Positions 1 to 59,245 of a stretch of DNA of 59,245 bases are shown here, piece by piece. Within the stretch, counting starts at the first letter, position 1, and each line of letters starts with the position of its first letter. The DNA comes from Ectothiorhodospiraceae bacterium (lineage in GTDB: Bacteria > Pseudomonadota > Gammaproteobacteria > Nitrococcales > Aquisalimonadaceae), in the NCBI GenBank assembly GCA_003565775.1, contig PXAT01000086.1:1-59245 (forward strand), given 5' to 3'. Under the pieces are notes generated by a model, which did no database searches, was not told the DNA's origin, and was given only the letters and a program-made list of their open reading frames with translations. The translations under genes and the position numbers were made by a program.

Positions 1-210
1 GACGCCTCCGATGTTGTGCTCTGCGACTGCCAGTGAAAATGCCGAGCATCGACAGCGTAGTCTTCGTACATAGTTGTTGGGCTGTAATGCTTTTCCGATT
101 TCTCGAGGGTCGTCAGGAATAAATCCAGCCTCTTCTCGGGCAGGTGTTTGACACCCTCTCGCATCGCCGGCCGCTCACTCCACGTCCAAACGCCTGTAAG
201 CGCCGAGGTA
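1..210 (-). pseudogene. Remnant of a DUF3427-type helicase C-terminal region (runs off the window)
   Basis: Translating the minus strand from about position 210 toward 1 gives an open frame containing REGVKHLPEKRLDLF, then SPTTMYEDYA and HWQSQSTTS. These are hallmark stretches of the DUF3427 domain found at the C-terminus of superfamily II helicase/phospholipase-D-like proteins, often in defence or mobile regions. The rest of such a protein (usually several hundred residues upstream) is missing, because the DNA beyond about 350 holds an unrelated broken gene on the other strand. The piece is therefore read as the truncated 3' part of a gene whose end lies outside the window. Family assignment comes from recalled motifs; the exact breakpoint is not defined. 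Confidence 0.5.
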
Positions 211-355
211 GGAGCAAAACAGCCCGACATGCGATCGCTGGCGCTATTGGTGGCAGAAAGCCTGCCGGACCAGAAAACCCTGATGGTCCGACTGATCGAG
301 CATTTCCTGTTACTGAGCGCGCGTGATGCTCACGGCTCGGCAGACGTCACTTGAA

Positions 356-680
356 TGATTCAACTTCACGCCACCCGCAAGATGAACACCCTGCTGAAAT
401 GTGGCGCGGACGAACGGGTTCTTGATGCGGCCCAACGCCTTTTGGGCCCGTGCAGGTCGACAGCCGTTGCAACCGCTCCGTCCAGGGCACGCTGAACCGC
501 ATGAAGACAGAGCTTGAACACATCTTGTGGTTCGACAACGTGGATATTTCAGAACTGACGGGGTATCGACTCGGTGCCTGGTTGGCTGACACCCCATACC
601 GCGTGAAGGGAGAGGGTTGGCTCTGGCCCCAACGCGAGATGATCGCTTTGCTATCAGGGTCGGCAGACGAAACCCGATAG
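356..680 (+). pseudogene. Broken DUF6933-family gene (frameshift and internal loss)
   Basis: An ATG at 356 opens MIQLHATRKM, which resembles the start of DUF6933 proteins. That frame soon ends, and the C-terminal half continues in another frame from about 450 with NRSVQGTLNRM, then LTGYRLGAWLADTPY and a tail with KGEGWLWPQREM. DUF6933 proteins are normally about 150-170 residues, and the middle section is not found here. The gene is therefore frameshifted and internally deleted. Function of the family is unknown. It sits beside a helicase fragment on the opposite strand, suggesting an eroded accessory region at this edge. Confidence 0.45.
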
Positions 681-925
681 TCGCAACAGCAGCGGTGTTT
701 GTTCCCTCACCTATCCGGCCAGCATCAGTCGTCTCGCCCCAAAACCGCGGGGTTTCCGCGAACGCCTCACCTCGGCATCGACATTCAACGTGCGCATGAG
801 CTTTTAATGCGGGTGTGTATGCCGATCGGCATACACGCCATTCCTCGCTCCGGCAGACGCGCCGCCGGCGCGCCTCCCTCATCCTTACCTCCGTCAGTTC
901 ACAACTCGCAAAAAGGAGGTGTCCG

Positions 926-1663
926 ATGAAAGCTCAAGCCAAGACGATGGTTCTTACCTTCCGGAAGCCGTTCGCGGTCTCGGTGCTTGCCTGCGCGGCA
1001 GGTCTGGTGGCGACAACGACGGTGTCGGCGGCAACCCTCAGCGACAAGGATGTGGTCGCGGCCCAGGAGGCCTGGGGCAAGGCGCTGGTGCAGATCAGCA
1101 AGGACTTCGAGGCCGGTGGCATCGACAAGGCCCGGGAGACAGCCAGGGAGGCTCTGGACACCGCTTACGGGTTCGACCAAGGCACGGTGCTGTTCAAGCC
1201 AACCCTGACGGTGGCGCCGCAGACGTTCCGCCTGACGCCGGAAGGTGCGCTCGCCTACTTCATCGGTCATGACGAGGCGTTCCCGAATGACGCCGGCTTT
1301 GCCCTCAAGGGCTGGCGCGAGGTCGACATCGAGAATGCCGGCATCCTCATCAACGGCTCCATGGCCCTGTCCATGGGCAACGTGACGATGACCGACAAGG
1401 ACGGCAACGTCACCACGGTCGACAAGACCTGGGGCTACATGCTGGACGATGACGGAGCACTGCGGATCGTGCTGCATCACTCCTCGCTGCCGCACGCACC
1501 GGACGAGTATGCGACGGCGGGACTCTCCGAGGCGGCCGACGGGCTGACCATGATGGACCGGTCCTGGGGCCTGATCCGGAGTGCCGATGGTGCTACGCGC
1601 ATCAAGCTGCACCACACGGCGCAGCCGCAACTTACGGCCGATCTGTCGGCGGCCGTGCGCTAG
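926..1663 (+). CDS. Secreted iota-class carbonic anhydrase (COG4337/CaMKII-association-domain fold)
   Basis: This is a 245-aa protein with an N-terminal signal peptide (basic start, hydrophobic stretch to about residue 33, cleavage near VSA-AT), so probably periplasmic. The mature part carries stretches I associate with COG4337 iota-carbonic anhydrases: VLFKPTLT, EGALAYFIGHDEAFPNDAGF, ALSMGNVTMTDKDG, VDKTWGY and the signature IVLHHSSLP. The family interconverts CO2 and bicarbonate with an NTF2-like fold, and some members need no metal. The start at 926 is set by a strong ribosome site (AAAAGGAGGT, 911-920); an in-frame upstream start at 815 has none. It is monocistronic and followed by a hairpin terminator at 1800-1835. 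A periplasmic carbonic anhydrase fits the autotrophic gene content. Databases may list such proteins under misleading names. Confidence 0.72.
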   Translation: MKAQAKTMVLTFRKPFAVSVLACAAGLVATTTVSAATLSDKDVVAAQEAWGKALVQISKDFEAGGIDKARETAREALDTAYGFDQGTVLFKPTLTVAPQTFRLTPEGALAYFIGHDEAFPNDAGFALKGWREVDIENAGILINGSMALSMGNVTMTDKDGNVTTVDKTWGYMLDDDGALRIVLHHSSLPHAPDEYATAGLSEAADGLTMMDRSWGLIRSADGATRIKLHHTAQPQLTADLSAAVR

Positions 1664-1799
1664 AGGCCGGCACCGAACGGTGCTGACCTCGGGTGATACC
1701 GGACCAGGGACGGTCTGGTGGCACCCACCGGGAGAGGCCGGTTCCGGACGGTCTCATCCCGCCGTCTTCAGGAACCGGATCTTCTTCTCTCCTGTCCTT

Positions 1800-1835
1800 C
1801 CACTCCACGGCCCGGCCCGGCCATGGAGTGGTTTT
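1800..1835 (+). terminator. Rho-independent terminator after the iota-carbonic anhydrase gene
   Basis: The stem CCACTCCA pairs with TGGAGTGG around a GC-rich loop and is followed by TTTT. It lies about 135 bp after the stop codon and just before repeat copy A. Confidence 0.7.
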
Positions 1836-1846
1836 CTTGTTTGCCC

Positions 1847-2119
1847 AGGGAGACGCTGATCTATTCCCGCGTTCGCGCTCGAGTCGATTTTGGCAGCCTG
1901 GCAAGGCGCGGTGCCGGTTCGGTCGCCGTCGCTACCGGGCCGGTGACGCAACACCGCCAGGGGCCAGAATCGGCCGAGCCCCAAGGGGTTGGCATGGCAT
2001 TTTCCCGGTTTGCGGTGTTGCGCTGCTTGACCGCAGAGTCACTGCGGCGCTGCGCAGCGCCCCTTGCCTCGAAAAAATGCGAGGCCAATGCGAACGCGCG
2101 AATAGATCAGTGTCTCCCT
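1847..2119. repeat. Long inverted-repeat element, copy A (273 bp, full length)
   Basis: Both ends read inward as AGGGAGAC(G/A)CTGATCTATTC. The left half is the module containing GGCAAGGCGCGGTGCCGG. The right half is the inverted complement of the second module (TTGCGCTGCTTGACCGCAG and GCGCTGCGCAGCGC). Modules are in opposite order to copies B and C, so the whole element is inverted relative to them. No reading frame looks coded. The last bases form the TAG stop codon of the response-regulator gene (2118-2120). Confidence 0.8.
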
Positions 2120-2609
2120 AGGAATCCGGCGGTGTCAGCGCCGCCCAGGGTCGGGATGCGCCGGACAGCATCGGTGCCTCGCCGACCCGCGCCAGGGCGC
2201 GATGCAACAGTCTTGTCTCCAGCAGGTTCCAGGCGCGCAGCACGACCTCGACCTGATCGAAGGGTTTGGTCAGGAAGTCCGATGCGCCCAACGACAGGGC
2301 GCGGTAGCGTGCCTCGCGGGTCACATCGGCGGTCAGCACCAGCACCGGAATCCAGTTGCCGGCCCGGCGTTGGGCCTCGATCAGGCCCAGCAGGCTGTAG
2401 CCGTCGACATCGGGCATGCGCAGATCCAGCAGGACCAGATCCGGGCGATAGCTCTGCACCAGCGGGGGCACCTGGGTGGCGTCCACGGTGGAGAGGACCT
2501 GCTGGAAGCCCTCGTTGCCGAAGATCTCCTCCAGCAAGGCCAGATTCTCCGGTTCGTCGTCGACGATCAGCAGGCGGGCATCGCGAACCGCGAGTTCAGG
2601 GGCGCTCAT
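2118..2609 (-). CDS. Single-domain response regulator (receiver domain, no DNA-binding output)
   Basis: This is a 163-aa protein with one receiver domain over residues 11-130. It has the acidic pair LLIVDDEPEN at 13-22, the phospho-acceptor Asp62 in LLDLRMPDVDG, and the conserved Lys115 in FLTKPF. After the receiver only about 30 residues remain, with no helix-turn-helix or enzymatic domain, so it probably acts by protein contact or as a phosphate relay. The start overlaps the end of the upstream sensor kinase by 14 nt, consistent with coupled translation and a kinase-regulator pair. Its TAG stop codon lies within the terminal repeat of element A. Ligand and output are unknown. Confidence 0.85.
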   Translation of the reverse strand: MSAPELAVRDARLLIVDDEPENLALLEEIFGNEGFQQVLSTVDATQVPPLVQSYRPDLVLLDLRMPDVDGYSLLGLIEAQRRAGNWIPVLVLTADVTREARYRALSLGASDFLTKPFDQVEVVLRAWNLLETRLLHRALARVGEAPMLSGASRPWAALTPPDS

Positions 2610-4503
2610 TGACGATCTCCTGCAGTGCCAGTCGCCAGTTGCTCACCGGCGCCGTGGTCGGGATGATCCGGTGGGCGGACGGCTCGGTGTCATCGGGCGC
2701 CGGTGTCCCGCGGACGAGGGTTGCCAGCACCGACGTGGCCGGGATGGCGGACGCCGCAGCGGCATGCTCACCATCCCGAATGATCACCCAGCCGGCGTCA
2801 TCATCGGCTTCGGTCTGTGCGGAATGCCGGTGACAAGCAAGGCCGAGGCGCTTTGCCGTCGCCTCGATCTGAACGGCGAAGGCCTCGTCGTCGGTCTGCA
2901 GCCACACACGGGGCTTCACGCCGGCCTGCGCCGGCGGCAAGCGCTTCGTGTCGGGGATCGACGGCGGTTCCGTCGCCGCCACTGCCGGCGCATTTGCGAC
3001 GGCAAGCAGCAGCTCGAAACAACTTCCCGGACCCCGCGTTTCCAGATACCGCAGTTCGCCGCCCATGGCGACGGCGAGCCCGTGACTGATGGCGAGCCCC
3101 AGACCCACGCCCTCGGCCTGTCCGTCCTGCCGGGAGAAGGGTCGGAACAACTCGGCGCGAAAGGCAGCGGGAATGCCCGGCCCCTGGTCACGCACCTGCA
3201 GGGCAAGACGGTCATCGCCACTCCGCTCGACGGAGACCGTGACCGTGCTTTGCGACGGCGAGAACTTGACCGCATTGTCCAGCAGATTGATCAGGATCTG
3301 GAGGATGCGCCCGGCATCACCGCGCGCCGCCGGCAAGCCGCCGGGGATCTGCTGCTGCAGCCCGATTTGCCGCGCCTCGGCACGGCCTTCGACGATATCC
3401 AGGGCGTGCCGTACCTGGCTCGCCAGATCGACGGCCTGCTCGGTCAGTGAAATCTGCCCGGCCTCGACCCGGGACAGGTCCAGCAGATCGTTCACCAGTT
3501 GCAGCAGATGCTCGGCGCTTTGCTGGATCACCGTGACATGCCGGGCCTGGGCCTGATCCCCACCCGCCTCCCGCAACAGTCGGCTGAAGCCGATGATGGC
3601 GTTAAGCGGGGTGCGTAATTCGTGGCTGGTACGGGACAGGAAGCGGGTCTTCGCCTGACTGGCCTGCTCGGCGGTTCGCCGCGCGGTTTCCAGGTCCTGC
3701 AGGCGCTGTTCCAGCACCCCGCTGGTCTGCACCAGCAGGGTATCGAGTTCGGCAAGCTCGTCCTGATGCTTTCCGGGAAAGGCCTGCAGGGCCTCGCGCT
3801 GGCCGATGCGCCGGGCGTTGTCGCGCAGGTGACGGATGCGGCGGATCAGGCTGCCGGCGAACCAGCGTGACAGTACCGAGGCAAGGACGAAGGTCATCAG
3901 GACGGCGAACAGGCTGGCGGCCTGGGTCACGCGACGAACGCGGTCCTGCTCGGCACGCAACTCGGCGATAATCCGGTTCTCGCGCTCCTCCATGGATGCG
4001 ATGCCGGACCGCAGCCGATCCAGCAGCGCCTTGTTGTCACGGGCGTCGGCGAGCAACTGCGCATCATCCATCGCTGGCGGTGTCAGGGCCAGCGCCGACA
4101 GGCTGCGCAGTTTGATGTCCACCAGTTCGGAAATCTCGGCCAGTTGCTCGCGCTGCGCCGGTTCCCGGATGTCACGCTCCAGCCGCCGCAGGGCGTCACG
4201 CAGCTTGCCCTGGGCCCGTTCGTAAGGCTGCAGGAATGCCCGGTCCCGGGTGATGATGAAACCGCGAACACCGCTGGCCGCCTCGGCCAGTGCCGCATGG
4301 GCGGCGTGAATCTGCGCGAGCACTTGCAGGCCGCGCTGAACCTCGTCATCGGCCTCGCGGCTGAGCGTCACAGAGTGGATCAGAACACCGAAGGTGGTTG
4401 CTGCCAGCAACAGCGGGATCAGCGCAAGGATCAGGCTGCGGCCCCCAAGGCTGCGCAGCCACCGACCCCATTGACCCGGGGCCGCCTCAGATTTCGACGC
4501 CAC
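2596..4503 (-). CDS. Membrane sensor histidine kinase with CHASE3-like periplasmic domain and degenerate C-terminal domain
   Basis: A 635-aa protein read from a GTG at 4503, which overlaps the 3' end of the LuxR-type gene by 17 nt; no better start is seen. There is one membrane segment near residues 22-43, a helical CHASE3-like extracellular region (GFIITRDRAFL), a second membrane segment near 195-215 and a HAMP region. The HisKA box SHELRTPLNAIIGF has His294. ATPase motifs are NLLDNAVKFS, DQGPGIP and GVGLGLAIS. About 100 residues follow the ATPase domain, and part of them resembles a receiver fold without a clear phospho-acceptor. It forms a translationally coupled trio with the LuxR regulator upstream and the receiver protein downstream. 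The signal sensed cannot be told from sequence. Confidence 0.85.
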   Translation of the reverse strand: MASKSEAAPGQWGRWLRSLGGRSLILALIPLLLAATTFGVLIHSVTLSREADDEVQRGLQVLAQIHAAHAALAEAASGVRGFIITRDRAFLQPYERAQGKLRDALRRLERDIREPAQREQLAEISELVDIKLRSLSALALTPPAMDDAQLLADARDNKALLDRLRSGIASMEERENRIIAELRAEQDRVRRVTQAASLFAVLMTFVLASVLSRWFAGSLIRRIRHLRDNARRIGQREALQAFPGKHQDELAELDTLLVQTSGVLEQRLQDLETARRTAEQASQAKTRFLSRTSHELRTPLNAIIGFSRLLREAGGDQAQARHVTVIQQSAEHLLQLVNDLLDLSRVEAGQISLTEQAVDLASQVRHALDIVEGRAEARQIGLQQQIPGGLPAARGDAGRILQILINLLDNAVKFSPSQSTVTVSVERSGDDRLALQVRDQGPGIPAAFRAELFRPFSRQDGQAEGVGLGLAISHGLAVAMGGELRYLETRGPGSCFELLLAVANAPAVAATEPPSIPDTKRLPPAQAGVKPRVWLQTDDEAFAVQIEATAKRLGLACHRHSAQTEADDDAGWVIIRDGEHAAAASAIPATSVLATLVRGTPAPDDTEPSAHRIIPTTAPVSNWRLALQEIVNERP

Positions 4504-5245
4504 TGTGCCCGAGCCCCAGTTCCACGGCCCGCGCTGCCGCCTGCGCCCGGTCGTCGAGCTGCAACTTCCCGAGAATGCGCTCCACATGGGTCTTCACGGT
4601 GCCCGGGGCGATACCCAGGCTCAGCCCGATACGGGCATTGCTGAACCCCCGCGGCAGAAGACTGAGAATCTGCCGTTCCCTGGCCGTGAGCCGCGACAGA
4701 TCCTGCTGCTCCGCCACACTGGCGGGCCGGGTCTGCGGTGTTGTCTCCAGCGTCACGGCGGCCATCAGCGTGCCCAGCACATCCACCATGCGCTGGTCTG
4801 CGACCGGCGGTGCCGGCTGCTCCGGGAAGCCCGCGACCGCCAGCAGCCCGACAACCCGTCCGTGCACAGCCAGCGGGACAATCCACTCGAAGCCCGGGGA
4901 CTGGACCGTCAACAGCCAGTTCGCCGGTGGTGTCGAACGCAACACGATTTCGCCGGTTCCCCGGAGCAAGGCCTGCAAGGTCGGCCGGGGCGACAGGCGA
5001 CTGCCCTCGCCGAGCGCCCCGCCACTGGCTGCGAGCACCTGGAACACACCCTCCTGATAGCGCAGCCAGAGCACCTCCGCCGCACCCAGATGACGGCCCA
5101 GCGTTTCGACCACGGCGGCGCGTGGCTGGGGCTCTGTCCCGCGAAGCCGCTGGGCACACACTTCCAGACAGCGGAAGGAACGGCTGAAAGCGGCCTCCCC
5201 GCGAAAGCCGTCACGCAACGTCGTTACCAATCCGGATTCGGCCAT
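4487..5245 (-). CDS. GAF-like domain LuxR-family transcriptional regulator
   Basis: 252 aa from ATG 5245. Residues about 40-165 look like a GAF-type sensory domain (WIVPLAVHGRVVGLLAV). The C-terminal 65 residues are a LuxR helix-turn-helix: LTARERQILSLL, then GIAPGTVKTHVERIL. There is no receiver domain, so it is not a classical two-component target despite being co-transcribed with a kinase and a receiver protein. It could be the DNA-binding output through contact with the receiver, or respond to a small ligand by itself. An upstream in-frame start at 5362 gives only low-complexity basic sequence and was not chosen. Confidence 0.8.
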   Translation of the reverse strand: MAESGLVTTLRDGFRGEAAFSRSFRCLEVCAQRLRGTEPQPRAAVVETLGRHLGAAEVLWLRYQEGVFQVLAASGGALGEGSRLSPRPTLQALLRGTGEIVLRSTPPANWLLTVQSPGFEWIVPLAVHGRVVGLLAVAGFPEQPAPPVADQRMVDVLGTLMAAVTLETTPQTRPASVAEQQDLSRLTARERQILSLLPRGFSNARIGLSLGIAPGTVKTHVERILGKLQLDDRAQAAARAVELGLGHSGVEI

Positions 5246-5414
5246 CGCAAACCCTGTCCGAGAGCGCCGTTTCGAGCCCGATGACCCGACTGGCTTGTTA
5301 TCGCCCAGATCTATGACCCTCGGCAACACGAAAAGTCGCGCGCGGAAGACCGGAAAAAGCATGCGAAGCGTCAGGGCTCCCAGCAGGTCAAGACTTGCTG
5401 CTCCGTACCGTCAT

Positions 5415-6206
5415 TCAACGCTGAAACACCAACGGAAACGCGATGCGACCAACCGCCGGGGAGCTGCCCTCCAGCACGGTGATGAGCTGGTCCGGCCCGA
5501 GCGTGTCGTCGAGGAAAGCGATGCCTTCATAGATGCCGCCGTTGCGTTCACGGCGGCTGCCGCGGCAGTCGGCGTATTCGAGTCGGATTTCGTAGAGGTT
5601 GACCTCGCGGTCCGGAACGCGGAGCCGGCCGAAGGCCGTGCAGCCAGTGATCGAGCTCTGCAGGAAGAGTTCGCCGGCGGAATTGATGTTGAGGACCGCC
5701 TCGTCGCCGGTGATCAGGTCATCGTAAAGGCCGCTGGCCCGTGCGCGGGATGCCCGGCGCAGATAGACATCGGGCTCGTAGTCCACCAGCCAGCCGCCGG
5801 ACAGACGTCGGCCGTCGTCCAGGTCGACACGGTAGTCGCCGTCCAGGCGGGTGCTCTGGCGGCGTACCAGAAGATCGACTCGGCCCTCGCCGCGGGCATC
5901 GCCGTCATCGACGAAGACGCGGCTCCTGACACCGCCGGTATCGCGGTCATTGCGGAATACGCCGGTGAAACTGGTGTCGTCGGCCAGGCGATAGAAAAAG
6001 TAGCGGCCGTCCGGTGCCACCAGCCCTTCGACGTTGAAGCGCGTTCCGCCGACGCTGATGTCGCCGCTGTAGTAGCCCTGGATGTCGGCGACGCTGCGAC
6101 TGCCGCTGCTTCCGGACGAACTGCTGCCGCTGCTGTTGCAACCGGCCAGTAACAGCATCACCAGTCCCAGCAGCAAGCCACTGCCTCTCGCAATTCTTGT
6201 TGTCAT
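5415..6206 (-). CDS. Lipoprotein of unknown function with serine/glycine-rich linker
   Basis: 263 aa from ATG 6206. The lipobox LMLLLAGC at residues 16-23 predicts lipidation. It is followed by a SSGSSSSGSSGS linker and a mature domain rich in short beta-like segments (GYYSGDISVGG, YFFYRLADD). I do not recognise a named domain; paired repeats of the form G-x-Y/F-x-R/G suggest a beta-barrel or lipocalin-like fold, but this is weak. It is preceded by a solo copy of the repeat end (6228-6252), close enough for that repeat to lie in its leader. It appears to be transcribed alone. Confidence 0.65.
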   Translation of the reverse strand: MTTRIARGSGLLLGLVMLLLAGCNSSGSSSSGSSGSRSVADIQGYYSGDISVGGTRFNVEGLVAPDGRYFFYRLADDTSFTGVFRNDRDTGGVRSRVFVDDGDARGEGRVDLLVRRQSTRLDGDYRVDLDDGRRLSGGWLVDYEPDVYLRRASRARASGLYDDLITGDEAVLNINSAGELFLQSSITGCTAFGRLRVPDREVNLYEIRLEYADCRGSRRERNGGIYEGIAFLDDTLGPDQLITVLEGSSPAVGRIAFPLVFQR

Positions 6207-6217
6207 GCCGTGTTCTC

Positions 6218-6259
6218 CCATCGCAGGCGCGCGAATACTTCAGCGTTTCCCTGCGATGG
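6218..6259. repeat. Solo terminal repeat inside a perfect 10-bp inverted repeat
   Basis: Bases 6228-6252 match one end of the element family (reverse strand AGGGAAACGCTGAAGTATTC). No internal module or second end is nearby. It is bracketed by CCATCGCAGG (6218-6227) and CCTGCGATGG (6250-6259), a perfect inverted repeat. It may be a leftover of excision or recombination. Confidence 0.7.
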
Positions 6260-6630
6260 TGATAACAGGCGGTGACTGAATCCCTACTGAACAGGCGGCC
6301 TTGTCGACAGCGGTGAATGCTCCGCCAGCCATCGGGCACGCCAGGCGCTACCGGCGACACTGGCCGGATCGGGGGTCAATGTGCGGCGTCCGCAATCCGA
6401 TGACGCCATTGGGCTGCGAGTCGCGCACGGAACCGAGGCGTGTCGTCACAGCACCGTGTCGAACTGACACATGCGCCGTAATGATCGGGGCAAAAGCAGA
6501 CACCGGCCCACTCCAATGAATTCTGAAAACCCTGCATAGTTTCTTTTTTATCAATCACCTGAAAGAACCCTGACACCATCTGGCATCTCTCCTGCACCGT
6601 TCGGGGTACATCTCGACTCAAGGAGGCATC
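6260..6630. other. Intergenic region between divergent genes
   Basis: This 370-bp spacer separates the lipoprotein gene (minus) from the small exported protein gene (plus). It contains an AT-rich patch near 6540-6560 that could be a promoter. No coding frame, RNA gene or known operator is evident apart from the ribosome site AGGAGG at 6621-6626. Confidence 0.4.
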
Positions 6631-6810
6631 ATGAGCTTTGCCAAGCTTCGTCTGATCCTGATGAGCCTGATTGTCGGTCTTGCATTTTCGATCGGCGGGG
6701 CCGGGATGGCGGTCGCCGACGAACACGGCGGCGAAGACTACGAGGATGGTGGCCATCCGTCGGAAGCCGATGACGACGAGATCGAAGACCGCAGCGGTGC
6801 CGAGAAGTAG
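6631..6810 (+). CDS. Small exported acidic protein (59 aa), unknown function
   Basis: A 59-residue frame starts at ATG 6631, five bases after a perfect AGGAGG ribosome site, and ends at TAG 6808. The N-terminal half is a signal peptide or membrane segment (LILMSLIVGLAFSIGGAG, cleavage plausible after VADEH). The mature 30 residues are extremely acidic (EDYEDGG, EADDDEIEDR). A textbook terminator follows at 6842, so gene boundaries are clear on both sides. No family is recognised; a metal-binding or acid-buffering periplasmic peptide is possible but unproven. Good signals at both ends make it more convincing than its size suggests. Confidence 0.65.
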   Translation: MSFAKLRLILMSLIVGLAFSIGGAGMAVADEHGGEDYEDGGHPSEADDDEIEDRSGAEK

Positions 6811-6841
6811 GACACGGCCCGCACCCATTCACACTCTTTTC

Positions 6842-6872
6842 AAGGCCGCCGGAGGCTCTCCGGCGGCCTTTT
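6842..6872 (+). terminator. Rho-independent terminator after the small exported protein
   Basis: The stem AAGGCCGCCGGAG / CTCCGGCGGCCTT (13 bp) has a 3-base loop and ends in a T run. It starts 32 bp after the stop codon. Confidence 0.85.
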
Positions 6873-6946
6873 CCGTGCATCGGTGATGGCAGGCAGCGAC
6901 TGCCCACCCTGTGCAGCCGGCCTTGCTGGCGGGCCGCGTACGTCGA

Positions 6947-7879
6947 TCAGCGCACGGCCTCTACCGTCAGCCCGTCCGCACCATGCAGCAGCAGCTCGCC
7001 ATCCTCGCCGATGGCGAAGCGGTGAACGGTCTCGAGCACGTTCATCAGGCGGGATTCGAGGCGCATCACCTCCGGTTCACAGGCCATCATCGTGGTCGCG
7101 AGCGGGCCGAAGCGGAGGGTTTCGCCGGTCAGTTCGAAACTGCCGCGAAAGCTGTTGCAGGCGGCCCGTCCGGAGACGCGATCCCCGTCGTCGAAACGGA
7201 TGTCGGCGCTGATGTCGTCGGGTACGGCGCTGGCGTCGACGGCGGTCACGCGCCACTGCCCCTGAAGCAGACTGCGGGGATCCCCGCCGCAACCGAGATA
7301 CTCCTGTCCGCGGAAGTTGACACTGACCCGATACGGATGCGGCATGCCGGTCATGTTGTCCTCGCAGACGCGCCGTTCGAAGCGGGCGTCGACCGATCCC
7401 TGGGTGCCGGCGGCACGCACGCGTTCGCCGTCGCGCTCGACGTCTCCGCTGCGATAGGTTTCTTCCTCGCCGAGGATGCGGAAAACGAGCTCGCCACCAT
7501 CCAGAGTCAGGTTCCAGAACGGTTCGTTACCGCTGGCCCGCAGCGACGACGGCAGGTCCTCCACGACACGGCATTCGGGCAGGCGGCGACCGGCCTGCTC
7601 GATAATCGCGCGATCACCGCGCGACCAGAACATCCAGGCCGGTTCGTCAGCGGAACGATAGCGGGCACCGGATGCGGCCGGCTCAGCCTGCAGCACGACC
7701 GGTTCACCGGCTCCTTCGATGGTGATCCGGTCACCCTCGGTAGTGACGAGGAACTGCTGGTCGCCGCAGACATAACGAGTCGTCTCGGCCACCGGTTCGG
7801 GCCCGGGTGCCACCTGCTGCCGCGAGCAGCCGGTTACAATCAGGACAACACCAATCACTGCCACCGCCAGCGCACGCAT
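6947..7879 (-). CDS. Lipoprotein with MliC-like and META domains
   Basis: 310 aa from ATG 7879, preceded by GGGGGAGA. Lipobox VLIVTGCS is at residues 10-17. Residues about 30-95 look like an MliC-type domain (YVCGDQQFLV, DEPAWMFW), the family of membrane-bound inhibitors of C-type lysozyme. A middle domain (SGNEPFWNLTLDGGEL) resembles the COG3650-type region often found with it. The C-terminal 100 residues are a META/HslJ domain (LLQGQWRV, ACNSFRGSFEL, TTMMACEP). It likely acts at the inner face of the outer membrane in envelope protection. Its start codon is only 16 bp from the divergent DUF123 gene start. Confidence 0.75.
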   Translation of the reverse strand: MRALAVAVIGVVLIVTGCSRQQVAPGPEPVAETTRYVCGDQQFLVTTEGDRITIEGAGEPVVLQAEPAASGARYRSADEPAWMFWSRGDRAIIEQAGRRLPECRVVEDLPSSLRASGNEPFWNLTLDGGELVFRILGEEETYRSGDVERDGERVRAAGTQGSVDARFERRVCEDNMTGMPHPYRVSVNFRGQEYLGCGGDPRSLLQGQWRVTAVDASAVPDDISADIRFDDGDRVSGRAACNSFRGSFELTGETLRFGPLATTMMACEPEVMRLESRLMNVLETVHRFAIGEDGELLLHGADGLTVEAVR

Positions 7880-7895
7880 CCTGTTGGTCTCCCCC

Positions 7896-8303
7896 ATGGT
7901 TGATATTGCCACTCCGCAAAGTTACCAGTTACTGATCTGGCTGGATTCCCCCTGCACACTCTGCATCGGCGCTCTGGGGCGACACGCGCTGCACCGGGGG
8001 CTGTACCTGTACACAGGCAGTGCGCGCCGGCACATGCAGGCGCGCCTGCAACGGCACCTGCGGCGGGACAAACCCCTGCGCTGGCATATCGATTATGTGC
8101 TGAGCGCTGCGCCGGCGCGAATCATCGATATTGCGGTGTCGCACCGGCCGGAATGCGAACTCTGTCAGGCAGTGGACGGGCGGATTCCGGTGCCGGGTCT
8201 GGGCGCCTCGGACTGTCGTGCCGGCTGCGGCAGCCATCTATGCTTTCTCGGTGACGCGCCATGGGCTGCCGGCCTGGCCGCGATCCCTGGGGCCATGCAA
8301 TAA
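7896..8303 (+). CDS. DUF123 / GIY-YIG-like protein
   Basis: 135 aa from ATG 7896. Motifs LYLYTGSARR, MQARLQRHLRR and RWHIDYVLS match the DUF123 family (COG1833), a GIY-YIG-like nuclease-fold domain sometimes attached to endonuclease III. C-terminal cysteines (CELCQ, ASDCRAGCGSHL) are typical of the family. Biochemical function is not established. No clear ribosome site precedes the ATG. The threonine-dehydratase-like gene starts 10 bp after its stop, suggesting one transcript. Confidence 0.7.
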   Translation: MVDIATPQSYQLLIWLDSPCTLCIGALGRHALHRGLYLYTGSARRHMQARLQRHLRRDKPLRWHIDYVLSAAPARIIDIAVSHRPECELCQAVDGRIPVPGLGASDCRAGCGSHLCFLGDAPWAAGLAAIPGAMQ

Positions 8304-8313
8304 CGGGGGACGG

Positions 8314-9264
8314 ATGCTGACACTAGCCGATGTCCGGGCCGCGGCAGAGCGCATCGACGGGCAGCTGCTGCGCACACCGATGATCCCGGACCCGGTGTTG
8401 TCGGCGCGCCTGCAGCGCCCGGTATGGCTCAAGCTGGAATCGCTGCAGACCACCGGTTCGTTCAAGGCCCGCGGCGCGCTGAACTGGACCCTGACTGCCT
8501 CGGATGCGGAACTGCGTCCCGGGCTGGGCGCGGTCTCCGCCGGCAATCATGCGCTGGCCCTGGCCTGGACGGCGCGACAGCGCCAGGTGCCGGTGACCAT
8601 CGTCATGCCGGAGAACGCCAGCCCGCTGAAGGTGCAAGGCAGCCGCGATCTCGGCGCCGAGGTGATTCTGCACGGCGATATCACTCAGGCCTGGGCGCGG
8701 ATGCACGAGCTGATTGCGGAGCACGGGCTGACGCTGGTCCACCCCTACGACAACGAACGCATCATGGCCGGCCAGGGCACCGTCGCGCTGGAGGTGCTGG
8801 AGCAGCAGCCCGAGGTCGACACCATCGTCTGTCCGATCGGTGGCGGGGGTTTGATAGGCGGCATGGGCGTGGCTGGTCGAGCGCTGCGGCCGGAGCTGGC
8901 ACTGCTCGGGGTCGAGCCAGCCGGTGCCGCCAGCATGGCGTACGCCTGGGCACATGGCGGTCCGCAGCAACTGGAACATGTGCGGACCTGGGCAAAGAGT
9001 CTCGGCGCGGCAATTGTCGGTGAAACCACCTACCCCGCCTGTCGTGCCCATACCACCGCGCTGTATCAGGTCCCGGATACGGCGATCCGGGCTGCGGTGA
9101 AGCATCTGCTGCAGGTGAACAAACTGGTGGCGGAACCCGGGGCGGCGGTGGCCACGGCATTGATGAGAGCCATGGATCCGGCAGACGTACCCGGGCGCGG
9201 AGACATCGCGATCGTCGTCACCGGCGGCAACGCCGATCACGAGGAGTTGTGCGGGCCGGCCTGA
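8314..9264 (+). CDS. PLP-dependent serine/threonine dehydratase family protein
   Basis: 316 aa, fold type II PLP enzyme. The Schiff-base lysine is in GSFKARGA (about residue 51), the phosphate-binding glycine loop is GGGGLIGG, and SAGNHALALAW matches the substrate loop. There is no C-terminal ACT domain, so it is the short, catabolic or racemase-like type rather than the feedback-inhibited biosynthetic IlvA. The reaction is probably L-threonine or L-serine deamination to a 2-oxo acid; substrate choice cannot be read reliably. It is convergent with the CIA30 gene, leaving 12 bp between stop codons. Confidence 0.8.
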   Translation: MLTLADVRAAAERIDGQLLRTPMIPDPVLSARLQRPVWLKLESLQTTGSFKARGALNWTLTASDAELRPGLGAVSAGNHALALAWTARQRQVPVTIVMPENASPLKVQGSRDLGAEVILHGDITQAWARMHELIAEHGLTLVHPYDNERIMAGQGTVALEVLEQQPEVDTIVCPIGGGGLIGGMGVAGRALRPELALLGVEPAGAASMAYAWAHGGPQQLEHVRTWAKSLGAAIVGETTYPACRAHTTALYQVPDTAIRAAVKHLLQVNKLVAEPGAAVATALMRAMDPADVPGRGDIAIVVTGGNADHEELCGPA

Positions 9265-9276
9265 CAGCAACGAACA

Positions 9277-9765
9277 TCAGCTGACAGCGGCGAGATCCCG
9301 CCACAACAGACGGAACGGGCCGGGTTCACGACCCGCGGTATACAGGCCGATCCCGCAGACATGGCTGCGATCCATCGGATCCGCCTCCGGCGTCGGCCGA
9401 CCGCGCCAGTGCGCGGCGAAGGCGTCGAACCGCAGATGCAGGGTCTGCCAGCCGCCGGCTGCGGCATGAAAGAGCTGCTGATGCACCGGCACGTCCCTGC
9501 CGTCGCGCGTGACCAGACCGAGCTTGTAGTCACGGCCATCGCCCTGCACGCAGAGCGACAGACCGTCGAAGGCCGACAGGTCGGCGGGCGGGAACATGGC
9601 GCGCACCGAGGCGAAACCGCCGCCATGGGCCAGCGAGACGGTACCGGAGAAAAGAAAGATGCCGGGGCCGGCCGCATGGACCGCGCCGGTCGACTGCCCG
9701 CCCATCACCGGGTCGCCGATCGGGGTCCAGTGCAGGGCGATCGCGTCGTTGTCGACCTGCAGCAT
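9277..9765 (-). CDS. CIA30-family protein linked to sbtA/sbtB
   Basis: 162 aa. Stretches DPVMGGQSTG, FSGTVSLAHGGGFASVR, FDGLSLCVQGDGRDYKL and LRFDAF match the CIA30 family (complex I intermediate-associated protein 30), a galectin/CBM11-like beta-sandwich. The gene starts 2 bp after the sbtB stop, so it is the third cistron of the bicarbonate-uptake operon. No signal peptide or membrane helix is seen. Bacterial CIA30 proteins have no agreed function; a chaperone or assembly role for a membrane complex would fit the neighbours, but that is inference. Confidence 0.7.
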   Translation of the reverse strand: MLQVDNDAIALHWTPIGDPVMGGQSTGAVHAAGPGIFLFSGTVSLAHGGGFASVRAMFPPADLSAFDGLSLCVQGDGRDYKLGLVTRDGRDVPVHQQLFHAAAGGWQTLHLRFDAFAAHWRGRPTPEADPMDRSHVCGIGLYTAGREPGPFRLLWRDLAAVS

Positions 9766-9767
9766 GC

Positions 9768-10058
9768 TCAGTTCTTGAGCAGAACGGGGGTCATCAGCAG
9801 CAGCAGCCCGAAGTCCGCCTGATACTCTTCCTTGAACCGGGCACAGATGGTCTCGCACAGTTCCTGCGAGCCGACCACCTCGATCCGCACGTTGCTGTCC
9901 TGCCGCCACTTGCCGCGTCGTTTGCCGTGCTTGCCCCAGCCGCGGGCGTCGCTCACGGTGTAGCCGGTGGCCCCCAGAGCACGCACCTCCTCGATCATGC
10001 GATCCTCGAGAATCGACTCGCTGACAATGGTCAGCAGATACTTTTGCGGCGATTCCAC
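9768..10058 (-). CDS. sbtB: SbtB-type PII-like regulator of the bicarbonate transporter
   Basis: 96 aa with a PII-like beta-alpha-beta pattern: KYLLTIVSESILEDRMI, then ALGATGYTVSDARGWGKHG at the base of the T-loop, and SNVRIEVVG after it. SbtB proteins are trimeric PII-like sensors of adenine nucleotides that bind the SbtA transporter and control its activity. The T-loop here is short and very basic (KHGKRRGKWRQ). The C-terminal CGPxGC redox loop of many cyanobacterial SbtB proteins is absent. It starts 2 bp after the sbtA stop codon, which is the strongest support for the call. Confidence 0.8.
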   Translation of the reverse strand: MESPQKYLLTIVSESILEDRMIEEVRALGATGYTVSDARGWGKHGKRRGKWRQDSNVRIEVVGSQELCETICARFKEEYQADFGLLLLMTPVLLKN

Positions 10059-10060
10059 GC

Positions 10061-11008
10061 TCAGCCTCCCATCGAATACAAGGTTTCGGCCATCCAGAAG
10101 TACAACGGCACCCCGACAAAGATATTGAACGGGAATGTCACACCCAACGAGGCCCCGATGGAAAGTACAGGGTTAGCGTCCGGCACCGCAATACGCATGG
10201 CCGCCGGTGCCGCGATGTACGAGGCACTGGCATACAGGGTTGCCAGCAATAGCGTACCACCCAGCGACATGCCGAGCCCCCAGCCCAGGAGAATACCGAG
10301 CGTGGCCGAGAAGATCGGCATGGCAATGGCGAAGCCGATCAGGAACTTGCCGTAGTCACGCAGATCCGTGATCTTGCTCGCTGCGACCAGCCCCATCTCC
10401 AGCAGGAAGAAGGCCAGCAGCCCCTTGAACAGGTCGAAGAACAGCGGCTCCAGCGGGCCGATGTGATCGGGCCCCGCTGCATAACCGATGACCAGACCGC
10501 CGATCAGCAAGAAGATGCTCTTGCCGAAGAAGATCTCGCCCAGGGTCTTGCCCCAGCGCGTCTTCCCCGCCATGCCGAGGCGGGCCAGCAGAATGCCGAT
10601 GACCAGCGCCGGGATCTCCAGCAGCACCAGGAACACCACCATGTGGCCTTCGTAATCCAGCCCGGCCTGAGCCAGGAAGGCGACCGCCACCGAAAAGGTG
10701 ACCACGCTGACCGACCCGTAGTGCGCGGCCAGCGAGGCCGCGTCCGAGCGGGGGAAGCTCCCGAGAAAGCGCAGCACCGGAAAACACACCAGCGGGATCA
10801 GGCAGCCCACCGCCAGGACGGCGAGGCCCGGCAGGATCAGGGGCAACAGCTCGCTCTCCGCGAGCTTCACGCCACCGGCAATGCCGATCGCCAGCAGCAG
10901 GTAGACCGACAGGGCATCGTAGATCGAGGTGGGGATCTTCAGATCCGACTTGGCCAGACCGGCAATCACCCCGAGCAGAAAGAACAGCACAACCGGTTCA
11001 AACGCCAT
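10061..11008 (-). CDS. sbtA: SbtA-type sodium-dependent bicarbonate transporter
   Basis: 315 aa with about ten hydrophobic segments in two inverted halves, a common SbtA layout. Recognisable stretches are GVIAGLAKSDLKIP, YLLLAIGIAGGVKL, AAHYGSVSVVTF, LLEMGLVAASK and TLYASASYIAAPAAMR. SbtA imports bicarbonate with sodium at the inner membrane. It occupies the place that DAB-type inorganic carbon pumps hold in some other alpha-carboxysome clusters. It is followed directly by sbtB and a CIA30 gene. A CbbR-like palindrome lies about 80 bp upstream, implying control with the cbb genes. Confidence 0.85.
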   Translation of the reverse strand: MAFEPVVLFFLLGVIAGLAKSDLKIPTSIYDALSVYLLLAIGIAGGVKLAESELLPLILPGLAVLAVGCLIPLVCFPVLRFLGSFPRSDAASLAAHYGSVSVVTFSVAVAFLAQAGLDYEGHMVVFLVLLEIPALVIGILLARLGMAGKTRWGKTLGEIFFGKSIFLLIGGLVIGYAAGPDHIGPLEPLFFDLFKGLLAFFLLEMGLVAASKITDLRDYGKFLIGFAIAMPIFSATLGILLGWGLGMSLGGTLLLATLYASASYIAAPAAMRIAVPDANPVLSIGASLGVTFPFNIFVGVPLYFWMAETLYSMGG

Positions 11009-11089
11009 GCTTCCTCCGACCGTCCAGGTCCGCTCTACGTCTGCGGCCGACCCCGCCGGGTCGGACCACGCGAACCGCGGACATCATGT

Positions 11090-11105
11090 ATTAGTTAAAG
11101 CTAAT
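11090..11105 (-). promoter_or_regulatory. LysR-type (CbbR-like) palindrome upstream of sbtA
   Basis: ATTAGTTAAAGCTAAT is an interrupted palindrome with TTA-N8-TAA, the LysR/CbbR half-site pattern. A second, imperfect half-site (CAGCTAATC) follows within 25 bp in an AT-rich patch that stands out in this GC-rich DNA. A similar TTA-N8-TAA lies upstream of cbbL. Confidence 0.45.
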
Positions 11106-11198
11106 AAAGGCTAGATGGTATATCAGCTAATCGTTATTTGCCTGCGTCCATTCGAACACGCGTCGGCAGCGTCGCTGCCGGCAGGCCGCCCGTCGGCA

Positions 11199-11780
11199 TC
11201 AACCATCGTCCGACGGCATCATCGACGAGTGGTGATGCACGATCTTCCAGACGCCGTCGCGGTGCTCGTAGACGAAGGTGTAGCGCGCCGGCACCTCCCG
11301 GGTCTCGTCACCTTCACGGACGCGGAAGGTATAGGTGCCGGCATCGGTCAGCTTGTTGCAGCCGAACTTCACGTTGCGCTGGTCGATACGCCCCACCGGC
11401 TGTTTCTCGAGGAAATGCAGGAAGTAGTCGCGGATTTCCGTCGGACTGGTGCGCGGCACGTTCGAGACCGTCGGCAGCAGCACCGCGTCCTCGGCGTAAC
11501 AGGCGGTGACACGATCCGCATCCCCCGTCTGCAGGGCCGCATTCCAGTGCTCGAACAGTTCCTCCGCCAGGCGCAGCGTTGCCGGTGCGCAGACCACGCA
11601 GGTCTCGTTGGGCGGCGTGTCGATCGGTGCAGCCACATGCGGCACGCCGGTACCGGTGACCGGGTGACGCTGGTCTCGATGTGAGGCGCTGAGGCTCAGC
11701 CGATCGCGGATGTCGGTACTCGCGTCGATGAACTGCGTACCGCTGATCACCGGTCGCCCGGATCCCTGTCGTTGATTCAT
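11199..11780 (-). CDS. Iota-carbonic-anhydrase-like protein (SgcJ/EcaC/CaMKII-association fold)
   Basis: 193 aa from ATG 11780, after GGAGAGGGAAC. Residues about 70-190 form an NTF2/SnoaL-like domain: HWNAALQTGDADRVTACYAED, VSNVPRTSPTEIRDYFLHF, and the C-terminal KIVHHHSSMMP. The HHHSS box is typical of the CaMKII-association-domain proteins that include cyanobacterial-type iota carbonic anhydrases. The first 70 residues are a low-complexity extension without a signal peptide (it includes ETCVVCAP), so the protein is probably cytoplasmic or carboxysome-directed. It lies between cbbR and sbtA, same strand, with repeat copy B just upstream. Catalysis is inferred; related proteins are also annotated only as SgcJ/EcaC oxidoreductase-like. 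Confidence 0.6.
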   Translation of the reverse strand: MNQRQGSGRPVISGTQFIDASTDIRDRLSLSASHRDQRHPVTGTGVPHVAAPIDTPPNETCVVCAPATLRLAEELFEHWNAALQTGDADRVTACYAEDAVLLPTVSNVPRTSPTEIRDYFLHFLEKQPVGRIDQRNVKFGCNKLTDAGTYTFRVREGDETREVPARYTFVYEHRDGVWKIVHHHSSMMPSDDG

Positions 11781-11809
11781 GTTCCCTCTCCGTTTCCAAG
11801 CCTGCTGCC

Positions 11810-12081
11810 AGGGCAGCGCTGACGTATTCCCGCGCCTGCGTTGGTGTCGCATTTTTTCCGGGCCAAGGCGCGCTGCGCAGCGCCGCAGTCATTCTGCGGT
11901 CAAGCAGCGCAACGCAGCAGTCGGGGAAAATGCGGCCCAACCCACAGGGCCCGGCCGGTTTTGCCCCGCGGCGGCGTTGCGCCGCCGGTCCGGTAGCCCC
12001 GCTACCGGACCGGCACCACGCCTTGCCAGATGACCAAAACCGGTCTCGGGCGCAGACGCGGGAATACGTCAGCGCTGCCCT
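11810..12081. repeat. Long inverted-repeat element, copy B (272 bp, full length)
   Basis: The first and last 25 bp are perfect inverted repeats beginning AGGGCAGCGCTGACGTATTC. The left half is module 1: an outer stem (GTCGCATTTTTTCC with GGGGAAAATGCG) enclosing the self-complementary GCGCTGCGCAGCGC and the hairpin CCGCAG-TCATT-CTGCGG. The right half is module 2 with GGTCCGGTAGC / GCTACCGGACC. The right end overlaps the TAG stop of cbbR (12080-12082), and the left end is 30 bp before the start of the next gene, so the element is probably transcribed between them. Confidence 0.85.
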
Positions 12082-13096
12082 ATCCGACCTGCGCCTTGAA
12101 CGCGGCCAGCATGTCGTCGATCTGGGTGCGCAGCCGCGCCTCGTCCTGGATCGCGAAATCCAGAAACGCGCGAGCCACCACCGACAGCACCTTCTTCTTC
12201 GGGTGGACGATGTGCCACTGCCGCAGAATCGGGAAATGCTCCACATCCAGCAGGGCCACGGGGCCCTCCGCCCCTTCGGCACTCAGCGTGTGCAGCGACA
12301 GCACGGCAATGCCGAGTCCGCCGATGACCGCCTGCTTGACGGCCTCGTTACTGCCCAGTTCCATGCGGATCCGGGGCTTGATGCCATGCGCCTCGAACAG
12401 GCGGAGGGTCGCCTCGCGGATGCCCGAGCCCGGCTCGCGCATCAGGAAGGTTTCCTGCTCCAGTTCTTCCAGCGGGATCTGCCGCCGGTGTACCAGCGGA
12501 TGATCACGGCTGGCCATGACCACCAGCGGATTGGGTGCGAACGGATAGATCGCCAGATCCCGCAACCGCTCCGGCACGTGGCCGATGATGTACAGGTCGT
12601 CCTGATTGTCGGCGAGCCGCTCCAGCACGCGATCGAAGTTGCTGACCTCCAGCGCCAGTTCGATCTCCGGATAACGCCGGGCGAACTGGCCCAGCAGACT
12701 GGGCGCGAAATACTGGGCCGTGGTGATCACCGCCAGTTGCAGGCGTCCGCGCTGCAGGCCGTGCATTTCGGCGATCTTCATCTCGAGATTGGTCAGTGCA
12801 CCGAGCATCTCGCGGCAGGTGTCGTACAGCAGCAGTCCCACCTCGGTGGGCAGCGCGCGGCGGCCGACGTGCTCGAACAGCGGCAGCCCCAGCGCCGTGG
12901 ACAGCTTCTTGATCTGGATCGACACCGTCGGCTGGGTGAGATGCAGTTCCTCGGCGGCGCGGGTGAAACTGCCCAGCCGCACGATCGCCTCGAACACCTG
13001 CAACTGCCGCAACGTGGCATGCCGAATCAGGTGTTCCGGCAGCTCCGACTTGAGCATGACCTGCGGCAGGACCGGATCGCTCGGCTGGCTGGTCAC
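12080..13096 (-). CDS. cbbR: CbbR, LysR-type regulator of CO2 fixation genes
   Basis: 338 aa. The N-terminal winged helix-turn-helix (RQLQVFEAIVRLGSFTRAAE, LTQPTVSIQIKKL) is followed by a LysR substrate-binding domain. The GTG at 13096 is preferred because CAGGAGA precedes it at good spacing and it clears the cbbO stop; upstream starts would lie inside cbbO. CbbR proteins bind TTA-N7/8-TAA sites and sense Calvin-cycle metabolites. Here the gene is co-oriented with the whole carboxysome block and ends in the terminal repeat of element B. Likely targets are cbbL and the sbtA group, both of which have matching sites. Confidence 0.85.
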   Translation of the reverse strand: MTSQPSDPVLPQVMLKSELPEHLIRHATLRQLQVFEAIVRLGSFTRAAEELHLTQPTVSIQIKKLSTALGLPLFEHVGRRALPTEVGLLLYDTCREMLGALTNLEMKIAEMHGLQRGRLQLAVITTAQYFAPSLLGQFARRYPEIELALEVSNFDRVLERLADNQDDLYIIGHVPERLRDLAIYPFAPNPLVVMASRDHPLVHRRQIPLEELEQETFLMREPGSGIREATLRLFEAHGIKPRIRMELGSNEAVKQAVIGGLGIAVLSLHTLSAEGAEGPVALLDVEHFPILRQWHIVHPKKKVLSVVARAFLDFAIQDEARLRTQIDDMLAAFKAQVG

Positions 13097-13148
13097 CTGT
13101 GTCTCCTGATCATTGGCATCGCGGCGCCGCCCCGTGTCCCGCCCGTTG

Positions 13149-15470
13149 CTAGCGGGTGAGGCCCGCGTACAGCATGGGCAGCTTTTCCGGGAGACGCTCG
13201 ACGTTATCCAGCACCATGAAGTGCTGTGGCCCGAAGATCCGCTCGACGTATTCATCGGCGTAAGGGTCAAGGCTCATGCAGAAGGTGTAGACCCCGTTCT
13301 TCGACACCTCCTCCACGGCACGCTTGGCGTCCTGCCGCAGATACTGCGGATCGCGGACATCGGTGTCCGACGGCTCGCCATCGGTGATCACCAGCAACAG
13401 CTTCTTCTGCGTGCCCTGCCGGCGCAGCATCTCGCCGCCATGCCGGATGGCCGCGCCCATGCGCGTGGACAACTGCCCTTCCATGCCGGCCAGACGCGCC
13501 CTGGCGAAATCGTCGTAGGGCGCGTCGAAATCCTTGAAGCGGAAATACTCGACGTCATGCCGACCGTCCGACGAGAAACCGTGAATCGCGAACGGGTCAC
13601 CGATCCGGTCGATGGCCCCGGCCAGCAGGGCCGCCGCTTCGCGTGCCAGACCCACCACGGTGCTGTCGGTACCACGCACCAGCTCATTGGTGGACTCGGA
13701 CAGATCCAGCAGGACCAGCACCGAGAGATCGCGCACCTTGCGAATCGAGCGCATGTAGACCCGCTCGTCCGGCTGGCGCTTCATGCGCAGATCCACCTGC
13801 GCCTCGACCAGCGCATTGAGGTCGAACTCGTCCCCGTCCGGCCGCTTGCGCTGGCGCTGCACGCCCTGCGGCTGCATGGCCTCGATCAGGAACTTGAGGC
13901 GCTGGATGATCGGACGGTGCTTCTTGGTCAGCGCGTCGATGATCTCCAGTTCACCGAGCGGCGGACGGCGCTCCAGCACCGTGACCCAGTGCGGACGCTC
14001 GAGCTGCATCTGGTAGTCCCACTCGGGATAGTGATACGGCAGGGACAGCGGCTCGCGGCCTTCCTGCTCGTTGAGACTGACGTCCTCGGAATCGCGGAAG
14101 AACTCGGTGGACAGCACCCAGATTTCCTCGGCATCGTCGCCGGCGCCGGGGACGTCCAGGGCATTGACCATTTCCATTATGTTGACGTCACGGCGTTCCT
14201 GGGGACCCTTGGAGCCGGCCACCAGCTCCGCATCCTCGTCCTCGCGCCCGAACTCCCACATGTAGCGGTTATCGTCGCGGTAACGCACGTCCGGCATGAC
14301 GTTGCGCGGATTGATGTGGCTCTGCCACGGGAAATGCGGCGCCAGTTCGGCCGCCATCTGGCGACTGAAGCCGGGTTCCTCCAGATCATCGAGGCGGTCG
14401 TTGAACAGTTCACGGACGACGTTGACGAAATGGTCGGTGTCCCGGTAGTCCGGATCGAGCAGTGCCCGGGCGGTACGCGCAAACAGCGCCGGCGCCTCTT
14501 CGCCGTCCTCGGGGGTCGCCTGATGCAGCGGACTCCAGATCTGACGCAGGCCCGGGAAGGCCCGGATGGCGAGGGTCTCGACGCGCGCGTCCTCGATCAG
14601 CTCGGTCAGCGCACCGAACAGCGCGAGCGGCGCCTCGTCTTCCTGCATTTCCCGGGTGAAGACCACGTGCGATGCGGCGTGGGCGGCGGCGGCGCGGTAG
14701 ATGTCGAGCCCGGTGAGCCCCGCCTCGTCGTCGTAGGCATCCGGCAGATAAATCGTGAAGCCGTCAATGAAGGGGCGGTAACCCTCGCGGGACTCGTAGT
14801 CGCCGCTGGTCGGGCGCATGAAGAAGTCGCGCGCCCAGAGCGCCCGCAGGTACATGTTGATGCGCCGCTGGACGTTGACGAACAGGGTGCCCCGCCGCTC
14901 CTTCTGGAACACGGATTTCGATTCCGGCGACTCGAGGCTGAAGTATTCCTGCTGCGCCTGCAGATCGGTGCGATGAGCCTGCGCGCCCCACATGGACCAG
15001 CGGCGCAATCCGCCGAGGGTGAGATGCGTCAGCAGTTCGTCCAGGCGTTCGAGCATCGGCCGCACGCCCCGGGGCGCCTGACCCAGCAGATTGTCGACCA
15101 GACCGAGAAAGCCCTGGAAGAGAGCGAGATCGCCGAGCTTGCGAGCCGCCGAGGGACTGACGGAGATGAGCAGCGTGATGACCGCGGCACTGGTCTTGGA
15201 ATACATGCGGATGGCGGTGCCGACCAGCTCGCCGACGGCATCCTCACCCAGCTCGTGGGCCAGGTCCGGTGCCTCCTGAATGAAGGCCACCACCATCTCG
15301 TTACCGCGACCCAGGGAATGCAGGCTGCGCGCGCCTTCCAGGTAATAACGCTTGAGGCCCTGGACGCTGAACGCCCGGGTCGCCTCGTTCCAGCCGCCTT
15401 CCATGACCTCGGCAGCATGCTCGCCGAGGTCATCCAGCAGGTCACGGTAATCATCCAGGGAAATGCTCAT
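13149..15470 (-). CDS. cbbO: CbbO, von Willebrand factor A-domain subunit of RuBisCO activase
   Basis: 773 aa from ATG 15470. The C-terminal 200 residues are a VWA domain with the metal-dependent adhesion site DLSESTN (in LVLLDLSESTNELVRG), followed by LLLVITDGEPSDTDV. The N-terminal two-thirds are the conserved helical CbbO region. CbbO works with the AAA+ ring CbbQ to remove inhibitory sugar phosphates from form I RuBisCO. It lies 31 bp downstream of cbbQ. Length is typical of the family. Confidence 0.9.
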   Translation of the reverse strand: MSISLDDYRDLLDDLGEHAAEVMEGGWNEATRAFSVQGLKRYYLEGARSLHSLGRGNEMVVAFIQEAPDLAHELGEDAVGELVGTAIRMYSKTSAAVITLLISVSPSAARKLGDLALFQGFLGLVDNLLGQAPRGVRPMLERLDELLTHLTLGGLRRWSMWGAQAHRTDLQAQQEYFSLESPESKSVFQKERRGTLFVNVQRRINMYLRALWARDFFMRPTSGDYESREGYRPFIDGFTIYLPDAYDDEAGLTGLDIYRAAAAHAASHVVFTREMQEDEAPLALFGALTELIEDARVETLAIRAFPGLRQIWSPLHQATPEDGEEAPALFARTARALLDPDYRDTDHFVNVVRELFNDRLDDLEEPGFSRQMAAELAPHFPWQSHINPRNVMPDVRYRDDNRYMWEFGREDEDAELVAGSKGPQERRDVNIMEMVNALDVPGAGDDAEEIWVLSTEFFRDSEDVSLNEQEGREPLSLPYHYPEWDYQMQLERPHWVTVLERRPPLGELEIIDALTKKHRPIIQRLKFLIEAMQPQGVQRQRKRPDGDEFDLNALVEAQVDLRMKRQPDERVYMRSIRKVRDLSVLVLLDLSESTNELVRGTDSTVVGLAREAAALLAGAIDRIGDPFAIHGFSSDGRHDVEYFRFKDFDAPYDDFARARLAGMEGQLSTRMGAAIRHGGEMLRRQGTQKKLLLVITDGEPSDTDVRDPQYLRQDAKRAVEEVSKNGVYTFCMSLDPYADEYVERIFGPQHFMVLDNVERLPEKLPMLYAGLTR

Positions 15471-15501
15471 GGCGCTACCGCCCGTGAATCCCGAGCGGGA
15501 C

Positions 15502-16305
15502 TCAGAAGAAAGTGGTGACGGCGGAATCCAGCGCGTCGCGCATGTCCGGGTCATCGGTAATCGGCCGCACCAGCGCCATCCGGCAAGCGCCCAGAGGCTC
15601 CACGTTCTTCGCGATCAGGGACGCCGCATAGACCAGCATGCGCGTGGAAATGCCTTCGTCGAGACCGTGGCCCTTCAGGTTACGGGCGCGCTCGGCGACG
15701 CTGACCAGCTTGCTCGCCACGTCCTCGCTGATGCCGCCTTCGTGAGCGACGATCCGCGCCTCCATATCGTGCTCCGGATAGTCAAAGTCCAGGGCACCGA
15801 AACGCTGTTTGGTGGACTGTTTCAGGTCCTTCATCAGGCTCTGATAGCCGGGATTGTAGGAAATCACCACCTGGAAATCGGGATGGGCCTTCACCATCTC
15901 GCCCTTCTTTTCCAGGGGCAGCACGCGCCGGTTGTCGGTCAGCGGGTGAATGACCACCGTGGTGTCCTGACGGGCCTCGACGACTTCATCCAGATAGCAG
16001 ATGCCGCCATGCCGGGCAGCCAGTGTCAGCGGGCCGTCCTGCCAGACGGTGCCATTGGCGTCGAGCAGGTAGCGACCCACCAGATCGGAGGCGGTCATGT
16101 CCTCGTTGCAGGCCACCGTGATCAGCGGCTTGCGTAGACGCCAGGCCATATGCTCGACAAAGCGGGTCTTGCCGCAACCGGTCGGACCCTTGAGCATCAT
16201 CGGCATGCGTACCGAGTAGGCGGCCTCGTACAGTTCCACCTCGTCACCGACGGCCTGGTAGTAAGGCTCGTCGGTGATCATGTAGTCGCGTAATTCGTCC
16301 TGCAT
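15502..16305 (-). CDS. cbbQ: CbbQ, MoxR-type AAA+ ATPase of RuBisCO activase
   Basis: 267 aa. Walker A is [10 protein letters not shown] (about residues 40-49) and Walker B is ICYLDEV. The insertion [13 protein letters not shown] and the C-terminal helical lid are typical of CbbQ/NirQ/NorQ proteins. With CbbO it forms the activase that remodels RuBisCO; in alpha-carboxysome bacteria CbbQ can associate with the shell. Context next to cbbO and the carboxysome genes makes the RuBisCO role much likelier than the NorQ or NirQ alternatives. Confidence 0.92.
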
Positions 16306-16333
16306 TCTGTCTGCTCCTGAGAGTGCCCGCCGG

Positions 16334-16663
16334 TCAGTCCGGCCACACCCGCTCGGGATGGAGTTCCGTGCCGGTATCGGCGGGCTCTGCCTTGGTGCGC
16401 CGCTTGCTGGTGGTCGCCGGACGCGACGCCGCAGGTTTCTTCGCCGGTGCCGGGCGCTTCGCGGCGGGCTTGCTCGCCTTCGGCGCCGCCCTGGTGGTTG
16501 CGGCCTTGCGGCTACCGATCGGGGTCGGCTTGCTGGCAGCGGTCGATCCCGCGTCTGCCGGCTTCGCCGCCGCCGGGGTCGACTTGCTGTCGGCCTTGTT
16601 GTCGTCCTGCTCGTCCCGCGCAGCGCGCACGCCGGCCGCCAGTTTCTTTTCCAGATTGCTCAT
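16334..16663 (-). CDS. mcdB: McdB-like carboxysome positioning adaptor
   Basis: 109 aa, low complexity and rich in Ala, Lys, Pro and Ser ([20 protein letters not shown]), with a short N-terminal [19 protein letters not shown] segment. It ends in HPERVWPD, placing a tryptophan third from the C-terminus. Alpha-type McdB proteins are small and disordered and carry a near-terminal tryptophan; they sit on carboxysomes and stimulate McdA ATPase to space them along the nucleoid. Its ATG overlaps the mcdA stop by 4 nt. Sequence alone would be weak, but position and the terminal Trp make the call good. Confidence 0.75.
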
Positions 16664-17295
16664 GCCAACACCTCGTCAATGATCGCGTCGATCTCGTCCA
16701 CCGCCGCCAGACCGGGCTTTCCCAGGTCATAGACGGAGCTTCCTTCCAGTGCCGCCCGCCGATAGATGGCGCGGCGACGCAGATGCTGTTCAAGCGCCGG
16801 AATGTCGATCTCCATCAGGGCGTGTTTCATGGCCCGCGACAGGGCACTGCGCACCTCGACCTGATTCACGACGATATGGGGTTTGAGCGACGGATTCGCG
16901 GCCCGCGCCTGTTCCAGGCTCCGGCCCATGCGCACGCTGCCCCAGAGATCCATCGGCGAGGGCAGCACCGGAATCAGGACATGGTCGGCGCTGCCGAGGG
17001 CTCCCTCGACGGTGCCGCCCTCCAGCGTCGGCGGACAGTCGACCACAATGAAGTCGTAGTCCTTGCGCAGGGCGCGCAGCTCACGCTGCAACGGACCCGC
17101 CACCACGAATACCGAGGCCGGAAACGGCCGCTCCTCGGACGCCATGCGCGCCCACTGCCCGGCCGAGCCCTGCGGGTCGCCATCGACAACCAGGGTCCTG
17201 CCGCGTCGGGCCAGCCCCGCCGCCAGGTTCATCGTCACCGTGGTCTTGCCGGTACCGCCCTTCTGATTCACGACCGCAATGACCGTGGATGCCAC
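16660..17295 (-). CDS. mcdA: McdA, ParA-type ATPase that positions carboxysomes
   Basis: 211 aa with the deviant Walker A motif NQKGGTGKTTVTMNLA (about residues 9-24), Walker A' DGDPQGSAGQWA and Walker B FIVVDCPPT. ParA-family ATPases bind the nucleoid as ATP dimers. In alpha-carboxysome operons the partner McdB sits on carboxysomes and drives their even distribution. It is co-transcribed with mcdB and lies 122 bp downstream of acRAF. A second ParA/MinD-like gene at 41.1 kb is clearly different. Confidence 0.85.
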   Translation of the reverse strand: MASTVIAVVNQKGGTGKTTVTMNLAAGLARRGRTLVVDGDPQGSAGQWARMASEERPFPASVFVVAGPLQRELRALRKDYDFIVVDCPPTLEGGTVEGALGSADHVLIPVLPSPMDLWGSVRMGRSLEQARAANPSLKPHIVVNQVEVRSALSRAMKHALMEIDIPALEQHLRRRAIYRRAALEGSSVYDLGKPGLAAVDEIDAIIDEVLA

Positions 17296-17417
17296 GCGCT
17301 GCCTCCCGTCAGATCGAAGCCGTCGACTCGACGGCGGAACCCGCTCCGGCGCAACCCGAAGACTGACGGATCAACGTCGGTACAACCACCCCGCAGGGCA
17401 GCCGCCAGCCGGTGACG

Positions 17418-17699
17418 TCAGTCCTCCATCAAGGCCAGCCGGTCCACCGTCTCGGCAAAGACCCTGTCGGCCTCGCCCAGCGACTCGCCGTTCCGCGCAT
17501 CAATGGTGATGTTGACGTAAGTGGTCCCGAAACTGATGTTCGGGTGATACCCGTCCGCTTCGGACAGATCGGCCACCCGATCAAGAAATTCCCGCGTCAC
17601 GCCGTAGCGATCGAAGGTGAATTTCTTACTCATCGACGGCGACGCCGACCCTTTGGTTGATTCCCAGCCGGTCGGCGCCACAAAATCCGAATCAGCCAT
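17418..17699 (-). CDS. Alpha-carboxysome RuBisCO assembly factor (acRAF, pterin-dehydratase-like)
   Basis: 93 aa with a pterin-4a-carbinolamine dehydratase fold: FTFDRYGVTREFLDRVADL, then SEADGYHPNISFGTTYVNIT. Active dehydratases have HHP at this place; here it is YHP, so the first catalytic histidine is replaced. That agrees with acRAF proteins, which act as RuBisCO assembly chaperones rather than enzymes. The start at 17699 overlaps the bacterioferritin-like gene by 8 nt. The surrounding carboxysome genes support the assembly role. Confidence 0.8.
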   Translation of the reverse strand: MADSDFVAPTGWESTKGSASPSMSKKFTFDRYGVTREFLDRVADLSEADGYHPNISFGTTYVNITIDARNGESLGEADRVFAETVDRLALMED

Positions 17700-18135
17700 G
17701 CTGGTCTCCATCACCGCTGTCATACAACTGCTGTTCGAGATCGCGCAGATGTGCGATCTCATCCTGCATGATCGATGCAAACAGTTCGGCATCCTCGGTC
17801 GCACCACGACGCCGGCAGTAATCCGCCGCCTCTTCGTAGATACGCACCGCATCCGCCTCCATGTCCCGGTTGTGCAGCAACAGCTCAACCACCGTCCTGC
17901 CGACGCGCACCGGCGCCAGCGGGCCGCCACCGGGAACCGCGCCATGGAACAACAGGCGGGTGATGAACCGGTCGGCGTGCGCCAGTTCCTCGTCCGCCTC
18001 CTGCCTCAAGGCCCGACTCAGACTATCCATGCCCCAGAGCGCGGTGAGCCGTGCCTGGGTCAGGTATTGCTGAACCGCCGACAGCTCATGCGCGACCGCG
18101 CGGTTCAGATACCCGATGATCCGTGGATCGCTCAT
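17692..18135 (-). CDS. Bacterioferritin-like di-iron protein of the carboxysome operon
   Basis: 147 aa, four-helix bundle of the ferritin-like type. Candidate metal ligands are in VAHELSAVQQYL, EADEELAHADRF, DMEADAVRIYEEA and MQDEIAHLRDL. Such genes are a regular member of alpha-carboxysome clusters between csoS1 and acRAF, but their exact role is unsettled; iron storage or redox balance near the carboxysome are possibilities. The gene starts 10 bp after the second csoS1 stop, so it is in the same transcript. Confidence 0.82.
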   Translation of the reverse strand: MSDPRIIGYLNRAVAHELSAVQQYLTQARLTALWGMDSLSRALRQEADEELAHADRFITRLLFHGAVPGGGPLAPVRVGRTVVELLLHNRDMEADAVRIYEEAADYCRRRGATEDAELFASIMQDEIAHLRDLEQQLYDSGDGDQHG

Positions 18136-18145
18136 GGATCATGCC

Positions 18146-18460
18146 TCAGCTGGCGGCACCGTTAGCGCTCGGCGACGTCGGCAGGATGGTTTCCACTTCG
18201 GAATGCACGCGGGCAATGATGTGCGCGGCTACCAGGCCGTCACCCACTCGCTCGCAGGAATCCGCGCCTGCACGCACCGCCGCGTTCACGGCACCGGTCT
18301 CGCCGCGTACCAGCACGGTGACGTAACCGCCGCCCACGAACTGCCGCCCGATCAGACGCACTTCGGAGGCCTTGGTCATTGCGTCGGCCGCTTCAATCGC
18401 CGGCACCAGACCACGGGTTTCGATCATGCCCAGTGCAACACCAGAAATTTCGCTCGCCAT
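18146..18460 (-). CDS. csoS1: CsoS1 hexameric shell protein, copy 2
   Basis: 104 aa BMC-domain protein: ALGMIETRGLVPAIEAADAM, ASEVRLIGRQFVGGGYVTVL, RGETGAVNAAV. It builds hexamers that tile the facets of the carboxysome shell; the FVGGGY loop lines the central pore. Residues 7-94 are identical to the upstream copy. Only the first six residues and the tail differ; this copy ends PTSPSANGAAS. Two csoS1 genes are present instead of the three in some model clusters, and no CsoS1D-type gene is seen. Confidence 0.93.
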   Translation of the reverse strand: MASEISGVALGMIETRGLVPAIEAADAMTKASEVRLIGRQFVGGGYVTVLVRGETGAVNAAVRAGADSCERVGDGLVAAHIIARVHSEVETILPTSPSANGAAS

Positions 18461-18525
18461 TGTCTACCTCTTCGCTCTTCGGGCCGCCGGGCCAAGCGCC
18501 GCGGCGGCATGTTCACCGGATGCCG

Positions 18526-18819
18526 TTACGGCTTTTCCGGAAGAATGGTTTCCACTTCGGAATGCACGCGGGCAATGATGTGCGCGGCCACCAGGCCGTC
18601 ACCCACTCGCTCGCAGGAATCCGCACCTGCACGCACCGCCGCGTTCACGGCACCGGTCTCGCCACGCACCAGCACGGTGACGTAACCGCCACCGACAAAC
18701 TGCCGGCCGATCAGACGGACTTCGGAGGCCTTGGTCATTGCGTCGGCCGCTTCAATTGCCGGCACCAGACCACGGGTTTCGATCATGCCCAGCGCCACAC
18801 CAAAACGTTCAGTTGCCAT
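18526..18819 (-). CDS. csoS1: CsoS1 hexameric shell protein, copy 1
   Basis: 97 aa BMC-domain shell protein, starting MATERFGVALG and ending ETILPEKP. It is the major facet protein of the alpha-carboxysome. The nucleotide sequence is also almost identical to copy 2 through the shared region, which implies recent duplication or ongoing gene conversion. It lies 48 bp after csoS4B in the shell operon. The A/B/C suffix cannot be assigned reliably. Confidence 0.93.
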   Translation of the reverse strand: MATERFGVALGMIETRGLVPAIEAADAMTKASEVRLIGRQFVGGGYVTVLVRGETGAVNAAVRAGADSCERVGDGLVAAHIIARVHSEVETILPEKP

Positions 18820-18867
18820 CAGTCTCTCTCCTGCTTCCTGGATTAACAGTTGTTTAAAAAATGACGC

Positions 18868-19200
18868 TCAAGCCGCCTTGCGGGCCTTGGCAGAGCGCGG
18901 TGCCTTGGTCTGGTCTTGTCCAGCCCCCTCATCCGGCCTGGCCTTCCGGCTGCCATCGTCATCCCAGTGATCGATGATCCCGCCAATGGTCAGATCGGTC
19001 GTGATTCCCTTGTCGTCCAGCGCGTGGCGTGCGGCCGAACCGCTGATCGTGAAGACCCAGTTGCCCGGGTGCGCGCCGACCGTGTCCACGGCCACCACCA
19101 GACCACCCTTGTGGTCGATCAGCACACGCAGGGAGGCGGTCTTCAAACCGTCGACCCGCCGGGTCACGGTGAGCTCGTCCTTTACCTGCATGATTTCCAT
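18868..19200 (-). CDS. csoS4B: CsoS4B pentameric vertex protein with unusual C-terminal extension
   Basis: 110 aa. Residues 1-80 are a BMV (EutN/CcmL) domain: QVKDELTVTRRVDGL, VDTVGAHPGNWVFTISGSAAR, LTIGGIIDHW. Pentamers of this family close the shell vertices. Family members are usually a little over 80 residues; here about 28 extra residues follow (DDDGSRKARPDEGAGQDQ, then KARKAA), highly charged and probably disordered. The extension is in the same uninterrupted frame and ends 48 bp before csoS1. It starts 2 bp after csoS4A. The tail could contact cargo or shell partners, but this is inference. Confidence 0.88.
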   Translation of the reverse strand: MEIMQVKDELTVTRRVDGLKTASLRVLIDHKGGLVVAVDTVGAHPGNWVFTISGSAARHALDDKGITTDLTIGGIIDHWDDDGSRKARPDEGAGQDQTKAPRSAKARKAA

Positions 19201-19202
19201 GA

Positions 19203-19454
19203 TTACTCGGCCTCCCAGTAATCGATGATGCCGACGATGGTCGCGTCACTGGGATATTCCTTGCTGCCGGCCGCCTCCCGCGCCGCCGAACTGCCAACTA
19301 CGATCACCCAGTCGCCGGGCACGCAACCCACGGCATCCACCGCCACCGTGCGCGCACCACCGGCCTTCTCCTGTACCACCAGCAACGGCCGGTGCCCCAG
19401 GCTGCTGATCCGGTTGGTCGATACCAGCGTCTTTTCCACCTTGCAGATCTTCAT
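19203..19454 (-). CDS. csoS4A: CsoS4A pentameric vertex protein
   Basis: 83 aa BMV-domain protein: KICKVEKTLVSTNRIS, VDAVGCVPGDWVIVVGSSAAR, DATIVGIIDYWE. It is the paralogue of CsoS4B and forms pentamers at the vertices of the icosahedral shell. Length is typical. It lies 15 bp after csoSCA and 2 bp before csoS4B, as in other alpha-carboxysome operons. Confidence 0.93.
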   Translation of the reverse strand: MKICKVEKTLVSTNRISSLGHRPLLVVQEKAGGARTVAVDAVGCVPGDWVIVVGSSAAREAAGSKEYPSDATIVGIIDYWEAE

Positions 19455-19469
19455 CGTGTTCCCGTTGTC

Positions 19470-21014
19470 CTAGGCCGCCAGCCGTTCCAGCCGGCTACCA
19501 CTGCGCTTGTCACGAATCACCATGTGACAACCAATGAGTCCCTTTTCCGCCAGGTCCCGATAGCGATCGAGAATGGTCCGCCGAACTCGTCGACAGCGCT
19601 TCTCAACGCGTTCCCGCGCGCCTGGCACTTGGCCGTCGTAGCGATAATGCACCACCACCGGCACCGGCAATCCGCGCTCCGTATTGAGCTTGCGGAAGAT
19701 GTGCTCGACGCCGACATCCATGCCCGGCGCACCCTCTTCCATCGTCTCGAGGTGGGCGAAGTAGGCGAAATTCCGCACCTGCATCTCCTCGACCTCGTGT
19801 CCGACCAGCAGCACCTTTTCCTGGTGTCCGCTATCCGGATACCGACCACCGTGGTAGCGCGCCACGTAATCCAGCTGCGAGATGTTGCTCAACAACAGGC
19901 GCGTGATCAGCCGCAACATCCCCTCGTGCGGGGCTCCCTTGCCGCGCCCCCATCCCTGCTGGTCGATGACCTCCTGCAGCGCCTGGTAAACCCGCAGCGA
20001 CGCCGCCTGTTCGTTCATGTCGCGCGTTTCGCGATACAGCGCTCCGGTATCGACAAAGCGGTGCACGCTCATGCGGGTGTCCGCGTCCGGTACGTGCACC
20101 TTGATCGCGTCGGTATCCGTATCCACTCCGATCAGGAGCGTATCCACCGAGGCGCCGCAGCAATACGTGTTCTCGATGGCCTCGCGAAACCCGCGTAACT
20201 GCTTCAGAGCCGCCTCTGCTGCGTCACGCTCGTTGCTGCGATGCGCCATGCAACCTTCCTCGGCCGGGCTGACGCTGCTGAAGTGATAGGCCGCCACCTT
20301 CAGATAGCGACTCGCCACATCCGCGGTAGTCGGCTGGCCCTCGCGATACCGCAGCAGCTCCCGACGCGTCCAGTGCTGCACATCCTCTTCAATGTCGAAC
20401 AGCGCGCCCGCATGGCTCTTCAGCCGCACCGCAAGGTCCGGCAGCCGCAGGATGAAGCGGCGCAGGCCGAGCAGCCGTCCATCGGAACAGGGCGAAATGT
20501 CCACCTCGTGGAAATCGCAATCGAGGAAATAGCCGATTGCACATTCCGCCTCCGCTACCAGATCGTCTCTCCCTGTCCAGTAACCGTTCACCGACTGCTC
20601 GAACAATTCGAAAATGCCCTGCAGATACAGTGCGCGCGTATCCAGTCCGTTGAGCCAGGCGTCATCCACCAGACTGGCCGGAACCTCGAAACCCAGCGTC
20701 TCGGCCACCAGCTTCCGTGCCCGCTCGGGGAACGACAGCGCATGCTGCGTCGCATGCAATTCCCGGAGCAACGGCACCAGGCTCTCGAAGCGCTGGCGAA
20801 ACTCCTGTTCATACCGATGCAGCTTCTCGTTGGCGGACTGATCCGCCAGCGGGTGACCGGGCTTCAGCAACAGCGCCTCGGTCGCTTCGGCACGGGGTGC
20901 AACGTTCGCCTCGGTCCGCGCCTGCCCTGCCCGGGTCGACGTTTCGCGACTCGCCGAACCCGCCATGACATAGCGCGTGCCCAGCGGCGTCCGTTTGCGC
21001 CCGCCCCGGTTCAT
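19470..21014 (-). CDS. csoSCA: CsoSCA, carboxysomal carbonic anhydrase
   Basis: 514 aa. Zinc ligands of the beta-type active site are visible as Cys176 (ISPCSDGR), His244 (AAYHFSS) and Cys255 (EEGCMAHR), with the Asp178/Arg180 dyad. The C-terminal domain is a degenerate duplicate, as in the family. The first about 55 residues are disordered and arginine-rich, the part that in related proteins binds RuBisCO. The enzyme turns bicarbonate into CO2 inside the shell. Gene order csoS2-csoSCA-csoS4A is canonical. Confidence 0.93.
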   Translation of the reverse strand: MNRGGRKRTPLGTRYVMAGSASRETSTRAGQARTEANVAPRAEATEALLLKPGHPLADQSANEKLHRYEQEFRQRFESLVPLLRELHATQHALSFPERARKLVAETLGFEVPASLVDDAWLNGLDTRALYLQGIFELFEQSVNGYWTGRDDLVAEAECAIGYFLDCDFHEVDISPCSDGRLLGLRRFILRLPDLAVRLKSHAGALFDIEEDVQHWTRRELLRYREGQPTTADVASRYLKVAAYHFSSVSPAEEGCMAHRSNERDAAEAALKQLRGFREAIENTYCCGASVDTLLIGVDTDTDAIKVHVPDADTRMSVHRFVDTGALYRETRDMNEQAASLRVYQALQEVIDQQGWGRGKGAPHEGMLRLITRLLLSNISQLDYVARYHGGRYPDSGHQEKVLLVGHEVEEMQVRNFAYFAHLETMEEGAPGMDVGVEHIFRKLNTERGLPVPVVVHYRYDGQVPGARERVEKRCRRVRRTILDRYRDLAEKGLIGCHMVIRDKRSGSRLERLAA

Positions 21015-21038
21015 GCCTGCGCGCAGCTCCTGCCGTCA

Positions 21039-23990
21039 TCAACCACGTGCACCACCCGAAATCGTCACCAGCGATCCTTCACCGCTGTTGCCCGAGGATC
21101 CGGTGATCCGGCTCGGCGGCACTTCCTTGCGCTCGATCTCCCGATTGACATAGGCGCTCCGGCCTTCTCCCCGCGGGGCACCACGACGCGTGGTATTACG
21201 GCGCGTCGACAGCCCTTCGGTGCCGGTGATGTTCTTGCCGCGCTGCCAGTCGTCACCGGTAATGGTGACCCCGTTGCTGCTGCCGTTGACGGTCACCCGC
21301 TCGGCACCCTGCACGCCGCCTTCGGTTTCCGCGGGCGCCGGCGCAATCTGGCGCTCGTCCGGATAGCGGAACTCGTCGGTGCCGGAGACCAGGCCCATCG
21401 CCTTGTTGCTCGGACCGGTGATGCCGCTGGAATTGCCGTAGGCGGTGCCGGTGACGCGCCGCTCGCGACGTTCCTGAGCGGTGCGGGCCGGTGTTTCGAC
21501 GCTGAAGCCGCCGTTCGGCATCGGCCGGGGCTCCGGTGCCGGCTGCGGCCGCGTCGCCGCGGAGCGCATGCTCGGCGGCTGGAACCGCGGATGCAGCGCC
21601 GGGGCCGGTCCGTCGCAGACCTGACCGAACTCGTCGGCACCGACATAGGGCGCACCGGACACGTTCTGGCAGGCACCGCGCGCGGTGCCGGTCACCCGCT
21701 CGTCGTAACCCGGCTGACTGCCGGACACCACGTGTCCGGGCGTTGCCTGACGCTCGGCCACGCGCTGATCGGCGGCCATGGTTTCCGGTGCCTCGCAGAA
21801 CTGGTCGTACTGATCGGGACCGATATACGGGGTGCCACTAATGGGTGTGCAGGCACCGTATTCGTCGCCGGTCATGCGGGTCGAGCGGCCCACGGCGGTG
21901 CCCGACACGTTCTGATGATTCCAGGTCCGGCCGACGGTCACCTTGTTCGGTGTCGCTTCCGGGCGTGAGCCACAGAACGCGGCATAGTGATCGGAGCCGA
22001 CATATTCGGTCCCGGTGATCGGCTTGCAGCCACCGTACTCGTCACCGGTCACATGCAGGGATTTCTCGATCATGGTCCCGGAGACTTCCCGGCCACGCAG
22101 CGTGTGCATCACGCCGACCTTGGGCACGCCGCCAGCGGCAGGCTCGCGACAGACATCACCGAAATCCGCCTTGTTGTAGTAAGGGGTACCGGTGAGGTTG
22201 TGGCAGGAACCGGTTTCGTCACCGGTCACCCGTTCACTGCGACCTATCGCGGTGCCGGTAATGCTCTGGTCACCAACAGTACGCAGCTCGTGCACCTTCT
22301 CCGGTGCCGACGCGCGAGGCGCGGTGCCGCAGAAACCGGCGAACTGTTCCCGGCCCAGGTATTCGGTCCCGGTGACCGGCTTGCAACTGCCGTACTCATC
22401 ACCGGTCACGTTCGTCGAGCGGCCGACTTCGGTGCCGGTCAACTGCCGGCCCTTGAGGGTGTGCATGACACCGACCTTGGGTACGCCATCGGCAGACGGC
22501 GTGCCGCAGGGAATGTCGCTGTCGGCCGTGTTCATGTATTCGGTGCCGGTCACGCTCCTGCAGGAACCGGCCTCGTCGCCGGTCACCTTGCTGCTGCGCG
22601 CGACACTGGTGCCGGACACGGTCTCGCCGGACCGGGTCGACATGACACTGACCTTGCGCACGCCGGGCTCGGGCTGGGTACCGCAGAAACCCGCGTACTG
22701 TTCGGAGCTGAGATATTCGGTGCCGGTCACGGACCCGCAGGATCCCGCCTCGTCACCCGTCACCCGACTCGAGCGACCGACCTCGGTGCCACTGACCGGC
22801 TGCCCGCTGATGGTATGCGAGCTGCCGACCTTGGCCGGGTTCGGCGTCGGCTGCGAGCCACAGAAGCGGTCGTAGTGCTCCAGCTCCAGATACTCGGTGC
22901 CGGTCACGGACCTGCAACTGCCAGCCTCGGTGCCGGTGACGGACGGGGCACGCTGCACACGCGTACCGGTCACCACACCACCGGACAACGTCGTGCTCTC
23001 TTCCACCTTTGCAGGCGCCGCCGTTTCCGGCTTCGGTCGCCCGCAGGGACGCGCCGGATCGGCCGAACCACGACCGATCTGGCAGAGTTCTTCCCGCCGC
23101 TGGCGGGCGATTTCACGGGTCGAAAAACCGCGACGCTGTGCGGCCTTCCAGGATCCTTCCTGCGGCAACACACCGCGACTGAGCCCGCCAATATGACGAC
23201 GCTGCCGCAGACCCTTCTTGCCGCCCTTTGCCATTGCCTCGCGCCGCGCCATGCACAATGCGCGTACCGTCGAGACGATCGGTTCGGTCACGCCCTGCAC
23301 GTCGTCACCGCTCGATTCGACCTGCTCGCAGAGCTGGTCAAGGCCGGCATCCACGGCATCCTCGGCCACGTACGAATCGGTATCCGCGTAGGACTGCCGT
23401 GACTGCTCGCCTGCGGCCGACCCCGCCCCCTTCAGCATGTCCTGCCGACGCGGCTCGGCGGCCATCGCCGTCTTGCCGTTCTCGGAAAGCGCCTGGCGAC
23501 GCAGCTGGCAGATTTCGCGACCGCTCATGTTGCTGCAGTCGACGTTCTGGGAGCGCGCCAGCGCTTCGAGTTGCGCCGACTGCACCGATCCGGACCGGGC
23601 CATGCCGACACTCCGTGCGCCGGCACGCGGCAAGGCCTTCTTGCCACGCAAGGCCATGTCCCGACGCCGTTCGAGCGCACGCTGTCGCCCGTTGGATGCC
23701 CCGCAATTCACGCCGTGCTCCGGCATCGGCGTCGCTTGCGGCGACGCCGTGGCGGCCGCGAACGGTTCCTTGCGCGCAGCCGACTGCCGCGCCGGCGGCA
23801 CCAGCGAGGTTGCTGGCGGCGACTCGGGCTCGGCGGCCCGCTCGGCACGCGCCGGGCGGCTCTGGCTCTTGCTTCGCTCCTGCCCCGTCGTCTTCAGGGC
23901 AGCTTTGCCCCCACGGGACATGGCCTTCCGCCGCTCGAGGGCAAGTTCTCGCCCTGACAGACGGTTCGGCGCGGATGTCGGCTTACTCAT
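21039..23990 (-). CDS. csoS2: CsoS2, RuBisCO-shell scaffold protein
   Basis: 983 aa, intrinsically disordered organiser of the alpha-carboxysome. Five N-terminal basic helices of the type GRELALERRKAMSRGG are seen near residues 12-33, 100-120, 156-176, 242-264 and 287-306; these bind RuBisCO. Seven middle repeats of about 59 residues follow (roughly 334-747), each with VTGDE-x-GSC and VTGTEY cores and a FCG cysteine. The C-terminal region ends ITGSSGNSGEG and SGGARG, the shell-anchoring peptide. Model proteins have four N and six M repeats, so this is on the long side. I did not find a convincing ribosomal slippery site for a short isoform. Confidence 0.93.
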   Translation of the reverse strand: MSKPTSAPNRLSGRELALERRKAMSRGGKAALKTTGQERSKSQSRPARAERAAEPESPPATSLVPPARQSAARKEPFAAATASPQATPMPEHGVNCGASNGRQRALERRRDMALRGKKALPRAGARSVGMARSGSVQSAQLEALARSQNVDCSNMSGREICQLRRQALSENGKTAMAAEPRRQDMLKGAGSAAGEQSRQSYADTDSYVAEDAVDAGLDQLCEQVESSGDDVQGVTEPIVSTVRALCMARREAMAKGGKKGLRQRRHIGGLSRGVLPQEGSWKAAQRRGFSTREIARQRREELCQIGRGSADPARPCGRPKPETAAPAKVEESTTLSGGVVTGTRVQRAPSVTGTEAGSCRSVTGTEYLELEHYDRFCGSQPTPNPAKVGSSHTISGQPVSGTEVGRSSRVTGDEAGSCGSVTGTEYLSSEQYAGFCGTQPEPGVRKVSVMSTRSGETVSGTSVARSSKVTGDEAGSCRSVTGTEYMNTADSDIPCGTPSADGVPKVGVMHTLKGRQLTGTEVGRSTNVTGDEYGSCKPVTGTEYLGREQFAGFCGTAPRASAPEKVHELRTVGDQSITGTAIGRSERVTGDETGSCHNLTGTPYYNKADFGDVCREPAAGGVPKVGVMHTLRGREVSGTMIEKSLHVTGDEYGGCKPITGTEYVGSDHYAAFCGSRPEATPNKVTVGRTWNHQNVSGTAVGRSTRMTGDEYGACTPISGTPYIGPDQYDQFCEAPETMAADQRVAERQATPGHVVSGSQPGYDERVTGTARGACQNVSGAPYVGADEFGQVCDGPAPALHPRFQPPSMRSAATRPQPAPEPRPMPNGGFSVETPARTAQERRERRVTGTAYGNSSGITGPSNKAMGLVSGTDEFRYPDERQIAPAPAETEGGVQGAERVTVNGSSNGVTITGDDWQRGKNITGTEGLSTRRNTTRRGAPRGEGRSAYVNREIERKEVPPSRITGSSGNSGEGSLVTISGGARG

Positions 23991-24077
23991 GTCACTTCCT
24001 TCCGGTTGGCGTCAGCAGGTCCGGACAGACTCACGACACGGCTGGCGGCGCTCGATACCGCCAACCGCATCCCTGGA

Positions 24078-24419
24078 TCAGCGGCCGCGATCGACCACGA
24101 ACGCCAGACCCTGGCTCTGGGAGTAGTTGTCGTAGGCCACGAAACGCACCAGATGGCCCGGGTTGGCACGACGGCATTCGTCGATTTCCGCCAGCACCGC
24201 TTCCACCGACTGTTCACCGAACAGCGGCAGCTTCCACATATACCAGTAGTGACCGAAGGCGTTTTCCTTCTCGCTGTGCTCCACGGCCGGGTTCCAGCCC
24301 TGGGTGATCGCGTACTGGATCTGGCGACGCACCTGGTCGGCGGTCATCTCCGGCAGATAGGAGAAGGTTTCGTACTTGTGCGACTGCTTGAAACTCTGAA
24401 TATCGGACATCTCGGTCAT
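24078..24419 (-). CDS. cbbS: RuBisCO small subunit, form IA
   Basis: 113 aa: [42 protein letters not shown] and [18 protein letters not shown] are small-subunit signatures. It forms the L8S8 holoenzyme with CbbL, packed in the carboxysome. It lies 71 bp after cbbL with a hairpin in the gap. Confidence 0.95.
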
Positions 24420-24454
24420 CCTGTGCTCTGGTTCTTAATAAGAGCGGTCGGTAC

Positions 24455-24475
24455 GGGCAACCACGCGGGTCGCCC
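24455..24475 (-). promoter_or_regulatory. Intercistronic hairpin between cbbL and cbbS
   Basis: On the transcript, GGGCGACC and GGTTGCCC can pair (one G-U) around a 5-nt CGCGT loop. There is no T run, so it is more likely an mRNA stability or processing element than a terminator. Confidence 0.5.
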
Positions 24476-24490
24476 GCCAGGCCGCCGCCA

Positions 24491-25912
24491 TTACTTGTGC
24501 TGAACGTCCAGCTTGTCGACGGTATCGAACTCGAACTTGATCTCTTTCCACGTCTCCATGGCGATCTTGAGTTCGGGGCTGCTGTTCGCCGCCTCGGTAA
24601 GGATTTCCTTGCTTTCCTTCTCGATCTCGCGACCTTCGTTACGGGCCTGGACGCAGGCTTCGAGAGCAACACGGTTGGCCGATGCACCGGCAGCGTTACC
24701 CCAGGGGTGACCCAGCGTGCCACCACCGAACTGGAGCACGGAGTCGTCGCCGAAGATGGCGACCAGGGCCGGCATGTGCCAGACGTGAATACCACCGGAC
24801 GCAACCGCGAACACGCCGGGCATGGAACCCCAGTCCTGGTCGAAGAAGATGCCGCGGGAGCGATCTTCCGGGATGAAGGATTCGCGCAGCAGATCGATCC
24901 AGCCCAGGGTCGCCTCACGGTCACCTTCGAGCTTGCCGACAACGGTACCGGTGTGGAGGTGATCACCACCGGACAGGCGCAGGATCTTGGCCAGCACACG
25001 GAAGTGGATACCGTGCTTCGGATGGCGATCGAGCACCGCATGCATGGCGCGGTGAATGTGCAGCAGGACGCCGTTGTCACGGCACCAGTTGGCGAGGCCG
25101 GTATTGGCGCAGAAACCGCCGGTGATGTAGTCGTGCATGATGATCGGTGCGCCGATTTCCTTGGCGTACTCGGCACGCTTGTACATCTCTTCCGGAGTCG
25201 GCGCGGTGACGTTCAGGTAGTGACCCTTGCGCTCGCCGGTTTCCGCTTCGGACTTGTGGATCGCTTCCATCACGAAATCGAAACGCTGCCGCCAGCGCAT
25301 GAAGGGCTGCGAGTTGACGTTCTCGTCGTCCTTGGTGAAGTCGAGACCACCTCGCAGGCATTCATACACGGCGCGGCCGTAGTTCTTGGCCGAGAGACCG
25401 AGCTTCGGCTTGATCGTGCAGCCCAGCATCGGGCGACCGTACTTGTTCAGCAGGTCGCGTTCGACCTGGATACCCATGGGCGGACCACCACAGGTCTTGA
25501 CGTAGGCAATCGGGAAACGCACGTCTTCGAGACGCAGCATCCGGATCGCCTTGAAGCCGAACACGTTACCCACCAGCGAGGTGAACACGTTGACCATCGA
25601 ACCTTCTTCGAACAGGTCGATCGGGTAGGCGATGAATGCGTAGAAGGACTCGTCATCACCGGGGACGTCTTCGATCGCGTAGGCACGACCCTTGTAATAG
25701 TCCAGGTCGGTGAGCAGATCGGTCCACACCGTGGTCCAGGTGCCGGTGGACGATTCGGCGGCCACGGCGGCAGCAGCCTCCTCGCGGTCGATCCCCGCCT
25801 GCGGGGTGATCTTGAAGCACGCCAGCAGGTCGGTATCCAGCGGCGTGTATTCCGGCATCCAGTATGTTTCGCGGTAAGCTTTGACGCCCGCGGAGTACTT
25901 CTTCCCGGCCAT
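24491..25912 (-). CDS. cbbL: RuBisCO large subunit, form IA (carboxysomal type)
   Basis: 473 aa, ribulose-1,5-bisphosphate carboxylase/oxygenase. Catalytic Lys168 is in TIKPKLGL, and the carbamylated Lys194 is in GLDFTKDDE with Asp196/Glu197 as magnesium ligands. Loop 6 ([12 protein letters not shown]) and [11 protein letters not shown] are intact. ATG 25912 is preceded by AGGAGAGAG. It is the first gene of the cbb/cso operon, with csoS2 next but one, so it is the carboxysomal enzyme. An AT-rich promoter with a CbbR-like site lies upstream. Confidence 0.97.
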
Positions 25913-25959
25913 TTGGCTCTCTCCTACGCGTTGGTTGGTCGTGATGATCCGCTAGATTA

Positions 25960-26030
25960 GAAAGGCGGACACTTAAGAACAAATAAATAATTTAGATAGG
26001 ACTGATAGATTTGTATTTATGTTTTGTTGT
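25960..26030 (-). promoter_or_regulatory. AT-rich cbbL promoter region with CbbR-like site
   Basis: TTAAGAACAAATAA at 25973-25986 fits TTA-N8-TAA, the same spacing as the sbtA site. The surrounding 70 bp is unusually AT-rich for this DNA and should contain the promoter of the cbb/cso operon. Confidence 0.5.
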
Positions 26031-26545
26031 GGTCGGCGCCTCCCCGCGCCATCCGGTGCCCACCGGGTGCTTGTGCACCTCTGGTATGTGGGTCGCCGAA
26101 CAATCGCGCAAAGATAGCCCAATTTTCCGCGCTATCCCATACGCACCGCACCATTAACCGTCGCCCCTCCGCCCCGGCGGCAGACATCACGTGGAAAATC
26201 ATCGCCCTATCGGTCGGCAGAGAGCAGACGGAATCTCGCGAAACTGCGGCTGCCCTGTCCAGGGGCTCGCGCCGGTACCGGTTGCGGGTGCCGGTACATG
26301 GCCGCGAAGGCGGGCAAGGATCAGCGCTTCCGGGGTATTGACAAGAGCGTCCCGGGCTTGCACCGGAAAATGACTTGCCCACAAAGCTGCGCGTCTCACG
26401 GCAACTTCCCCGCCACAACGCACAAAGCGGACAAGGTAACCGCCACAAGCTATTGTTATTTAGGCGAAAAATCAGACATGACCAATTCTTAATCAAACTG
26501 ACACAAAGCCTTGTCTGGAAAGGTTAAGAGGTTTTTCATGGCCAT
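26031..26545. other. Non-coding region between the cbb and cco operons
   Basis: About 500 bp with no convincing gene; the frames across it are basic or low-complexity and have no ribosome site. The inverted pair GCCGGTACCGGTTGCGG / CCGGTAC near 26270-26300 is locally palindromic. The divergent operons on each side need promoters here, but only the sites listed separately are recognisable. Confidence 0.4.
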
Positions 26546-26580
26546 TCATCCACAGCGTTATCCACAGGTTCTGTGAATAA
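26546..26580. promoter_or_regulatory. DnaA-box pair
   Basis: TTATCCACA (26558-26566) is the consensus DnaA box. TGTGAATAA (26572-26580) is a TTATTCACA box on the other strand, 5 bp away. TCATCCACA just upstream is a weaker third match. The cluster is too small to be a replication origin by itself. Confidence 0.55.
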
Positions 26581-26615
26581 CTTTCGTGCCCCCGCCGGGG
26601 CTGACTTGCCTTCTA

Positions 26616-26657
26616 TTGATCCACATCAAAACCGCGACCCGGACGGCTCTCGATAAT
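26616..26657 (+). promoter_or_regulatory. FNR/ANR box and -10 element of the cco operon
   Basis: TTGATccacATCAA (26616-26629) is a perfect FNR-family site. GATAAT at 26652-26657 is a good -10; a start near 26664 would put the site at -41.5, the class II activation position. Oxygen-limited induction of ccoN is therefore likely, with the regulator encoded at the end of the same cluster. Confidence 0.75.
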
Positions 26658-26718
26658 TCTCGCCGGACGGGGCGCGTGATGTCGCCCTCAACTCCTCCAG
26701 GCAACGGGATCCCGATTG

Positions 26719-28140
26719 ATGGACGGCACAATCAAGTACAACGAAAAGGTAGTCCGCCAGTTCGCTTTGGCGACTGTGGTCTGGGGCGTGGTCGGCATGG
26801 CGGTGGGGGTGTTAATCGCCGCGCAGCTGATCTGGCCCGCTCTCAACTTCGACGTGCCCTGGCTGAGCTACGGCCGCTTGCGGCCCCTGCACACCAACGC
26901 CGTGATCTTCGCCTTCGGCGGTTCGGCGCTGTTCGCGACGGCTTACTGGGTGGTTCAGCGCACCTGTCAGACGCCCCTGTTCGCGCCCCGGCTGGCGTCC
27001 TTCACCTTCTGGGGCTGGCAGACCGTCATCGTGCTGGCCGCGATCACGCTTCCGCTGGGCATCACTCAGAGCAAGGAGTACGCGGAACTGGAATGGCCGA
27101 TTGCCGTCCTGATCGCGGTGGTCTGGGTGAGTTACGGGATCGTGTTCTTCGGCACCATCGTCAAACGCAAGGTGCGGCACATCTATGTGGCCAACTGGTT
27201 CTACGGCGCCTTCATCATCACCGTGGCCGTGCTGCACATTGTCAACAACCTGGTGATTCCGGTGTCGCTGACCAAGTCGTACCCGATCTACGCCGGCGCG
27301 GTCGACGCCATGGTGCAGTGGTGGTACGGACACAACGCGGTGGGCTTTTTCCTGACCGCCGGTTTCCTCGGAATGATGTACTACTTCGTGCCGAAGCAGG
27401 CCAACCGGCCGATCTATTCCTACCGGCTGTCCATCGTCCATTTCTGGGCATTGATCTCGATCTACATGTGGGCCGGCCCCCACCATCTGCATTACACCGC
27501 CCTGCCGGAATGGGCCCAGTCGCTGGGCATGGTGTTCTCGCTGATCCTGCTGGCACCGAGCTGGGGCGGCATGATCAACGGCATCATGACGCTGTCGGGT
27601 GCCTGGCATAAGTTGCGCACCGATCCGATTCTGAAGTTCCTGATCGTCTCGCTGTCCTTTTACGGCATGGCCACATTCGAGGGGCCGATGATGTCGATCA
27701 AGACGGTGAACGCCCTCTCCCACTACACCGACTGGACCATCGGCCATGTTCATGCCGGCGCCCTGGGCTGGGTCGCGTTCATCACCTTCGGCGCGCTGTA
27801 CGCCCTGTTCCCGAAACTCTACGGCCGGGAAACCATGTACAGCGTCAAAGCCATCGAACTGCACTTCTGGATCGCCACCATCGGCGTCGTGCTCTACATC
27901 GCCGCCATGTGGATCGCCGGGGTGATGCAGGGCCTGATGTGGCGCGCCGTCAACGACGACGGAACCCTGACCTACACCTTCATCGAGTCCCTGGTCGCCA
28001 CCTATCCCTATTACATGGTGCGGCTGCTCGGCGGGGTACTGTTCATGGCCGGGATGTTGCTGATGGCCTGGAACGTCTGGATGACCACCCGCCCGCAGCG
28101 GGAAACCGTCCCCACGACTATCGCGGCGCAGGAGGGCTGA
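26719..28140 (+). CDS. ccoN: cbb3-type cytochrome c oxidase subunit I
   Basis: 473 aa, twelve hydrophobic segments. Haem and copper ligand histidines are in [34 protein letters not shown] and [12 protein letters not shown]. It is the catalytic haem-copper subunit that reduces oxygen in the inner membrane with high affinity and pumps protons. ATG 26719 is chosen; the TTG one codon upstream is less likely. It is first in a tight ccoNOQP operon preceded by an FNR box. Confidence 0.96.
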
Positions 28141-28143
28141 GCC

Positions 28144-28755
28144 ATGGATCATTCCGTCATCGAGAAGAACATCGGCCTGATGGCCGTGCTGATTGCCCTG
28201 GTCATCAGCGTCGCCGGCCTGGTCCAGATCGTGCCGCTGCTCTTTCTGAGCGAGACCACGGAACCGATGGAAGGGGTCGAGCCCTACGCACCGCTGGAGT
28301 TCGCCGGACGCGACATCTACGTGCGCGAGGGCTGCTACAACTGCCATTCGCAGATGATCCGGCCGTTCCGGGAGGAAACGGAGCGGTACGGCCATTACTC
28401 CCTGGCCGGCGAGTTTGTCTATGACCGCCCGTTCCAGTGGGGCTCCAAGCGGACCGGACCCGACCTGGCCCGGGTCGGTGGCCGCTATACCGATCTGTGG
28501 CACGAGATCCACATGCTGAATCCGCGCGACGTGGTGCCGGAATCCAACATGCCGGCGTACCCCTGGCTGGCCGAGCGCACCCTGGATGGCAATTCGGTGG
28601 CATCCCGCATGCGCGCCCAGCAACGCTGGCTCGGCGTCCCGTACACCGACGAGCAGATCGAGAACGCCGCCGACGAAGTGGATGGCAAGACCGAAATGGA
28701 GGCGATCATTGCCTACCTCCAGTCTCTCGGCACCGCCATTCAGCGTAACCGCTAG
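28144..28755 (+). CDS. ccoO: cbb3 oxidase monohaem cytochrome c subunit II
   Basis: 203 aa. An N-terminal membrane anchor (residues 10-35) is followed by the haem c motif CYNCH (64-68) and the family pattern SQMIRPF. A distal methionine ligand is likely in ESNMPAYPW. It transfers electrons to CcoN from the periplasmic side. It starts 3 bp after the ccoN stop. Confidence 0.96.
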
Positions 28756-28766
28756 GAGACCCGGCC

Positions 28767-28949
28767 ATGGATATCAACACCTTTTACGGACTTCTCACCC
28801 TGCTGCTGCTGATCCTGTTCATCGGCATTGTGCTCTGGGCCTACAGCAGCAAACGCAAGGAGCAGTTCGACGAGGCTGCACGTCTGCCGCTGGAGGATGA
28901 CGACGGTCCGCGGGACAACAACAGGCAGCAGGGAGGAGACCGGCGATGA
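28767..28949 (+). CDS. ccoQ: cbb3 oxidase small subunit CcoQ
   Basis: 60 aa with one membrane helix (LLTLLLLILFIGIVLWAYS) and a charged tail (RKEQFDEAARLPLEDDD), the standard CcoQ/FixQ form. It is thought to stabilise the oxidase complex. The last 4 nt overlap the ccoP start. Confidence 0.92.
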   Translation: MDINTFYGLLTLLLLILFIGIVLWAYSSKRKEQFDEAARLPLEDDDGPRDNNRQQGGDRR

Positions 28950-29941
28950 GTGCATTCTGGAGCTGGTGGATCAGCCTGATCGCTCTGGCAAACATCCTGG
29001 CGTGCGTCTGGCTGATCCGATGGACGGCGCGCAAGCGCCCGGGCGAAGCCGCGGAACACGAGACCACCGGCCACGAGTGGGACGGCCTTCAGGAACTCAA
29101 CCGGCCGATGCCGCGTTGGTGGCTGTGGCTGTTCTACATCAGCATCGTCTTCGGTCTGATCTATCTGCTGCTCTACCCCGGCCTCGGCAGCTTCAAGGGC
29201 CTGCTGGGCTGGTCCCAGTACAGCGCCTGGGAAGAGGAAGTCGCCGACATGGAGGCGCGGACCGCGCCGCTGTTCCGCGAGTTCGCCGAGATGTCGATTC
29301 CGGATCTCGCTGCCGATGATGCCGCGATGCAGACCGGCCGCCGCCTGTTCGGCAACAACTGTGCAGTCTGTCATGGCGCGGACGGCGGCGGCCGTATCGG
29401 CTTCCCGAATATCGCCAACAACACCTGGCAATGGGGCGGCTCTCCGGAAGAGATCCACAAGAGCATCCTCGAGGGACGCCAGGGCTTCATGCCGGCCTTC
29501 GGTGGCAACCTCGACGAGGACGAGCTCGAGGAAGTGGCGGCCTATGTGTTCCAGCTCAGCGGCCGCGACGCACCGGACGACCTGGCGAGCCGTGGTGCCG
29601 AGCGCTTCGCCAATCAGTGTGCCGCCTGTCACGGCGCCGACGGTCAGGGCAACCCGGCATTCGGCGCGCCGAAGCTGACCGACGACAACTGGACCTACGG
29701 TGGCGGCATGGACGCCATCATGACCAGCATCCGCGATGGCCGTCAGGGCCGGATGCCGGCGCAGAAGGACCTGCTGGGCGAGGACCGGGTGCACGTCCTG
29801 ACAGCCTATGTCTACAGCCTGTCGATGGACGAGCGGGAAGACGAGGCCGAGGACGATGTCGAGGAAGCGGACGATGCGGAGGATGCCGCCGCCTCGATCG
29901 AGACCGACAGCGTGCCGGGAGCAGAGCGCCGTGAGGGCTAG
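28946..29941 (+). CDS. ccoP: cbb3 oxidase dihaem cytochrome c subunit III
   Basis: 331 aa. Two N-terminal membrane segments (residues 5-25 and 58-78) precede two cytochrome c domains with CAVCH (139-143) and CAACH (225-229). Electrons enter the oxidase here. A strongly acidic tail follows the second domain (DEREDEAEDDVEEADD), longer than in many homologues. The last 11 nt overlap a small membrane gene. Confidence 0.95.
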   Translation: MSAFWSWWISLIALANILACVWLIRWTARKRPGEAAEHETTGHEWDGLQELNRPMPRWWLWLFYISIVFGLIYLLLYPGLGSFKGLLGWSQYSAWEEEVADMEARTAPLFREFAEMSIPDLAADDAAMQTGRRLFGNNCAVCHGADGGGRIGFPNIANNTWQWGGSPEEIHKSILEGRQGFMPAFGGNLDEDELEEVAAYVFQLSGRDAPDDLASRGAERFANQCAACHGADGQGNPAFGAPKLTDDNWTYGGGMDAIMTSIRDGRQGRMPAQKDLLGEDRVHVLTAYVYSLSMDEREDEAEDDVEEADDAEDAAASIETDSVPGAERREG

Positions 29942-30185
29942 CTCCCGCTGGCTGCGAATCCTCGGCGGAACGCTGTGGCCGTCATTTCTGGCGGCCACGG
30001 CGGCCTGCGTGGTGTTCTTCGTCAATATCGATCCGGAGACCCTGCGCATGCAGACGCTGCCGGCCTGGGAGATCGGCCGCGGCACCGGCTACGCCATCGG
30101 CTTTTTCATGTTCTGGGCGGTGGCGCTGCTGTCCAGCATGCTGACCCTGGTACTGATCGACGGCGGCCCGCGGAGCCAGTCATGA
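29931..30185 (+). CDS. Small two-helix membrane protein between ccoP and ccoG
   Basis: 84 aa from GTG 29931, overlapping ccoP by 11 nt and the ccoG start by 4 nt. Two hydrophobic stretches are seen (LWPSFLAATAACVVFFVNI and YAIGFFMFWAVALLSSMLTL) with a short loop containing DPETLRMQTLPAWE. I do not recognise a named family. Exact packing between ccoP and ccoG, with overlaps at both ends, argues that it is real and needed for oxidase assembly or maturation. Confidence 0.65.
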   Translation: MRASSRWLRILGGTLWPSFLAATAACVVFFVNIDPETLRMQTLPAWEIGRGTGYAIGFFMFWAVALLSSMLTLVLIDGGPRSQS

Positions 30186-31570
30186 AGGACCCCAAATCCG
30201 ACGCCAATGACGTCGGCATGTACATCAGCCGGGAGAAGATCCACCCGCGGGAGGTGGACGGACCGTTCCAGCGCCTGCGCTACCTGGCGGTGTTCGTCCT
30301 GCTCGGCATCTACTACGGCATACCCTGGTTGCAATGGGACGGTCGTCAGGCGGTGCTGTTCGATCTGCCGTCGCGGCAGTTCCATATCTTTGCCCTGACG
30401 TTCTGGCCGCAGGACTTCGTCTATCTGGCGCTGCTTCTCATCGTCGCCGCCCTGTCCCTGTTCTTCTTCACGGCCCTGGCCGGCCGCCTGTGGTGCGGCT
30501 ACGCCTGCCCGCAAACGGTCTGGACCGAGGCCTTCATCTGGATGGAGCGCATCACCGAGGGGAATCGGCAGAAGCGCCTCAAGCTCGATAAGTCGCCCTG
30601 GACCCGGGAAAAACTGCTGCGGCGAGGCAGCAAACATCTGCTGTGGATCGTGTTCGCGCTGTTCACCGGGTTTACCTTTGTCGGTTACTTCACCCCGATC
30701 CTCGAGCTGGGCCAGGGCCTGATGCAACTGTCTCTGGGGTTCTGGGAATGGTTCTGGCTGCTGTTCTACAGCCTGGCTACCTGGGGTAACGCCGGCTTCC
30801 TGCGGGAACAGGTCTGCATCTACATGTGCCCCTATGCGCGCTTCCAGAGCGCCATGTTCGACCGCAACACGCTCATCATTTCCTACGACGAAGAGCGCGG
30901 CGAACCACGCGGCGGCCGCGCGCGCCGCGTGGACCCGAAGGCGCAGGGACTGGGCGACTGCATCGACTGCAACCTGTGTGTCCAGGCCTGCCCCACCGGC
31001 ATCGATATCCGTGAGGGTCTGCAGTACGAATGCATTGCCTGCGCCGCCTGCATCGACGCCTGCAACGGCGTGATGGACAAGATGGAGTACCCGCGGGGCC
31101 TGATCCGTTACTCGACGGAAAACGCGATGGCGGGCAAGCCGGCCCGGATCCTGCGGCCGCGTGTTCTGGCCTATGGCGTCCTGCTGCTGGCAGTCCTCTC
31201 CGGCATTACTTACAGCCTGACCCAGCGCATTCCGCTGTCGGTGGAGGTGCTTGCCGACCGCAATGTCGTGTACCGCGAAGTCGACTGGGAAACCATCGAG
31301 AACGTCTACACGGTCCGAATCCTGAACAAGGACCGCGAGGCCCACACGTACGAGATCAGCGTCGACGGCCTGCCGGGCATCGAAGCCCTCGTCAGCGACG
31401 AACCGGTGCGCGTGTCCGCGGCCAGCACCGACTCGGTGGTGGTCCGGGTGCGGGTGCCGAGATCCGCCCTGGATGGCCCGGGAAATCCGTTCCAGCTGAC
31501 CCTGCAGTCCACTGCCGACCCGGCCGTGAAAACCGTGAACACGGCCCGTTTCAACGGCCCGAGGGAGTAA
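30182..31570 (+). CDS. ccoG: CcoG, iron-sulfur protein of cbb3 oxidase biogenesis
   Basis: 462 aa. Membrane segments occupy the first half, with CGYACPQTVW after the second. Two 4Fe-4S motifs follow: CIDCNLCVQACPTG and CIACAACIDACNG. A late membrane helix (AYGVLLLAVLSGITYSL) precedes an Ig-like periplasmic domain. CcoG (RdxA/FixG family) takes part in copper handling for the CuB site of the oxidase. Confidence 0.93.
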   Translation: MKDPKSDANDVGMYISREKIHPREVDGPFQRLRYLAVFVLLGIYYGIPWLQWDGRQAVLFDLPSRQFHIFALTFWPQDFVYLALLLIVAALSLFFFTALAGRLWCGYACPQTVWTEAFIWMERITEGNRQKRLKLDKSPWTREKLLRRGSKHLLWIVFALFTGFTFVGYFTPILELGQGLMQLSLGFWEWFWLLFYSLATWGNAGFLREQVCIYMCPYARFQSAMFDRNTLIISYDEERGEPRGGRARRVDPKAQGLGDCIDCNLCVQACPTGIDIREGLQYECIACAACIDACNGVMDKMEYPRGLIRYSTENAMAGKPARILRPRVLAYGVLLLAVLSGITYSLTQRIPLSVEVLADRNVVYREVDWETIENVYTVRILNKDREAHTYEISVDGLPGIEALVSDEPVRVSAASTDSVVVRVRVPRSALDGPGNPFQLTLQSTADPAVKTVNTARFNGPRE

Positions 31571-31573
31571 CCC

Positions 31574-32083
31574 ATGTCGACTGAAACCCAACGCCCCTGG
31601 TACCGGGAATTCTGGCTCTGGTTCGTGTTCGCACCTCCCATGGCCTCCGTGGCACTGGGCCTCAGCCTGCTGGCGACCGCCGTGATCAAGGGCGACAGCA
31701 TGGTTGTGGACGACTATTACGCGGTCGGACGGGCGCTGCACCGGACCCAGGACAAGGAACGCACCGCGGTGGACATAGGCGTGGACGGCCGTGTGATGCT
31801 GGACCGCGAATACGGTCAGATCACGGTCCTGCTGGAGGGCCTGGAAGAGCCGCCACAACAGATTCTGCTGCAGTTATCCCATGCGACTCATGCGTCGCGG
31901 GACGTGACCATGGAACTGGAACGCGACGCCTCCGGACTGTACCGCGGTGACGCGCGGCAACCACTGATCGGTCGCCACTATCTCCGCCTGCAGCCCACCG
32001 AGGGGGGATGGCTGGTGGCGCGGGAGGTGGATGCCGAAACCCGCGAGGTGTCGCTGCACGCAGATCAGGCACCGGAAACATGA
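31574..32083 (+). CDS. ccoH: CcoH/FixH family assembly protein
   Basis: 169 aa, one N-terminal membrane helix (FVFAPPMASVALGLSLLATAV) and a periplasmic beta-rich domain. The motif DDYYAVGRAL is typical of FixH/CcoH. It is a cbb3 assembly factor that contacts the oxidase. It overlaps ccoI by 4 nt. Confidence 0.88.
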   Translation: MSTETQRPWYREFWLWFVFAPPMASVALGLSLLATAVIKGDSMVVDDYYAVGRALHRTQDKERTAVDIGVDGRVMLDREYGQITVLLEGLEEPPQQILLQLSHATHASRDVTMELERDASGLYRGDARQPLIGRHYLRLQPTEGGWLVAREVDAETREVSLHADQAPET

Positions 32084-34545
32084 ACTCGCAGACCGCCTGC
32101 TTTCATTGCGGCGAGCCGGTGCCGCCGGATGTCTCGCTGCAGGTCATGGTGGACGAAACGCCGCAGCCGGTGTGCTGCAGCGGCTGCGAGGCGGTCGCCG
32201 GGATGATCCTCGGCTCCGGTCTGGATGACTTTTACCGGTTCCGGCCGGAACCCACCGGACGTCCGGAAGACCCGACCCTGGGCGAGCAGGATCGCTACGC
32301 GGGTTTCGACAAACCGGGAACCCAGCAGGACTTCGTTTATCAGTCCGCGGACGGCAGTTGCGAGGCGGCACTGCTGGTGGAGGGTCTTTACTGCACCGCC
32401 TGCGGCTGGCTGATCGAACGCAGTCTGCAGGATGCCCCGGGCATTCGGGAGGTTCGGGTCAACCCAGCCACCGGTCGCGCCCTGCTCCGCTGGGAGCCCT
32501 CGACGGTACGCCTGAGTCAGCTCATGGCGCACATGGGCCGGCTGGGCTACCGGCCGCACCCGGTGCTGCCGGAGACCATGGACTCCCAGGCCACCAAGGA
32601 GCGCCGCAGTGCCATGCGGCGCCTGATCGTGGCAGGTCTGGGCATGATGCAGGCCATGATGTTCGCCGTGGCGCTGTACTTCGGCCAGTACCACGGCATG
32701 GACCCGGAGCATGCCCAGTTCCTGCGCCTGGTCAGCATGCTGGTGGCAACGCCGGTGGTGCTGTACGCCGGCATGCCGATCTTCCTCGGCGCCTTCCGCG
32801 ATCTACGCAACCTGCGCCCCGGAATGGACGTGCCGGTCTCGCTCGCGATCGGTACCGGCTATTTCGCCAGCGTCTGGGTCACCTTCACCGGCGGTCCGGA
32901 GGTCTATTTCGACTCCATTTCCATGTTCACCTTCTTCCTGCTGGTGGCACGGTACGTGGAGATGGCTGCGAGACATCGCGCGAACGCCACCAACGACGCA
33001 CTGGCTCGCCTGGTGCCCTCCACCACCACCCGGCTGGACGCCGATGGCGCGGAATCCGAAGTGCCGGTGCGCGAACTCGTGCTGGGCGATCGTGTACTCG
33101 TTCGGCCCGGCGCCACGATTCCCGCCGACGGCGAGGTTCTGCGGGGCCAGGGCAGTGTCGACGAGTCCATGCTCACCGGCGAGTCGGATCCTCAGTCCCG
33201 GGGGCCCGGCAGCACGGTGGTCGGGGGCAGCGTCAATCTGAGCGGCAGCCTGGAGGTCCGGGTGGACCGGCTGGGCCAGGACACCATGGTGTCGCATATC
33301 GGACGGCTGCTACGGCGCGCGCAGGCGGAACGACCGGGGCTTGCCCGGCTTGCCGACACCGTCGCCCGTTACTTCGTCACCGTGGTGCTCTTCGCCACGG
33401 CGACGGTGTTCACCATCTGGTGGCATGTGGATCCGGCGATGGCCTTCCCGGTGACTCTTGCCATGCTGGTCGCCACCTGTCCCTGTGCGCTGTCCCTGGC
33501 AACGCCGACAGCGTTGGCTGCCGGCACAAACCGCATGGCTGCGAGCGGCCTGCTGGTCACCCGGGGCGATGCCCTGGAGACCCTGGCGCGGGTCAACCAT
33601 GTGGTGCTGGACAAGACCGGGACCCTGACCGAAGGCCGACTGGGTGTGGTCGAAACACGGCGCCTGGGTGACTGCAGTGACGAACAGGCGCTGGCCCTGG
33701 CCGGGGCGCTGGAATACCACTCCGAACATCCGCTGGCCCGGGCTTTCCCCCGGGATTCCTCGGTGGTTCCCGCGGAACAGGCAGAAACGGTGCGCGGCGC
33801 CGGGGTCGAGGGTCATGTCGCCGGGGTGCGCTACCGCATCGGCCGCCCGGACTGGGTTGCCGAACTGGCCGGGATCGGCGTTTCCGAAGAGCTGGGCCGG
33901 GGCGCCTGGGTTGCCCTCGGCAACGGCGACGGCCTGCTCGCCGCCTACCGGGTCGCCGATCGGCTTCGGCCGGACGCCGCCGAGGCCGTGGCGGCGCTGC
34001 AGGCTGACGGCATCACGATCGAGATCGCCAGCGGCGACGCGCAGTCCGCCGTGGAAACGGTTGCCAACAGGCTGAACATTACCCGCTGGCAGGCCCGCAT
34101 GAGCCCCGAGGACAAGCTGGCCCGGCTGCGGCAACTGCAGGCCGACGGCGCCGTGGTGCTGATGGTCGGTGACGGCATCAACGACGCACCGGTACTGGCC
34201 GGTGCCAATGTCTCGGCAGCGCTCAACGAAGGCACCACGCTGGCGCAGACCAGCGCCGCGATGGTGTTGCTCGGAGGGCGCCTGTCGCGCCTCGGCGAAG
34301 GCATGGGTACGGCCCGCAGAACCCTGCGGGTCATCCGCCAGAACCTGATTATGTCCGCCAGTTACAACGCCAGCATGCTGCCGCTGGCGGCCATGGGTCT
34401 GGTGCCACCGTGGCTCGCCGCCATCGGCATGACGCTCAGCTCCGTGGTCGTGGTCCTGAACGCCCGACGGCTGGGCGGCAGGACCCGAGGCGGTCCTCCG
34501 GTGCCGGCGACCGGCAGCCCTCAGCAAGGAGTCCTGCAATCATGA
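32080..34545 (+). CDS. ccoI: CcoI, copper-translocating P1B-type ATPase
   Basis: 821 aa. It has an N-terminal zinc-finger-like CFHCGEP and CCSGCEAV, then a metal-binding domain with GLYCTACGW. ATPase motifs are LTGESD, the membrane ion site TCPCALSLATP, the phosphorylation site DKTGTLT, and MVGDGINDAP. The family exports or delivers copper for cbb3 assembly and is not a general detoxification pump. It overlaps ccoH and ccoS by 4 nt each. Confidence 0.94.
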   Translation: MNSQTACFHCGEPVPPDVSLQVMVDETPQPVCCSGCEAVAGMILGSGLDDFYRFRPEPTGRPEDPTLGEQDRYAGFDKPGTQQDFVYQSADGSCEAALLVEGLYCTACGWLIERSLQDAPGIREVRVNPATGRALLRWEPSTVRLSQLMAHMGRLGYRPHPVLPETMDSQATKERRSAMRRLIVAGLGMMQAMMFAVALYFGQYHGMDPEHAQFLRLVSMLVATPVVLYAGMPIFLGAFRDLRNLRPGMDVPVSLAIGTGYFASVWVTFTGGPEVYFDSISMFTFFLLVARYVEMAARHRANATNDALARLVPSTTTRLDADGAESEVPVRELVLGDRVLVRPGATIPADGEVLRGQGSVDESMLTGESDPQSRGPGSTVVGGSVNLSGSLEVRVDRLGQDTMVSHIGRLLRRAQAERPGLARLADTVARYFVTVVLFATATVFTIWWHVDPAMAFPVTLAMLVATCPCALSLATPTALAAGTNRMAASGLLVTRGDALETLARVNHVVLDKTGTLTEGRLGVVETRRLGDCSDEQALALAGALEYHSEHPLARAFPRDSSVVPAEQAETVRGAGVEGHVAGVRYRIGRPDWVAELAGIGVSEELGRGAWVALGNGDGLLAAYRVADRLRPDAAEAVAALQADGITIEIASGDAQSAVETVANRLNITRWQARMSPEDKLARLRQLQADGAVVLMVGDGINDAPVLAGANVSAALNEGTTLAQTSAAMVLLGGRLSRLGEGMGTARRTLRVIRQNLIMSASYNASMLPLAAMGLVPPWLAAIGMTLSSVVVVLNARRLGGRTRGGPPVPATGSPQQGVLQS

Positions 34546-34715
34546 GCCTGATCTTCATCTCCATTCCCATCGGTCTGGTGCTGGTCGGAATCGCTGTCTG
34601 GGCCTTCTTCTGGGCGGTGCGCAGCGGTCAGTACGATGACCTGGATTCGCCGGCCTACAGCGTGCTCAGCGACGAGGATGACGACAAGCGCAAGCGGGAC
34701 AAGGACTCCCGATGA
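34542..34715 (+). CDS. ccoS: CcoS, small cbb3 maturation protein
   Basis: 57 aa, one membrane helix (IFISIPIGLVLVGIAVWAFF) followed by AVRSGQYDDLDSPAYSVL, the CcoS signature, and a very charged tail. CcoS is needed for cofactor insertion into cbb3 oxidase. It overlaps its neighbours by 4 nt on each side. Confidence 0.9.
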   Translation: MSLIFISIPIGLVLVGIAVWAFFWAVRSGQYDDLDSPAYSVLSDEDDDKRKRDKDSR

Positions 34716-35467
34716 CCGCGGAACTGACCCTGGTGGCTGCCCTGTTCATCGGGCTCGCCGGCAGCACGCACTGCCTGGCGATGTGCGGCGGCATCGCCGG
34801 CAGCCTGGGCACCGGCATCGCCGCCGACCGGCGCGGCCGGCGCTGGCTGACCGCGCTTGGCTACAATCTCGGACGGATTGCCAGTTACACGCTACTGGGC
34901 GCCATCGTCGGCCTGCTGGTTGCAGTGATCGGGCTCGGCATGCCCGCCGCAGGCTGGAGCGCCGCGCTGCGCATCGCCACCGGTGCCGTACTCATCGCGG
35001 TGGCCGCCTATCTGTTGTTCGACTGGTCCGGACTGCGCCGCATCGAGGCTCTGGGCGGCCGCTTCTGGCGCCATCTGGCGCCCTTCGCGCGCCGTCTGCT
35101 TCCGGTTCGCTCGCCATTGCACGCAGTCGCTCTGGGCGCCCTGTGGGGCTGGCTGCCCTGCGGCCTGGTGTATACCGCGCTGCTGGCAGCAGCAGCCTCC
35201 GGCAATCCGGCTAACGGCGCCGCGATCATGCTCGCCTTCGGCATCGGGACCCTGCCGGCGATGACCGGCATGACCATGCTCGGCCACCGCCTCGGTCACT
35301 GGCGTACTGGTCGCGGGGTGCGCCGCGTCGGCGGCGCGGCCGTGCTCGCCTTCGGCCTCTGGACCATGGCCTCGCCCCTGATGCATCTGATGCAGCATGA
35401 ACCGGCGGAAAGCCATCACGGGCATCACCATGCAGCCGCGGCCGTCATGGTCCCGGAGCCCCGATGA
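34712..35467 (+). CDS. SafE/TauE-like (CcdA/DsbD-type) membrane protein of the cco cluster
   Basis: 251 aa with six hydrophobic segments. GSTHCLAMCGGIAGSLG near the start and LWGWLPCGLVYTALLAAAASG in the second half are the paired cysteine/proline motifs of the sulfite-exporter SafE/COG2836 family. Proteins of this type next to ccoS are linked to copper or redox homeostasis for oxidase assembly. It ends in a histidine-rich stretch (ESHHGHHHAAA) that may bind metal. Substrate is not known. Confidence 0.8.
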   Translation: MTAELTLVAALFIGLAGSTHCLAMCGGIAGSLGTGIAADRRGRRWLTALGYNLGRIASYTLLGAIVGLLVAVIGLGMPAAGWSAALRIATGAVLIAVAAYLLFDWSGLRRIEALGGRFWRHLAPFARRLLPVRSPLHAVALGALWGWLPCGLVYTALLAAAASGNPANGAAIMLAFGIGTLPAMTGMTMLGHRLGHWRTGRGVRRVGGAAVLAFGLWTMASPLMHLMQHEPAESHHGHHHAAAAVMVPEPR

Positions 35468-37512
35468 CGACGGCCGCCGCTGTCGAGGTCACATCGGACC
35501 GGCGGTCCCGTAGCCAGGGCATCCGTCCGTGGCTCTCCTTCCTCGGATCCATGCGACTCGCGGTGACCCTGCTGGTGGTGCTGGGCATCGCCTCGGTGAT
35601 CGGCACAGTGCTGCAGCAAAATCAGCCCTACCCGGATTACCTGGAGAAGTTCGGTCCGTTCTGGTTCGGCATGTTCCAGCGCCTGGGCCTGTTCGATGTC
35701 TACAGTGCCGCCTGGTTCCTGGCGATTCTCGGCGCTCTGGTCGTCTCCACGAGTGTCTGCCTCTGGCGGCGCACGCCGACCGTTCTGGCACAGATGGGAC
35801 AGTACCGGGAGCACTATCAGAATGCGTCGCTGCGCGCCCTTCGCCATCATCGGGAATGGCAGATCCCGCTCGGTGCGGAGGATGCTGCAGCCGCGGCCGG
35901 ACGCATCCTGCGCCATCACGGCTACCGGCTGCGTCTGCGACATCATGGCGAGACGATCATGCTGGCCGGGCTCTCCGGTCGCAGCAACCGGGTGGGCTAT
36001 GTCGCCCTGCATCTGGCCATCGTCGTGATTGCGATCGGTGGCCTGATGGATGGCGGCCTCGGGCTCAAGTACCGCGAATGGCGTGGTGACCTCATCACCG
36101 AGACCAGGCCCCTGCCCATCAGTGAACTTGCCGCTGAGACACGCCTGCCGCCGGGCCGCGAGGCCTTCCGTGGCACGGTAACGATCCCCGAAGGTGAACG
36201 CGCCAGTGTTGCCTTCCTGCAGCTGCGCGACGGGTATCTGGTGCGGGAGTTGCCGTTTGAACTGCGACTGGATGCCTTCCGCGTCGTCCACTACGCAAGC
36301 GGCGAACCCCGCGCTTACGAATCCGATGTGGTGCTTCATGCCGGCAATCACGAGGAACCCCTGCGCCGGACCATCCGGGTCAACGAACCTCTGCATTATC
36401 AGGGTTACAGAATCTTCCAGTCCGGTTTCGGGGACGGCGGCTCCGAATTGAGCCTGCGCGCCTGGCCACTCCTCGGCAGCGACCAGCGACCCGCAGAGCT
36501 CGATGCGCGGGTCTTTCGTGATCAGCAGTTGCTGATCGACGGCCGCCCCCATCAACTCGAGATCACCGATCTCGAGCCGGTCAATGTGCAGCCAGACGGT
36601 CACGACGAAAACGGCCGCACCGCGATGCGGGATGTCGGCCCCCTGTTCCGGTATCAGCTCCGGGATCCGGCCGGCAATCGGCTGGAGTTCGAGACCTACA
36701 TGCGACCGATGGTGCTCGATGGCGGCCGCTATTTCGTCAGCGGTGTCCGCCAGGCGGGCTCGACGGACTTCCGCTATCTGCACATTCCGGTCGACCAGAA
36801 CGACAGCCCGGCGCGTTTCGTCGCCCTGGCGAATCTGCTGAGCGACGACACCCGGCGCGAGGAGTTGGCGGGACGTGCCGTGAACGCGGTACTCGACGGT
36901 CTCGCTGACGGGCACGCCGACCCCGTGGCGCGGCTGACCACGCATGCTGCGGAGCTGCTGGGCGCTCTGGCCCGCGGCGGGCAACAGGCCATGCAGCAAC
37001 AGCTGATCGCGGGCGAGCCTGCGACGGCCGCCGCGCCCGCGGGACTGCTGGAGCGTATCGTGGACCGGGCGCTGGACCTCGCCTACCGTGATGCCCTGGC
37101 AGCCACGGGAGACGACCCCGAACGCCGGCTGACGGCGGCGGACGACGACTTCCTGCGGCATGGCCTGGCCACCATTCCGGCGCTGGAACGCTACGGCACG
37201 CCCCTGTTCCTCGAGCTTTCCGATTATCGTCTGCGCCAGGCCAGCACACTGGAGATCACCCGTGCGCCAGGCAGGCATGTGGTCTACGCCGGATCCCTGC
37301 TGCTCACGATCGGCATCTTTCTGTCCTTTTTTGTCGCCTACCGGCGCAGCTGGTGTCTGGTGCAGCCGCGCACCGACGGCACCAGCCGCATTCTGCTTGC
37401 CAGCGCCACACTGCGGGAAAACCCCGGCCACGCTGAACATTTCCGGCGCCTCGAGCAGAGTTTCGAAGCCCACCTCAAGCAGGATCTTGGACGGACGTCA
37501 GAGAAAAACTGA
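35464..37512 (+). CDS. ResB-like cytochrome c biogenesis protein
   Basis: 682 aa. Membrane segments lie near residues 25-50, 75-95 and 165-185, and a last one is near 605-630 (VVYAGSLLLTIGIFLSFFV). A long periplasmic domain lies between the third and last. Motifs SMRLAVTLLVVLGIASVIGT and NEPLHYQGYRIFQSGFGDGG are typical of ResB/Ccs1 (System II). These proteins normally work with a CcsA/ResC haem channel, which is not next to it here. Position after the cco genes suggests a haem-delivery or assembly role. It overlaps the upstream gene by 4 nt. Confidence 0.85.
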   Translation: MTTAAAVEVTSDRRSRSQGIRPWLSFLGSMRLAVTLLVVLGIASVIGTVLQQNQPYPDYLEKFGPFWFGMFQRLGLFDVYSAAWFLAILGALVVSTSVCLWRRTPTVLAQMGQYREHYQNASLRALRHHREWQIPLGAEDAAAAAGRILRHHGYRLRLRHHGETIMLAGLSGRSNRVGYVALHLAIVVIAIGGLMDGGLGLKYREWRGDLITETRPLPISELAAETRLPPGREAFRGTVTIPEGERASVAFLQLRDGYLVRELPFELRLDAFRVVHYASGEPRAYESDVVLHAGNHEEPLRRTIRVNEPLHYQGYRIFQSGFGDGGSELSLRAWPLLGSDQRPAELDARVFRDQQLLIDGRPHQLEITDLEPVNVQPDGHDENGRTAMRDVGPLFRYQLRDPAGNRLEFETYMRPMVLDGGRYFVSGVRQAGSTDFRYLHIPVDQNDSPARFVALANLLSDDTRREELAGRAVNAVLDGLADGHADPVARLTTHAAELLGALARGGQQAMQQQLIAGEPATAAAPAGLLERIVDRALDLAYRDALAATGDDPERRLTAADDDFLRHGLATIPALERYGTPLFLELSDYRLRQASTLEITRAPGRHVVYAGSLLLTIGIFLSFFVAYRRSWCLVQPRTDGTSRILLASATLRENPGHAEHFRRLEQSFEAHLKQDLGRTSEKN

Positions 37513-37577
37513 AGCAATCCTGCCGCCGTAGTACCCTGTCAGTGGGATCCGTAGTGGCCACTGGAAAGGCGGGAATC

Positions 37578-38339
37578 ATGGCGGAAGCAAGCTCATCGCA
37601 ACCACCGCGCCTGCGTGACATCAAGGCGGTTTGCAAAACCTGCAGTCTGAACGAACTTTGCCTGCCGGTGGGGCTGGACCAGGAGGATATCGAAGCGCTC
37701 GACAGAATCGTGCAAAGGCGGCGTCCGCTCGAGAGGGGGGACTCGCTGTATCAGGCCGGCACCACCTTCGGTGCGGTTTATGCGGTACGCACCGGGGCTC
37801 TCAAGAGCACAATCCTTGCCGAAGACGGCGAAGAGCAGGTCACGGCCTTCCATCTGCCCGGTGAAATGCTGGGGCTGGACGCCATCAGTTTCCGCACGCA
37901 TCCGTCGACAGCGCTGGCGCTGGAGACATCCAGCATCTGCGAGATCCCGTTCGAAGAACTTGAGCATCTGGCGGAACAGGTGCCGGGGCTGCACCGGCAG
38001 CTGCTGCGCATCATGAGCAAGGAGATCTTCCTGGAGCAGGAAATGCTGCAGGCGCTGGCGCGCCGCACCGCAGAGCAGCGCCTGGCGATTCTGCTGCTGA
38101 GCCTGGGGGATCGTTTCGGCCGCCGCGGACTGTCCCCGACCCGTTTTCTGCTGCCCATGTCCCGACAGGATCTGAGCAACTATCTGGGACTGGCGCCGGA
38201 AACCATGAGCCGTCTGTTCAAGCGCTTTCAGGAAAGCAAGTGGATTACGGTCAGCAACCGGGAAGTGTCCCTGTGTGATGTGGACGCCCTCAAAGCCCTG
38301 ACCAACAATCGCGAGGCGCCGCTTAAACGGGACGGCTGA
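37578..38339 (+). CDS. fnr: FNR/ANR-type oxygen-sensing transcription regulator
   Basis: 253 aa from ATG 37578. Cysteines 19, 22 and 28 (VCKTCSLNELC) and Cys121 (SSICEIPF) match the four ligands of the oxygen-labile 4Fe-4S cluster of FNR. The recognition helix APETMSRLFKRF keeps the Glu and Ser-Arg that read TTGAT-N4-ATCAA. It dimerises under low oxygen. It closes the cco cluster, whose promoter has a perfect FNR box, and faces hemN across repeat C. An in-frame GTG at 37542 is a less likely start. Confidence 0.93.
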   Translation: MAEASSSQPPRLRDIKAVCKTCSLNELCLPVGLDQEDIEALDRIVQRRRPLERGDSLYQAGTTFGAVYAVRTGALKSTILAEDGEEQVTAFHLPGEMLGLDAISFRTHPSTALALETSSICEIPFEELEHLAEQVPGLHRQLLRIMSKEIFLEQEMLQALARRTAEQRLAILLLSLGDRFGRRGLSPTRFLLPMSRQDLSNYLGLAPETMSRLFKRFQESKWITVSNREVSLCDVDALKALTNNREAPLKRDG

Positions 38340-38378
38340 GTCCGGGCCTGTCTGCCACGGACTCGGGCGCGCGGATTA

Positions 38379-38650
38379 AGGAAACGCGGAAGTATTCGCA
38401 CGCCTGCGTTGGAGTCCGCATTTTTCCGAGGCAAGGCGCTCAGCGCGGCGCCGCAGTCATTCTGCGGTCAAGCAGCGCAACGCAGCATTCGGGGAAAATG
38501 CGGCCCACCCCGGAGGGAAGCATGCACCGTTTACTTGAGACCATCGCCCGTGAGGATCCGGCTCACACAGCATAGACCGCCGACACCGCGCCTTGCCGGA
38601 TCACCGGAGCCGGTCCCGGGCGCCGTCTCGGGAATCGATCAGGGTTGCCT
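38379..38650. repeat. Long inverted-repeat element, copy C (272 bp, full length)
   Basis: It starts AGGAAACGCGGAAGTATTC and ends (read inward) AGGCAACCCTGATCGATTCC, the most diverged pair of ends among full copies. Module 1 is on the left (GCATTTTTCCG, CCGCAGTCATTCTGCGG, GGGGAAAATGCGG) and a diverged module 2 on the right (CGCGCCTTGCCGGATCACCG). It separates the convergent fnr and hemN genes and contributes the last base of the hemN stop codon TGA. Confidence 0.8.
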
Positions 38651-40038
38651 CAAACGGTGCGGGAATACTGCACCACGACCTGTTCCCGGCCCAGATACGC
38701 ATCGAATATCATCGCGATGTTGCGCAGCAGCAGACGGCCTACCGGCCTGATCTCGATGCGATCCGGGTAGCGCTGCAGCAAGCCATCGGCTTCCATGGGT
38801 GCCAGCATCTCCAGTTCCCGGCCGAAGTAGTCCCGAAAGTCGATATCGAATGCCACCTCAAAGTGCTCGAAACGGATCGTGCTGCGACACATGATCGCCT
38901 CGATCAATGCCCGGCGCAGCAGGTCGTCACCATCCAGACGATAACCGCGCTGGACCGGCAGGCGCCCTGCGTCGAGGGCCCGGTAGTAGGCATTGAGATG
39001 GCTGCTGTTCTGGCTGTAGGCATCTCCGACCATGCCGATGCCGCTGACACCCAGCGCCACCAGATCGCAGTCCCCGTGGGTGGAGTAGCCCTGGAAATTC
39101 CGCTGCAGCGAGCCATCATCCATGGCCCGCGCCAGACCGTCGTCGGGCAACGCGAAATGATCCATGCCGATGAACCGATAACCGGCATCGGTCAGTCGCT
39201 CCACGGTGTGCCGAAGGATCTGCAGCTTTTCCTCGGGTGATGGCAGGTCCTCGTTGCGGATCAGTTTCTGCGCCTTTACCCGTGACGGCAGATGCGCATA
39301 GTTGTAGACCGACAGTCGCTCCGGTCGCCAGCCGAGCACGGCGTCCAGGGTTGTGTCGAAGCCGGCCAGAGTCTGATGCGGAAGCCCGTAGATCAGATCG
39401 AGATTGATCGACCGGAAACCCGAGCGGCGCGCCTGGCGGATTGTGTCCTCCACCTGTTCCGCCGGCTGAATCCGGTTGATGGCGCGTTGCACCGTCGGGT
39501 CCACATCCTGCACTCCGAGGCTGATCCGATTCATGCCGAGGTCGCGCAGCACGCTGATGGTCTCCGGCCCCAGTGCCCGCGGATCGACCTCCACCGAGAA
39601 CTCCCGGGCGCGCTCCGGGGCCACCGGAAAGTATCGACTAACGGCATGGACCAGCCGCCGCAATTGCGCATCGTCGAGGTAGGTCGGCGTCCCGCCACCG
39701 AGATGCAGTTGCGTCACCAGGCGGTCGGCATCGAAAAGCTCGCCCTGAAGGGCCAGTTCCCGCTCCAGATAATCCAGATAGACCGCCGCTTTCTCGGGCC
39801 GGCGCGTGATGATCTTGCTGCAGGCACAGTAGTAGCAGAGGCTCTCGCAGAACGGGATATGCACGTAAAGGGATAACGAACGTGGAATCAGCCGCTCGTT
39901 GCTGGCAGCCGCTTCGGCCCGATAGGCCGCTTCACCGAAATCGGAACGAAAGTGCGGTGCCGTCGGGTACGACGTATAGCGCGGCCCGGGCATGTCGTAT
40001 TTGCGGTACAGCGCGGCGTCGAAAGGGGTTGCAGCCAT
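38650..40038 (-). CDS. hemN: Oxygen-independent coproporphyrinogen III oxidase
   Basis: 462 aa radical-SAM enzyme. Cluster motif CESLCYYCAC (CxxxCxxC) is near residue 63, preceded by the usual YVHIPF. LHLGGGTPTYL and SLGVQDVDPTVQ are conserved HemN stretches. It decarboxylates coproporphyrinogen III in haem synthesis without oxygen. An FNR-like site lies about 60 bp upstream, and the FNR gene is the convergent neighbour, so low-oxygen induction is expected. The TGA stop runs into repeat C. Confidence 0.94.
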   Translation of the reverse strand: MAATPFDAALYRKYDMPGPRYTSYPTAPHFRSDFGEAAYRAEAAASNERLIPRSLSLYVHIPFCESLCYYCACSKIITRRPEKAAVYLDYLERELALQGELFDADRLVTQLHLGGGTPTYLDDAQLRRLVHAVSRYFPVAPERAREFSVEVDPRALGPETISVLRDLGMNRISLGVQDVDPTVQRAINRIQPAEQVEDTIRQARRSGFRSINLDLIYGLPHQTLAGFDTTLDAVLGWRPERLSVYNYAHLPSRVKAQKLIRNEDLPSPEEKLQILRHTVERLTDAGYRFIGMDHFALPDDGLARAMDDGSLQRNFQGYSTHGDCDLVALGVSGIGMVGDAYSQNSSHLNAYYRALDAGRLPVQRGYRLDGDDLLRRALIEAIMCRSTIRFEHFEVAFDIDFRDYFGRELEMLAPMEADGLLQRYPDRIEIRPVGRLLLRNIAMIFDAYLGREQVVVQYSRTV

Positions 40039-40096
40039 CAGCGGAATCCGGTGCCGGGTGATGGATCAGACAATACCGCGGCCACGCTGGACGACC

Positions 40097-40110
40097 TTGA
40101 CGCAGGTCAA
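40097..40110 (-). promoter_or_regulatory. FNR-like box upstream of hemN
   Basis: TTGACgcagGTCAA is a perfect palindrome with FNR-family spacing, differing from the consensus by the T-to-C changes accepted by ANR/DNR-type proteins. It is centred 65 bp upstream of the hemN ATG and 87 bp upstream of the divergent DUF3047 gene. Confidence 0.6.
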
Positions 40111-40190
40111 CGGAATCGCGGCCTGCCGGACATTCGGGATTTTTTGTGCTTGTCTCATGGTCGATCAGGAAAGCGTCGGAGGTCATGACC

Positions 40191-40820
40191 ATGCGTTGTC
40201 TGTTCTGTCTGTTGCTGCTCGCGGTGGCGTTGCCCGCCGCGGCCGTCGAATTCACGCCCGAGGAGATCCTTGCGGACTGGGACCGTCACTCCTTCGAGGG
40301 GGAGACTCGCTATGACCTGGTCAACGTCGACGAACAGGCGGCCATCCACGCGATCTGCAACGACGGAACCGCCTCCGGGCTGTTCTATCGGGAAGACATC
40401 GATCTGCAGGAAACGCCGGTCATGGAATGGACCTGGCGCGTGGATGACACCTTCAGCGATATCGACGAAACGACGCGGGCCGGTGACGACTATCCGGCCC
40501 GCATCTATGTGGTCGACGAAAGTCGTGTGCTGCGCTGGCGGACCAGGGCGCTTAACTATGTCTGGAGCAGCACCAGCGAGCCCGGCACCGACTGGCCCAA
40601 CGCCTACGCCTCCCAGGCCCGCATGATCGCCGTGCGCGGCGCCGGGGATGCCGGTGACGGCTGGCAGACGGAACGGCGGAACCTGCTGGAAGACTTCGAG
40701 CGCCATCATGACCGCAGCCCCGGGCGCATCAATGCGGTGGCGATCATGACCGATTGCGACGATACCGGTCAGGACATCGAGGCCTGGTACGGGAATATCC
40801 GCTTCCTGCCGGCGGATTAA
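40191..40820 (+). CDS. DUF3047 exported protein
   Basis: 209 aa, signal peptide MRCLFCLLLLAVALPAAA cleaved near residue 18. Mature stretches MEWTWRVDD, DDYPARIYVVDE, NYVWSSTSEPG and VAIMTDCDDTG match DUF3047. Function is unknown; the family is periplasmic and beta-rich. The start at 40191 follows GGAGG by 8 bases; ATG 40185 is also possible. It is divergent from hemN. Confidence 0.75.
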   Translation: MRCLFCLLLLAVALPAAAVEFTPEEILADWDRHSFEGETRYDLVNVDEQAAIHAICNDGTASGLFYREDIDLQETPVMEWTWRVDDTFSDIDETTRAGDDYPARIYVVDESRVLRWRTRALNYVWSSTSEPGTDWPNAYASQARMIAVRGAGDAGDGWQTERRNLLEDFERHHDRSPGRINAVAIMTDCDDTGQDIEAWYGNIRFLPAD

Positions 40821-40888
40821 CGTGTGGGCTTCGATGCCGAGCTGGCGGCATGGCTTCGACCCGGCACCGCGGCAAGGAAAAACACTCA

Positions 40889-40983
40889 CCACGAAGGTCA
40901 CGAAGGTCACGAAGGACACGAAGTAAGGGCAAGACAGGCTGCAGGAGAGGATTCTGACTTCGCGTTGTTCGCGCCCTTCGTGG
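40889..40983. repeat. CACGAAGGT tandem repeat with inverted partner
   Basis: Four units of a 9-mer (CACGAAGGT, the last CACGAAG) begin at 40890, and CCCTTCGTGG at 40974-40983 is complementary to the first units. The block can fold into a long hairpin. Similar CACGAAGG tracts occur between genes in many proteobacteria. Confidence 0.65.
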
Positions 40984-41041
40984 GTTGCTCGGTCCTGATC
41001 ATTCCAGGGTGCCGTTCGCTTCGCGAACGCACCTGCAGCAG

Positions 41042-41114
41042 GTCCTTGGCGCGCCTTGCCGAATGGTCAAAAACCGGGCTACGGCGCAGATGCGAGAAGC
41101 AACCAGTGTTTTCT
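41042..41114. repeat. Inverted-repeat element, copy D (right-end remnant)
   Basis: GCGCGCCTTGCCGAATGG, ACCGGGCTACGGCGCAGATG and the end (read inward) AGAAAACACTGGTTGCTTC match the right part of module 2 and its terminal repeat. No left end is certain, although AGGAAAAACACTCA at 40875 could be a worn one. The end supplies the last base of the TGA of the MinD-like gene. Confidence 0.65.
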
Positions 41115-41881
41115 CAAACGGGATTGCGCTGCGGCAGTTCCGAAAGGCGCCGGTCAAGCTCCAGCCACAGGTTGCGATAGGCGGCAGTCACCGCGGCCCG
41201 GGGCGCATAAGCGCGCACCGGGCCGCGCTCGACAGCCATGCGCTCGACCTGGCTTGCCGACGGAATCCATGTGCTCAGTTGCCGGCGGACCGGCGGCGGC
41301 TCCGTGGCGAGCCACTCGCGGTGCAGCGTCCGCCGGCGGTCCACCATCGACAGAAACGGACTCAGGCGCTTGCGGGGCAGATTGTTATCCCGGAACTCCT
41401 GGCGCAACTGATGCCAGACCCGTAACGATAGCGGTGAGGGCAATAACGGCACCGCCAGCAGGTCGGCTACCCGGAACAGGGCACCAGACAGGCGGGAAAA
41501 ACTGGGCGGACAGTCCAGCACCACGAGACCATAGACCTCGGACAGGGGCCGCAGCAGCTGTGCCAGGATATCGGCTGGTGCATCGCGCTTCTGCAACAGG
41601 TTGTCGAGATGGCGATAACCGCGATCCGCAGGCAGGAGATGCAGATGCTCGATCCCGGTAGGCACGACCTCGCGACCGATCGGGACCTTGCCCTTGAAGA
41701 GCTTCCCGGCACCGGACTCCAGTCCGTCGTCATGCCCCAGGATCCAGCTCGCAGCGGCCTGCGGGTCCATATCCCAGAGCAGCGTCGGGACGCCGTCACG
41801 CGCCGCCTCTGCCGCCACATTGACCGCTGCCGACGTCTTGCCGACGCCACCCTTGAAACTGTAAAACGCCAGCACGCGCAT
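41114..41881 (-). CDS. Orphan ParA/MinD-family ATPase
   Basis: 255 aa. Deviant Walker A is SFKGGVGKTSAAVN (residues 8-21), Walker A' is DMDPQAAASW and Walker B is LVVLDCPPS. It is clearly distinct from McdA at 16.7 kb and has no parB or cargo partner beside it. ParA/MinD ATPases position protein complexes or plasmids, or regulate other proteins; the cargo here is unknown. It is bracketed by repeat remnants D and E. It could be a remnant of a mobile replicon or a dedicated positioning ATPase. Confidence 0.8.
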   Translation of the reverse strand: MRVLAFYSFKGGVGKTSAAVNVAAEAARDGVPTLLWDMDPQAAASWILGHDDGLESGAGKLFKGKVPIGREVVPTGIEHLHLLPADRGYRHLDNLLQKRDAPADILAQLLRPLSEVYGLVVLDCPPSFSRLSGALFRVADLLAVPLLPSPLSLRVWHQLRQEFRDNNLPRKRLSPFLSMVDRRRTLHREWLATEPPPVRRQLSTWIPSASQVERMAVERGPVRAYAPRAAVTAAYRNLWLELDRRLSELPQRNPV

Positions 41882-41982
41882 GTTCCATTCCCTGTCGTCA
41901 GCCCGGAAAGCACCCTACCGGACCGAATACGATTTCTGATGACAGTTTCATGGCAGTGCGAGGCCGCCGTGCAACCCGCATA

Positions 41983-42145
41983 AGGAAACGCTGAAGTATT
42001 CCCGCGTCTGCGCCCGAGACCGGTTTTGGTCATCTGGCAAGGCGCGGTGCGCAGTGCCGCAATCATTCTGCGGTCAAGCAGCGCAACGCCGCAGTCGGGG
42101 AAAATGCGACTCCAACGCAGGCGTGCGAATACTTCAGCGTTTCCT
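41983..42145. repeat. Inverted-repeat element, copy E (163 bp, short hybrid)
   Basis: The two ends are inverted repeats, identical over 20 bp (AGGAAACGCTGAAGTATTC plus the next base). The left half is module 2 (CGAGACCGGTTTTGGTCATC) and the right half is module 1 (CATTCTGCGGTCAAGCAGCG). The inner halves of both modules are missing, as if recombination joined them at the shared GGCAAGGCGCG stretch. TA flanks it on each side. Confidence 0.8.
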
Positions 42146-42156
42146 TAACCCCCGAC

Positions 42157-43257
42157 TCAGCGATTCCCCTCGAACGCGCTGCGATGAAACTCTGCGGCCG
42201 CGGCCACATCCTCGATTCCCGCAATCCCCGGCTCCGGCGGCACCCCCCCGGCGAGCACCTCGAGCACGGCATGCACGCCGTTGGCGAGGGATTCGAGGTG
42301 GTAGCCGCCCTCGAGCACAAAGGCCAGCCGCCCGGGGCAATGCCGATCCGACAGGCGCTGGACGATGCCGGTCAGGGCGGCAAACCCCTCGTAACTGACG
42401 TTCAGCGCCAGGTCGAGGCGGTGGGCATCGAATCCCGCCGACACCAGAATCAGCTCCGGTTCGAAAGCATCCACGGCCGGCACAAGAATCTCTTCGAAAG
42501 CCTTGATATAGGCCAGGTTGCCGCTACCGGCCGGAACCGGCACGTTGACCGTGTAACCCTCGCCGAGGCCTGCCCCCACCTGTTCCAGGTGCCCGGAGCC
42601 GGGATAGAACGGCGCCGCGCGATGGATATCGAAAAACATCACGCCCGGGTCCGCCCAGAAGATATCCTGCGTGCCGTTACCGTGATGGGCATCCCAGTCG
42701 ATAATCAGCACGCGCTCCAGCCCATGTGCGGCCTGGGCATGGGTCGCCGCCACCGCGACGTTGTTGAACAGACAGAAGCCTCGTGCACGCACCGGCTCGG
42801 CGTGATGGCCAGGTGGTCGCACCAGCGCGAAGGCGCTCTGTGCCTGGCCACTGCAGACCTCGTCCACAGCCGCAATACTGGAACCGGCCGCCACCTCCGC
42901 GGCCTCGACGCTGCCGGGTGAAACCGCCGTGGTATCGGTGTCCAGCCAGGCCGATTTGCCGCGCATACGCTCGATCTGGTCGAGATAAGCCGTGGTGTGG
43001 ACGCGCGCCAGCTGATCGCGAGTGGCGATCGCGCCCTCCTTGAACGAGATACCGGCGATCGGATCCTGATCGAGTCGATCGCGGATCGCGGAAATCCTGC
43101 CCGGATGTTCCGGGTATGCCCATTTCACCCCCAGACCGGAAAGGATCTCCCGGACCCGCCGATCGAGTCGCCCCGGCAGGAACGGAGACTCCGCATCGGG
43201 ACGATGTTCCAGCACTCGCTCATCGTAGAAAACCGTTACCGAACGCTCGCCGATCAC
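42157..43257 (-). CDS. Histone-deacetylase-family (acetylpolyamine/APAH-like) amidohydrolase
   Basis: 366 aa from GTG 43257, after GGGGAGG. Catalytic signatures are present: RPPGHHAE with the His pair, DWDAHHGNGTQ with zinc ligands, and SAGFDAH. The family removes acetyl groups from polyamines or lysines by a zinc mechanism; the substrate cannot be chosen from sequence. A TTG farther upstream would start inside repeat F and is unlikely. Its stop lies 12 bp from repeat E. Confidence 0.88.
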   Translation of the reverse strand: MIGERSVTVFYDERVLEHRPDAESPFLPGRLDRRVREILSGLGVKWAYPEHPGRISAIRDRLDQDPIAGISFKEGAIATRDQLARVHTTAYLDQIERMRGKSAWLDTDTTAVSPGSVEAAEVAAGSSIAAVDEVCSGQAQSAFALVRPPGHHAEPVRARGFCLFNNVAVAATHAQAAHGLERVLIIDWDAHHGNGTQDIFWADPGVMFFDIHRAAPFYPGSGHLEQVGAGLGEGYTVNVPVPAGSGNLAYIKAFEEILVPAVDAFEPELILVSAGFDAHRLDLALNVSYEGFAALTGIVQRLSDRHCPGRLAFVLEGGYHLESLANGVHAVLEVLAGGVPPEPGIAGIEDVAAAAEFHRSAFEGNR

Positions 43258-43323
43258 TGTCACCTCCCCTCGAAAAACACTGTTCCGTCGGCCCTGGACT
43301 GGCGCCTTGTCGATGCGTCCCCC

Positions 43324-43496
43324 AGGCAACCGCTGACTTGTTCCCGCGTCTGCGCCCGAGACCGGTTCCGGTCATCTGGCAAGGCGCGATACCGGTTCGT
43401 CATTCATTTTACCGGGCCGCTGAAGTAACGCCGTCAGGGGCCGAAACCGGCCGGGCCTTCAGGGCAGCATGCACGCGACTGAATCAGCGATTCCCT
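43324..43496. repeat. Inverted-repeat element, copy F (173 bp, diverged)
   Basis: The left end is AGGCAACCGCTGACTTGTTC and the right end (read inward) is AGGGAATCGCTGATTCAGTC. The body is module 2 only (GAGACCGGTTCCGGTCATC, GCAAGGCGCGATACCGG, then GGGGCCGAAACCGGCC). It lies in the leader region upstream of the deacetylase-family gene. Confidence 0.7.
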
Positions 43497-43628
43497 GGTG
43501 CAGCATACAGCGGTCCGAACGGCGCACGGCCAATTCCCCTTCGCGCACGCTACCGGAGGACTGCATGCCCGGGAAACTTTGCCAGCGACAAATGGACAAA
43601 ACCGATGCCCGGGGGGGTTGGAGGCTCT

Positions 43629-44213
43629 GTGAGTGAAAAACCGCAGGTTTTCTCTGCCGGTGCCGGCGACGCCCCGCGACAGACGCTACGCGGCGGAACC
43701 TACGCCATACCCTGGGGCCACCCCTGCCACTGGCCGCTGATTCCGGACGGTCGCTGCGGACGCATGCGGACACAGAAGGCGCAACGGATCGTTGCTGCCA
43801 ACGACCGGGATGCCCTGCAGGCCTGGTTTGCCGACAAGGGCGTACAACCCGAGACATCGCGCGACGTCTATCAGCGCCACGTGCGGCGGCTTCTGCTTTG
43901 GGCGACGGTCGAGCGTCAACTCGCGCTCAGCGATCTCACCACCGCCGATCTGCTGGATTTCCTGACCTTTCTCGGCCAGCCGGCACCGGCAGAACGCTGG
44001 ATCACACCGGACCATCGCACGTATGCCCTGGACGACCACCGCTGGCGACCCTTCGCCGGCCCGCTGTCGCCGACCACATGCCGACAGGCCTGCTCGGTAT
44101 TCAATGACCTTTTCACATTCCTGGTCGATGTGCGCTACCTGACGATCAATCCGATGCCGACCGGCGGTGAACTGGATGATCCCGGGCAGTCGGGCGCCCG
44201 CCGACGCGCCTGA
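43629..44213 (+). CDS. Truncated tyrosine-recombinase-like protein (SAM-like core-binding domain only)
   Basis: 194 aa from GTG 43629, which follows TTGGAGG. Residues 60-180 resemble the N-terminal core-binding domain of phage-type integrases (VYQRHVRRLLLWATVER, SPTTCRQACSVFNDLFTFLV, YLTINPM). The C-terminal catalytic domain with the Arg-His-Arg-Tyr residues is absent; the frame ends at 44211 and nothing like it follows. It may be a decayed recombinase or a standalone DNA-binding protein. It lies near several repeat copies. Confidence 0.6.
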   Translation: MSEKPQVFSAGAGDAPRQTLRGGTYAIPWGHPCHWPLIPDGRCGRMRTQKAQRIVAANDRDALQAWFADKGVQPETSRDVYQRHVRRLLLWATVERQLALSDLTTADLLDFLTFLGQPAPAERWITPDHRTYALDDHRWRPFAGPLSPTTCRQACSVFNDLFTFLVDVRYLTINPMPTGGELDDPGQSGARRRA

Positions 44214-44398
44214 CACGGTCGCAGCACCAGATTCCCTGGCTTCCCCGGGCCACTGCATCACGCAGATCGATACCGGCGTCACAAATCGACGACGGGTCGT
44301 TTGCTAGTCTTGCCCCCCGGTGCTCCGCTATCGGGCATCGGGCGCAGCCGGTCGGTCGTTCCGCGGGGACGATGAGGAACATCGCCTTGGGAGTCCGT

Positions 44399-46801
44399 AT
44401 GGCAAAACCGGGGATTCGTGACCGCTTCCGCCGTCGACGCCTGAGCGTGCGCCTGGTGGTGGTCATCCTGCTGGTCAGTTCGGTGATCACGCTGGCTGTC
44501 ACCGGCTGGCAGTTGCTGGTGGACTATCGTCGCGACCTGACCCTGCTGGAACAGCGAATCGACAATGCCCACAACAGCTTCGCACGCAGCCTGGGCGCGA
44601 GTCTCTGGAGTCTGGATCAGGACCAGTTGCGATTGCAGCTGCGCGGGCTGCTCGAGGTTCCGCACGTGCACGAGGTGGAAATCGACGGCGACCTGCCGAT
44701 GCGGGTCGGCGAGGCGACCCGTTACAGCCATCGGCGCAGTTTTCAGTATCCGATCAGCCATCGCACACCGGACGGACGGCATCATCAGCTGGGCGAGCTG
44801 ACCATCCGGGTCAGTCTGGAGCAGATCCACAGCAGATTGCTGGACCGCATCAAGCTGATCATCGGCACACAGGCGATCAAGACCTTCCTGGTGTCATCGA
44901 TCCTGCTCGCCGTGTTCTATCGTCTGGTGACCCGACATCTGCAGACGCTGGCGCAGTTCGCGTCGAAGCTGCGTCTGCATCAGCTCGACCGCAGGGTCGC
45001 ATTGCACCGCCGGAGGCCCACCGGATGGTTGCGGCCTGACGAACTCGACGAGTTGAGTGCCGCGCTTAATTTCGCCAGCGAACGGATCCGGAATGACCTG
45101 ATGCTGCGCGAGGGGGTCGAACGGCAGCGCAAGCTGATGGCCGAAGCACTGGAACAGTGCCCGTCGGGCATCGTCCTCATGAATGCCGAAGGTCGTATCG
45201 CTTACGTCAACCCCCGGTTCGAAACCATCACCGGTGACCCGGCCGACGCCCTGCGCGGACGTCACCTGTTCGGACGTGCAGACAGCATTGAGAGTCGCCT
45301 CCAGGTTCTGCACGGGAACAGCGACCCCTGGCTGCAGCTGCAGGAGACCGGCGAATGGCATGGCGACATCCGACTCCGGCGCACCGACGGTCACTTCCGC
45401 TGGGCGCATCTGTCCCTGCGGCGCATCGCCAATCGCGACGCCGAGCAGTGCATCGCGCTGTTCGAGGACATGACCCGGCTGCATCAGACCCAGGCCCAAC
45501 TGGACGTCAGCACCTACTTTCATCACCTGACCGAATTGCCGAACCGGCTGGCGATGTTCGAGAAACTTGCGGAACTGGTGCGCAAGGAGCACAGCGACCC
45601 GGTGGCGGTGGTGTTTCTCGACATCGACAACTTCAAACTGATCAATGACAGTCTCGGTCACGAGGCCGGTGATGCGGTGATTCGCGACATGGCGAAACGC
45701 ATCAGTCGCATGCTGCCGGACCACTGGCAGCTCGGTCACTTCGGTGGCGATGAATTCATCATTCTCGCTTCGGGATCCGCTGGTGACAGCGCCACCCGGG
45801 ACGAACTGGCAACCATCCTGAAACGCCTGCGCGAGCCGATGCGCCATGCGGACCGGGACCTTTTCATCTCCGCCTCCGCCGGCATGGCTGTCTACCCCGC
45901 CGCCGGCAGCACGGCCGCCGACCTGTTCCGTGCCGCCGATGCCGCGCTGCATTCGGCGAAACACGACAACCGGGGCAGCCTGCGCGTCTTCGAACCGTCC
46001 CTGTCCCAGCGCAGCTTCCAGCGTCTGACCATGGAGTCGGATCTGCGACGCGGGCTGGCCGAAGGACAGTTGGTCAACTACTACCAGCCGGTCATCGACA
46101 GCGGGAGCGAGTCCCCGAGCGCCATCGAGGCGCTGGTGCGCTGGCAGCATCCGGACCTCGGCCTGCTGTCCCCCGGGTCCTTCATCGCCATGGCCGAGGA
46201 AACCGGCCTTATCGTGCCGCTGGGCGAATGGGTGCTGCGCCGCGGGCTGCAGGATCTCGCGGCGCTGCGTCAGGCTTGCGCCTGTTCGACCCTGAAACTG
46301 TCGGTCAACGTGTCGGCCCAGCAGATCATGGAGCCGGGGTTCATCGACCTGGTCCGGGGTGCCCTGGCGGACTGCGGGCTGGAGCCCGAGGTGCTGCAGA
46401 TCGAGATTACCGAAGAGGCCTTCCTGCAGGACATTGCGGTGAGCCGGGACACGCTGAACGGCCTGCACGACATGGGCGTCACCCTGGCGGTGGACGACTT
46501 CGGCACCGGCTACTCCGCACTGTCGTACTTCAAACGCATGCCGATCGATTACCTAAAGATCGACCAGTCATTCGTGCATGACATGTTCCTGCGCGATCGC
46601 GATCTGCAACTGGTCGGTGCCGTGGTCTCGCTGGCCCACGGGCTCGGCCTCAAGGTGGTTGCCGAGGGCGTGGAAACCGAGGCCCAGCGCGCGCACCTGG
46701 AACTGATCGGCTGCGAATTCCTGCAGGGCTATCTGCTGGCGAGGCCAATGCCACTGGCACAGCTGCAGACCTTCCTCGAAGAGGCCCGCAGCGATGCCTG
46801 A
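44399..46801 (+). CDS. Membrane c-di-GMP protein with PAS-GGDEF-EAL domains
   Basis: 800 aa. Two membrane segments (near residues 20-42 and 160-182) enclose a periplasmic domain. A PAS domain follows (GIVLMNAEGRIAYVNP). The GGDEF site FGGDEF is intact near 451, and the EAL site IEALVRW near 575 is followed by EITEEAFL and DDFGTGYS. Both synthesis and breakdown of c-di-GMP are therefore possible; net activity is unknown. Its last 8 nt overlap a periplasmic binding protein gene, suggesting ligand control through the periplasmic domain. ATG 44372 is an alternative start. Confidence 0.88.
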   Translation: MAKPGIRDRFRRRRLSVRLVVVILLVSSVITLAVTGWQLLVDYRRDLTLLEQRIDNAHNSFARSLGASLWSLDQDQLRLQLRGLLEVPHVHEVEIDGDLPMRVGEATRYSHRRSFQYPISHRTPDGRHHQLGELTIRVSLEQIHSRLLDRIKLIIGTQAIKTFLVSSILLAVFYRLVTRHLQTLAQFASKLRLHQLDRRVALHRRRPTGWLRPDELDELSAALNFASERIRNDLMLREGVERQRKLMAEALEQCPSGIVLMNAEGRIAYVNPRFETITGDPADALRGRHLFGRADSIESRLQVLHGNSDPWLQLQETGEWHGDIRLRRTDGHFRWAHLSLRRIANRDAEQCIALFEDMTRLHQTQAQLDVSTYFHHLTELPNRLAMFEKLAELVRKEHSDPVAVVFLDIDNFKLINDSLGHEAGDAVIRDMAKRISRMLPDHWQLGHFGGDEFIILASGSAGDSATRDELATILKRLREPMRHADRDLFISASAGMAVYPAAGSTAADLFRAADAALHSAKHDNRGSLRVFEPSLSQRSFQRLTMESDLRRGLAEGQLVNYYQPVIDSGSESPSAIEALVRWQHPDLGLLSPGSFIAMAEETGLIVPLGEWVLRRGLQDLAALRQACACSTLKLSVNVSAQQIMEPGFIDLVRGALADCGLEPEVLQIEITEEAFLQDIAVSRDTLNGLHDMGVTLAVDDFGTGYSALSYFKRMPIDYLKIDQSFVHDMFLRDRDLQLVGAVVSLAHGLGLKVVAEGVETEAQRAHLELIGCEFLQGYLLARPMPLAQLQTFLEEARSDA

Positions 46802-47744
46802 GGCCGGACGCAAGCGGATCGGGGCGCGACTTTTCCTGATTCCGGCTCTGATCGCCGGCCTGATCGGCCAGGCAGGGGCCGGCGACGACGAGACCCCGTT
46901 GACGATTCGTCATATGCCGACAGACACCAGCTTCGATCTGCGTGACGCCTACGTGCTGGAACTGCTGGCTCTGGTCCTGGAACAGACCGAAGCGGATTAC
47001 GGGCCGGCGGCGCTGCGCGCCGCGCCATTCCGGGTCAGTCAGTCCCGCGCTGCGCGCTTGATCCGGGACGGCGAGTATCTGGACATCATCTGGGCGATGA
47101 CCTCACGACAGCGGGAAGAGACCCTGTTGCCGGTGCGTATCCCGCTCATGCGCGGACTGATGGGCGCACGTCTGCTGGTGGTTCGCCGCGAGCACGTGGG
47201 TCGCTTTGCGGCGGTCGACAATCTGCGCGAATTACGCGAATTCGCCCTCGCGCAGGGACATGACTGGCCGGATACCCCGGTGTTGCGTGCCAACAGACTG
47301 ACGGTCGAGACGAGTTCCGACGGTGACAGCCTGTTCCGCATGCTCGCCCACGCACGGGTTGACGCGGTGCCACGCGCGATCACCGAAATCTGGGCGGAAG
47401 CGGACAGCTACCGCCGCCATGATCTTGCCGTGGAACCCGGCCTCCTGCTGCTGTACCCGGCGCCGAACTATTTCTTTGTCGCGCCGGACAGGGAAGATCT
47501 GCAAAGACGTCTGCACGAGGGACTGGAACGGGCGATTGCGGATGGCAGCTTTCAGGCACTGTTCGACCGGCATCCCTCAATCGGCCAGGCCCTGCAGCAA
47601 CATCTGACCGAAGACACCCGGATCATCAGACTGAGCAACCCGGACCTGCCGGCGGACACGCCGCTGGAACGATCCGAGCTGTGGCATGCCCCGCTGTTCG
47701 GCAATGACCGGCGTCAGTCGGCGGCCGGAGAGGACTCCGACTGA
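46794..47744 (+). CDS. Periplasmic solute-binding-like protein coupled to the c-di-GMP gene
   Basis: 316 aa with signal peptide (LFLIPALIAGLIGQAGA, cleavage near 29). Stretches AYVLELLALVLEQTE, YLDIIWAMTSRQRE and LRELREFALAQGHDW resemble family-3 extracellular solute-binding proteins, although no transporter genes are nearby. It overlaps the GGDEF-EAL gene by 8 nt. A likely role is to bind an amino acid or related ligand and signal to the sensor domain; this is inferred from coupling. Confidence 0.75.
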   Translation: MPEAGRKRIGARLFLIPALIAGLIGQAGAGDDETPLTIRHMPTDTSFDLRDAYVLELLALVLEQTEADYGPAALRAAPFRVSQSRAARLIRDGEYLDIIWAMTSRQREETLLPVRIPLMRGLMGARLLVVRREHVGRFAAVDNLRELREFALAQGHDWPDTPVLRANRLTVETSSDGDSLFRMLAHARVDAVPRAITEIWAEADSYRRHDLAVEPGLLLLYPAPNYFFVAPDREDLQRRLHEGLERAIADGSFQALFDRHPSIGQALQQHLTEDTRIIRLSNPDLPADTPLERSELWHAPLFGNDRRQSAAGEDSD

Positions 47745-47775
47745 CTCATGCGTGCAGCCGGTTTCGGCGCAGGGA

Positions 47776-48582
47776 TCATTCCGCGCCGATGTCGGCCAGG
47801 TACCGCCGCCAGTCCCGGAACAGGGTCCCGGACAAGGCCGCCACGGCCGAACGCGGCTCCAGGTTGCCCTGAAACACCGGCTCGCCGTCCAGACCGATGC
47901 TATGGCCTCCCGCCTCCTCCAGAATCAGACAGCCGGCGGCGTAATCCCAGAGTTTCTGTCGACCATGCAGATACAGGTGTACGCGACCGGCCGCGATCCA
48001 GCACCAGTCCAGGGCCACCGACCCGAAACTGCGTTGTGAACTGTACGGCGGCGCCTCCGCCAGTCGGCGAGCCAGGCCGGGCTTCAGACGCTTGAAATCA
48101 ACGCATGCGGTGCATCGGGCCAGCGGCAGCTCCGGCATCGACGAACCCAGAATTCGCGCATTCAGCCATGCGCCCTGACCGCGGGCGGCCGCGAAGCACT
48201 CGTCCCGCACCGGATCGTAAACGAGGCCGAGCATCGGGCGACCGTCCCGGATCAGCGCCAGCGACACCGAGAAGAAGGGAATCCCGGCGCTGAAATTGCT
48301 GGTGCCGTCAAGCGGATCCAGGATCCAGACCGGACCGTCTGCGGCGTCCAGTAGCGACGCCTGCTCGGCCGCCGGCATCTCCTCGCCAAGCAGGGGGATC
48401 CCGGGCCACTGCCCGGCCAGTGCGCGCCGCAGGCTCGCCTGCATCGCCAGGTCGGCCTCGGTGACGATGCTGCCGTCACGCTTGAACTCCCGATCCACCT
48501 GTTCGAAGCGGCTCAGCAGCTCCTGCTCGGCATGCTGACGCAGCAGCTTTCGCAGCGTTTCCAGTTCGGTCGGCATGCTCAT
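47776..48582 (-). CDS. Inositol-monophosphatase-family phosphatase
   Basis: 268 aa. Motif 1 WILDPLDGTSNF holds magnesium ligands, GEEMP carries the upstream Glu, and WDYAAGCLILEEAGG is motif 2. Substrates in this family include inositol phosphate, fructose-1,6-bisphosphate and PAP; the sequence does not decide. Its ATG overlaps the stop of the upstream PAS-GGDEF-EAL gene (ATGA), so the two are translationally coupled. Confidence 0.85.
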   Translation of the reverse strand: MSMPTELETLRKLLRQHAEQELLSRFEQVDREFKRDGSIVTEADLAMQASLRRALAGQWPGIPLLGEEMPAAEQASLLDAADGPVWILDPLDGTSNFSAGIPFFSVSLALIRDGRPMLGLVYDPVRDECFAAARGQGAWLNARILGSSMPELPLARCTACVDFKRLKPGLARRLAEAPPYSSQRSFGSVALDWCWIAAGRVHLYLHGRQKLWDYAAGCLILEEAGGHSIGLDGEPVFQGNLEPRSAVAALSGTLFRDWRRYLADIGAE

Positions 48583-51500
48583 GCGTCGGCCCAACCATCG
48601 GCAGCGGGAAACAGCATATCGACCGGGCCCGGAGCACCGAACAGGTAGCCCTGGAAAGCGTGGCAACCAAGCCCCGCCAGCCAGTCGCGCTGCGCCGCTG
48701 TCTCCACACCTTCGGCGATCACGGCGATCTCGAGGCTCCTGCCCAGCGACAGAATGGTGCGAATGATGGCGGCGTCGTTCGGATCATGGAGCGCATCACG
48801 GACGAAGGAGTAATCGATCTTGAGCTGATCCAGCGGCAGACGCTTGAGATAGACCAGCGAGGAATAGCCGGTGCCGAAGTCATCCAGCGAGAAGCCGACG
48901 CCGTGATCCTTGAGCCGTTCCATTTTGGAGACCACATCGGCCAGGTCCTCGAGCAACAGGCTCTCGGTGATCTCGAGCACCAGTCGGCGCGAATCCGCAC
49001 CGCTGCGTTCGATCGCCGCCAGCACTTCATCGACGAAACCGGCCTGCTTGAACTGACGGGCACTGATGTTCACCGAGATGTCGAGCGCTGCGGCTGCCGG
49101 GTGGCGGCTCCAGCGTCGCAATTGCATACAGGCTTCCTCGATGACCCATTTGCCGATCGGCAGAATCAGCCCCATCTCCTCGGCCACCGGAATGAAACTG
49201 CCGGGGCCGACCAGTCCCCGTGTCGGGTGCTGCCAGCGGACCAGCGCCTCGACGCCGGTTATCCGGCCCTGCCCGTCCACCTTGGGCTGGTAATACAGCA
49301 GGAACTGCTGCTCGCGCAGAGCCTGATGCATTTCCGTTTCCAGGTCGGCGCGCTCCATGACCGTTGCCTGCAGCCGGGGATCGAAAAACCGTATCGCATC
49401 ACGTCCCTCGGCCTTGGCCTGATACATCGCCAGGTCGGCGCGCTTCATCAGTTCCTCGATACCCGCCACAGGGTGATCGAACATGGCAACACCGATACTG
49501 GAGGTCGCATTCTGCTCACGCCCGACCAGGTCGTAGGGCCTGCTGAGGCTTTCGCGGATCGTATAGGCGACGGCCCGGGCTTCTTCCACTGCCTGCTCGT
49601 CCGTCTCGGACAGGTTCTCCAGCATGACCACGAACTCGTCCCCGCCCAGCCTGGCGAGGGTATCGCTGGAGCGAATGCAACGTCGCAGGCGGCGGGCGAC
49701 ATGCTGCAGGAACAGATCCCCCATCGGATGCCCCAGGGTGTCGTTGAGCATCTTGAAATTGTCCAGATCGATAAACAGCAGGGCCCCGCCACGGCCACTC
49801 CGGGCGCTGGTCGCCAGTGCCTTGCGCATCCGATCCAGCAACAGACTTCGATTCGGCAACTGGGTCAGTGAATCGAAGAATGCCAGGTATTCGATTTCCT
49901 CCTCCGCCGCCTTGCGCTGGGTAATGTCGTTCATGGTGCCGACATAATGCATGTGCGGCTGCTCGCCCCCATGCACCGCCGTCAACGTCACCCAGGCGAG
50001 GAACTCGTCACCATCATGGCGCCGGAACCAGATTTCGCCCTGCCATGCGCCATGTCGCCGCGTCTGCCCCCAGATCACGTCGTAGAACCGACGCGAGTGG
50101 CGCGGCGAACGCAGGGTTTCGGCATGACTGCCGATCACTTCGCCCCCGACGTACCCGGTCAGTTCGGTGAACGCACGATTGACCTGCAGGATGCGGGTAT
50201 CGGCATCCATGACGAACATGCCCTCCTGGGACTCGAACGCGGTCGCCGCAATCCGCAGGGTCTGTTCCGCCTGATTACGCTCGATGGCGCCGGCAATCGC
50301 GCTGGCCACCACCCGCAACAGGGTGATCTGGTGCTCGGGAATCGGCTCATGCGAGCGCAGGATGTCGAAACTCAGATAGCCGATGACCAGGTCGCGCGAG
50401 ACCAGTGGCAAGGCGACCAGAGCACGCACGTTACGGGCCAGTAACGCCGCCCGCTCCGGATAGGCCGCCTCCGACAGGGCCTGCACATCGGGAATCGATA
50501 CCGGTTGCTGCGCCCGAATCCGCGCCTCCCACCAGGGGAAATCGCTGTTGCGATCGCTCTGCGGTCGTTCGATTTGCGGCGGCACGCCGGCCGCGCACCA
50601 CTCGTGGATCATGGTGCGGGTATCGGATTCTTCGTTGTAGCGGGTGACGTAACAGCGATCGACACCGAAAAACTGACCCAGCCGACTCAGCACATCCTGC
50701 ATGGTGCTGGCGAAGGCGTCGTCTCCGGCATTGATCAACTGTGTGGAAATCTGCGCGACCAGCCCCTGAAAGCGCTGCTGGAACGCCAGCACGTCCTGCG
50801 CCTCACGCTGTTCGGTGATATCGACCATGATCCCACGCAGCCATTTCGGCTGGCCATCCTCGGCGACGACCGTCACCAGATCCCGAAGCCAGCGGACACT
50901 GCCATCGGCGGCGATGAACCGGTATTCGAACTCGTGCGGCTCCAGCGCACGTGACTGGCCGGCACAGAATTCCGGGGCCCAGACGGCATCCTCCGGGTGG
51001 ATATGCCGGACCCAGAAATCGCGCTCCTTCCAGGCGTCCCGTGAGTAACCGAGCATCGTTTCGGCCTGCCGGCTGACGAAGGTAAACTGAAAGTCCGCGT
51101 CAGCTTCCCAGACAATCCCGTTCGCGGTGTCGACGATGTCGCGAAAACGCTGCTCGGATTCGCGGAAGGCTTCCTCCTTCCGCTTCTGTTCGGTGATGTC
51201 CTGCATCAGCACCAGAAACCCGGCGCGCTCGGGCGCCAGAGGGTCGAGCGTGCTGATCGTGGCCTGAAAATGTGTTCTGCCGTCACCGACCGTCAGCGTG
51301 TAGCTGGCGCGGAACGGCATGGCGTCGCGACGCACCCGTTCCAGACCCGCCTGCAGACGCGCGCCGATCTCGCTCGGCAGCACATCGCCGAGCGACTTGC
51401 CGTGCAGCAGTTCCGGGTCCATTGGCAGATTAACGACGCCAGCCGCATGACACTCGACGAAACGGGCATCCGAATCGAGCACGAACAGAGGATCCTGTAC

Positions 51501-51962
51501 GGAACGAATCAGGCTGGAGAGATACCGCTCCCGCTCCACCAGCTTGGTTTCGGCCTCACGCAGAGCGGTCAGGTCGGTGAGAATCACCAGATTGCAGTCG
51601 CCCATCGCGGTGGCATGGAAGCGGCAATGCCGTCGGGCACCGGTGGCGCAGCAGATCACGGTTTCCATCGGCTCCAAGGGCACACCATAGGTCGCAGCAC
51701 GGGCGATGCGACGCCCCCACTCGGCGCGGATGCGGCGACGATAGGCGGGATCCGGATAGGCGACCGTCCACCAGCGCTCGATCACCGGGACGTCCTCCAG
51801 CGAATACCCGGTCAGGTCCTGGAAAGCCGCATTGGCAAATAACAGCCGCTGCTCCGTGCCCGCGGTAATCACCGCGGGCAGCGGAATACCGGCCACCACC
51901 TCACGCAGTGTCGACAGTGCCTGCTCGGGCGCGGCGCCCTGTGCTTGCGGAGAGTGCGTCAA
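48579..51962 (-). CDS. Large multi-sensor c-di-GMP protein (PAS x3, GAF, PAS, GGDEF, EAL)
   Basis: 1127 aa, no membrane segment. Four PAS-like domains (about residues 20-140, 150-265, 270-400 and 565-690) and a GAF domain (about 410-560) precede GGDEF (LGGDEFVVM, near 770) and EAL (VEALVRW, near 895, with EITESLLL and DDFGTGYS). Both catalytic motifs look intact. Such multi-PAS proteins integrate redox, light or ligand signals into c-di-GMP turnover; which signals act here is unknown. It is coupled to the downstream phosphatase gene by a 4-nt overlap. Confidence 0.9.
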   Translation of the reverse strand: MTHSPQAQGAAPEQALSTLREVVAGIPLPAVITAGTEQRLLFANAAFQDLTGYSLEDVPVIERWWTVAYPDPAYRRRIRAEWGRRIARAATYGVPLEPMETVICCATGARRHCRFHATAMGDCNLVILTDLTALREAETKLVERERYLSSLIRSVQDPLFVLDSDARFVECHAAGVVNLPMDPELLHGKSLGDVLPSEIGARLQAGLERVRRDAMPFRASYTLTVGDGRTHFQATISTLDPLAPERAGFLVLMQDITEQKRKEEAFRESEQRFRDIVDTANGIVWEADADFQFTFVSRQAETMLGYSRDAWKERDFWVRHIHPEDAVWAPEFCAGQSRALEPHEFEYRFIAADGSVRWLRDLVTVVAEDGQPKWLRGIMVDITEQREAQDVLAFQQRFQGLVAQISTQLINAGDDAFASTMQDVLSRLGQFFGVDRCYVTRYNEESDTRTMIHEWCAAGVPPQIERPQSDRNSDFPWWEARIRAQQPVSIPDVQALSEAAYPERAALLARNVRALVALPLVSRDLVIGYLSFDILRSHEPIPEHQITLLRVVASAIAGAIERNQAEQTLRIAATAFESQEGMFVMDADTRILQVNRAFTELTGYVGGEVIGSHAETLRSPRHSRRFYDVIWGQTRRHGAWQGEIWFRRHDGDEFLAWVTLTAVHGGEQPHMHYVGTMNDITQRKAAEEEIEYLAFFDSLTQLPNRSLLLDRMRKALATSARSGRGGALLFIDLDNFKMLNDTLGHPMGDLFLQHVARRLRRCIRSSDTLARLGGDEFVVMLENLSETDEQAVEEARAVAYTIRESLSRPYDLVGREQNATSSIGVAMFDHPVAGIEELMKRADLAMYQAKAEGRDAIRFFDPRLQATVMERADLETEMHQALREQQFLLYYQPKVDGQGRITGVEALVRWQHPTRGLVGPGSFIPVAEEMGLILPIGKWVIEEACMQLRRWSRHPAAAALDISVNISARQFKQAGFVDEVLAAIERSGADSRRLVLEITESLLLEDLADVVSKMERLKDHGVGFSLDDFGTGYSSLVYLKRLPLDQLKIDYSFVRDALHDPNDAAIIRTILSLGRSLEIAVIAEGVETAAQRDWLAGLGCHAFQGYLFGAPGPVDMLFPAADGWADA

Positions 51963-52172
51963 GACCTGCCCTTGGGTTGTCTGTCACGATGGTTGCGCAG
52001 ATGTGCGCTGGGATCGGGGGACCGACGCAACGGCCCGACCACCCGACACGATTGCAGTATTCTACTGAACGATCCTGTCAGATAACCATGCCGGCGCATC
52101 TCGCGTCCGCGTCGCAATCCGCAGTTTCGGGTTTTTCGGTCGCCGAGAGCCCGGCAGACCGGGGAAACACTG

Positions 52173-53036
52173 ATGAGAAAATCGATTGTCGCCAGTCATG
52201 GTCCGGTATCGCGGCACTGGGTAGGAGACGGCTTTCCCGTGCGGACGGCGTTCTCCTGCAGCGCCGATGCCGAGCGCCTGTCGCCCTTCCTGATGCTGGA
52301 CTATGCCGGCCCGGCGGATTTTCCGCCGGCCGACCGGCAGCGCGGCGTCGGCGCCCACCCGCACAAGGGCTTCGAGACCGTGACCATCGTCTATCAGGGC
52401 GAGGTCGAGCATCGCGATTCGACCGGTGCCGGTGGTCTGATCGGTCCCGGCGATGTGCAATGGATGACCGCGGCCGGCGGCATCGTGCACGAGGAAAAGC
52501 ATAGCGAGGCTTTCACCCGTGCCGGCGGCACTCTGGAGATGGCCCAGCTCTGGGTCAACCTTCCGGCCGCCGACAAACACGCGCCGGCGCGTTACCAGAC
52601 GCTGCTTGATCGGGAAATCCCGCGGGTTTCACTGGATGATCGGGGCAGCATCGCCCGGATCATCGCCGGCAGTCTGGAGCAGCAACAGGGACCGGCGCGG
52701 ACCTTCAGCGCAATGATGGTCCTGGATGTCGACCTGGCAGCCGGGGCGGATCTGGTGCTGCCGGTGCCGGACGGATTTCAGGCCCTGATCGTGCCGCTCT
52801 CCGGGCAACTCGACATCAATGGCGAGCGGAGCCCGGAGGCCGCCGGTGTCTGCATGCTGTCGGCGGCGGGAACCGGCATCCAACTGGCCTCGCAACACCG
52901 CGTGCGACTCCTGGTGCTCGCCGGCGAACCGCTGAACGAGCCTGTCGCGGCCCATGGGCCGTTCGTCATGAACACCACGGCCGAAATCCGCGAGGCTATC
53001 GCCGACTTTCGCGCCGGGCGCTTCGGTGAACTGTAA
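52173..53036 (+). CDS. Pirin-family cupin protein
   Basis: 287 aa bicupin. Metal-site residues of the N-terminal cupin are in HPHKGFETVTIVYQGEVEHRD and GGIVHEEKH. Pirins are non-haem iron proteins, some with quercetin dioxygenase activity and others thought to act in redox regulation. It appears monocistronic. Confidence 0.88.
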   Translation: MRKSIVASHGPVSRHWVGDGFPVRTAFSCSADAERLSPFLMLDYAGPADFPPADRQRGVGAHPHKGFETVTIVYQGEVEHRDSTGAGGLIGPGDVQWMTAAGGIVHEEKHSEAFTRAGGTLEMAQLWVNLPAADKHAPARYQTLLDREIPRVSLDDRGSIARIIAGSLEQQQGPARTFSAMMVLDVDLAAGADLVLPVPDGFQALIVPLSGQLDINGERSPEAAGVCMLSAAGTGIQLASQHRVRLLVLAGEPLNEPVAAHGPFVMNTTAEIREAIADFRAGRFGEL

Positions 53037-53276
53037 CCCACCGCCAGCGCATTGCCGTCCCGAAAGGCCGCTACGTATTTTTCAGTATTCGCGGTACTGT
53101 AAAGGGACTCGACGATCAGGCATGGTTCAGCACGCCGGATCGGCGGCGGGTTGGCCTGACCGAATGCCTGTCAGCCCGCCCATGACGCAACACCCGAATC
53201 AACGATTGATCCGGCGAATTCAGACGTTGCTCTCGGTCGCGTGCCGGATCAGCAAATCACGGAACGGAGTCATTGC

Positions 53277-55067
53277 ATGCCGCACTCGGGGCGAATCGTG
53301 CCGACACTTGCGGGGCTTTTTGCATTTCTTCTGACCATGTCGGCAGTGCTGGCACTCGAGCGCCTGAATCATTCCTATGCGGTCGCCGACTCGCGCACCC
53401 AGGTCAACAACCACGCCGCGGCTCTGCGCTCGCGGCTGGAAAGCGAGATGAACCGCACGATCTTCGCGGTCAGCGGCTTCACGCATTTTATCGGTGCCAA
53501 CCCCGAACTGGGCTGGGAGGCATTCCGCCCGGTCGCCGAGCGCATGGTTCAGCCCGGCAGCCACATGATCAACATCACGCTGGCACCCGACAACATCATC
53601 CGCTGGATCTATCCGATTGAAGGCAACGAGGCGGCGATCGGCCTGCGAATTCTGGATCATCCGCAGCAAGGCGAGAGCCTGCGCCGCATGATCGACTCGG
53701 GTCGACCGGTGGTGACGGGCCCGGTGGATCTGGTTCAGGGCGGTCATGCACTGATTTTCCGCAGTCCGGTCTATCTGGATGACGGCAGTTACTGGGGCGC
53801 CGCCAGTGTGCCGGTGGACTACCACAGCGTGCTTGCGGCCGCCGGACTGGAAGAAGCCGGGGTCAACGGGCTGTCGGTGGCGCTCCGCGGACACGACGGA
53901 CTCGGCGCCGACGGCGATCTGTTTTTCGGCGATGCCGAGGTGTTCCGGAGGGACCCGGTCCTGCAGACCGTTCGTTTCGAGGGGCAGTCCTGGCAGATGG
54001 CAATGGCACCGGCCGAAGGCTGGGCGGCGTACGCCGCGGGCCCGAACACCCATCGCATGACCGGCGTGCTGCTGGCGCTGATCTTCGCCGTGCTGGCGGC
54101 AGTGCTCGCGGCTCAGGCCTACCGGATCCGGCGCGTCTCCCGGCGCCTCGAGGCGCTGGTCGCAGCGATCCCCGACAGCGGCTTCGTGATCAATGACCGG
54201 GGGCGTTTTCTGGAGAGCTTCGGTGGCCGGGAACGGCGCCTGTACCACGACGGATCCGTACTCAAGGATCGTCGTCTGGACGAGATCATGGATGCCGAAA
54301 CGGCACGCCATGCGCTGGCCGGCGTGCAGCGTTCGATCGCGGAAAAGCGACTGGTCACGCTGGAATATGCGCTGCGCAGCGACGACAGCGAGCTGCTGAA
54401 CAACATTGGCGGTCCGTCCGGCACGCAATGGTTCGAGGCGCGCATCTACCCCCTGCCGAAAGGGATCGAAGATCGCCCGGCCGTACTCTGGCTTGCCTAC
54501 AACATCACCGAACGCAGGCTGGCGGAGGAACAGGCGCGAATCAACGAGGAGCAGATACGGCACCTGGCCATGCACGATCACCTCACCGGGCTGGCCAATC
54601 GAACCTATCTGCTCGAGCAGATGCAGAAAGCACTGGACATGGCCGAGCGCAACGGGCATCAGATCGGGCTGCTGTTCCTGGATCTGGATCATTTCAAGAC
54701 CATCAATGACAACCACGGTCACGAAACCGGTGATCTGGTACTGCAGGAACTGGCGGCACGCCTGCGCACCGTGATTCGCCACTCCGACACGGTGGCCCGC
54801 CATGGCGGCGACGAGTTCGTCATTCTGATGAGCAAGGTGGACGGACTGGACGGCGCCAAGGCCGTCGCCGAGAAGACCCTCGCGGCGATCACGAAACCGA
54901 TCGAGGCGAACGGACGGATTTTCCGCGTTGGTGCCAGCATCGGCATCAGTCTCTACCCGGATCACGGCGTCACGGCCGACGATCTTCAGCGCGCTGCGGA
55001 CGATGCCATGTATCAGGCCAAAGACGGCGGCCGTGATCAGGTGAGCGTGGCGATCGCAGGGTCCTGA
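53277..55067 (+). CDS. Membrane diguanylate cyclase with CHASE and PAS domains
   Basis: 596 aa. It has an N-terminal membrane helix, a CHASE-type periplasmic domain (AERMVQPGSHMINITLAPDN, GPVDLVQGGHALIFRSPVY), a second helix near 260-285 (LLALIFAVLAAVLAAQAY), a PAS-like region, and a C-terminal GGDEF domain with HGGDEFV near 509. No EAL domain is present, so it should make c-di-GMP. ATG 53277 follows GGAG. Its 3' end overlaps the convergent TRAP gene by 31 nt. Confidence 0.88.
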   Translation: MPHSGRIVPTLAGLFAFLLTMSAVLALERLNHSYAVADSRTQVNNHAAALRSRLESEMNRTIFAVSGFTHFIGANPELGWEAFRPVAERMVQPGSHMINITLAPDNIIRWIYPIEGNEAAIGLRILDHPQQGESLRRMIDSGRPVVTGPVDLVQGGHALIFRSPVYLDDGSYWGAASVPVDYHSVLAAAGLEEAGVNGLSVALRGHDGLGADGDLFFGDAEVFRRDPVLQTVRFEGQSWQMAMAPAEGWAAYAAGPNTHRMTGVLLALIFAVLAAVLAAQAYRIRRVSRRLEALVAAIPDSGFVINDRGRFLESFGGRERRLYHDGSVLKDRRLDEIMDAETARHALAGVQRSIAEKRLVTLEYALRSDDSELLNNIGGPSGTQWFEARIYPLPKGIEDRPAVLWLAYNITERRLAEEQARINEEQIRHLAMHDHLTGLANRTYLLEQMQKALDMAERNGHQIGLLFLDLDHFKTINDNHGHETGDLVLQELAARLRTVIRHSDTVARHGGDEFVILMSKVDGLDGAKAVAEKTLAAITKPIEANGRIFRVGASIGISLYPDHGVTADDLQRAADDAMYQAKDGGRDQVSVAIAGS

Positions 55068-57769
55068 CGCCGCCGCTGCGCCCAACCGACCAGCCCGAGC
55101 AGGAACAGCGCCGGCAACAACCACCAGGCCTCGGATGGTCGATCGGCGTCGACCAGCACCGACTCCACCTCCCAACCGAAATCGATGCCTGCCCGCTCTG
55201 CGGGGCTGCCGTGACTGACGTCCGTGACGCGCAGCAGGGTCGCATCCTCCGCCTGCAGGCCCAGACCCGCCCTCTCCAGCCGCTCCCGTGCCGTCGGCGC
55301 CGCCTCGAGCCGCAACATGGCAGGCCTGGACACCTCACGACCCTCGCTGTCCAGCCCGGCGAACCACAAGCGAAGATGGCTGCCCTCGGCCGTGGCGTCG
55401 ACGATCTCCATCAGCTCGTCAGCGGGGCGATGCTCGTGCTCGGGGGCCAGGCGGTCCATCCAGAAACCGGGATACAGCAGCGTGAATGCCACGAGCAGCA
55501 GTGCCAGGGTCTCGTACCAGCGATTGGCCGTCAGCCAGAACCCCTGCGACGCGGCGGCGAATACCAGCATGGCGGCAGTGGCGCTCAGTACCACCAGTGC
55601 CAGATCCCAGTACGAATCCACCCCGATCAGCAGCAACTGGGTGTTGAAGATGAACACGAACGGCAGAATGATCATGCGCAGGCTGTAGCGGAGAGCGTGC
55701 ACGCCGGTCATCACCGGGTCGCCGCGTGACACGCCGGCCGCAGCGAATGTCGCCAGTCCCACCGGCGGCGTCAGATCCGCCATGATGCCGAAGTAGAAGA
55801 CGAACAGGTGGACGGCAATCAGCGGGACTACCAGACCTGCGTCCGCGCCGAGTTCGACCACGATGGGCGCCATCAGACTGGCGACGATGATGTAGTTGGC
55901 GGTGGTCGGCAGACCAAGTCCGAGCACCAGGCTGAGCAGTGCCACCAGTACCAGCATCAGCAGCAGATTGCCGCCGGACAGAGCCTCCACCACCTGACTC
56001 AGGCCGAGACCCAGCCCGGTCATCGAGACGGTACCCACGATGATCCCGGCAGTCGCCGTAGCCACGCCGATGCCGATCATGTTGCGCGCACCCAGCACCA
56101 GGCCGTGATACAGATCCTGCACGCCGTCGATGCCGGCCTTGATCACAGCGCCGCGCTGCCGCCGGAAGCAGGCGATCAGCGGTCGCTGCGTCAGACAGAT
56201 GACCAGCAGCAGCGCGACCGCCCAGAACGCCGCCAGCGCCGGTGACAAGCGCTCGATGACCAGGGCCCAGATCAGCACCAGGATCGGCAACAGATAATGC
56301 AGGCCACCGAGCACGGTCGGTCCCAGGGCCGGCAGTTCCTCGGCGGGGTCCTCGATGGCCGGTTCCTGGCCGGCGGCAAGCCGGACCAGCGCCAGATACA
56401 GCAGCAGCAGGCCGGCCACCAGCACCGATACCGAGACACCGGTCGCCATTGGTTCCAGCCAGCTCAGCAGCAACGTCAGCAGGCCGGCGAGAATGACCAG
56501 ACTCGCGATCACCAGGCCGATACCCAGAGCTCGCGCCCGCCAGTCGGCGTCGGCACGCCGGGGCAGCCCCTGCATCCCTCCCTTGACCGCTTCCAGATGC
56601 ACGATGTAGAGCAGCGCGATATAGGCGATGGCGGCCGGCAGAAAGGCGTGGCGAATGACTTCGATGTAGGGAATCCCGACGTACTCGACCATCAGGAAGG
56701 CAGCAGCACCCATCACCGGCGGCATCAACTGACCGTTGACCGAGCTGGCCACCTCGACGGCACCGGCCTTGTTCGCCGACAGGCCGACCCGCTTCATGAG
56801 CGGGATGGTGAAGGTACCGGTGGTCACGGTATTGGCGATGGACGAGCCGGAGATCATGCCGGTCAGGGCCGAGGCCACCACCGCGGCCTTGGCCGGCCCG
56901 CCCCGCAGGTGCCCGAGCAGCGCGAACGCCACGAGAATGAAGTAGCGCCCGGCGCCGGCCCGCTCCAGCAGCGCACCGAACAGCACGAACAGGAACACGA
57001 AGCTGGTGGAAACGCCCAGCGCAATGCCGAACACGCCCTCGCCCGACAGCCAGTACTGGGATGCTGCCCGGCTCAGCGAGGCGCCACGATGCGCCAGCAG
57101 ATCCGGCAGCCAGGGGCCGACGAAAGCGAACAGCAGGAAAAGCCCGGCGATCAGACTGAGCGCCGGGCCCAGCGAGCGGCGTGTCGCCTCCAGCAGCAGC
57201 AGGATGCCGACACCAGAAACCAGCAGATCCATGGTCAGAGGCCGCCCCGGCCGATCCGCCAGCGCGGCATGCTGCCAGTAGAGGTAGAATGCCGTGCCGG
57301 CTGCCAGAAGCGCCAGCGCGACATCGATCATTGGCAAACGAACGGCGGCCGGGCGGCCGCGGCTCCAGGCGATCAGCATGGCGACCAGGCCCATGCCGAA
57401 CCAGGGCGCGGCACCCGCCGGGCTGTCATGAAACGCTGTCCACAGGGCGACCGCGAGCAGACCCGTGCCGGCCATGCCGATGATCAGGGCCAGCATGGGG
57501 ATCCCGTCATCGGCGCTCCGGACTCGGGACTGTGCCGGGAACAGGGCAAATGCGAGCAGCAGCGCGAAGCCAAGATGGACCGACCGCGCCTCGGTCTCGG
57601 AAATCACGCCCCAGCCGATCAGGAATGGCAGCGGGCTGGCGATCCAGAGCTGAAACAGGGACCAGCACAGCGCGACGCCGGCCAGCACGTGTCCAGCCCA
57701 GGCGTTACCGCGCCAGTTGCCGGCGGGCGTTGCCGGGGGATCGCTTCGCTCCGGCTGACCGGCGCTCAT
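55037..57769 (-). CDS. Fused TRAP transporter permease (TAXI type) with C-terminal DUF3394-like domain
   Basis: 910 aa. The small and large permease subunits are fused (about 18 or more hydrophobic segments). Family stretches are GMISGSSIANTVTTGTFTIP, NGQLMPPVMGAAAFLMVEY and LGLGLPTTANYIIVASL. After the membrane part a domain of about 150 residues contains SPAERAGIDFGWEVE, resembling a PDZ-like/DUF3394 region, then a last helix and basic tail. TRAP systems import carboxylates or amino acids with sodium or proton gradients. It overlaps the binding-protein gene by 4 nt. Confidence 0.88.
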   Translation of the reverse strand: MSAGQPERSDPPATPAGNWRGNAWAGHVLAGVALCWSLFQLWIASPLPFLIGWGVISETEARSVHLGFALLLAFALFPAQSRVRSADDGIPMLALIIGMAGTGLLAVALWTAFHDSPAGAAPWFGMGLVAMLIAWSRGRPAAVRLPMIDVALALLAAGTAFYLYWQHAALADRPGRPLTMDLLVSGVGILLLLEATRRSLGPALSLIAGLFLLFAFVGPWLPDLLAHRGASLSRAASQYWLSGEGVFGIALGVSTSFVFLFVLFGALLERAGAGRYFILVAFALLGHLRGGPAKAAVVASALTGMISGSSIANTVTTGTFTIPLMKRVGLSANKAGAVEVASSVNGQLMPPVMGAAAFLMVEYVGIPYIEVIRHAFLPAAIAYIALLYIVHLEAVKGGMQGLPRRADADWRARALGIGLVIASLVILAGLLTLLLSWLEPMATGVSVSVLVAGLLLLYLALVRLAAGQEPAIEDPAEELPALGPTVLGGLHYLLPILVLIWALVIERLSPALAAFWAVALLLVICLTQRPLIACFRRQRGAVIKAGIDGVQDLYHGLVLGARNMIGIGVATATAGIIVGTVSMTGLGLGLSQVVEALSGGNLLLMLVLVALLSLVLGLGLPTTANYIIVASLMAPIVVELGADAGLVVPLIAVHLFVFYFGIMADLTPPVGLATFAAAGVSRGDPVMTGVHALRYSLRMIILPFVFIFNTQLLLIGVDSYWDLALVVLSATAAMLVFAAASQGFWLTANRWYETLALLLVAFTLLYPGFWMDRLAPEHEHRPADELMEIVDATAEGSHLRLWFAGLDSEGREVSRPAMLRLEAAPTARERLERAGLGLQAEDATLLRVTDVSHGSPAERAGIDFGWEVESVLVDADRPSEAWWLLPALFLLGLVGWAQRRRQDPAIATLT

Positions 57770-58770
57770 TCCGACGCCCCGGCGTCGAGCAGCCCTTGCT
57801 CCCGGAAGTAGCGCTCGGCGCCCGGATGCAGCGGTGCGCTCAGCCCCTCGCGCACCATCTCCTCCGGTTCCAGCAGATCAAGCGCCGGATGCAGACGGCG
57901 AAAGATGTCGAAATTCTCGAACACCGCGCGCACCAGTTCGTAGACCACGTCGTCCGGCACCGCCGCCCGGGTAACCAGCGTGGCACGCACACCGAAGGTG
58001 CTGATGGCCCCGTCCATGCCCGGATAAAGCCCGTCCGGCAACTCCGCGTGGCTGTAATAGGGATGTTCCGCGACCAGCTCGTCCACAACCTCGCCGCGGA
58101 CATCCAGCAGCCGGGCATCACAGGTGGCAATCGGTTCCTGAATCGAGCCGGACGGATGACCGACCGTGAACAGAATCACGTCGATGCGATTGTCGCAGAG
58201 CGCCGCCGACTGCTCGCGCGACGGCAGTTCCGAGGCCAGCGAAAAGTCGTCCATCGTCCAGCCGAGCGCTTCCATCAGCCGCTCGACGGTGCCGCGCTGG
58301 CCCGACCCCGGATTGCCGACATTGACCCGCAGGCCGCGACTGTCCAGGAAATCATCGACGTCCGCATCGCGCCTCGCCATCACCGTGAACGGTTCCGGGT
58401 GCAGGGCGAACACGGCACGCAGATCCTCGTCCGGGCCCCGGGAGGCGAACACGCTACTGCCGGCATAGGCGTGATGCTGCCAGTCGGACTGCACCACGCC
58501 GAACTCGAGATCACCCTGACGCAGGGCATTCAGGTTGAAGATCGAACCGGCCGTGGATTCCACCGCGCAGCGAATGCCGTGTCGCTCCCGTTCCCGGTTC
58601 AGAAGTCGGCAGATGGCGCCACCTGTGGGATAATAGACGCCGGTCACGCCGCCGGTGCCGAGTGCCGTGAAACGCGCCTCCGGCTCCGTTGTCATGATAT
58701 GCGCGAGTCCGAGGAGCGTTAGCACCAGCAACGCGGCAAGCCCCAGCAGACGGCGAGGAAATCCGCTCAT
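57766..58770 (-). CDS. TAXI-family TRAP solute-binding protein
   Basis: About 334 aa from ATG 58770, with an N-terminal signal/anchor (LLGLAALLVLTLLGLAHI). TAXI hallmarks are TALGTGGVTGVYYPTGGAIC, then GIRCAVESTAGSIFNL and FGVVQSDWQHHAYAG. It delivers ligand, probably glutamate/2-oxoglutarate-like or unknown, to the fused permease encoded downstream with a 4-nt overlap. ATG 58794 is an alternative start. Confidence 0.88.
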   Translation of the reverse strand: MSGFPRRLLGLAALLVLTLLGLAHIMTTEPEARFTALGTGGVTGVYYPTGGAICRLLNRERERHGIRCAVESTAGSIFNLNALRQGDLEFGVVQSDWQHHAYAGSSVFASRGPDEDLRAVFALHPEPFTVMARRDADVDDFLDSRGLRVNVGNPGSGQRGTVERLMEALGWTMDDFSLASELPSREQSAALCDNRIDVILFTVGHPSGSIQEPIATCDARLLDVRGEVVDELVAEHPYYSHAELPDGLYPGMDGAISTFGVRATLVTRAAVPDDVVYELVRAVFENFDIFRRLHPALDLLEPEEMVREGLSAPLHPGAERYFREQGLLDAGASE

Positions 58771-58820
58771 CGCCGGCCGCGCCCCGGACACCATTTCCCG
58801 CTGCCAAGGAACAGGTTCAC

Positions 58821-59099
58821 ATGTACACCCTCTGGTTGATTCTGGTTTGTGCCGTCACCCTGCCGGCCATGGCCTATGCCCATATCCGGCTGCCCTACCA
58901 CACACCGAACGAGACACAGCTGCGTGTCTCGCGCATGGTGCTGCTGTTCACCGGCATCGCCTTCGGCTGGGTCATGGCACGGATCTACGGCATGAACACC
59001 GAGCTGAATTCGGTGCTGGTGTTCATCAGCGGCCTTGCGCTGGTGCATGTGCCGGCCGCCTGTGTGCTGTTCATCAAGCGGCAACGACCGGGGGAGTGA
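58821..59099 (+). CDS. Small membrane protein, unknown function
   Basis: 92 aa with three hydrophobic segments: LWLILVCAVTLPAMAYAHI, VLLFTGIAFGWVMARIY and VLVFISGLALVHVPAACVLF. A charged KRQRPGE tail ends it. I do not recognise a family. It is divergent from the TAXI gene and has AAGGAA as ribosome site. Repeat copy G begins 3 bp after its stop. Confidence 0.6.
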   Translation: MYTLWLILVCAVTLPAMAYAHIRLPYHTPNETQLRVSRMVLLFTGIAFGWVMARIYGMNTELNSVLVFISGLALVHVPAACVLFIKRQRPGE

Positions 59100-59102
59100 C
59101 CC

Positions 59103-59245
59103 AGGGAAACGCTGAAGTATTCCCTAGGGAAACACTGATTTATTAGCGCCCCTGCGTTGGAGTCCGCATTTTTTCCGAGGCAAGGCGCGCTGCGCAGCCC
59201 CGCAGTCATTCTGCGGTCAAGCAGCGCAACGCAGCAATCGGGAAA
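59103..59245. repeat. Inverted-repeat elements, copy G (nested ends; cut by the window edge)
   Basis: Bases 59103-59124 are one terminal repeat (AGGGAAACGCTGAAGTATTC). At 59126 a second end begins (AGGGAAACACTGATTTATT) and runs into module 1 (CGCATTTTTTCCGAGGCAAG, CATTCTGCGGTCAAGCAGC). The second element therefore interrupts the first about 22 bp inside it. The rest lies outside the window. Confidence 0.75.

Follow-up and report, generated by a model that had tools for sequence, protein, structure and literature searches.

The closest described systems are small non-coding repeats, and the comparisons made here follow the accessible portions of the respective reports. MITEPsy1 of Pseudomonas syringae pv. 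phaseolicola is a 100-bp element for which transposition has been demonstrated; well-conserved copies are described only from P. syringae pathovars, and similar sequences are reported more widely (PMC3189936). The repeats of the present study resemble it in being non-coding, in having IS5-type ends starting with GGAA, in inserting at CTAG or YTAA and in generating a 4-bp duplication, whereas MITEPsy1 is 100 bp long and has no two-module interior in the description available (PMC3189936). MITEAba12 of Acinetobacter is similar in being IS-derived, constant in length and provided with ends common with a resident IS, but it measures 111–114 bp, carries 9-bp duplications and has ISAba12 as its proposed partner (PMC6382973). 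The QMITEs of Coxiella are likewise MITEs with a stably folding transcript; they differ, as described, in having 7–9 bp direct repeats and a 113–145 bp core (PMC10969869). REPs are 20–40 bp in length, and the GTAG REPs are tied to RAYTs (PMC3733652). REPINs and the GTAG and CGTC REPs, as far as these sources describe them, have inverted hairpins, high copy number and extragenic location in common with the repeats analysed here, which differ in their long terminal repeats, their YTAR duplications and the lack of PF01797 matches in the genome.

The repeats were analysed in a window of 59,245 nucleotides, i.e. the whole stretch of DNA under study. All eight places at which the original prediction had located the family were found in the sequence (Table 1), and chance likeness is excluded by the alignment of copies 1849 and 11812 (E 5.9e-55). 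The three copies described as full were indeed of full length, while the sizes given for them (273, 272 and 272 bp) became 269, 268 and 270 bp once the borders were set without the target duplication. The same prediction of a near-constant length was borne out by 119 end-paired elements from the window's own genome and its relatives, selected for a match at 18 or more of the outer 28 positions, of which 94 measured 262–272 bp. The elements were also non-coding, as expected, by ORF lists and home-made gene calls. The 118 bases of the copy that is ended by the contig end recur at the terminus of contig C85 (locus L026), and the repeats help to account for where this assembly breaks.

Table 1. 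Copies of the repeat in the window and the cores within them. Borders are given without target duplication. R1 is the covariance model of the core.
Feature	Position	Strand	Flanks, R1 E value or remark
Full-length element, 269 bp	1849..2117	(-)	Flanks CCAG / CTAG; opposite in orientation to copy 11812
Core of one module, weak match	1900..1954	(+)	R1 E 6.3e-4
Core of the other module, element 1849	2015..2068	(-)	R1 E 3.5e-11
Solo terminal repeat	about 6218..6250	.	Sequence comparison
Full-length element, 268 bp	11812..12079	(+)	Flanks CCAG / CTAT
Core, left module of element 11812	11862..11915	(+)	R1 E 1.1e-12
Core, right module of element 11812, opposite orientation	11974..12027	(-)	R1 E 4.6e-7
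Full-length element, 270 bp	38380..38649	(+)	Flanks TTAA / TCAA
Core of element 38380	38430..38483	(+)	R1 E 1.8e-11
Remnant of one element end	about 41050..41111	.	Sequence comparison
One-core hybrid element, 161 bp	41984..42144	(+)	Flanks ATAA / TTAA
Core of the 161-bp hybrid	42036..42089	(+)	R1 E 7.6e-11
One-module hybrid element, 169 bp	43326..43494	(+)	Flanks CCAG / CTGG
Core in the 169-bp hybrid, weakly matched	43378-43431		R1 E 0.044
Truncated left end adjoining the next copy	59105..59124	(+)	
Left part of a further copy, ended by the contig end	59128..59245	(+)	
Core of copy 59128	59179..59232	(+)	R1 E 2.8e-15, best R1 match in the window

As regards mobility, the repeat is an ordinary MITE. 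The element is about 269 bp long, with terminal inverted repeats beginning GGAAACGCTGAWNTATTC and 4-bp YTAR target duplications. The 20-mer TCTGCGGTCAAGCAGCGCAA has 108 matches (two mismatches or fewer) in the organism's own 3.2-Mb draft genome, compared with none for the reversed pattern. Identical 4-bp flanks surrounded 50 of the 119 elements, against a mean of 20.8 and a maximum of 32 in 1000 shuffles. These exact duplications comprised CTAG (24), TTAA (20), CTAA (2) and TTAG (1), the rest being TTAT, CTTG and CTGG; six of the 50 pairs were non-palindromic. To judge from this anatomy and from matching IS elements in relatives, the family is probably moved in trans by IS5-family transposases, which would recognize the outer ~18 bp (GGAAACGCTGAWNTATTC) and insert the element at 4-bp YTAR sites (TTAA, CTAG, CTAA, TTAG) that are then duplicated.

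IS5-family elements with MITE-like outer ends were present in two relatives, G004 and G011. The G004 element is 1202 bp long and occurs in four copies, two flanked by TTAG/TTAG, one by CTAA/CTAA and one by the mismatched pair CTAA/CTAG; one of its ends matches the MITE variant GGAAACGCTGATTTATTC at 18 of 18 positions and the other at 14 of 18. Its transposase belongs to the IS5 family (NF033581, E 1.5e-101; also PF01609 and PF05598), and that of G011, with similar ends, is 95% identical to it. This IS, the candidate autonomous partner, agrees with the repeat in its outer ends and duplications; it differs in encoding a transposase, and only the ends are common to the two. A decayed 47-residue transposase piece lies beside a matching end in Methylonatrum kenyense, and a genome of another family (G274) contains two-module elements together with an IS having the window's own end class. 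In the genome of the window itself (G000), searches with PF01609, PF05598 and the G004 transposase revealed no intact partner; the G004 transposase had no match there, and PF01609 had two, on contigs C198 and C214. These two genes were rejected as resident partners, being without the element ends and lying on AT-rich contigs that, by eye, appear foreign and resemble binning contamination.

With IS elements bearing these ends present in relatives, the MITE reading is settled, and interest shifts to the interior. It is apparent that both readings originally offered as alternatives, the MITE-type element and the structured RNA/DNA repeat, apply: the first is backed by the high copy number, the inverted termini, the YTAR duplications and the IS5-family partner that relatives carry with these outer ends, and the second by strong covariation in the core, described below. 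The repeats are, with high probability, a MITE family with a covarying paired core. The two inner modules, which had been taken to be unrelated, each form a long hairpin enclosing a common folded core, and R1 matched both of them in copies 1849 and 11812, i.e. one fold in opposite orientation. The modules are arranged head to head (convergently); R1 detected no second core in the full-length copy at 38380. Each core consists, in order, of GGCAAGGC, the stem S1 (7 bp), the inner hairpin S2 and AACGC-N-GC; the first and last of these stretches are predicted to be unpaired.

A covariance-model search of the genome and its relatives had been suggested, and R1 revealed the core far beyond the window, in 112 of 398 Pseudomonadota genomes at E <= 0.01, the window's own included. 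The simpler pattern GGCAAGGCG N25-55 CAACGC matched in 149 of 274 genomes of the class, a count that includes chance matches in coding sequence, and R1 was therefore used to gauge the spread. Among 31 loci, a second, opposite core was found 55–73 nt away in 21 (three of these matches being weak, E 0.07–0.63) and was not detected in ten; element length was 264–284 bp in 27. In viral contigs the type-A pattern was nowhere matched exactly, and phages contained no match for the one element queried. The 38 element ends formed up to 19 clusters. A fitting transposase was found for one end class only: the partner search for the other ends used PF01609, which had matches in 10 of 18 genomes, and among the 30 loci checked (a part of the matches, with coverage least complete in G415) only G274 fitted. 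An IS630-family gene in Azotobacter chroococcum that starts ~40 bp from an element was rejected as a partner, its far side being without an element-type end.

A further reading, which we hold to be slightly less likely than not, is that the core, typically as a convergent pair within an element of ~268 bp, represents an ancient Pseudomonadota satellite lineage that changes its terminal repeats to suit the active IS transposase, the fold being selected for a single-stranded function. On our main interpretation, the interior would be an old lineage now served by different transposases, through either end exchange or divergence. A serious possibility, which we nevertheless do not regard as probable, is slow co-divergence, in which the ends of one ancient MITE lineage drifted with their IS partners, no transposase was switched and the interior looks conserved partly through the descent of each genome's copies from a recent master. 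A loose likeness links several end clusters (the GG..CTGTT and GG..CTCTGA groups), some single ends have short starts in common, e.g. TGTCCTG, as gradual divergence predicts, and the modules also differ between families. This reading is less readily reconciled with the clearly different ends borne by paired-core elements within one genome (L309/L312 versus L311 in G074, L304 versus L324 in G183), or with the presence of up to 19 end clusters while the cores retain GGCAAGGC and AACGC.

It is unlikely that the elements are bidirectional transcription terminators or mRNA stabilizers kept by their hosts and dispersed by IS elements. The distance on the stop-codon side was 0–1 bp in 15 of 45 cases, and many copies thus start the 3′ untranslated region, which speaks for such a role. 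Stop codons, however, themselves carry 6 of the 41 free YTAR sites in the window, and 21 of these sites are intergenic, which suggests that placement largely follows the target sequence in GC-rich DNA. Convergent gene pairs were not enriched around the elements (6 of 51, with 33 tandem and 12 divergent, versus 40, 97 and 39, respectively, for gaps of >30 bp), and this gene-orientation test gave no support to a terminator role. Terminator scans of two copies were also at chance level, with zero and one sites versus shuffled means of 0.4 and 0.3.

The test of compensatory changes proposed at the outset provided the evidence for a conserved fold. Type-A modules (n=18, from 11 genomes) exhibited two-sided changes in 9 of 14 predicted pairs. 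In 30 diverse cores, 86.0% of cells were paired and 14 of 15 pairs had two-sided changes, with a covariation of 0.607 versus 0.198 when shuffled and at most 0.144 when slid. S1 was examined further in 43 cores from outside the alignment (46 of the 62 hits of the survey of the 31 loci, minus three already in the alignment): standard pairs filled 263 of 301 cells (87.4%), versus 58.2 +/- 2.2 with the arms dealt anew, and G-U occurred 23 times, A-C once and G-A/A-G 31 times. The outer arms were likewise matched, the cognate duplex averaging -32.8 kcal/mol and the non-cognate -18.1 kcal/mol. The arm's own partner ranked first in 10 of 15 module cluster representatives and tied in one more; in all, five of the 15 did not place it first, one of them being a chimera in which it ranked tenth. 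Whole-element folds gave z values of -8.3 (DNA, one G000 copy) and -16.8 (RNA, one G038 copy).

The covariation indicates that the core has retained its fold as a single strand through changes in stem sequence. Long near-palindromes are known to undergo correction, and hairpin template switching of this kind (quasi-palindrome correction), or gene conversion between arms, might have produced the covariation without selection on a folded strand; a module that is reversed within the same outer stem in A. lutea (L116 versus L101) is in keeping with such events. We consider this account decidedly improbable, since correction should also have paired GGCAAGGC and AACGC-N-GC, which are predicted to be unpaired, and it is at variance with the excess of G-U over A-C (23 to 1) and with the G-A/A-G steps that replace Watson–Crick pairs at fixed positions. 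On our main interpretation, the core would act in its folded, single-stranded state, with RNA in read-through transcripts a likelier form than DNA, and the head-to-head pair would offer one sense core in either reading direction; the G-U excess and the G-A pairs are compatible with RNA and with single-stranded DNA alike.

It is highly improbable that the repeats are REP/REPIN-like elements mobilized through their hairpins by a RAYT (a Y1 tyrosine transposase), the terminal repeats being incidental. A pair of inverted hairpins separated by a short palindromic spacer does look REPIN-like, and Y1_Tnp (PF01797) was present in 14 of 16 genomes searched, but the two genomes with no match include that of the window, and long terminal repeats with 4-bp duplications are those expected for a DDE transposase.

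The interior is a widespread structured payload that matches no Rfam family and no description found in the literature searched. At the gathering score, Rfam gave no matches in the window or in ten loci; at E values up to 1 on seven loci, nine matches appeared, all below threshold, of which eight were to microRNA precursors and the ninth was to M23 RNA. Twister-sister, considered as a possible identity, was rejected, there being no match to it in the latter search. Motif, end-string and subject searches revealed, among the papers inspected, no description of the core in a literature from which subscription papers and preprints were mostly out of reach.

MITEs are usually viewed as derivatives of a single parent IS whose own interior is irrelevant; here, a strongly covarying interior recurs in elements of near-fixed length with many different ends. 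Whether or not the ends have been exchanged, the core constitutes a covariance-model family absent from the copy of Rfam searched, and among the plasmid matches inspected it marks repeats that have no annotated feature. If exchange of ends really takes place, switching between transposases is open to a non-coding parasite, whose success would hinge on a folded structure amenable to direct testing.

All eight places at which the original prediction had located a 272-bp repeat family were present in the window sequence. Across the 3.2-Mb draft genome (215 contigs, the window being contig C120), a 20-mer of the repeat gave 108 matches with up to two mismatches, versus none for the reversed control. 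Of the approximately 100 repeat places listed for this genome, at least 35, counted by hand, are no more than 350 bp from the end of a contig; since so many lie near contig ends, the genome probably holds more copies than were counted. C120 stops within a repeat copy, and its last 118 bases recur at the end of contig C85. The solo end in the window is flanked by palindrome arms, CATCGCAG...CTGCGATG. A gene for the alpha-carboxysome scaffold CsoS2 was also found in the window (NCBIfam E value 8.4e-202, under the family cut-off), and its presence suggests that the organism is an autotroph.

Coordinates of features discussed in the text
Feature	Sequence	Position
Solo end	Window (C120)	about 6218-6250
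Solo end with palindrome arms	Window (C120)	6205-6270
csoS2	Window (C120)	21039-23990
Full-length element, 270 bp	Window (C120)	from 38380
Chimera (L145/L268)	G008:C232	about 4665-4966

The repeats have the anatomy of MITEs and are flanked by target duplications. A search for paired ends (up to two mismatches in 11 bp, a spacing of 60-340 bp and 18 or more of 28 end positions matching) yielded 119 distinct entries, a few of them overlapping one another, of which 94 were 262-272 bp in length and 13 were 150-185 bp. The 4-bp flanks were identical in 50 of the 119; 1000 shuffles gave 20.8 on average and never more than 32. The duplicated 4-mers were CTAG (24), TTAA (20), CTAA (2) and TTAG, TTAT, CTTG and CTGG (one each), and adjoining tandem copies have a single TTAA or CTAG in common. 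Four copies (L046, L060, L069 and L196) are longer, at 292-322 bp, owing to additional central sequence, which in several of them includes a third hairpin, GGGAAGCATG...; the window copy at 38380 retains a stretch similar to this extra centre.

Full-length or near full-length copies were found in three genomes of the same genus, probably Methylonatrum kenyense AMT 1 (G001) and the MAGs CSBr16_16 (G002) and CSSed165cm_602R1 (G003), and more distant carriers probably include Aquisalimonas lutea (G010) and Ectothiorhodospiraceae bacterium WFHF3C12 (G034). Counting the window's own genome, 15 of the 40 genomes in the search of relatives gave a repeat match; when an element from A. lutea served as query, so did 9 of 10 genomes selected for that search.

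Gene context was determined, using home-made gene calls, for 56 full-length elements from Methylonatrum-group loci with enough flanking sequence. The neighbouring genes were tandem in 33 cases, divergent in 12 and convergent in 6; one element was within a gene, and four had a gene on one side only. The distance on the stop side was 0-1 bp in 15 of 45 cases. Among 41 free YTAR sites in the window, counted with the copy at 38380 left unmasked, 6 were on stop codons, 14 within genes and 21 intergenic. The position of such sites on stop codons and between genes reflects the stop codons within CTAG and TTAA and the scarcity of these 4-mers in GC-rich genes. The placement looks like the product of target choice and loss of harmful insertions, rather than of a role in termination.

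A partner IS is present in relatives. A search of 12 genomes with PF05598 gave matches in seven, at 21 loci, and element-type ends were found on both sides at four loci in genome G004 and one in G011. The G004 copies are 1202 bp in length, have the ends GGAAACGCTGATTTATTCGCC and GGAAGCGCTGATCTAATGCC, and encode an IS5-family transposase; the YTAR duplication is exact in three, and the fourth has CTAA versus CTAG. Matches to this transposase occur in 14 of 54 genomes of the order, with intact copies at 95% identity or more only in G004 and G011. G014 carries a 77%-identical copy interrupted by an in-frame stop, and M. kenyense a decayed 47-residue piece adjoining a matching end. No partner IS was found in the window's own assembly. 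Two contigs of that assembly, C198 and C214 (L091 and L092), carry DDE transposases and, by eye, look AT-rich and foreign to the bin. G036 has 13 matches to the IS5-family transposase, about 50% identical where full length, and the end GGAGACTCTGAACTATTCC, in the five of these loci fetched, belongs to the same end class, though more distantly. The TTAA-flanked chimera in G008, which adjoins an apparent tRNA gene, joins a MITE-like left end and core to the C-terminal portion of a transposase of the IS5 family and to an IS-like right end; it may represent an intermediate step from IS to MITE or the reverse. IS5-family enzymes would mobilize the elements in trans.

The interior has the same layout in the left half and the reverse-complemented right half: end, outer stem, GGCAAGGC, inner hairpin, AACGC and outer stem. 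In relatives the sequence of the outer stems varies while complementarity is kept. Mean duplex energy was -32.8 kcal/mol for own arms versus -18.1 for exchanged arms (computed on the parsable data, 168 of 190 modules and 15 of 17 clusters); the own arm ranked first in 10 of the 15 cluster representatives, one was a tie (printed as rank 2), and the remainder ranked 2, 2, 4 and 10. The computed fold of the whole element is a three-way junction, with z scores of -8.3 as DNA (an own-genome copy) and -16.8 as RNA (a G038 copy). Two A. lutea loci, L116 and L101, have the same outer stem with the module reversed in orientation, a pattern that would fit inversion of modules or their exchange between copies.

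The core covaries. In 30 cores from many families, 86.0% of cells were paired, two-sided changes occurred in 14 of 15 pairs, and the covariation score was 0.607, versus 0.198 when shuffled and 0.093-0.144 when slid. Standard pairs made up 76.0% of the S1 stem in 56 distinct typed cores. Dealing the arms anew gave 57.7% and sliding them 18-43%, and 12 coding-looking matches that have the same ends gave 36.9%. Many of the non-standard cells in the typed cores hold G-A/A-G steps, which occupy fixed positions. A further 43 cores, whose selection by the model favours pairing, gave 87.4% versus 58.2% with arms dealt anew, the dealt-anew and slid controls being drawn from identical rows. Their 301 S1 cells include 23 G-U, one A-C and 31 G-A/A-G, and all 46 model matches have G as the second base following the core. 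A subclass in which G-A/A-G steps replace Watson-Crick pairs in S1 was observed in genomes G074, G221, G308 and G163 and at loci L330, L332, L336, L348 and L353; at these five loci such a core is the partner of a better paired one within its element. The core may be under selection as a single strand, with RNA the likelier state of the folded form.

The structured core is widespread and occurs with different ends. Matches to its covariance model (E≤0.01 per genome) were found in 112 of 398 Pseudomonadota genomes, compared with about 4 expected by chance from rough E values, and in 84 of 338 good-quality genomes and 64 of 213 genera; these figures count the window's own genome. In 21 of 31 loci examined, a second, oppositely oriented core lay 55-73 nt away (three via weak matches). 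Outer inverted repeats gave lengths of 264-284 bp in 27 of the 31, some counting the duplicated site; in the other four, ends were not found (L331), a contig end intervened (L337), the method trimmed the element to 256 (L341) or one core was present (L350). Single-linkage clustering at 67% over 18 nt (99% of shuffled pairs reach at most 61%) divided 38 hand-trimmed ends into 19 clusters, an upper figure because some single ends have short starts in common. More than one end class occurs within each of G074 and G183. G415 has 46 PF01609 matches and a paired-core element with GTACTCCTTCAA ends, which were absent from the seven transposase loci fetched. A matching partner IS was found for one end class only. 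The partner transposase may have changed over time. A plasmid search with one element gave five records, from Azotobacter chroococcum (three), Halomonas sp. PA16-9 and Pseudomonas aeruginosa PA83; no listed feature lay beneath the best matches, in a gene table that is incomplete and for a Halomonas record that is nearly unannotated.

No Rfam family was matched at the Rfam thresholds, and among the listed papers that were looked at in literature searches by motif and by subject, none described the core. In mechanism, the element closest to this family among those described is MITEPsy1 (PMC3189936). As regards mobility, the family in the window belongs to a kind already known; it is a new form of that kind because of the structured interior that these elements have in common.
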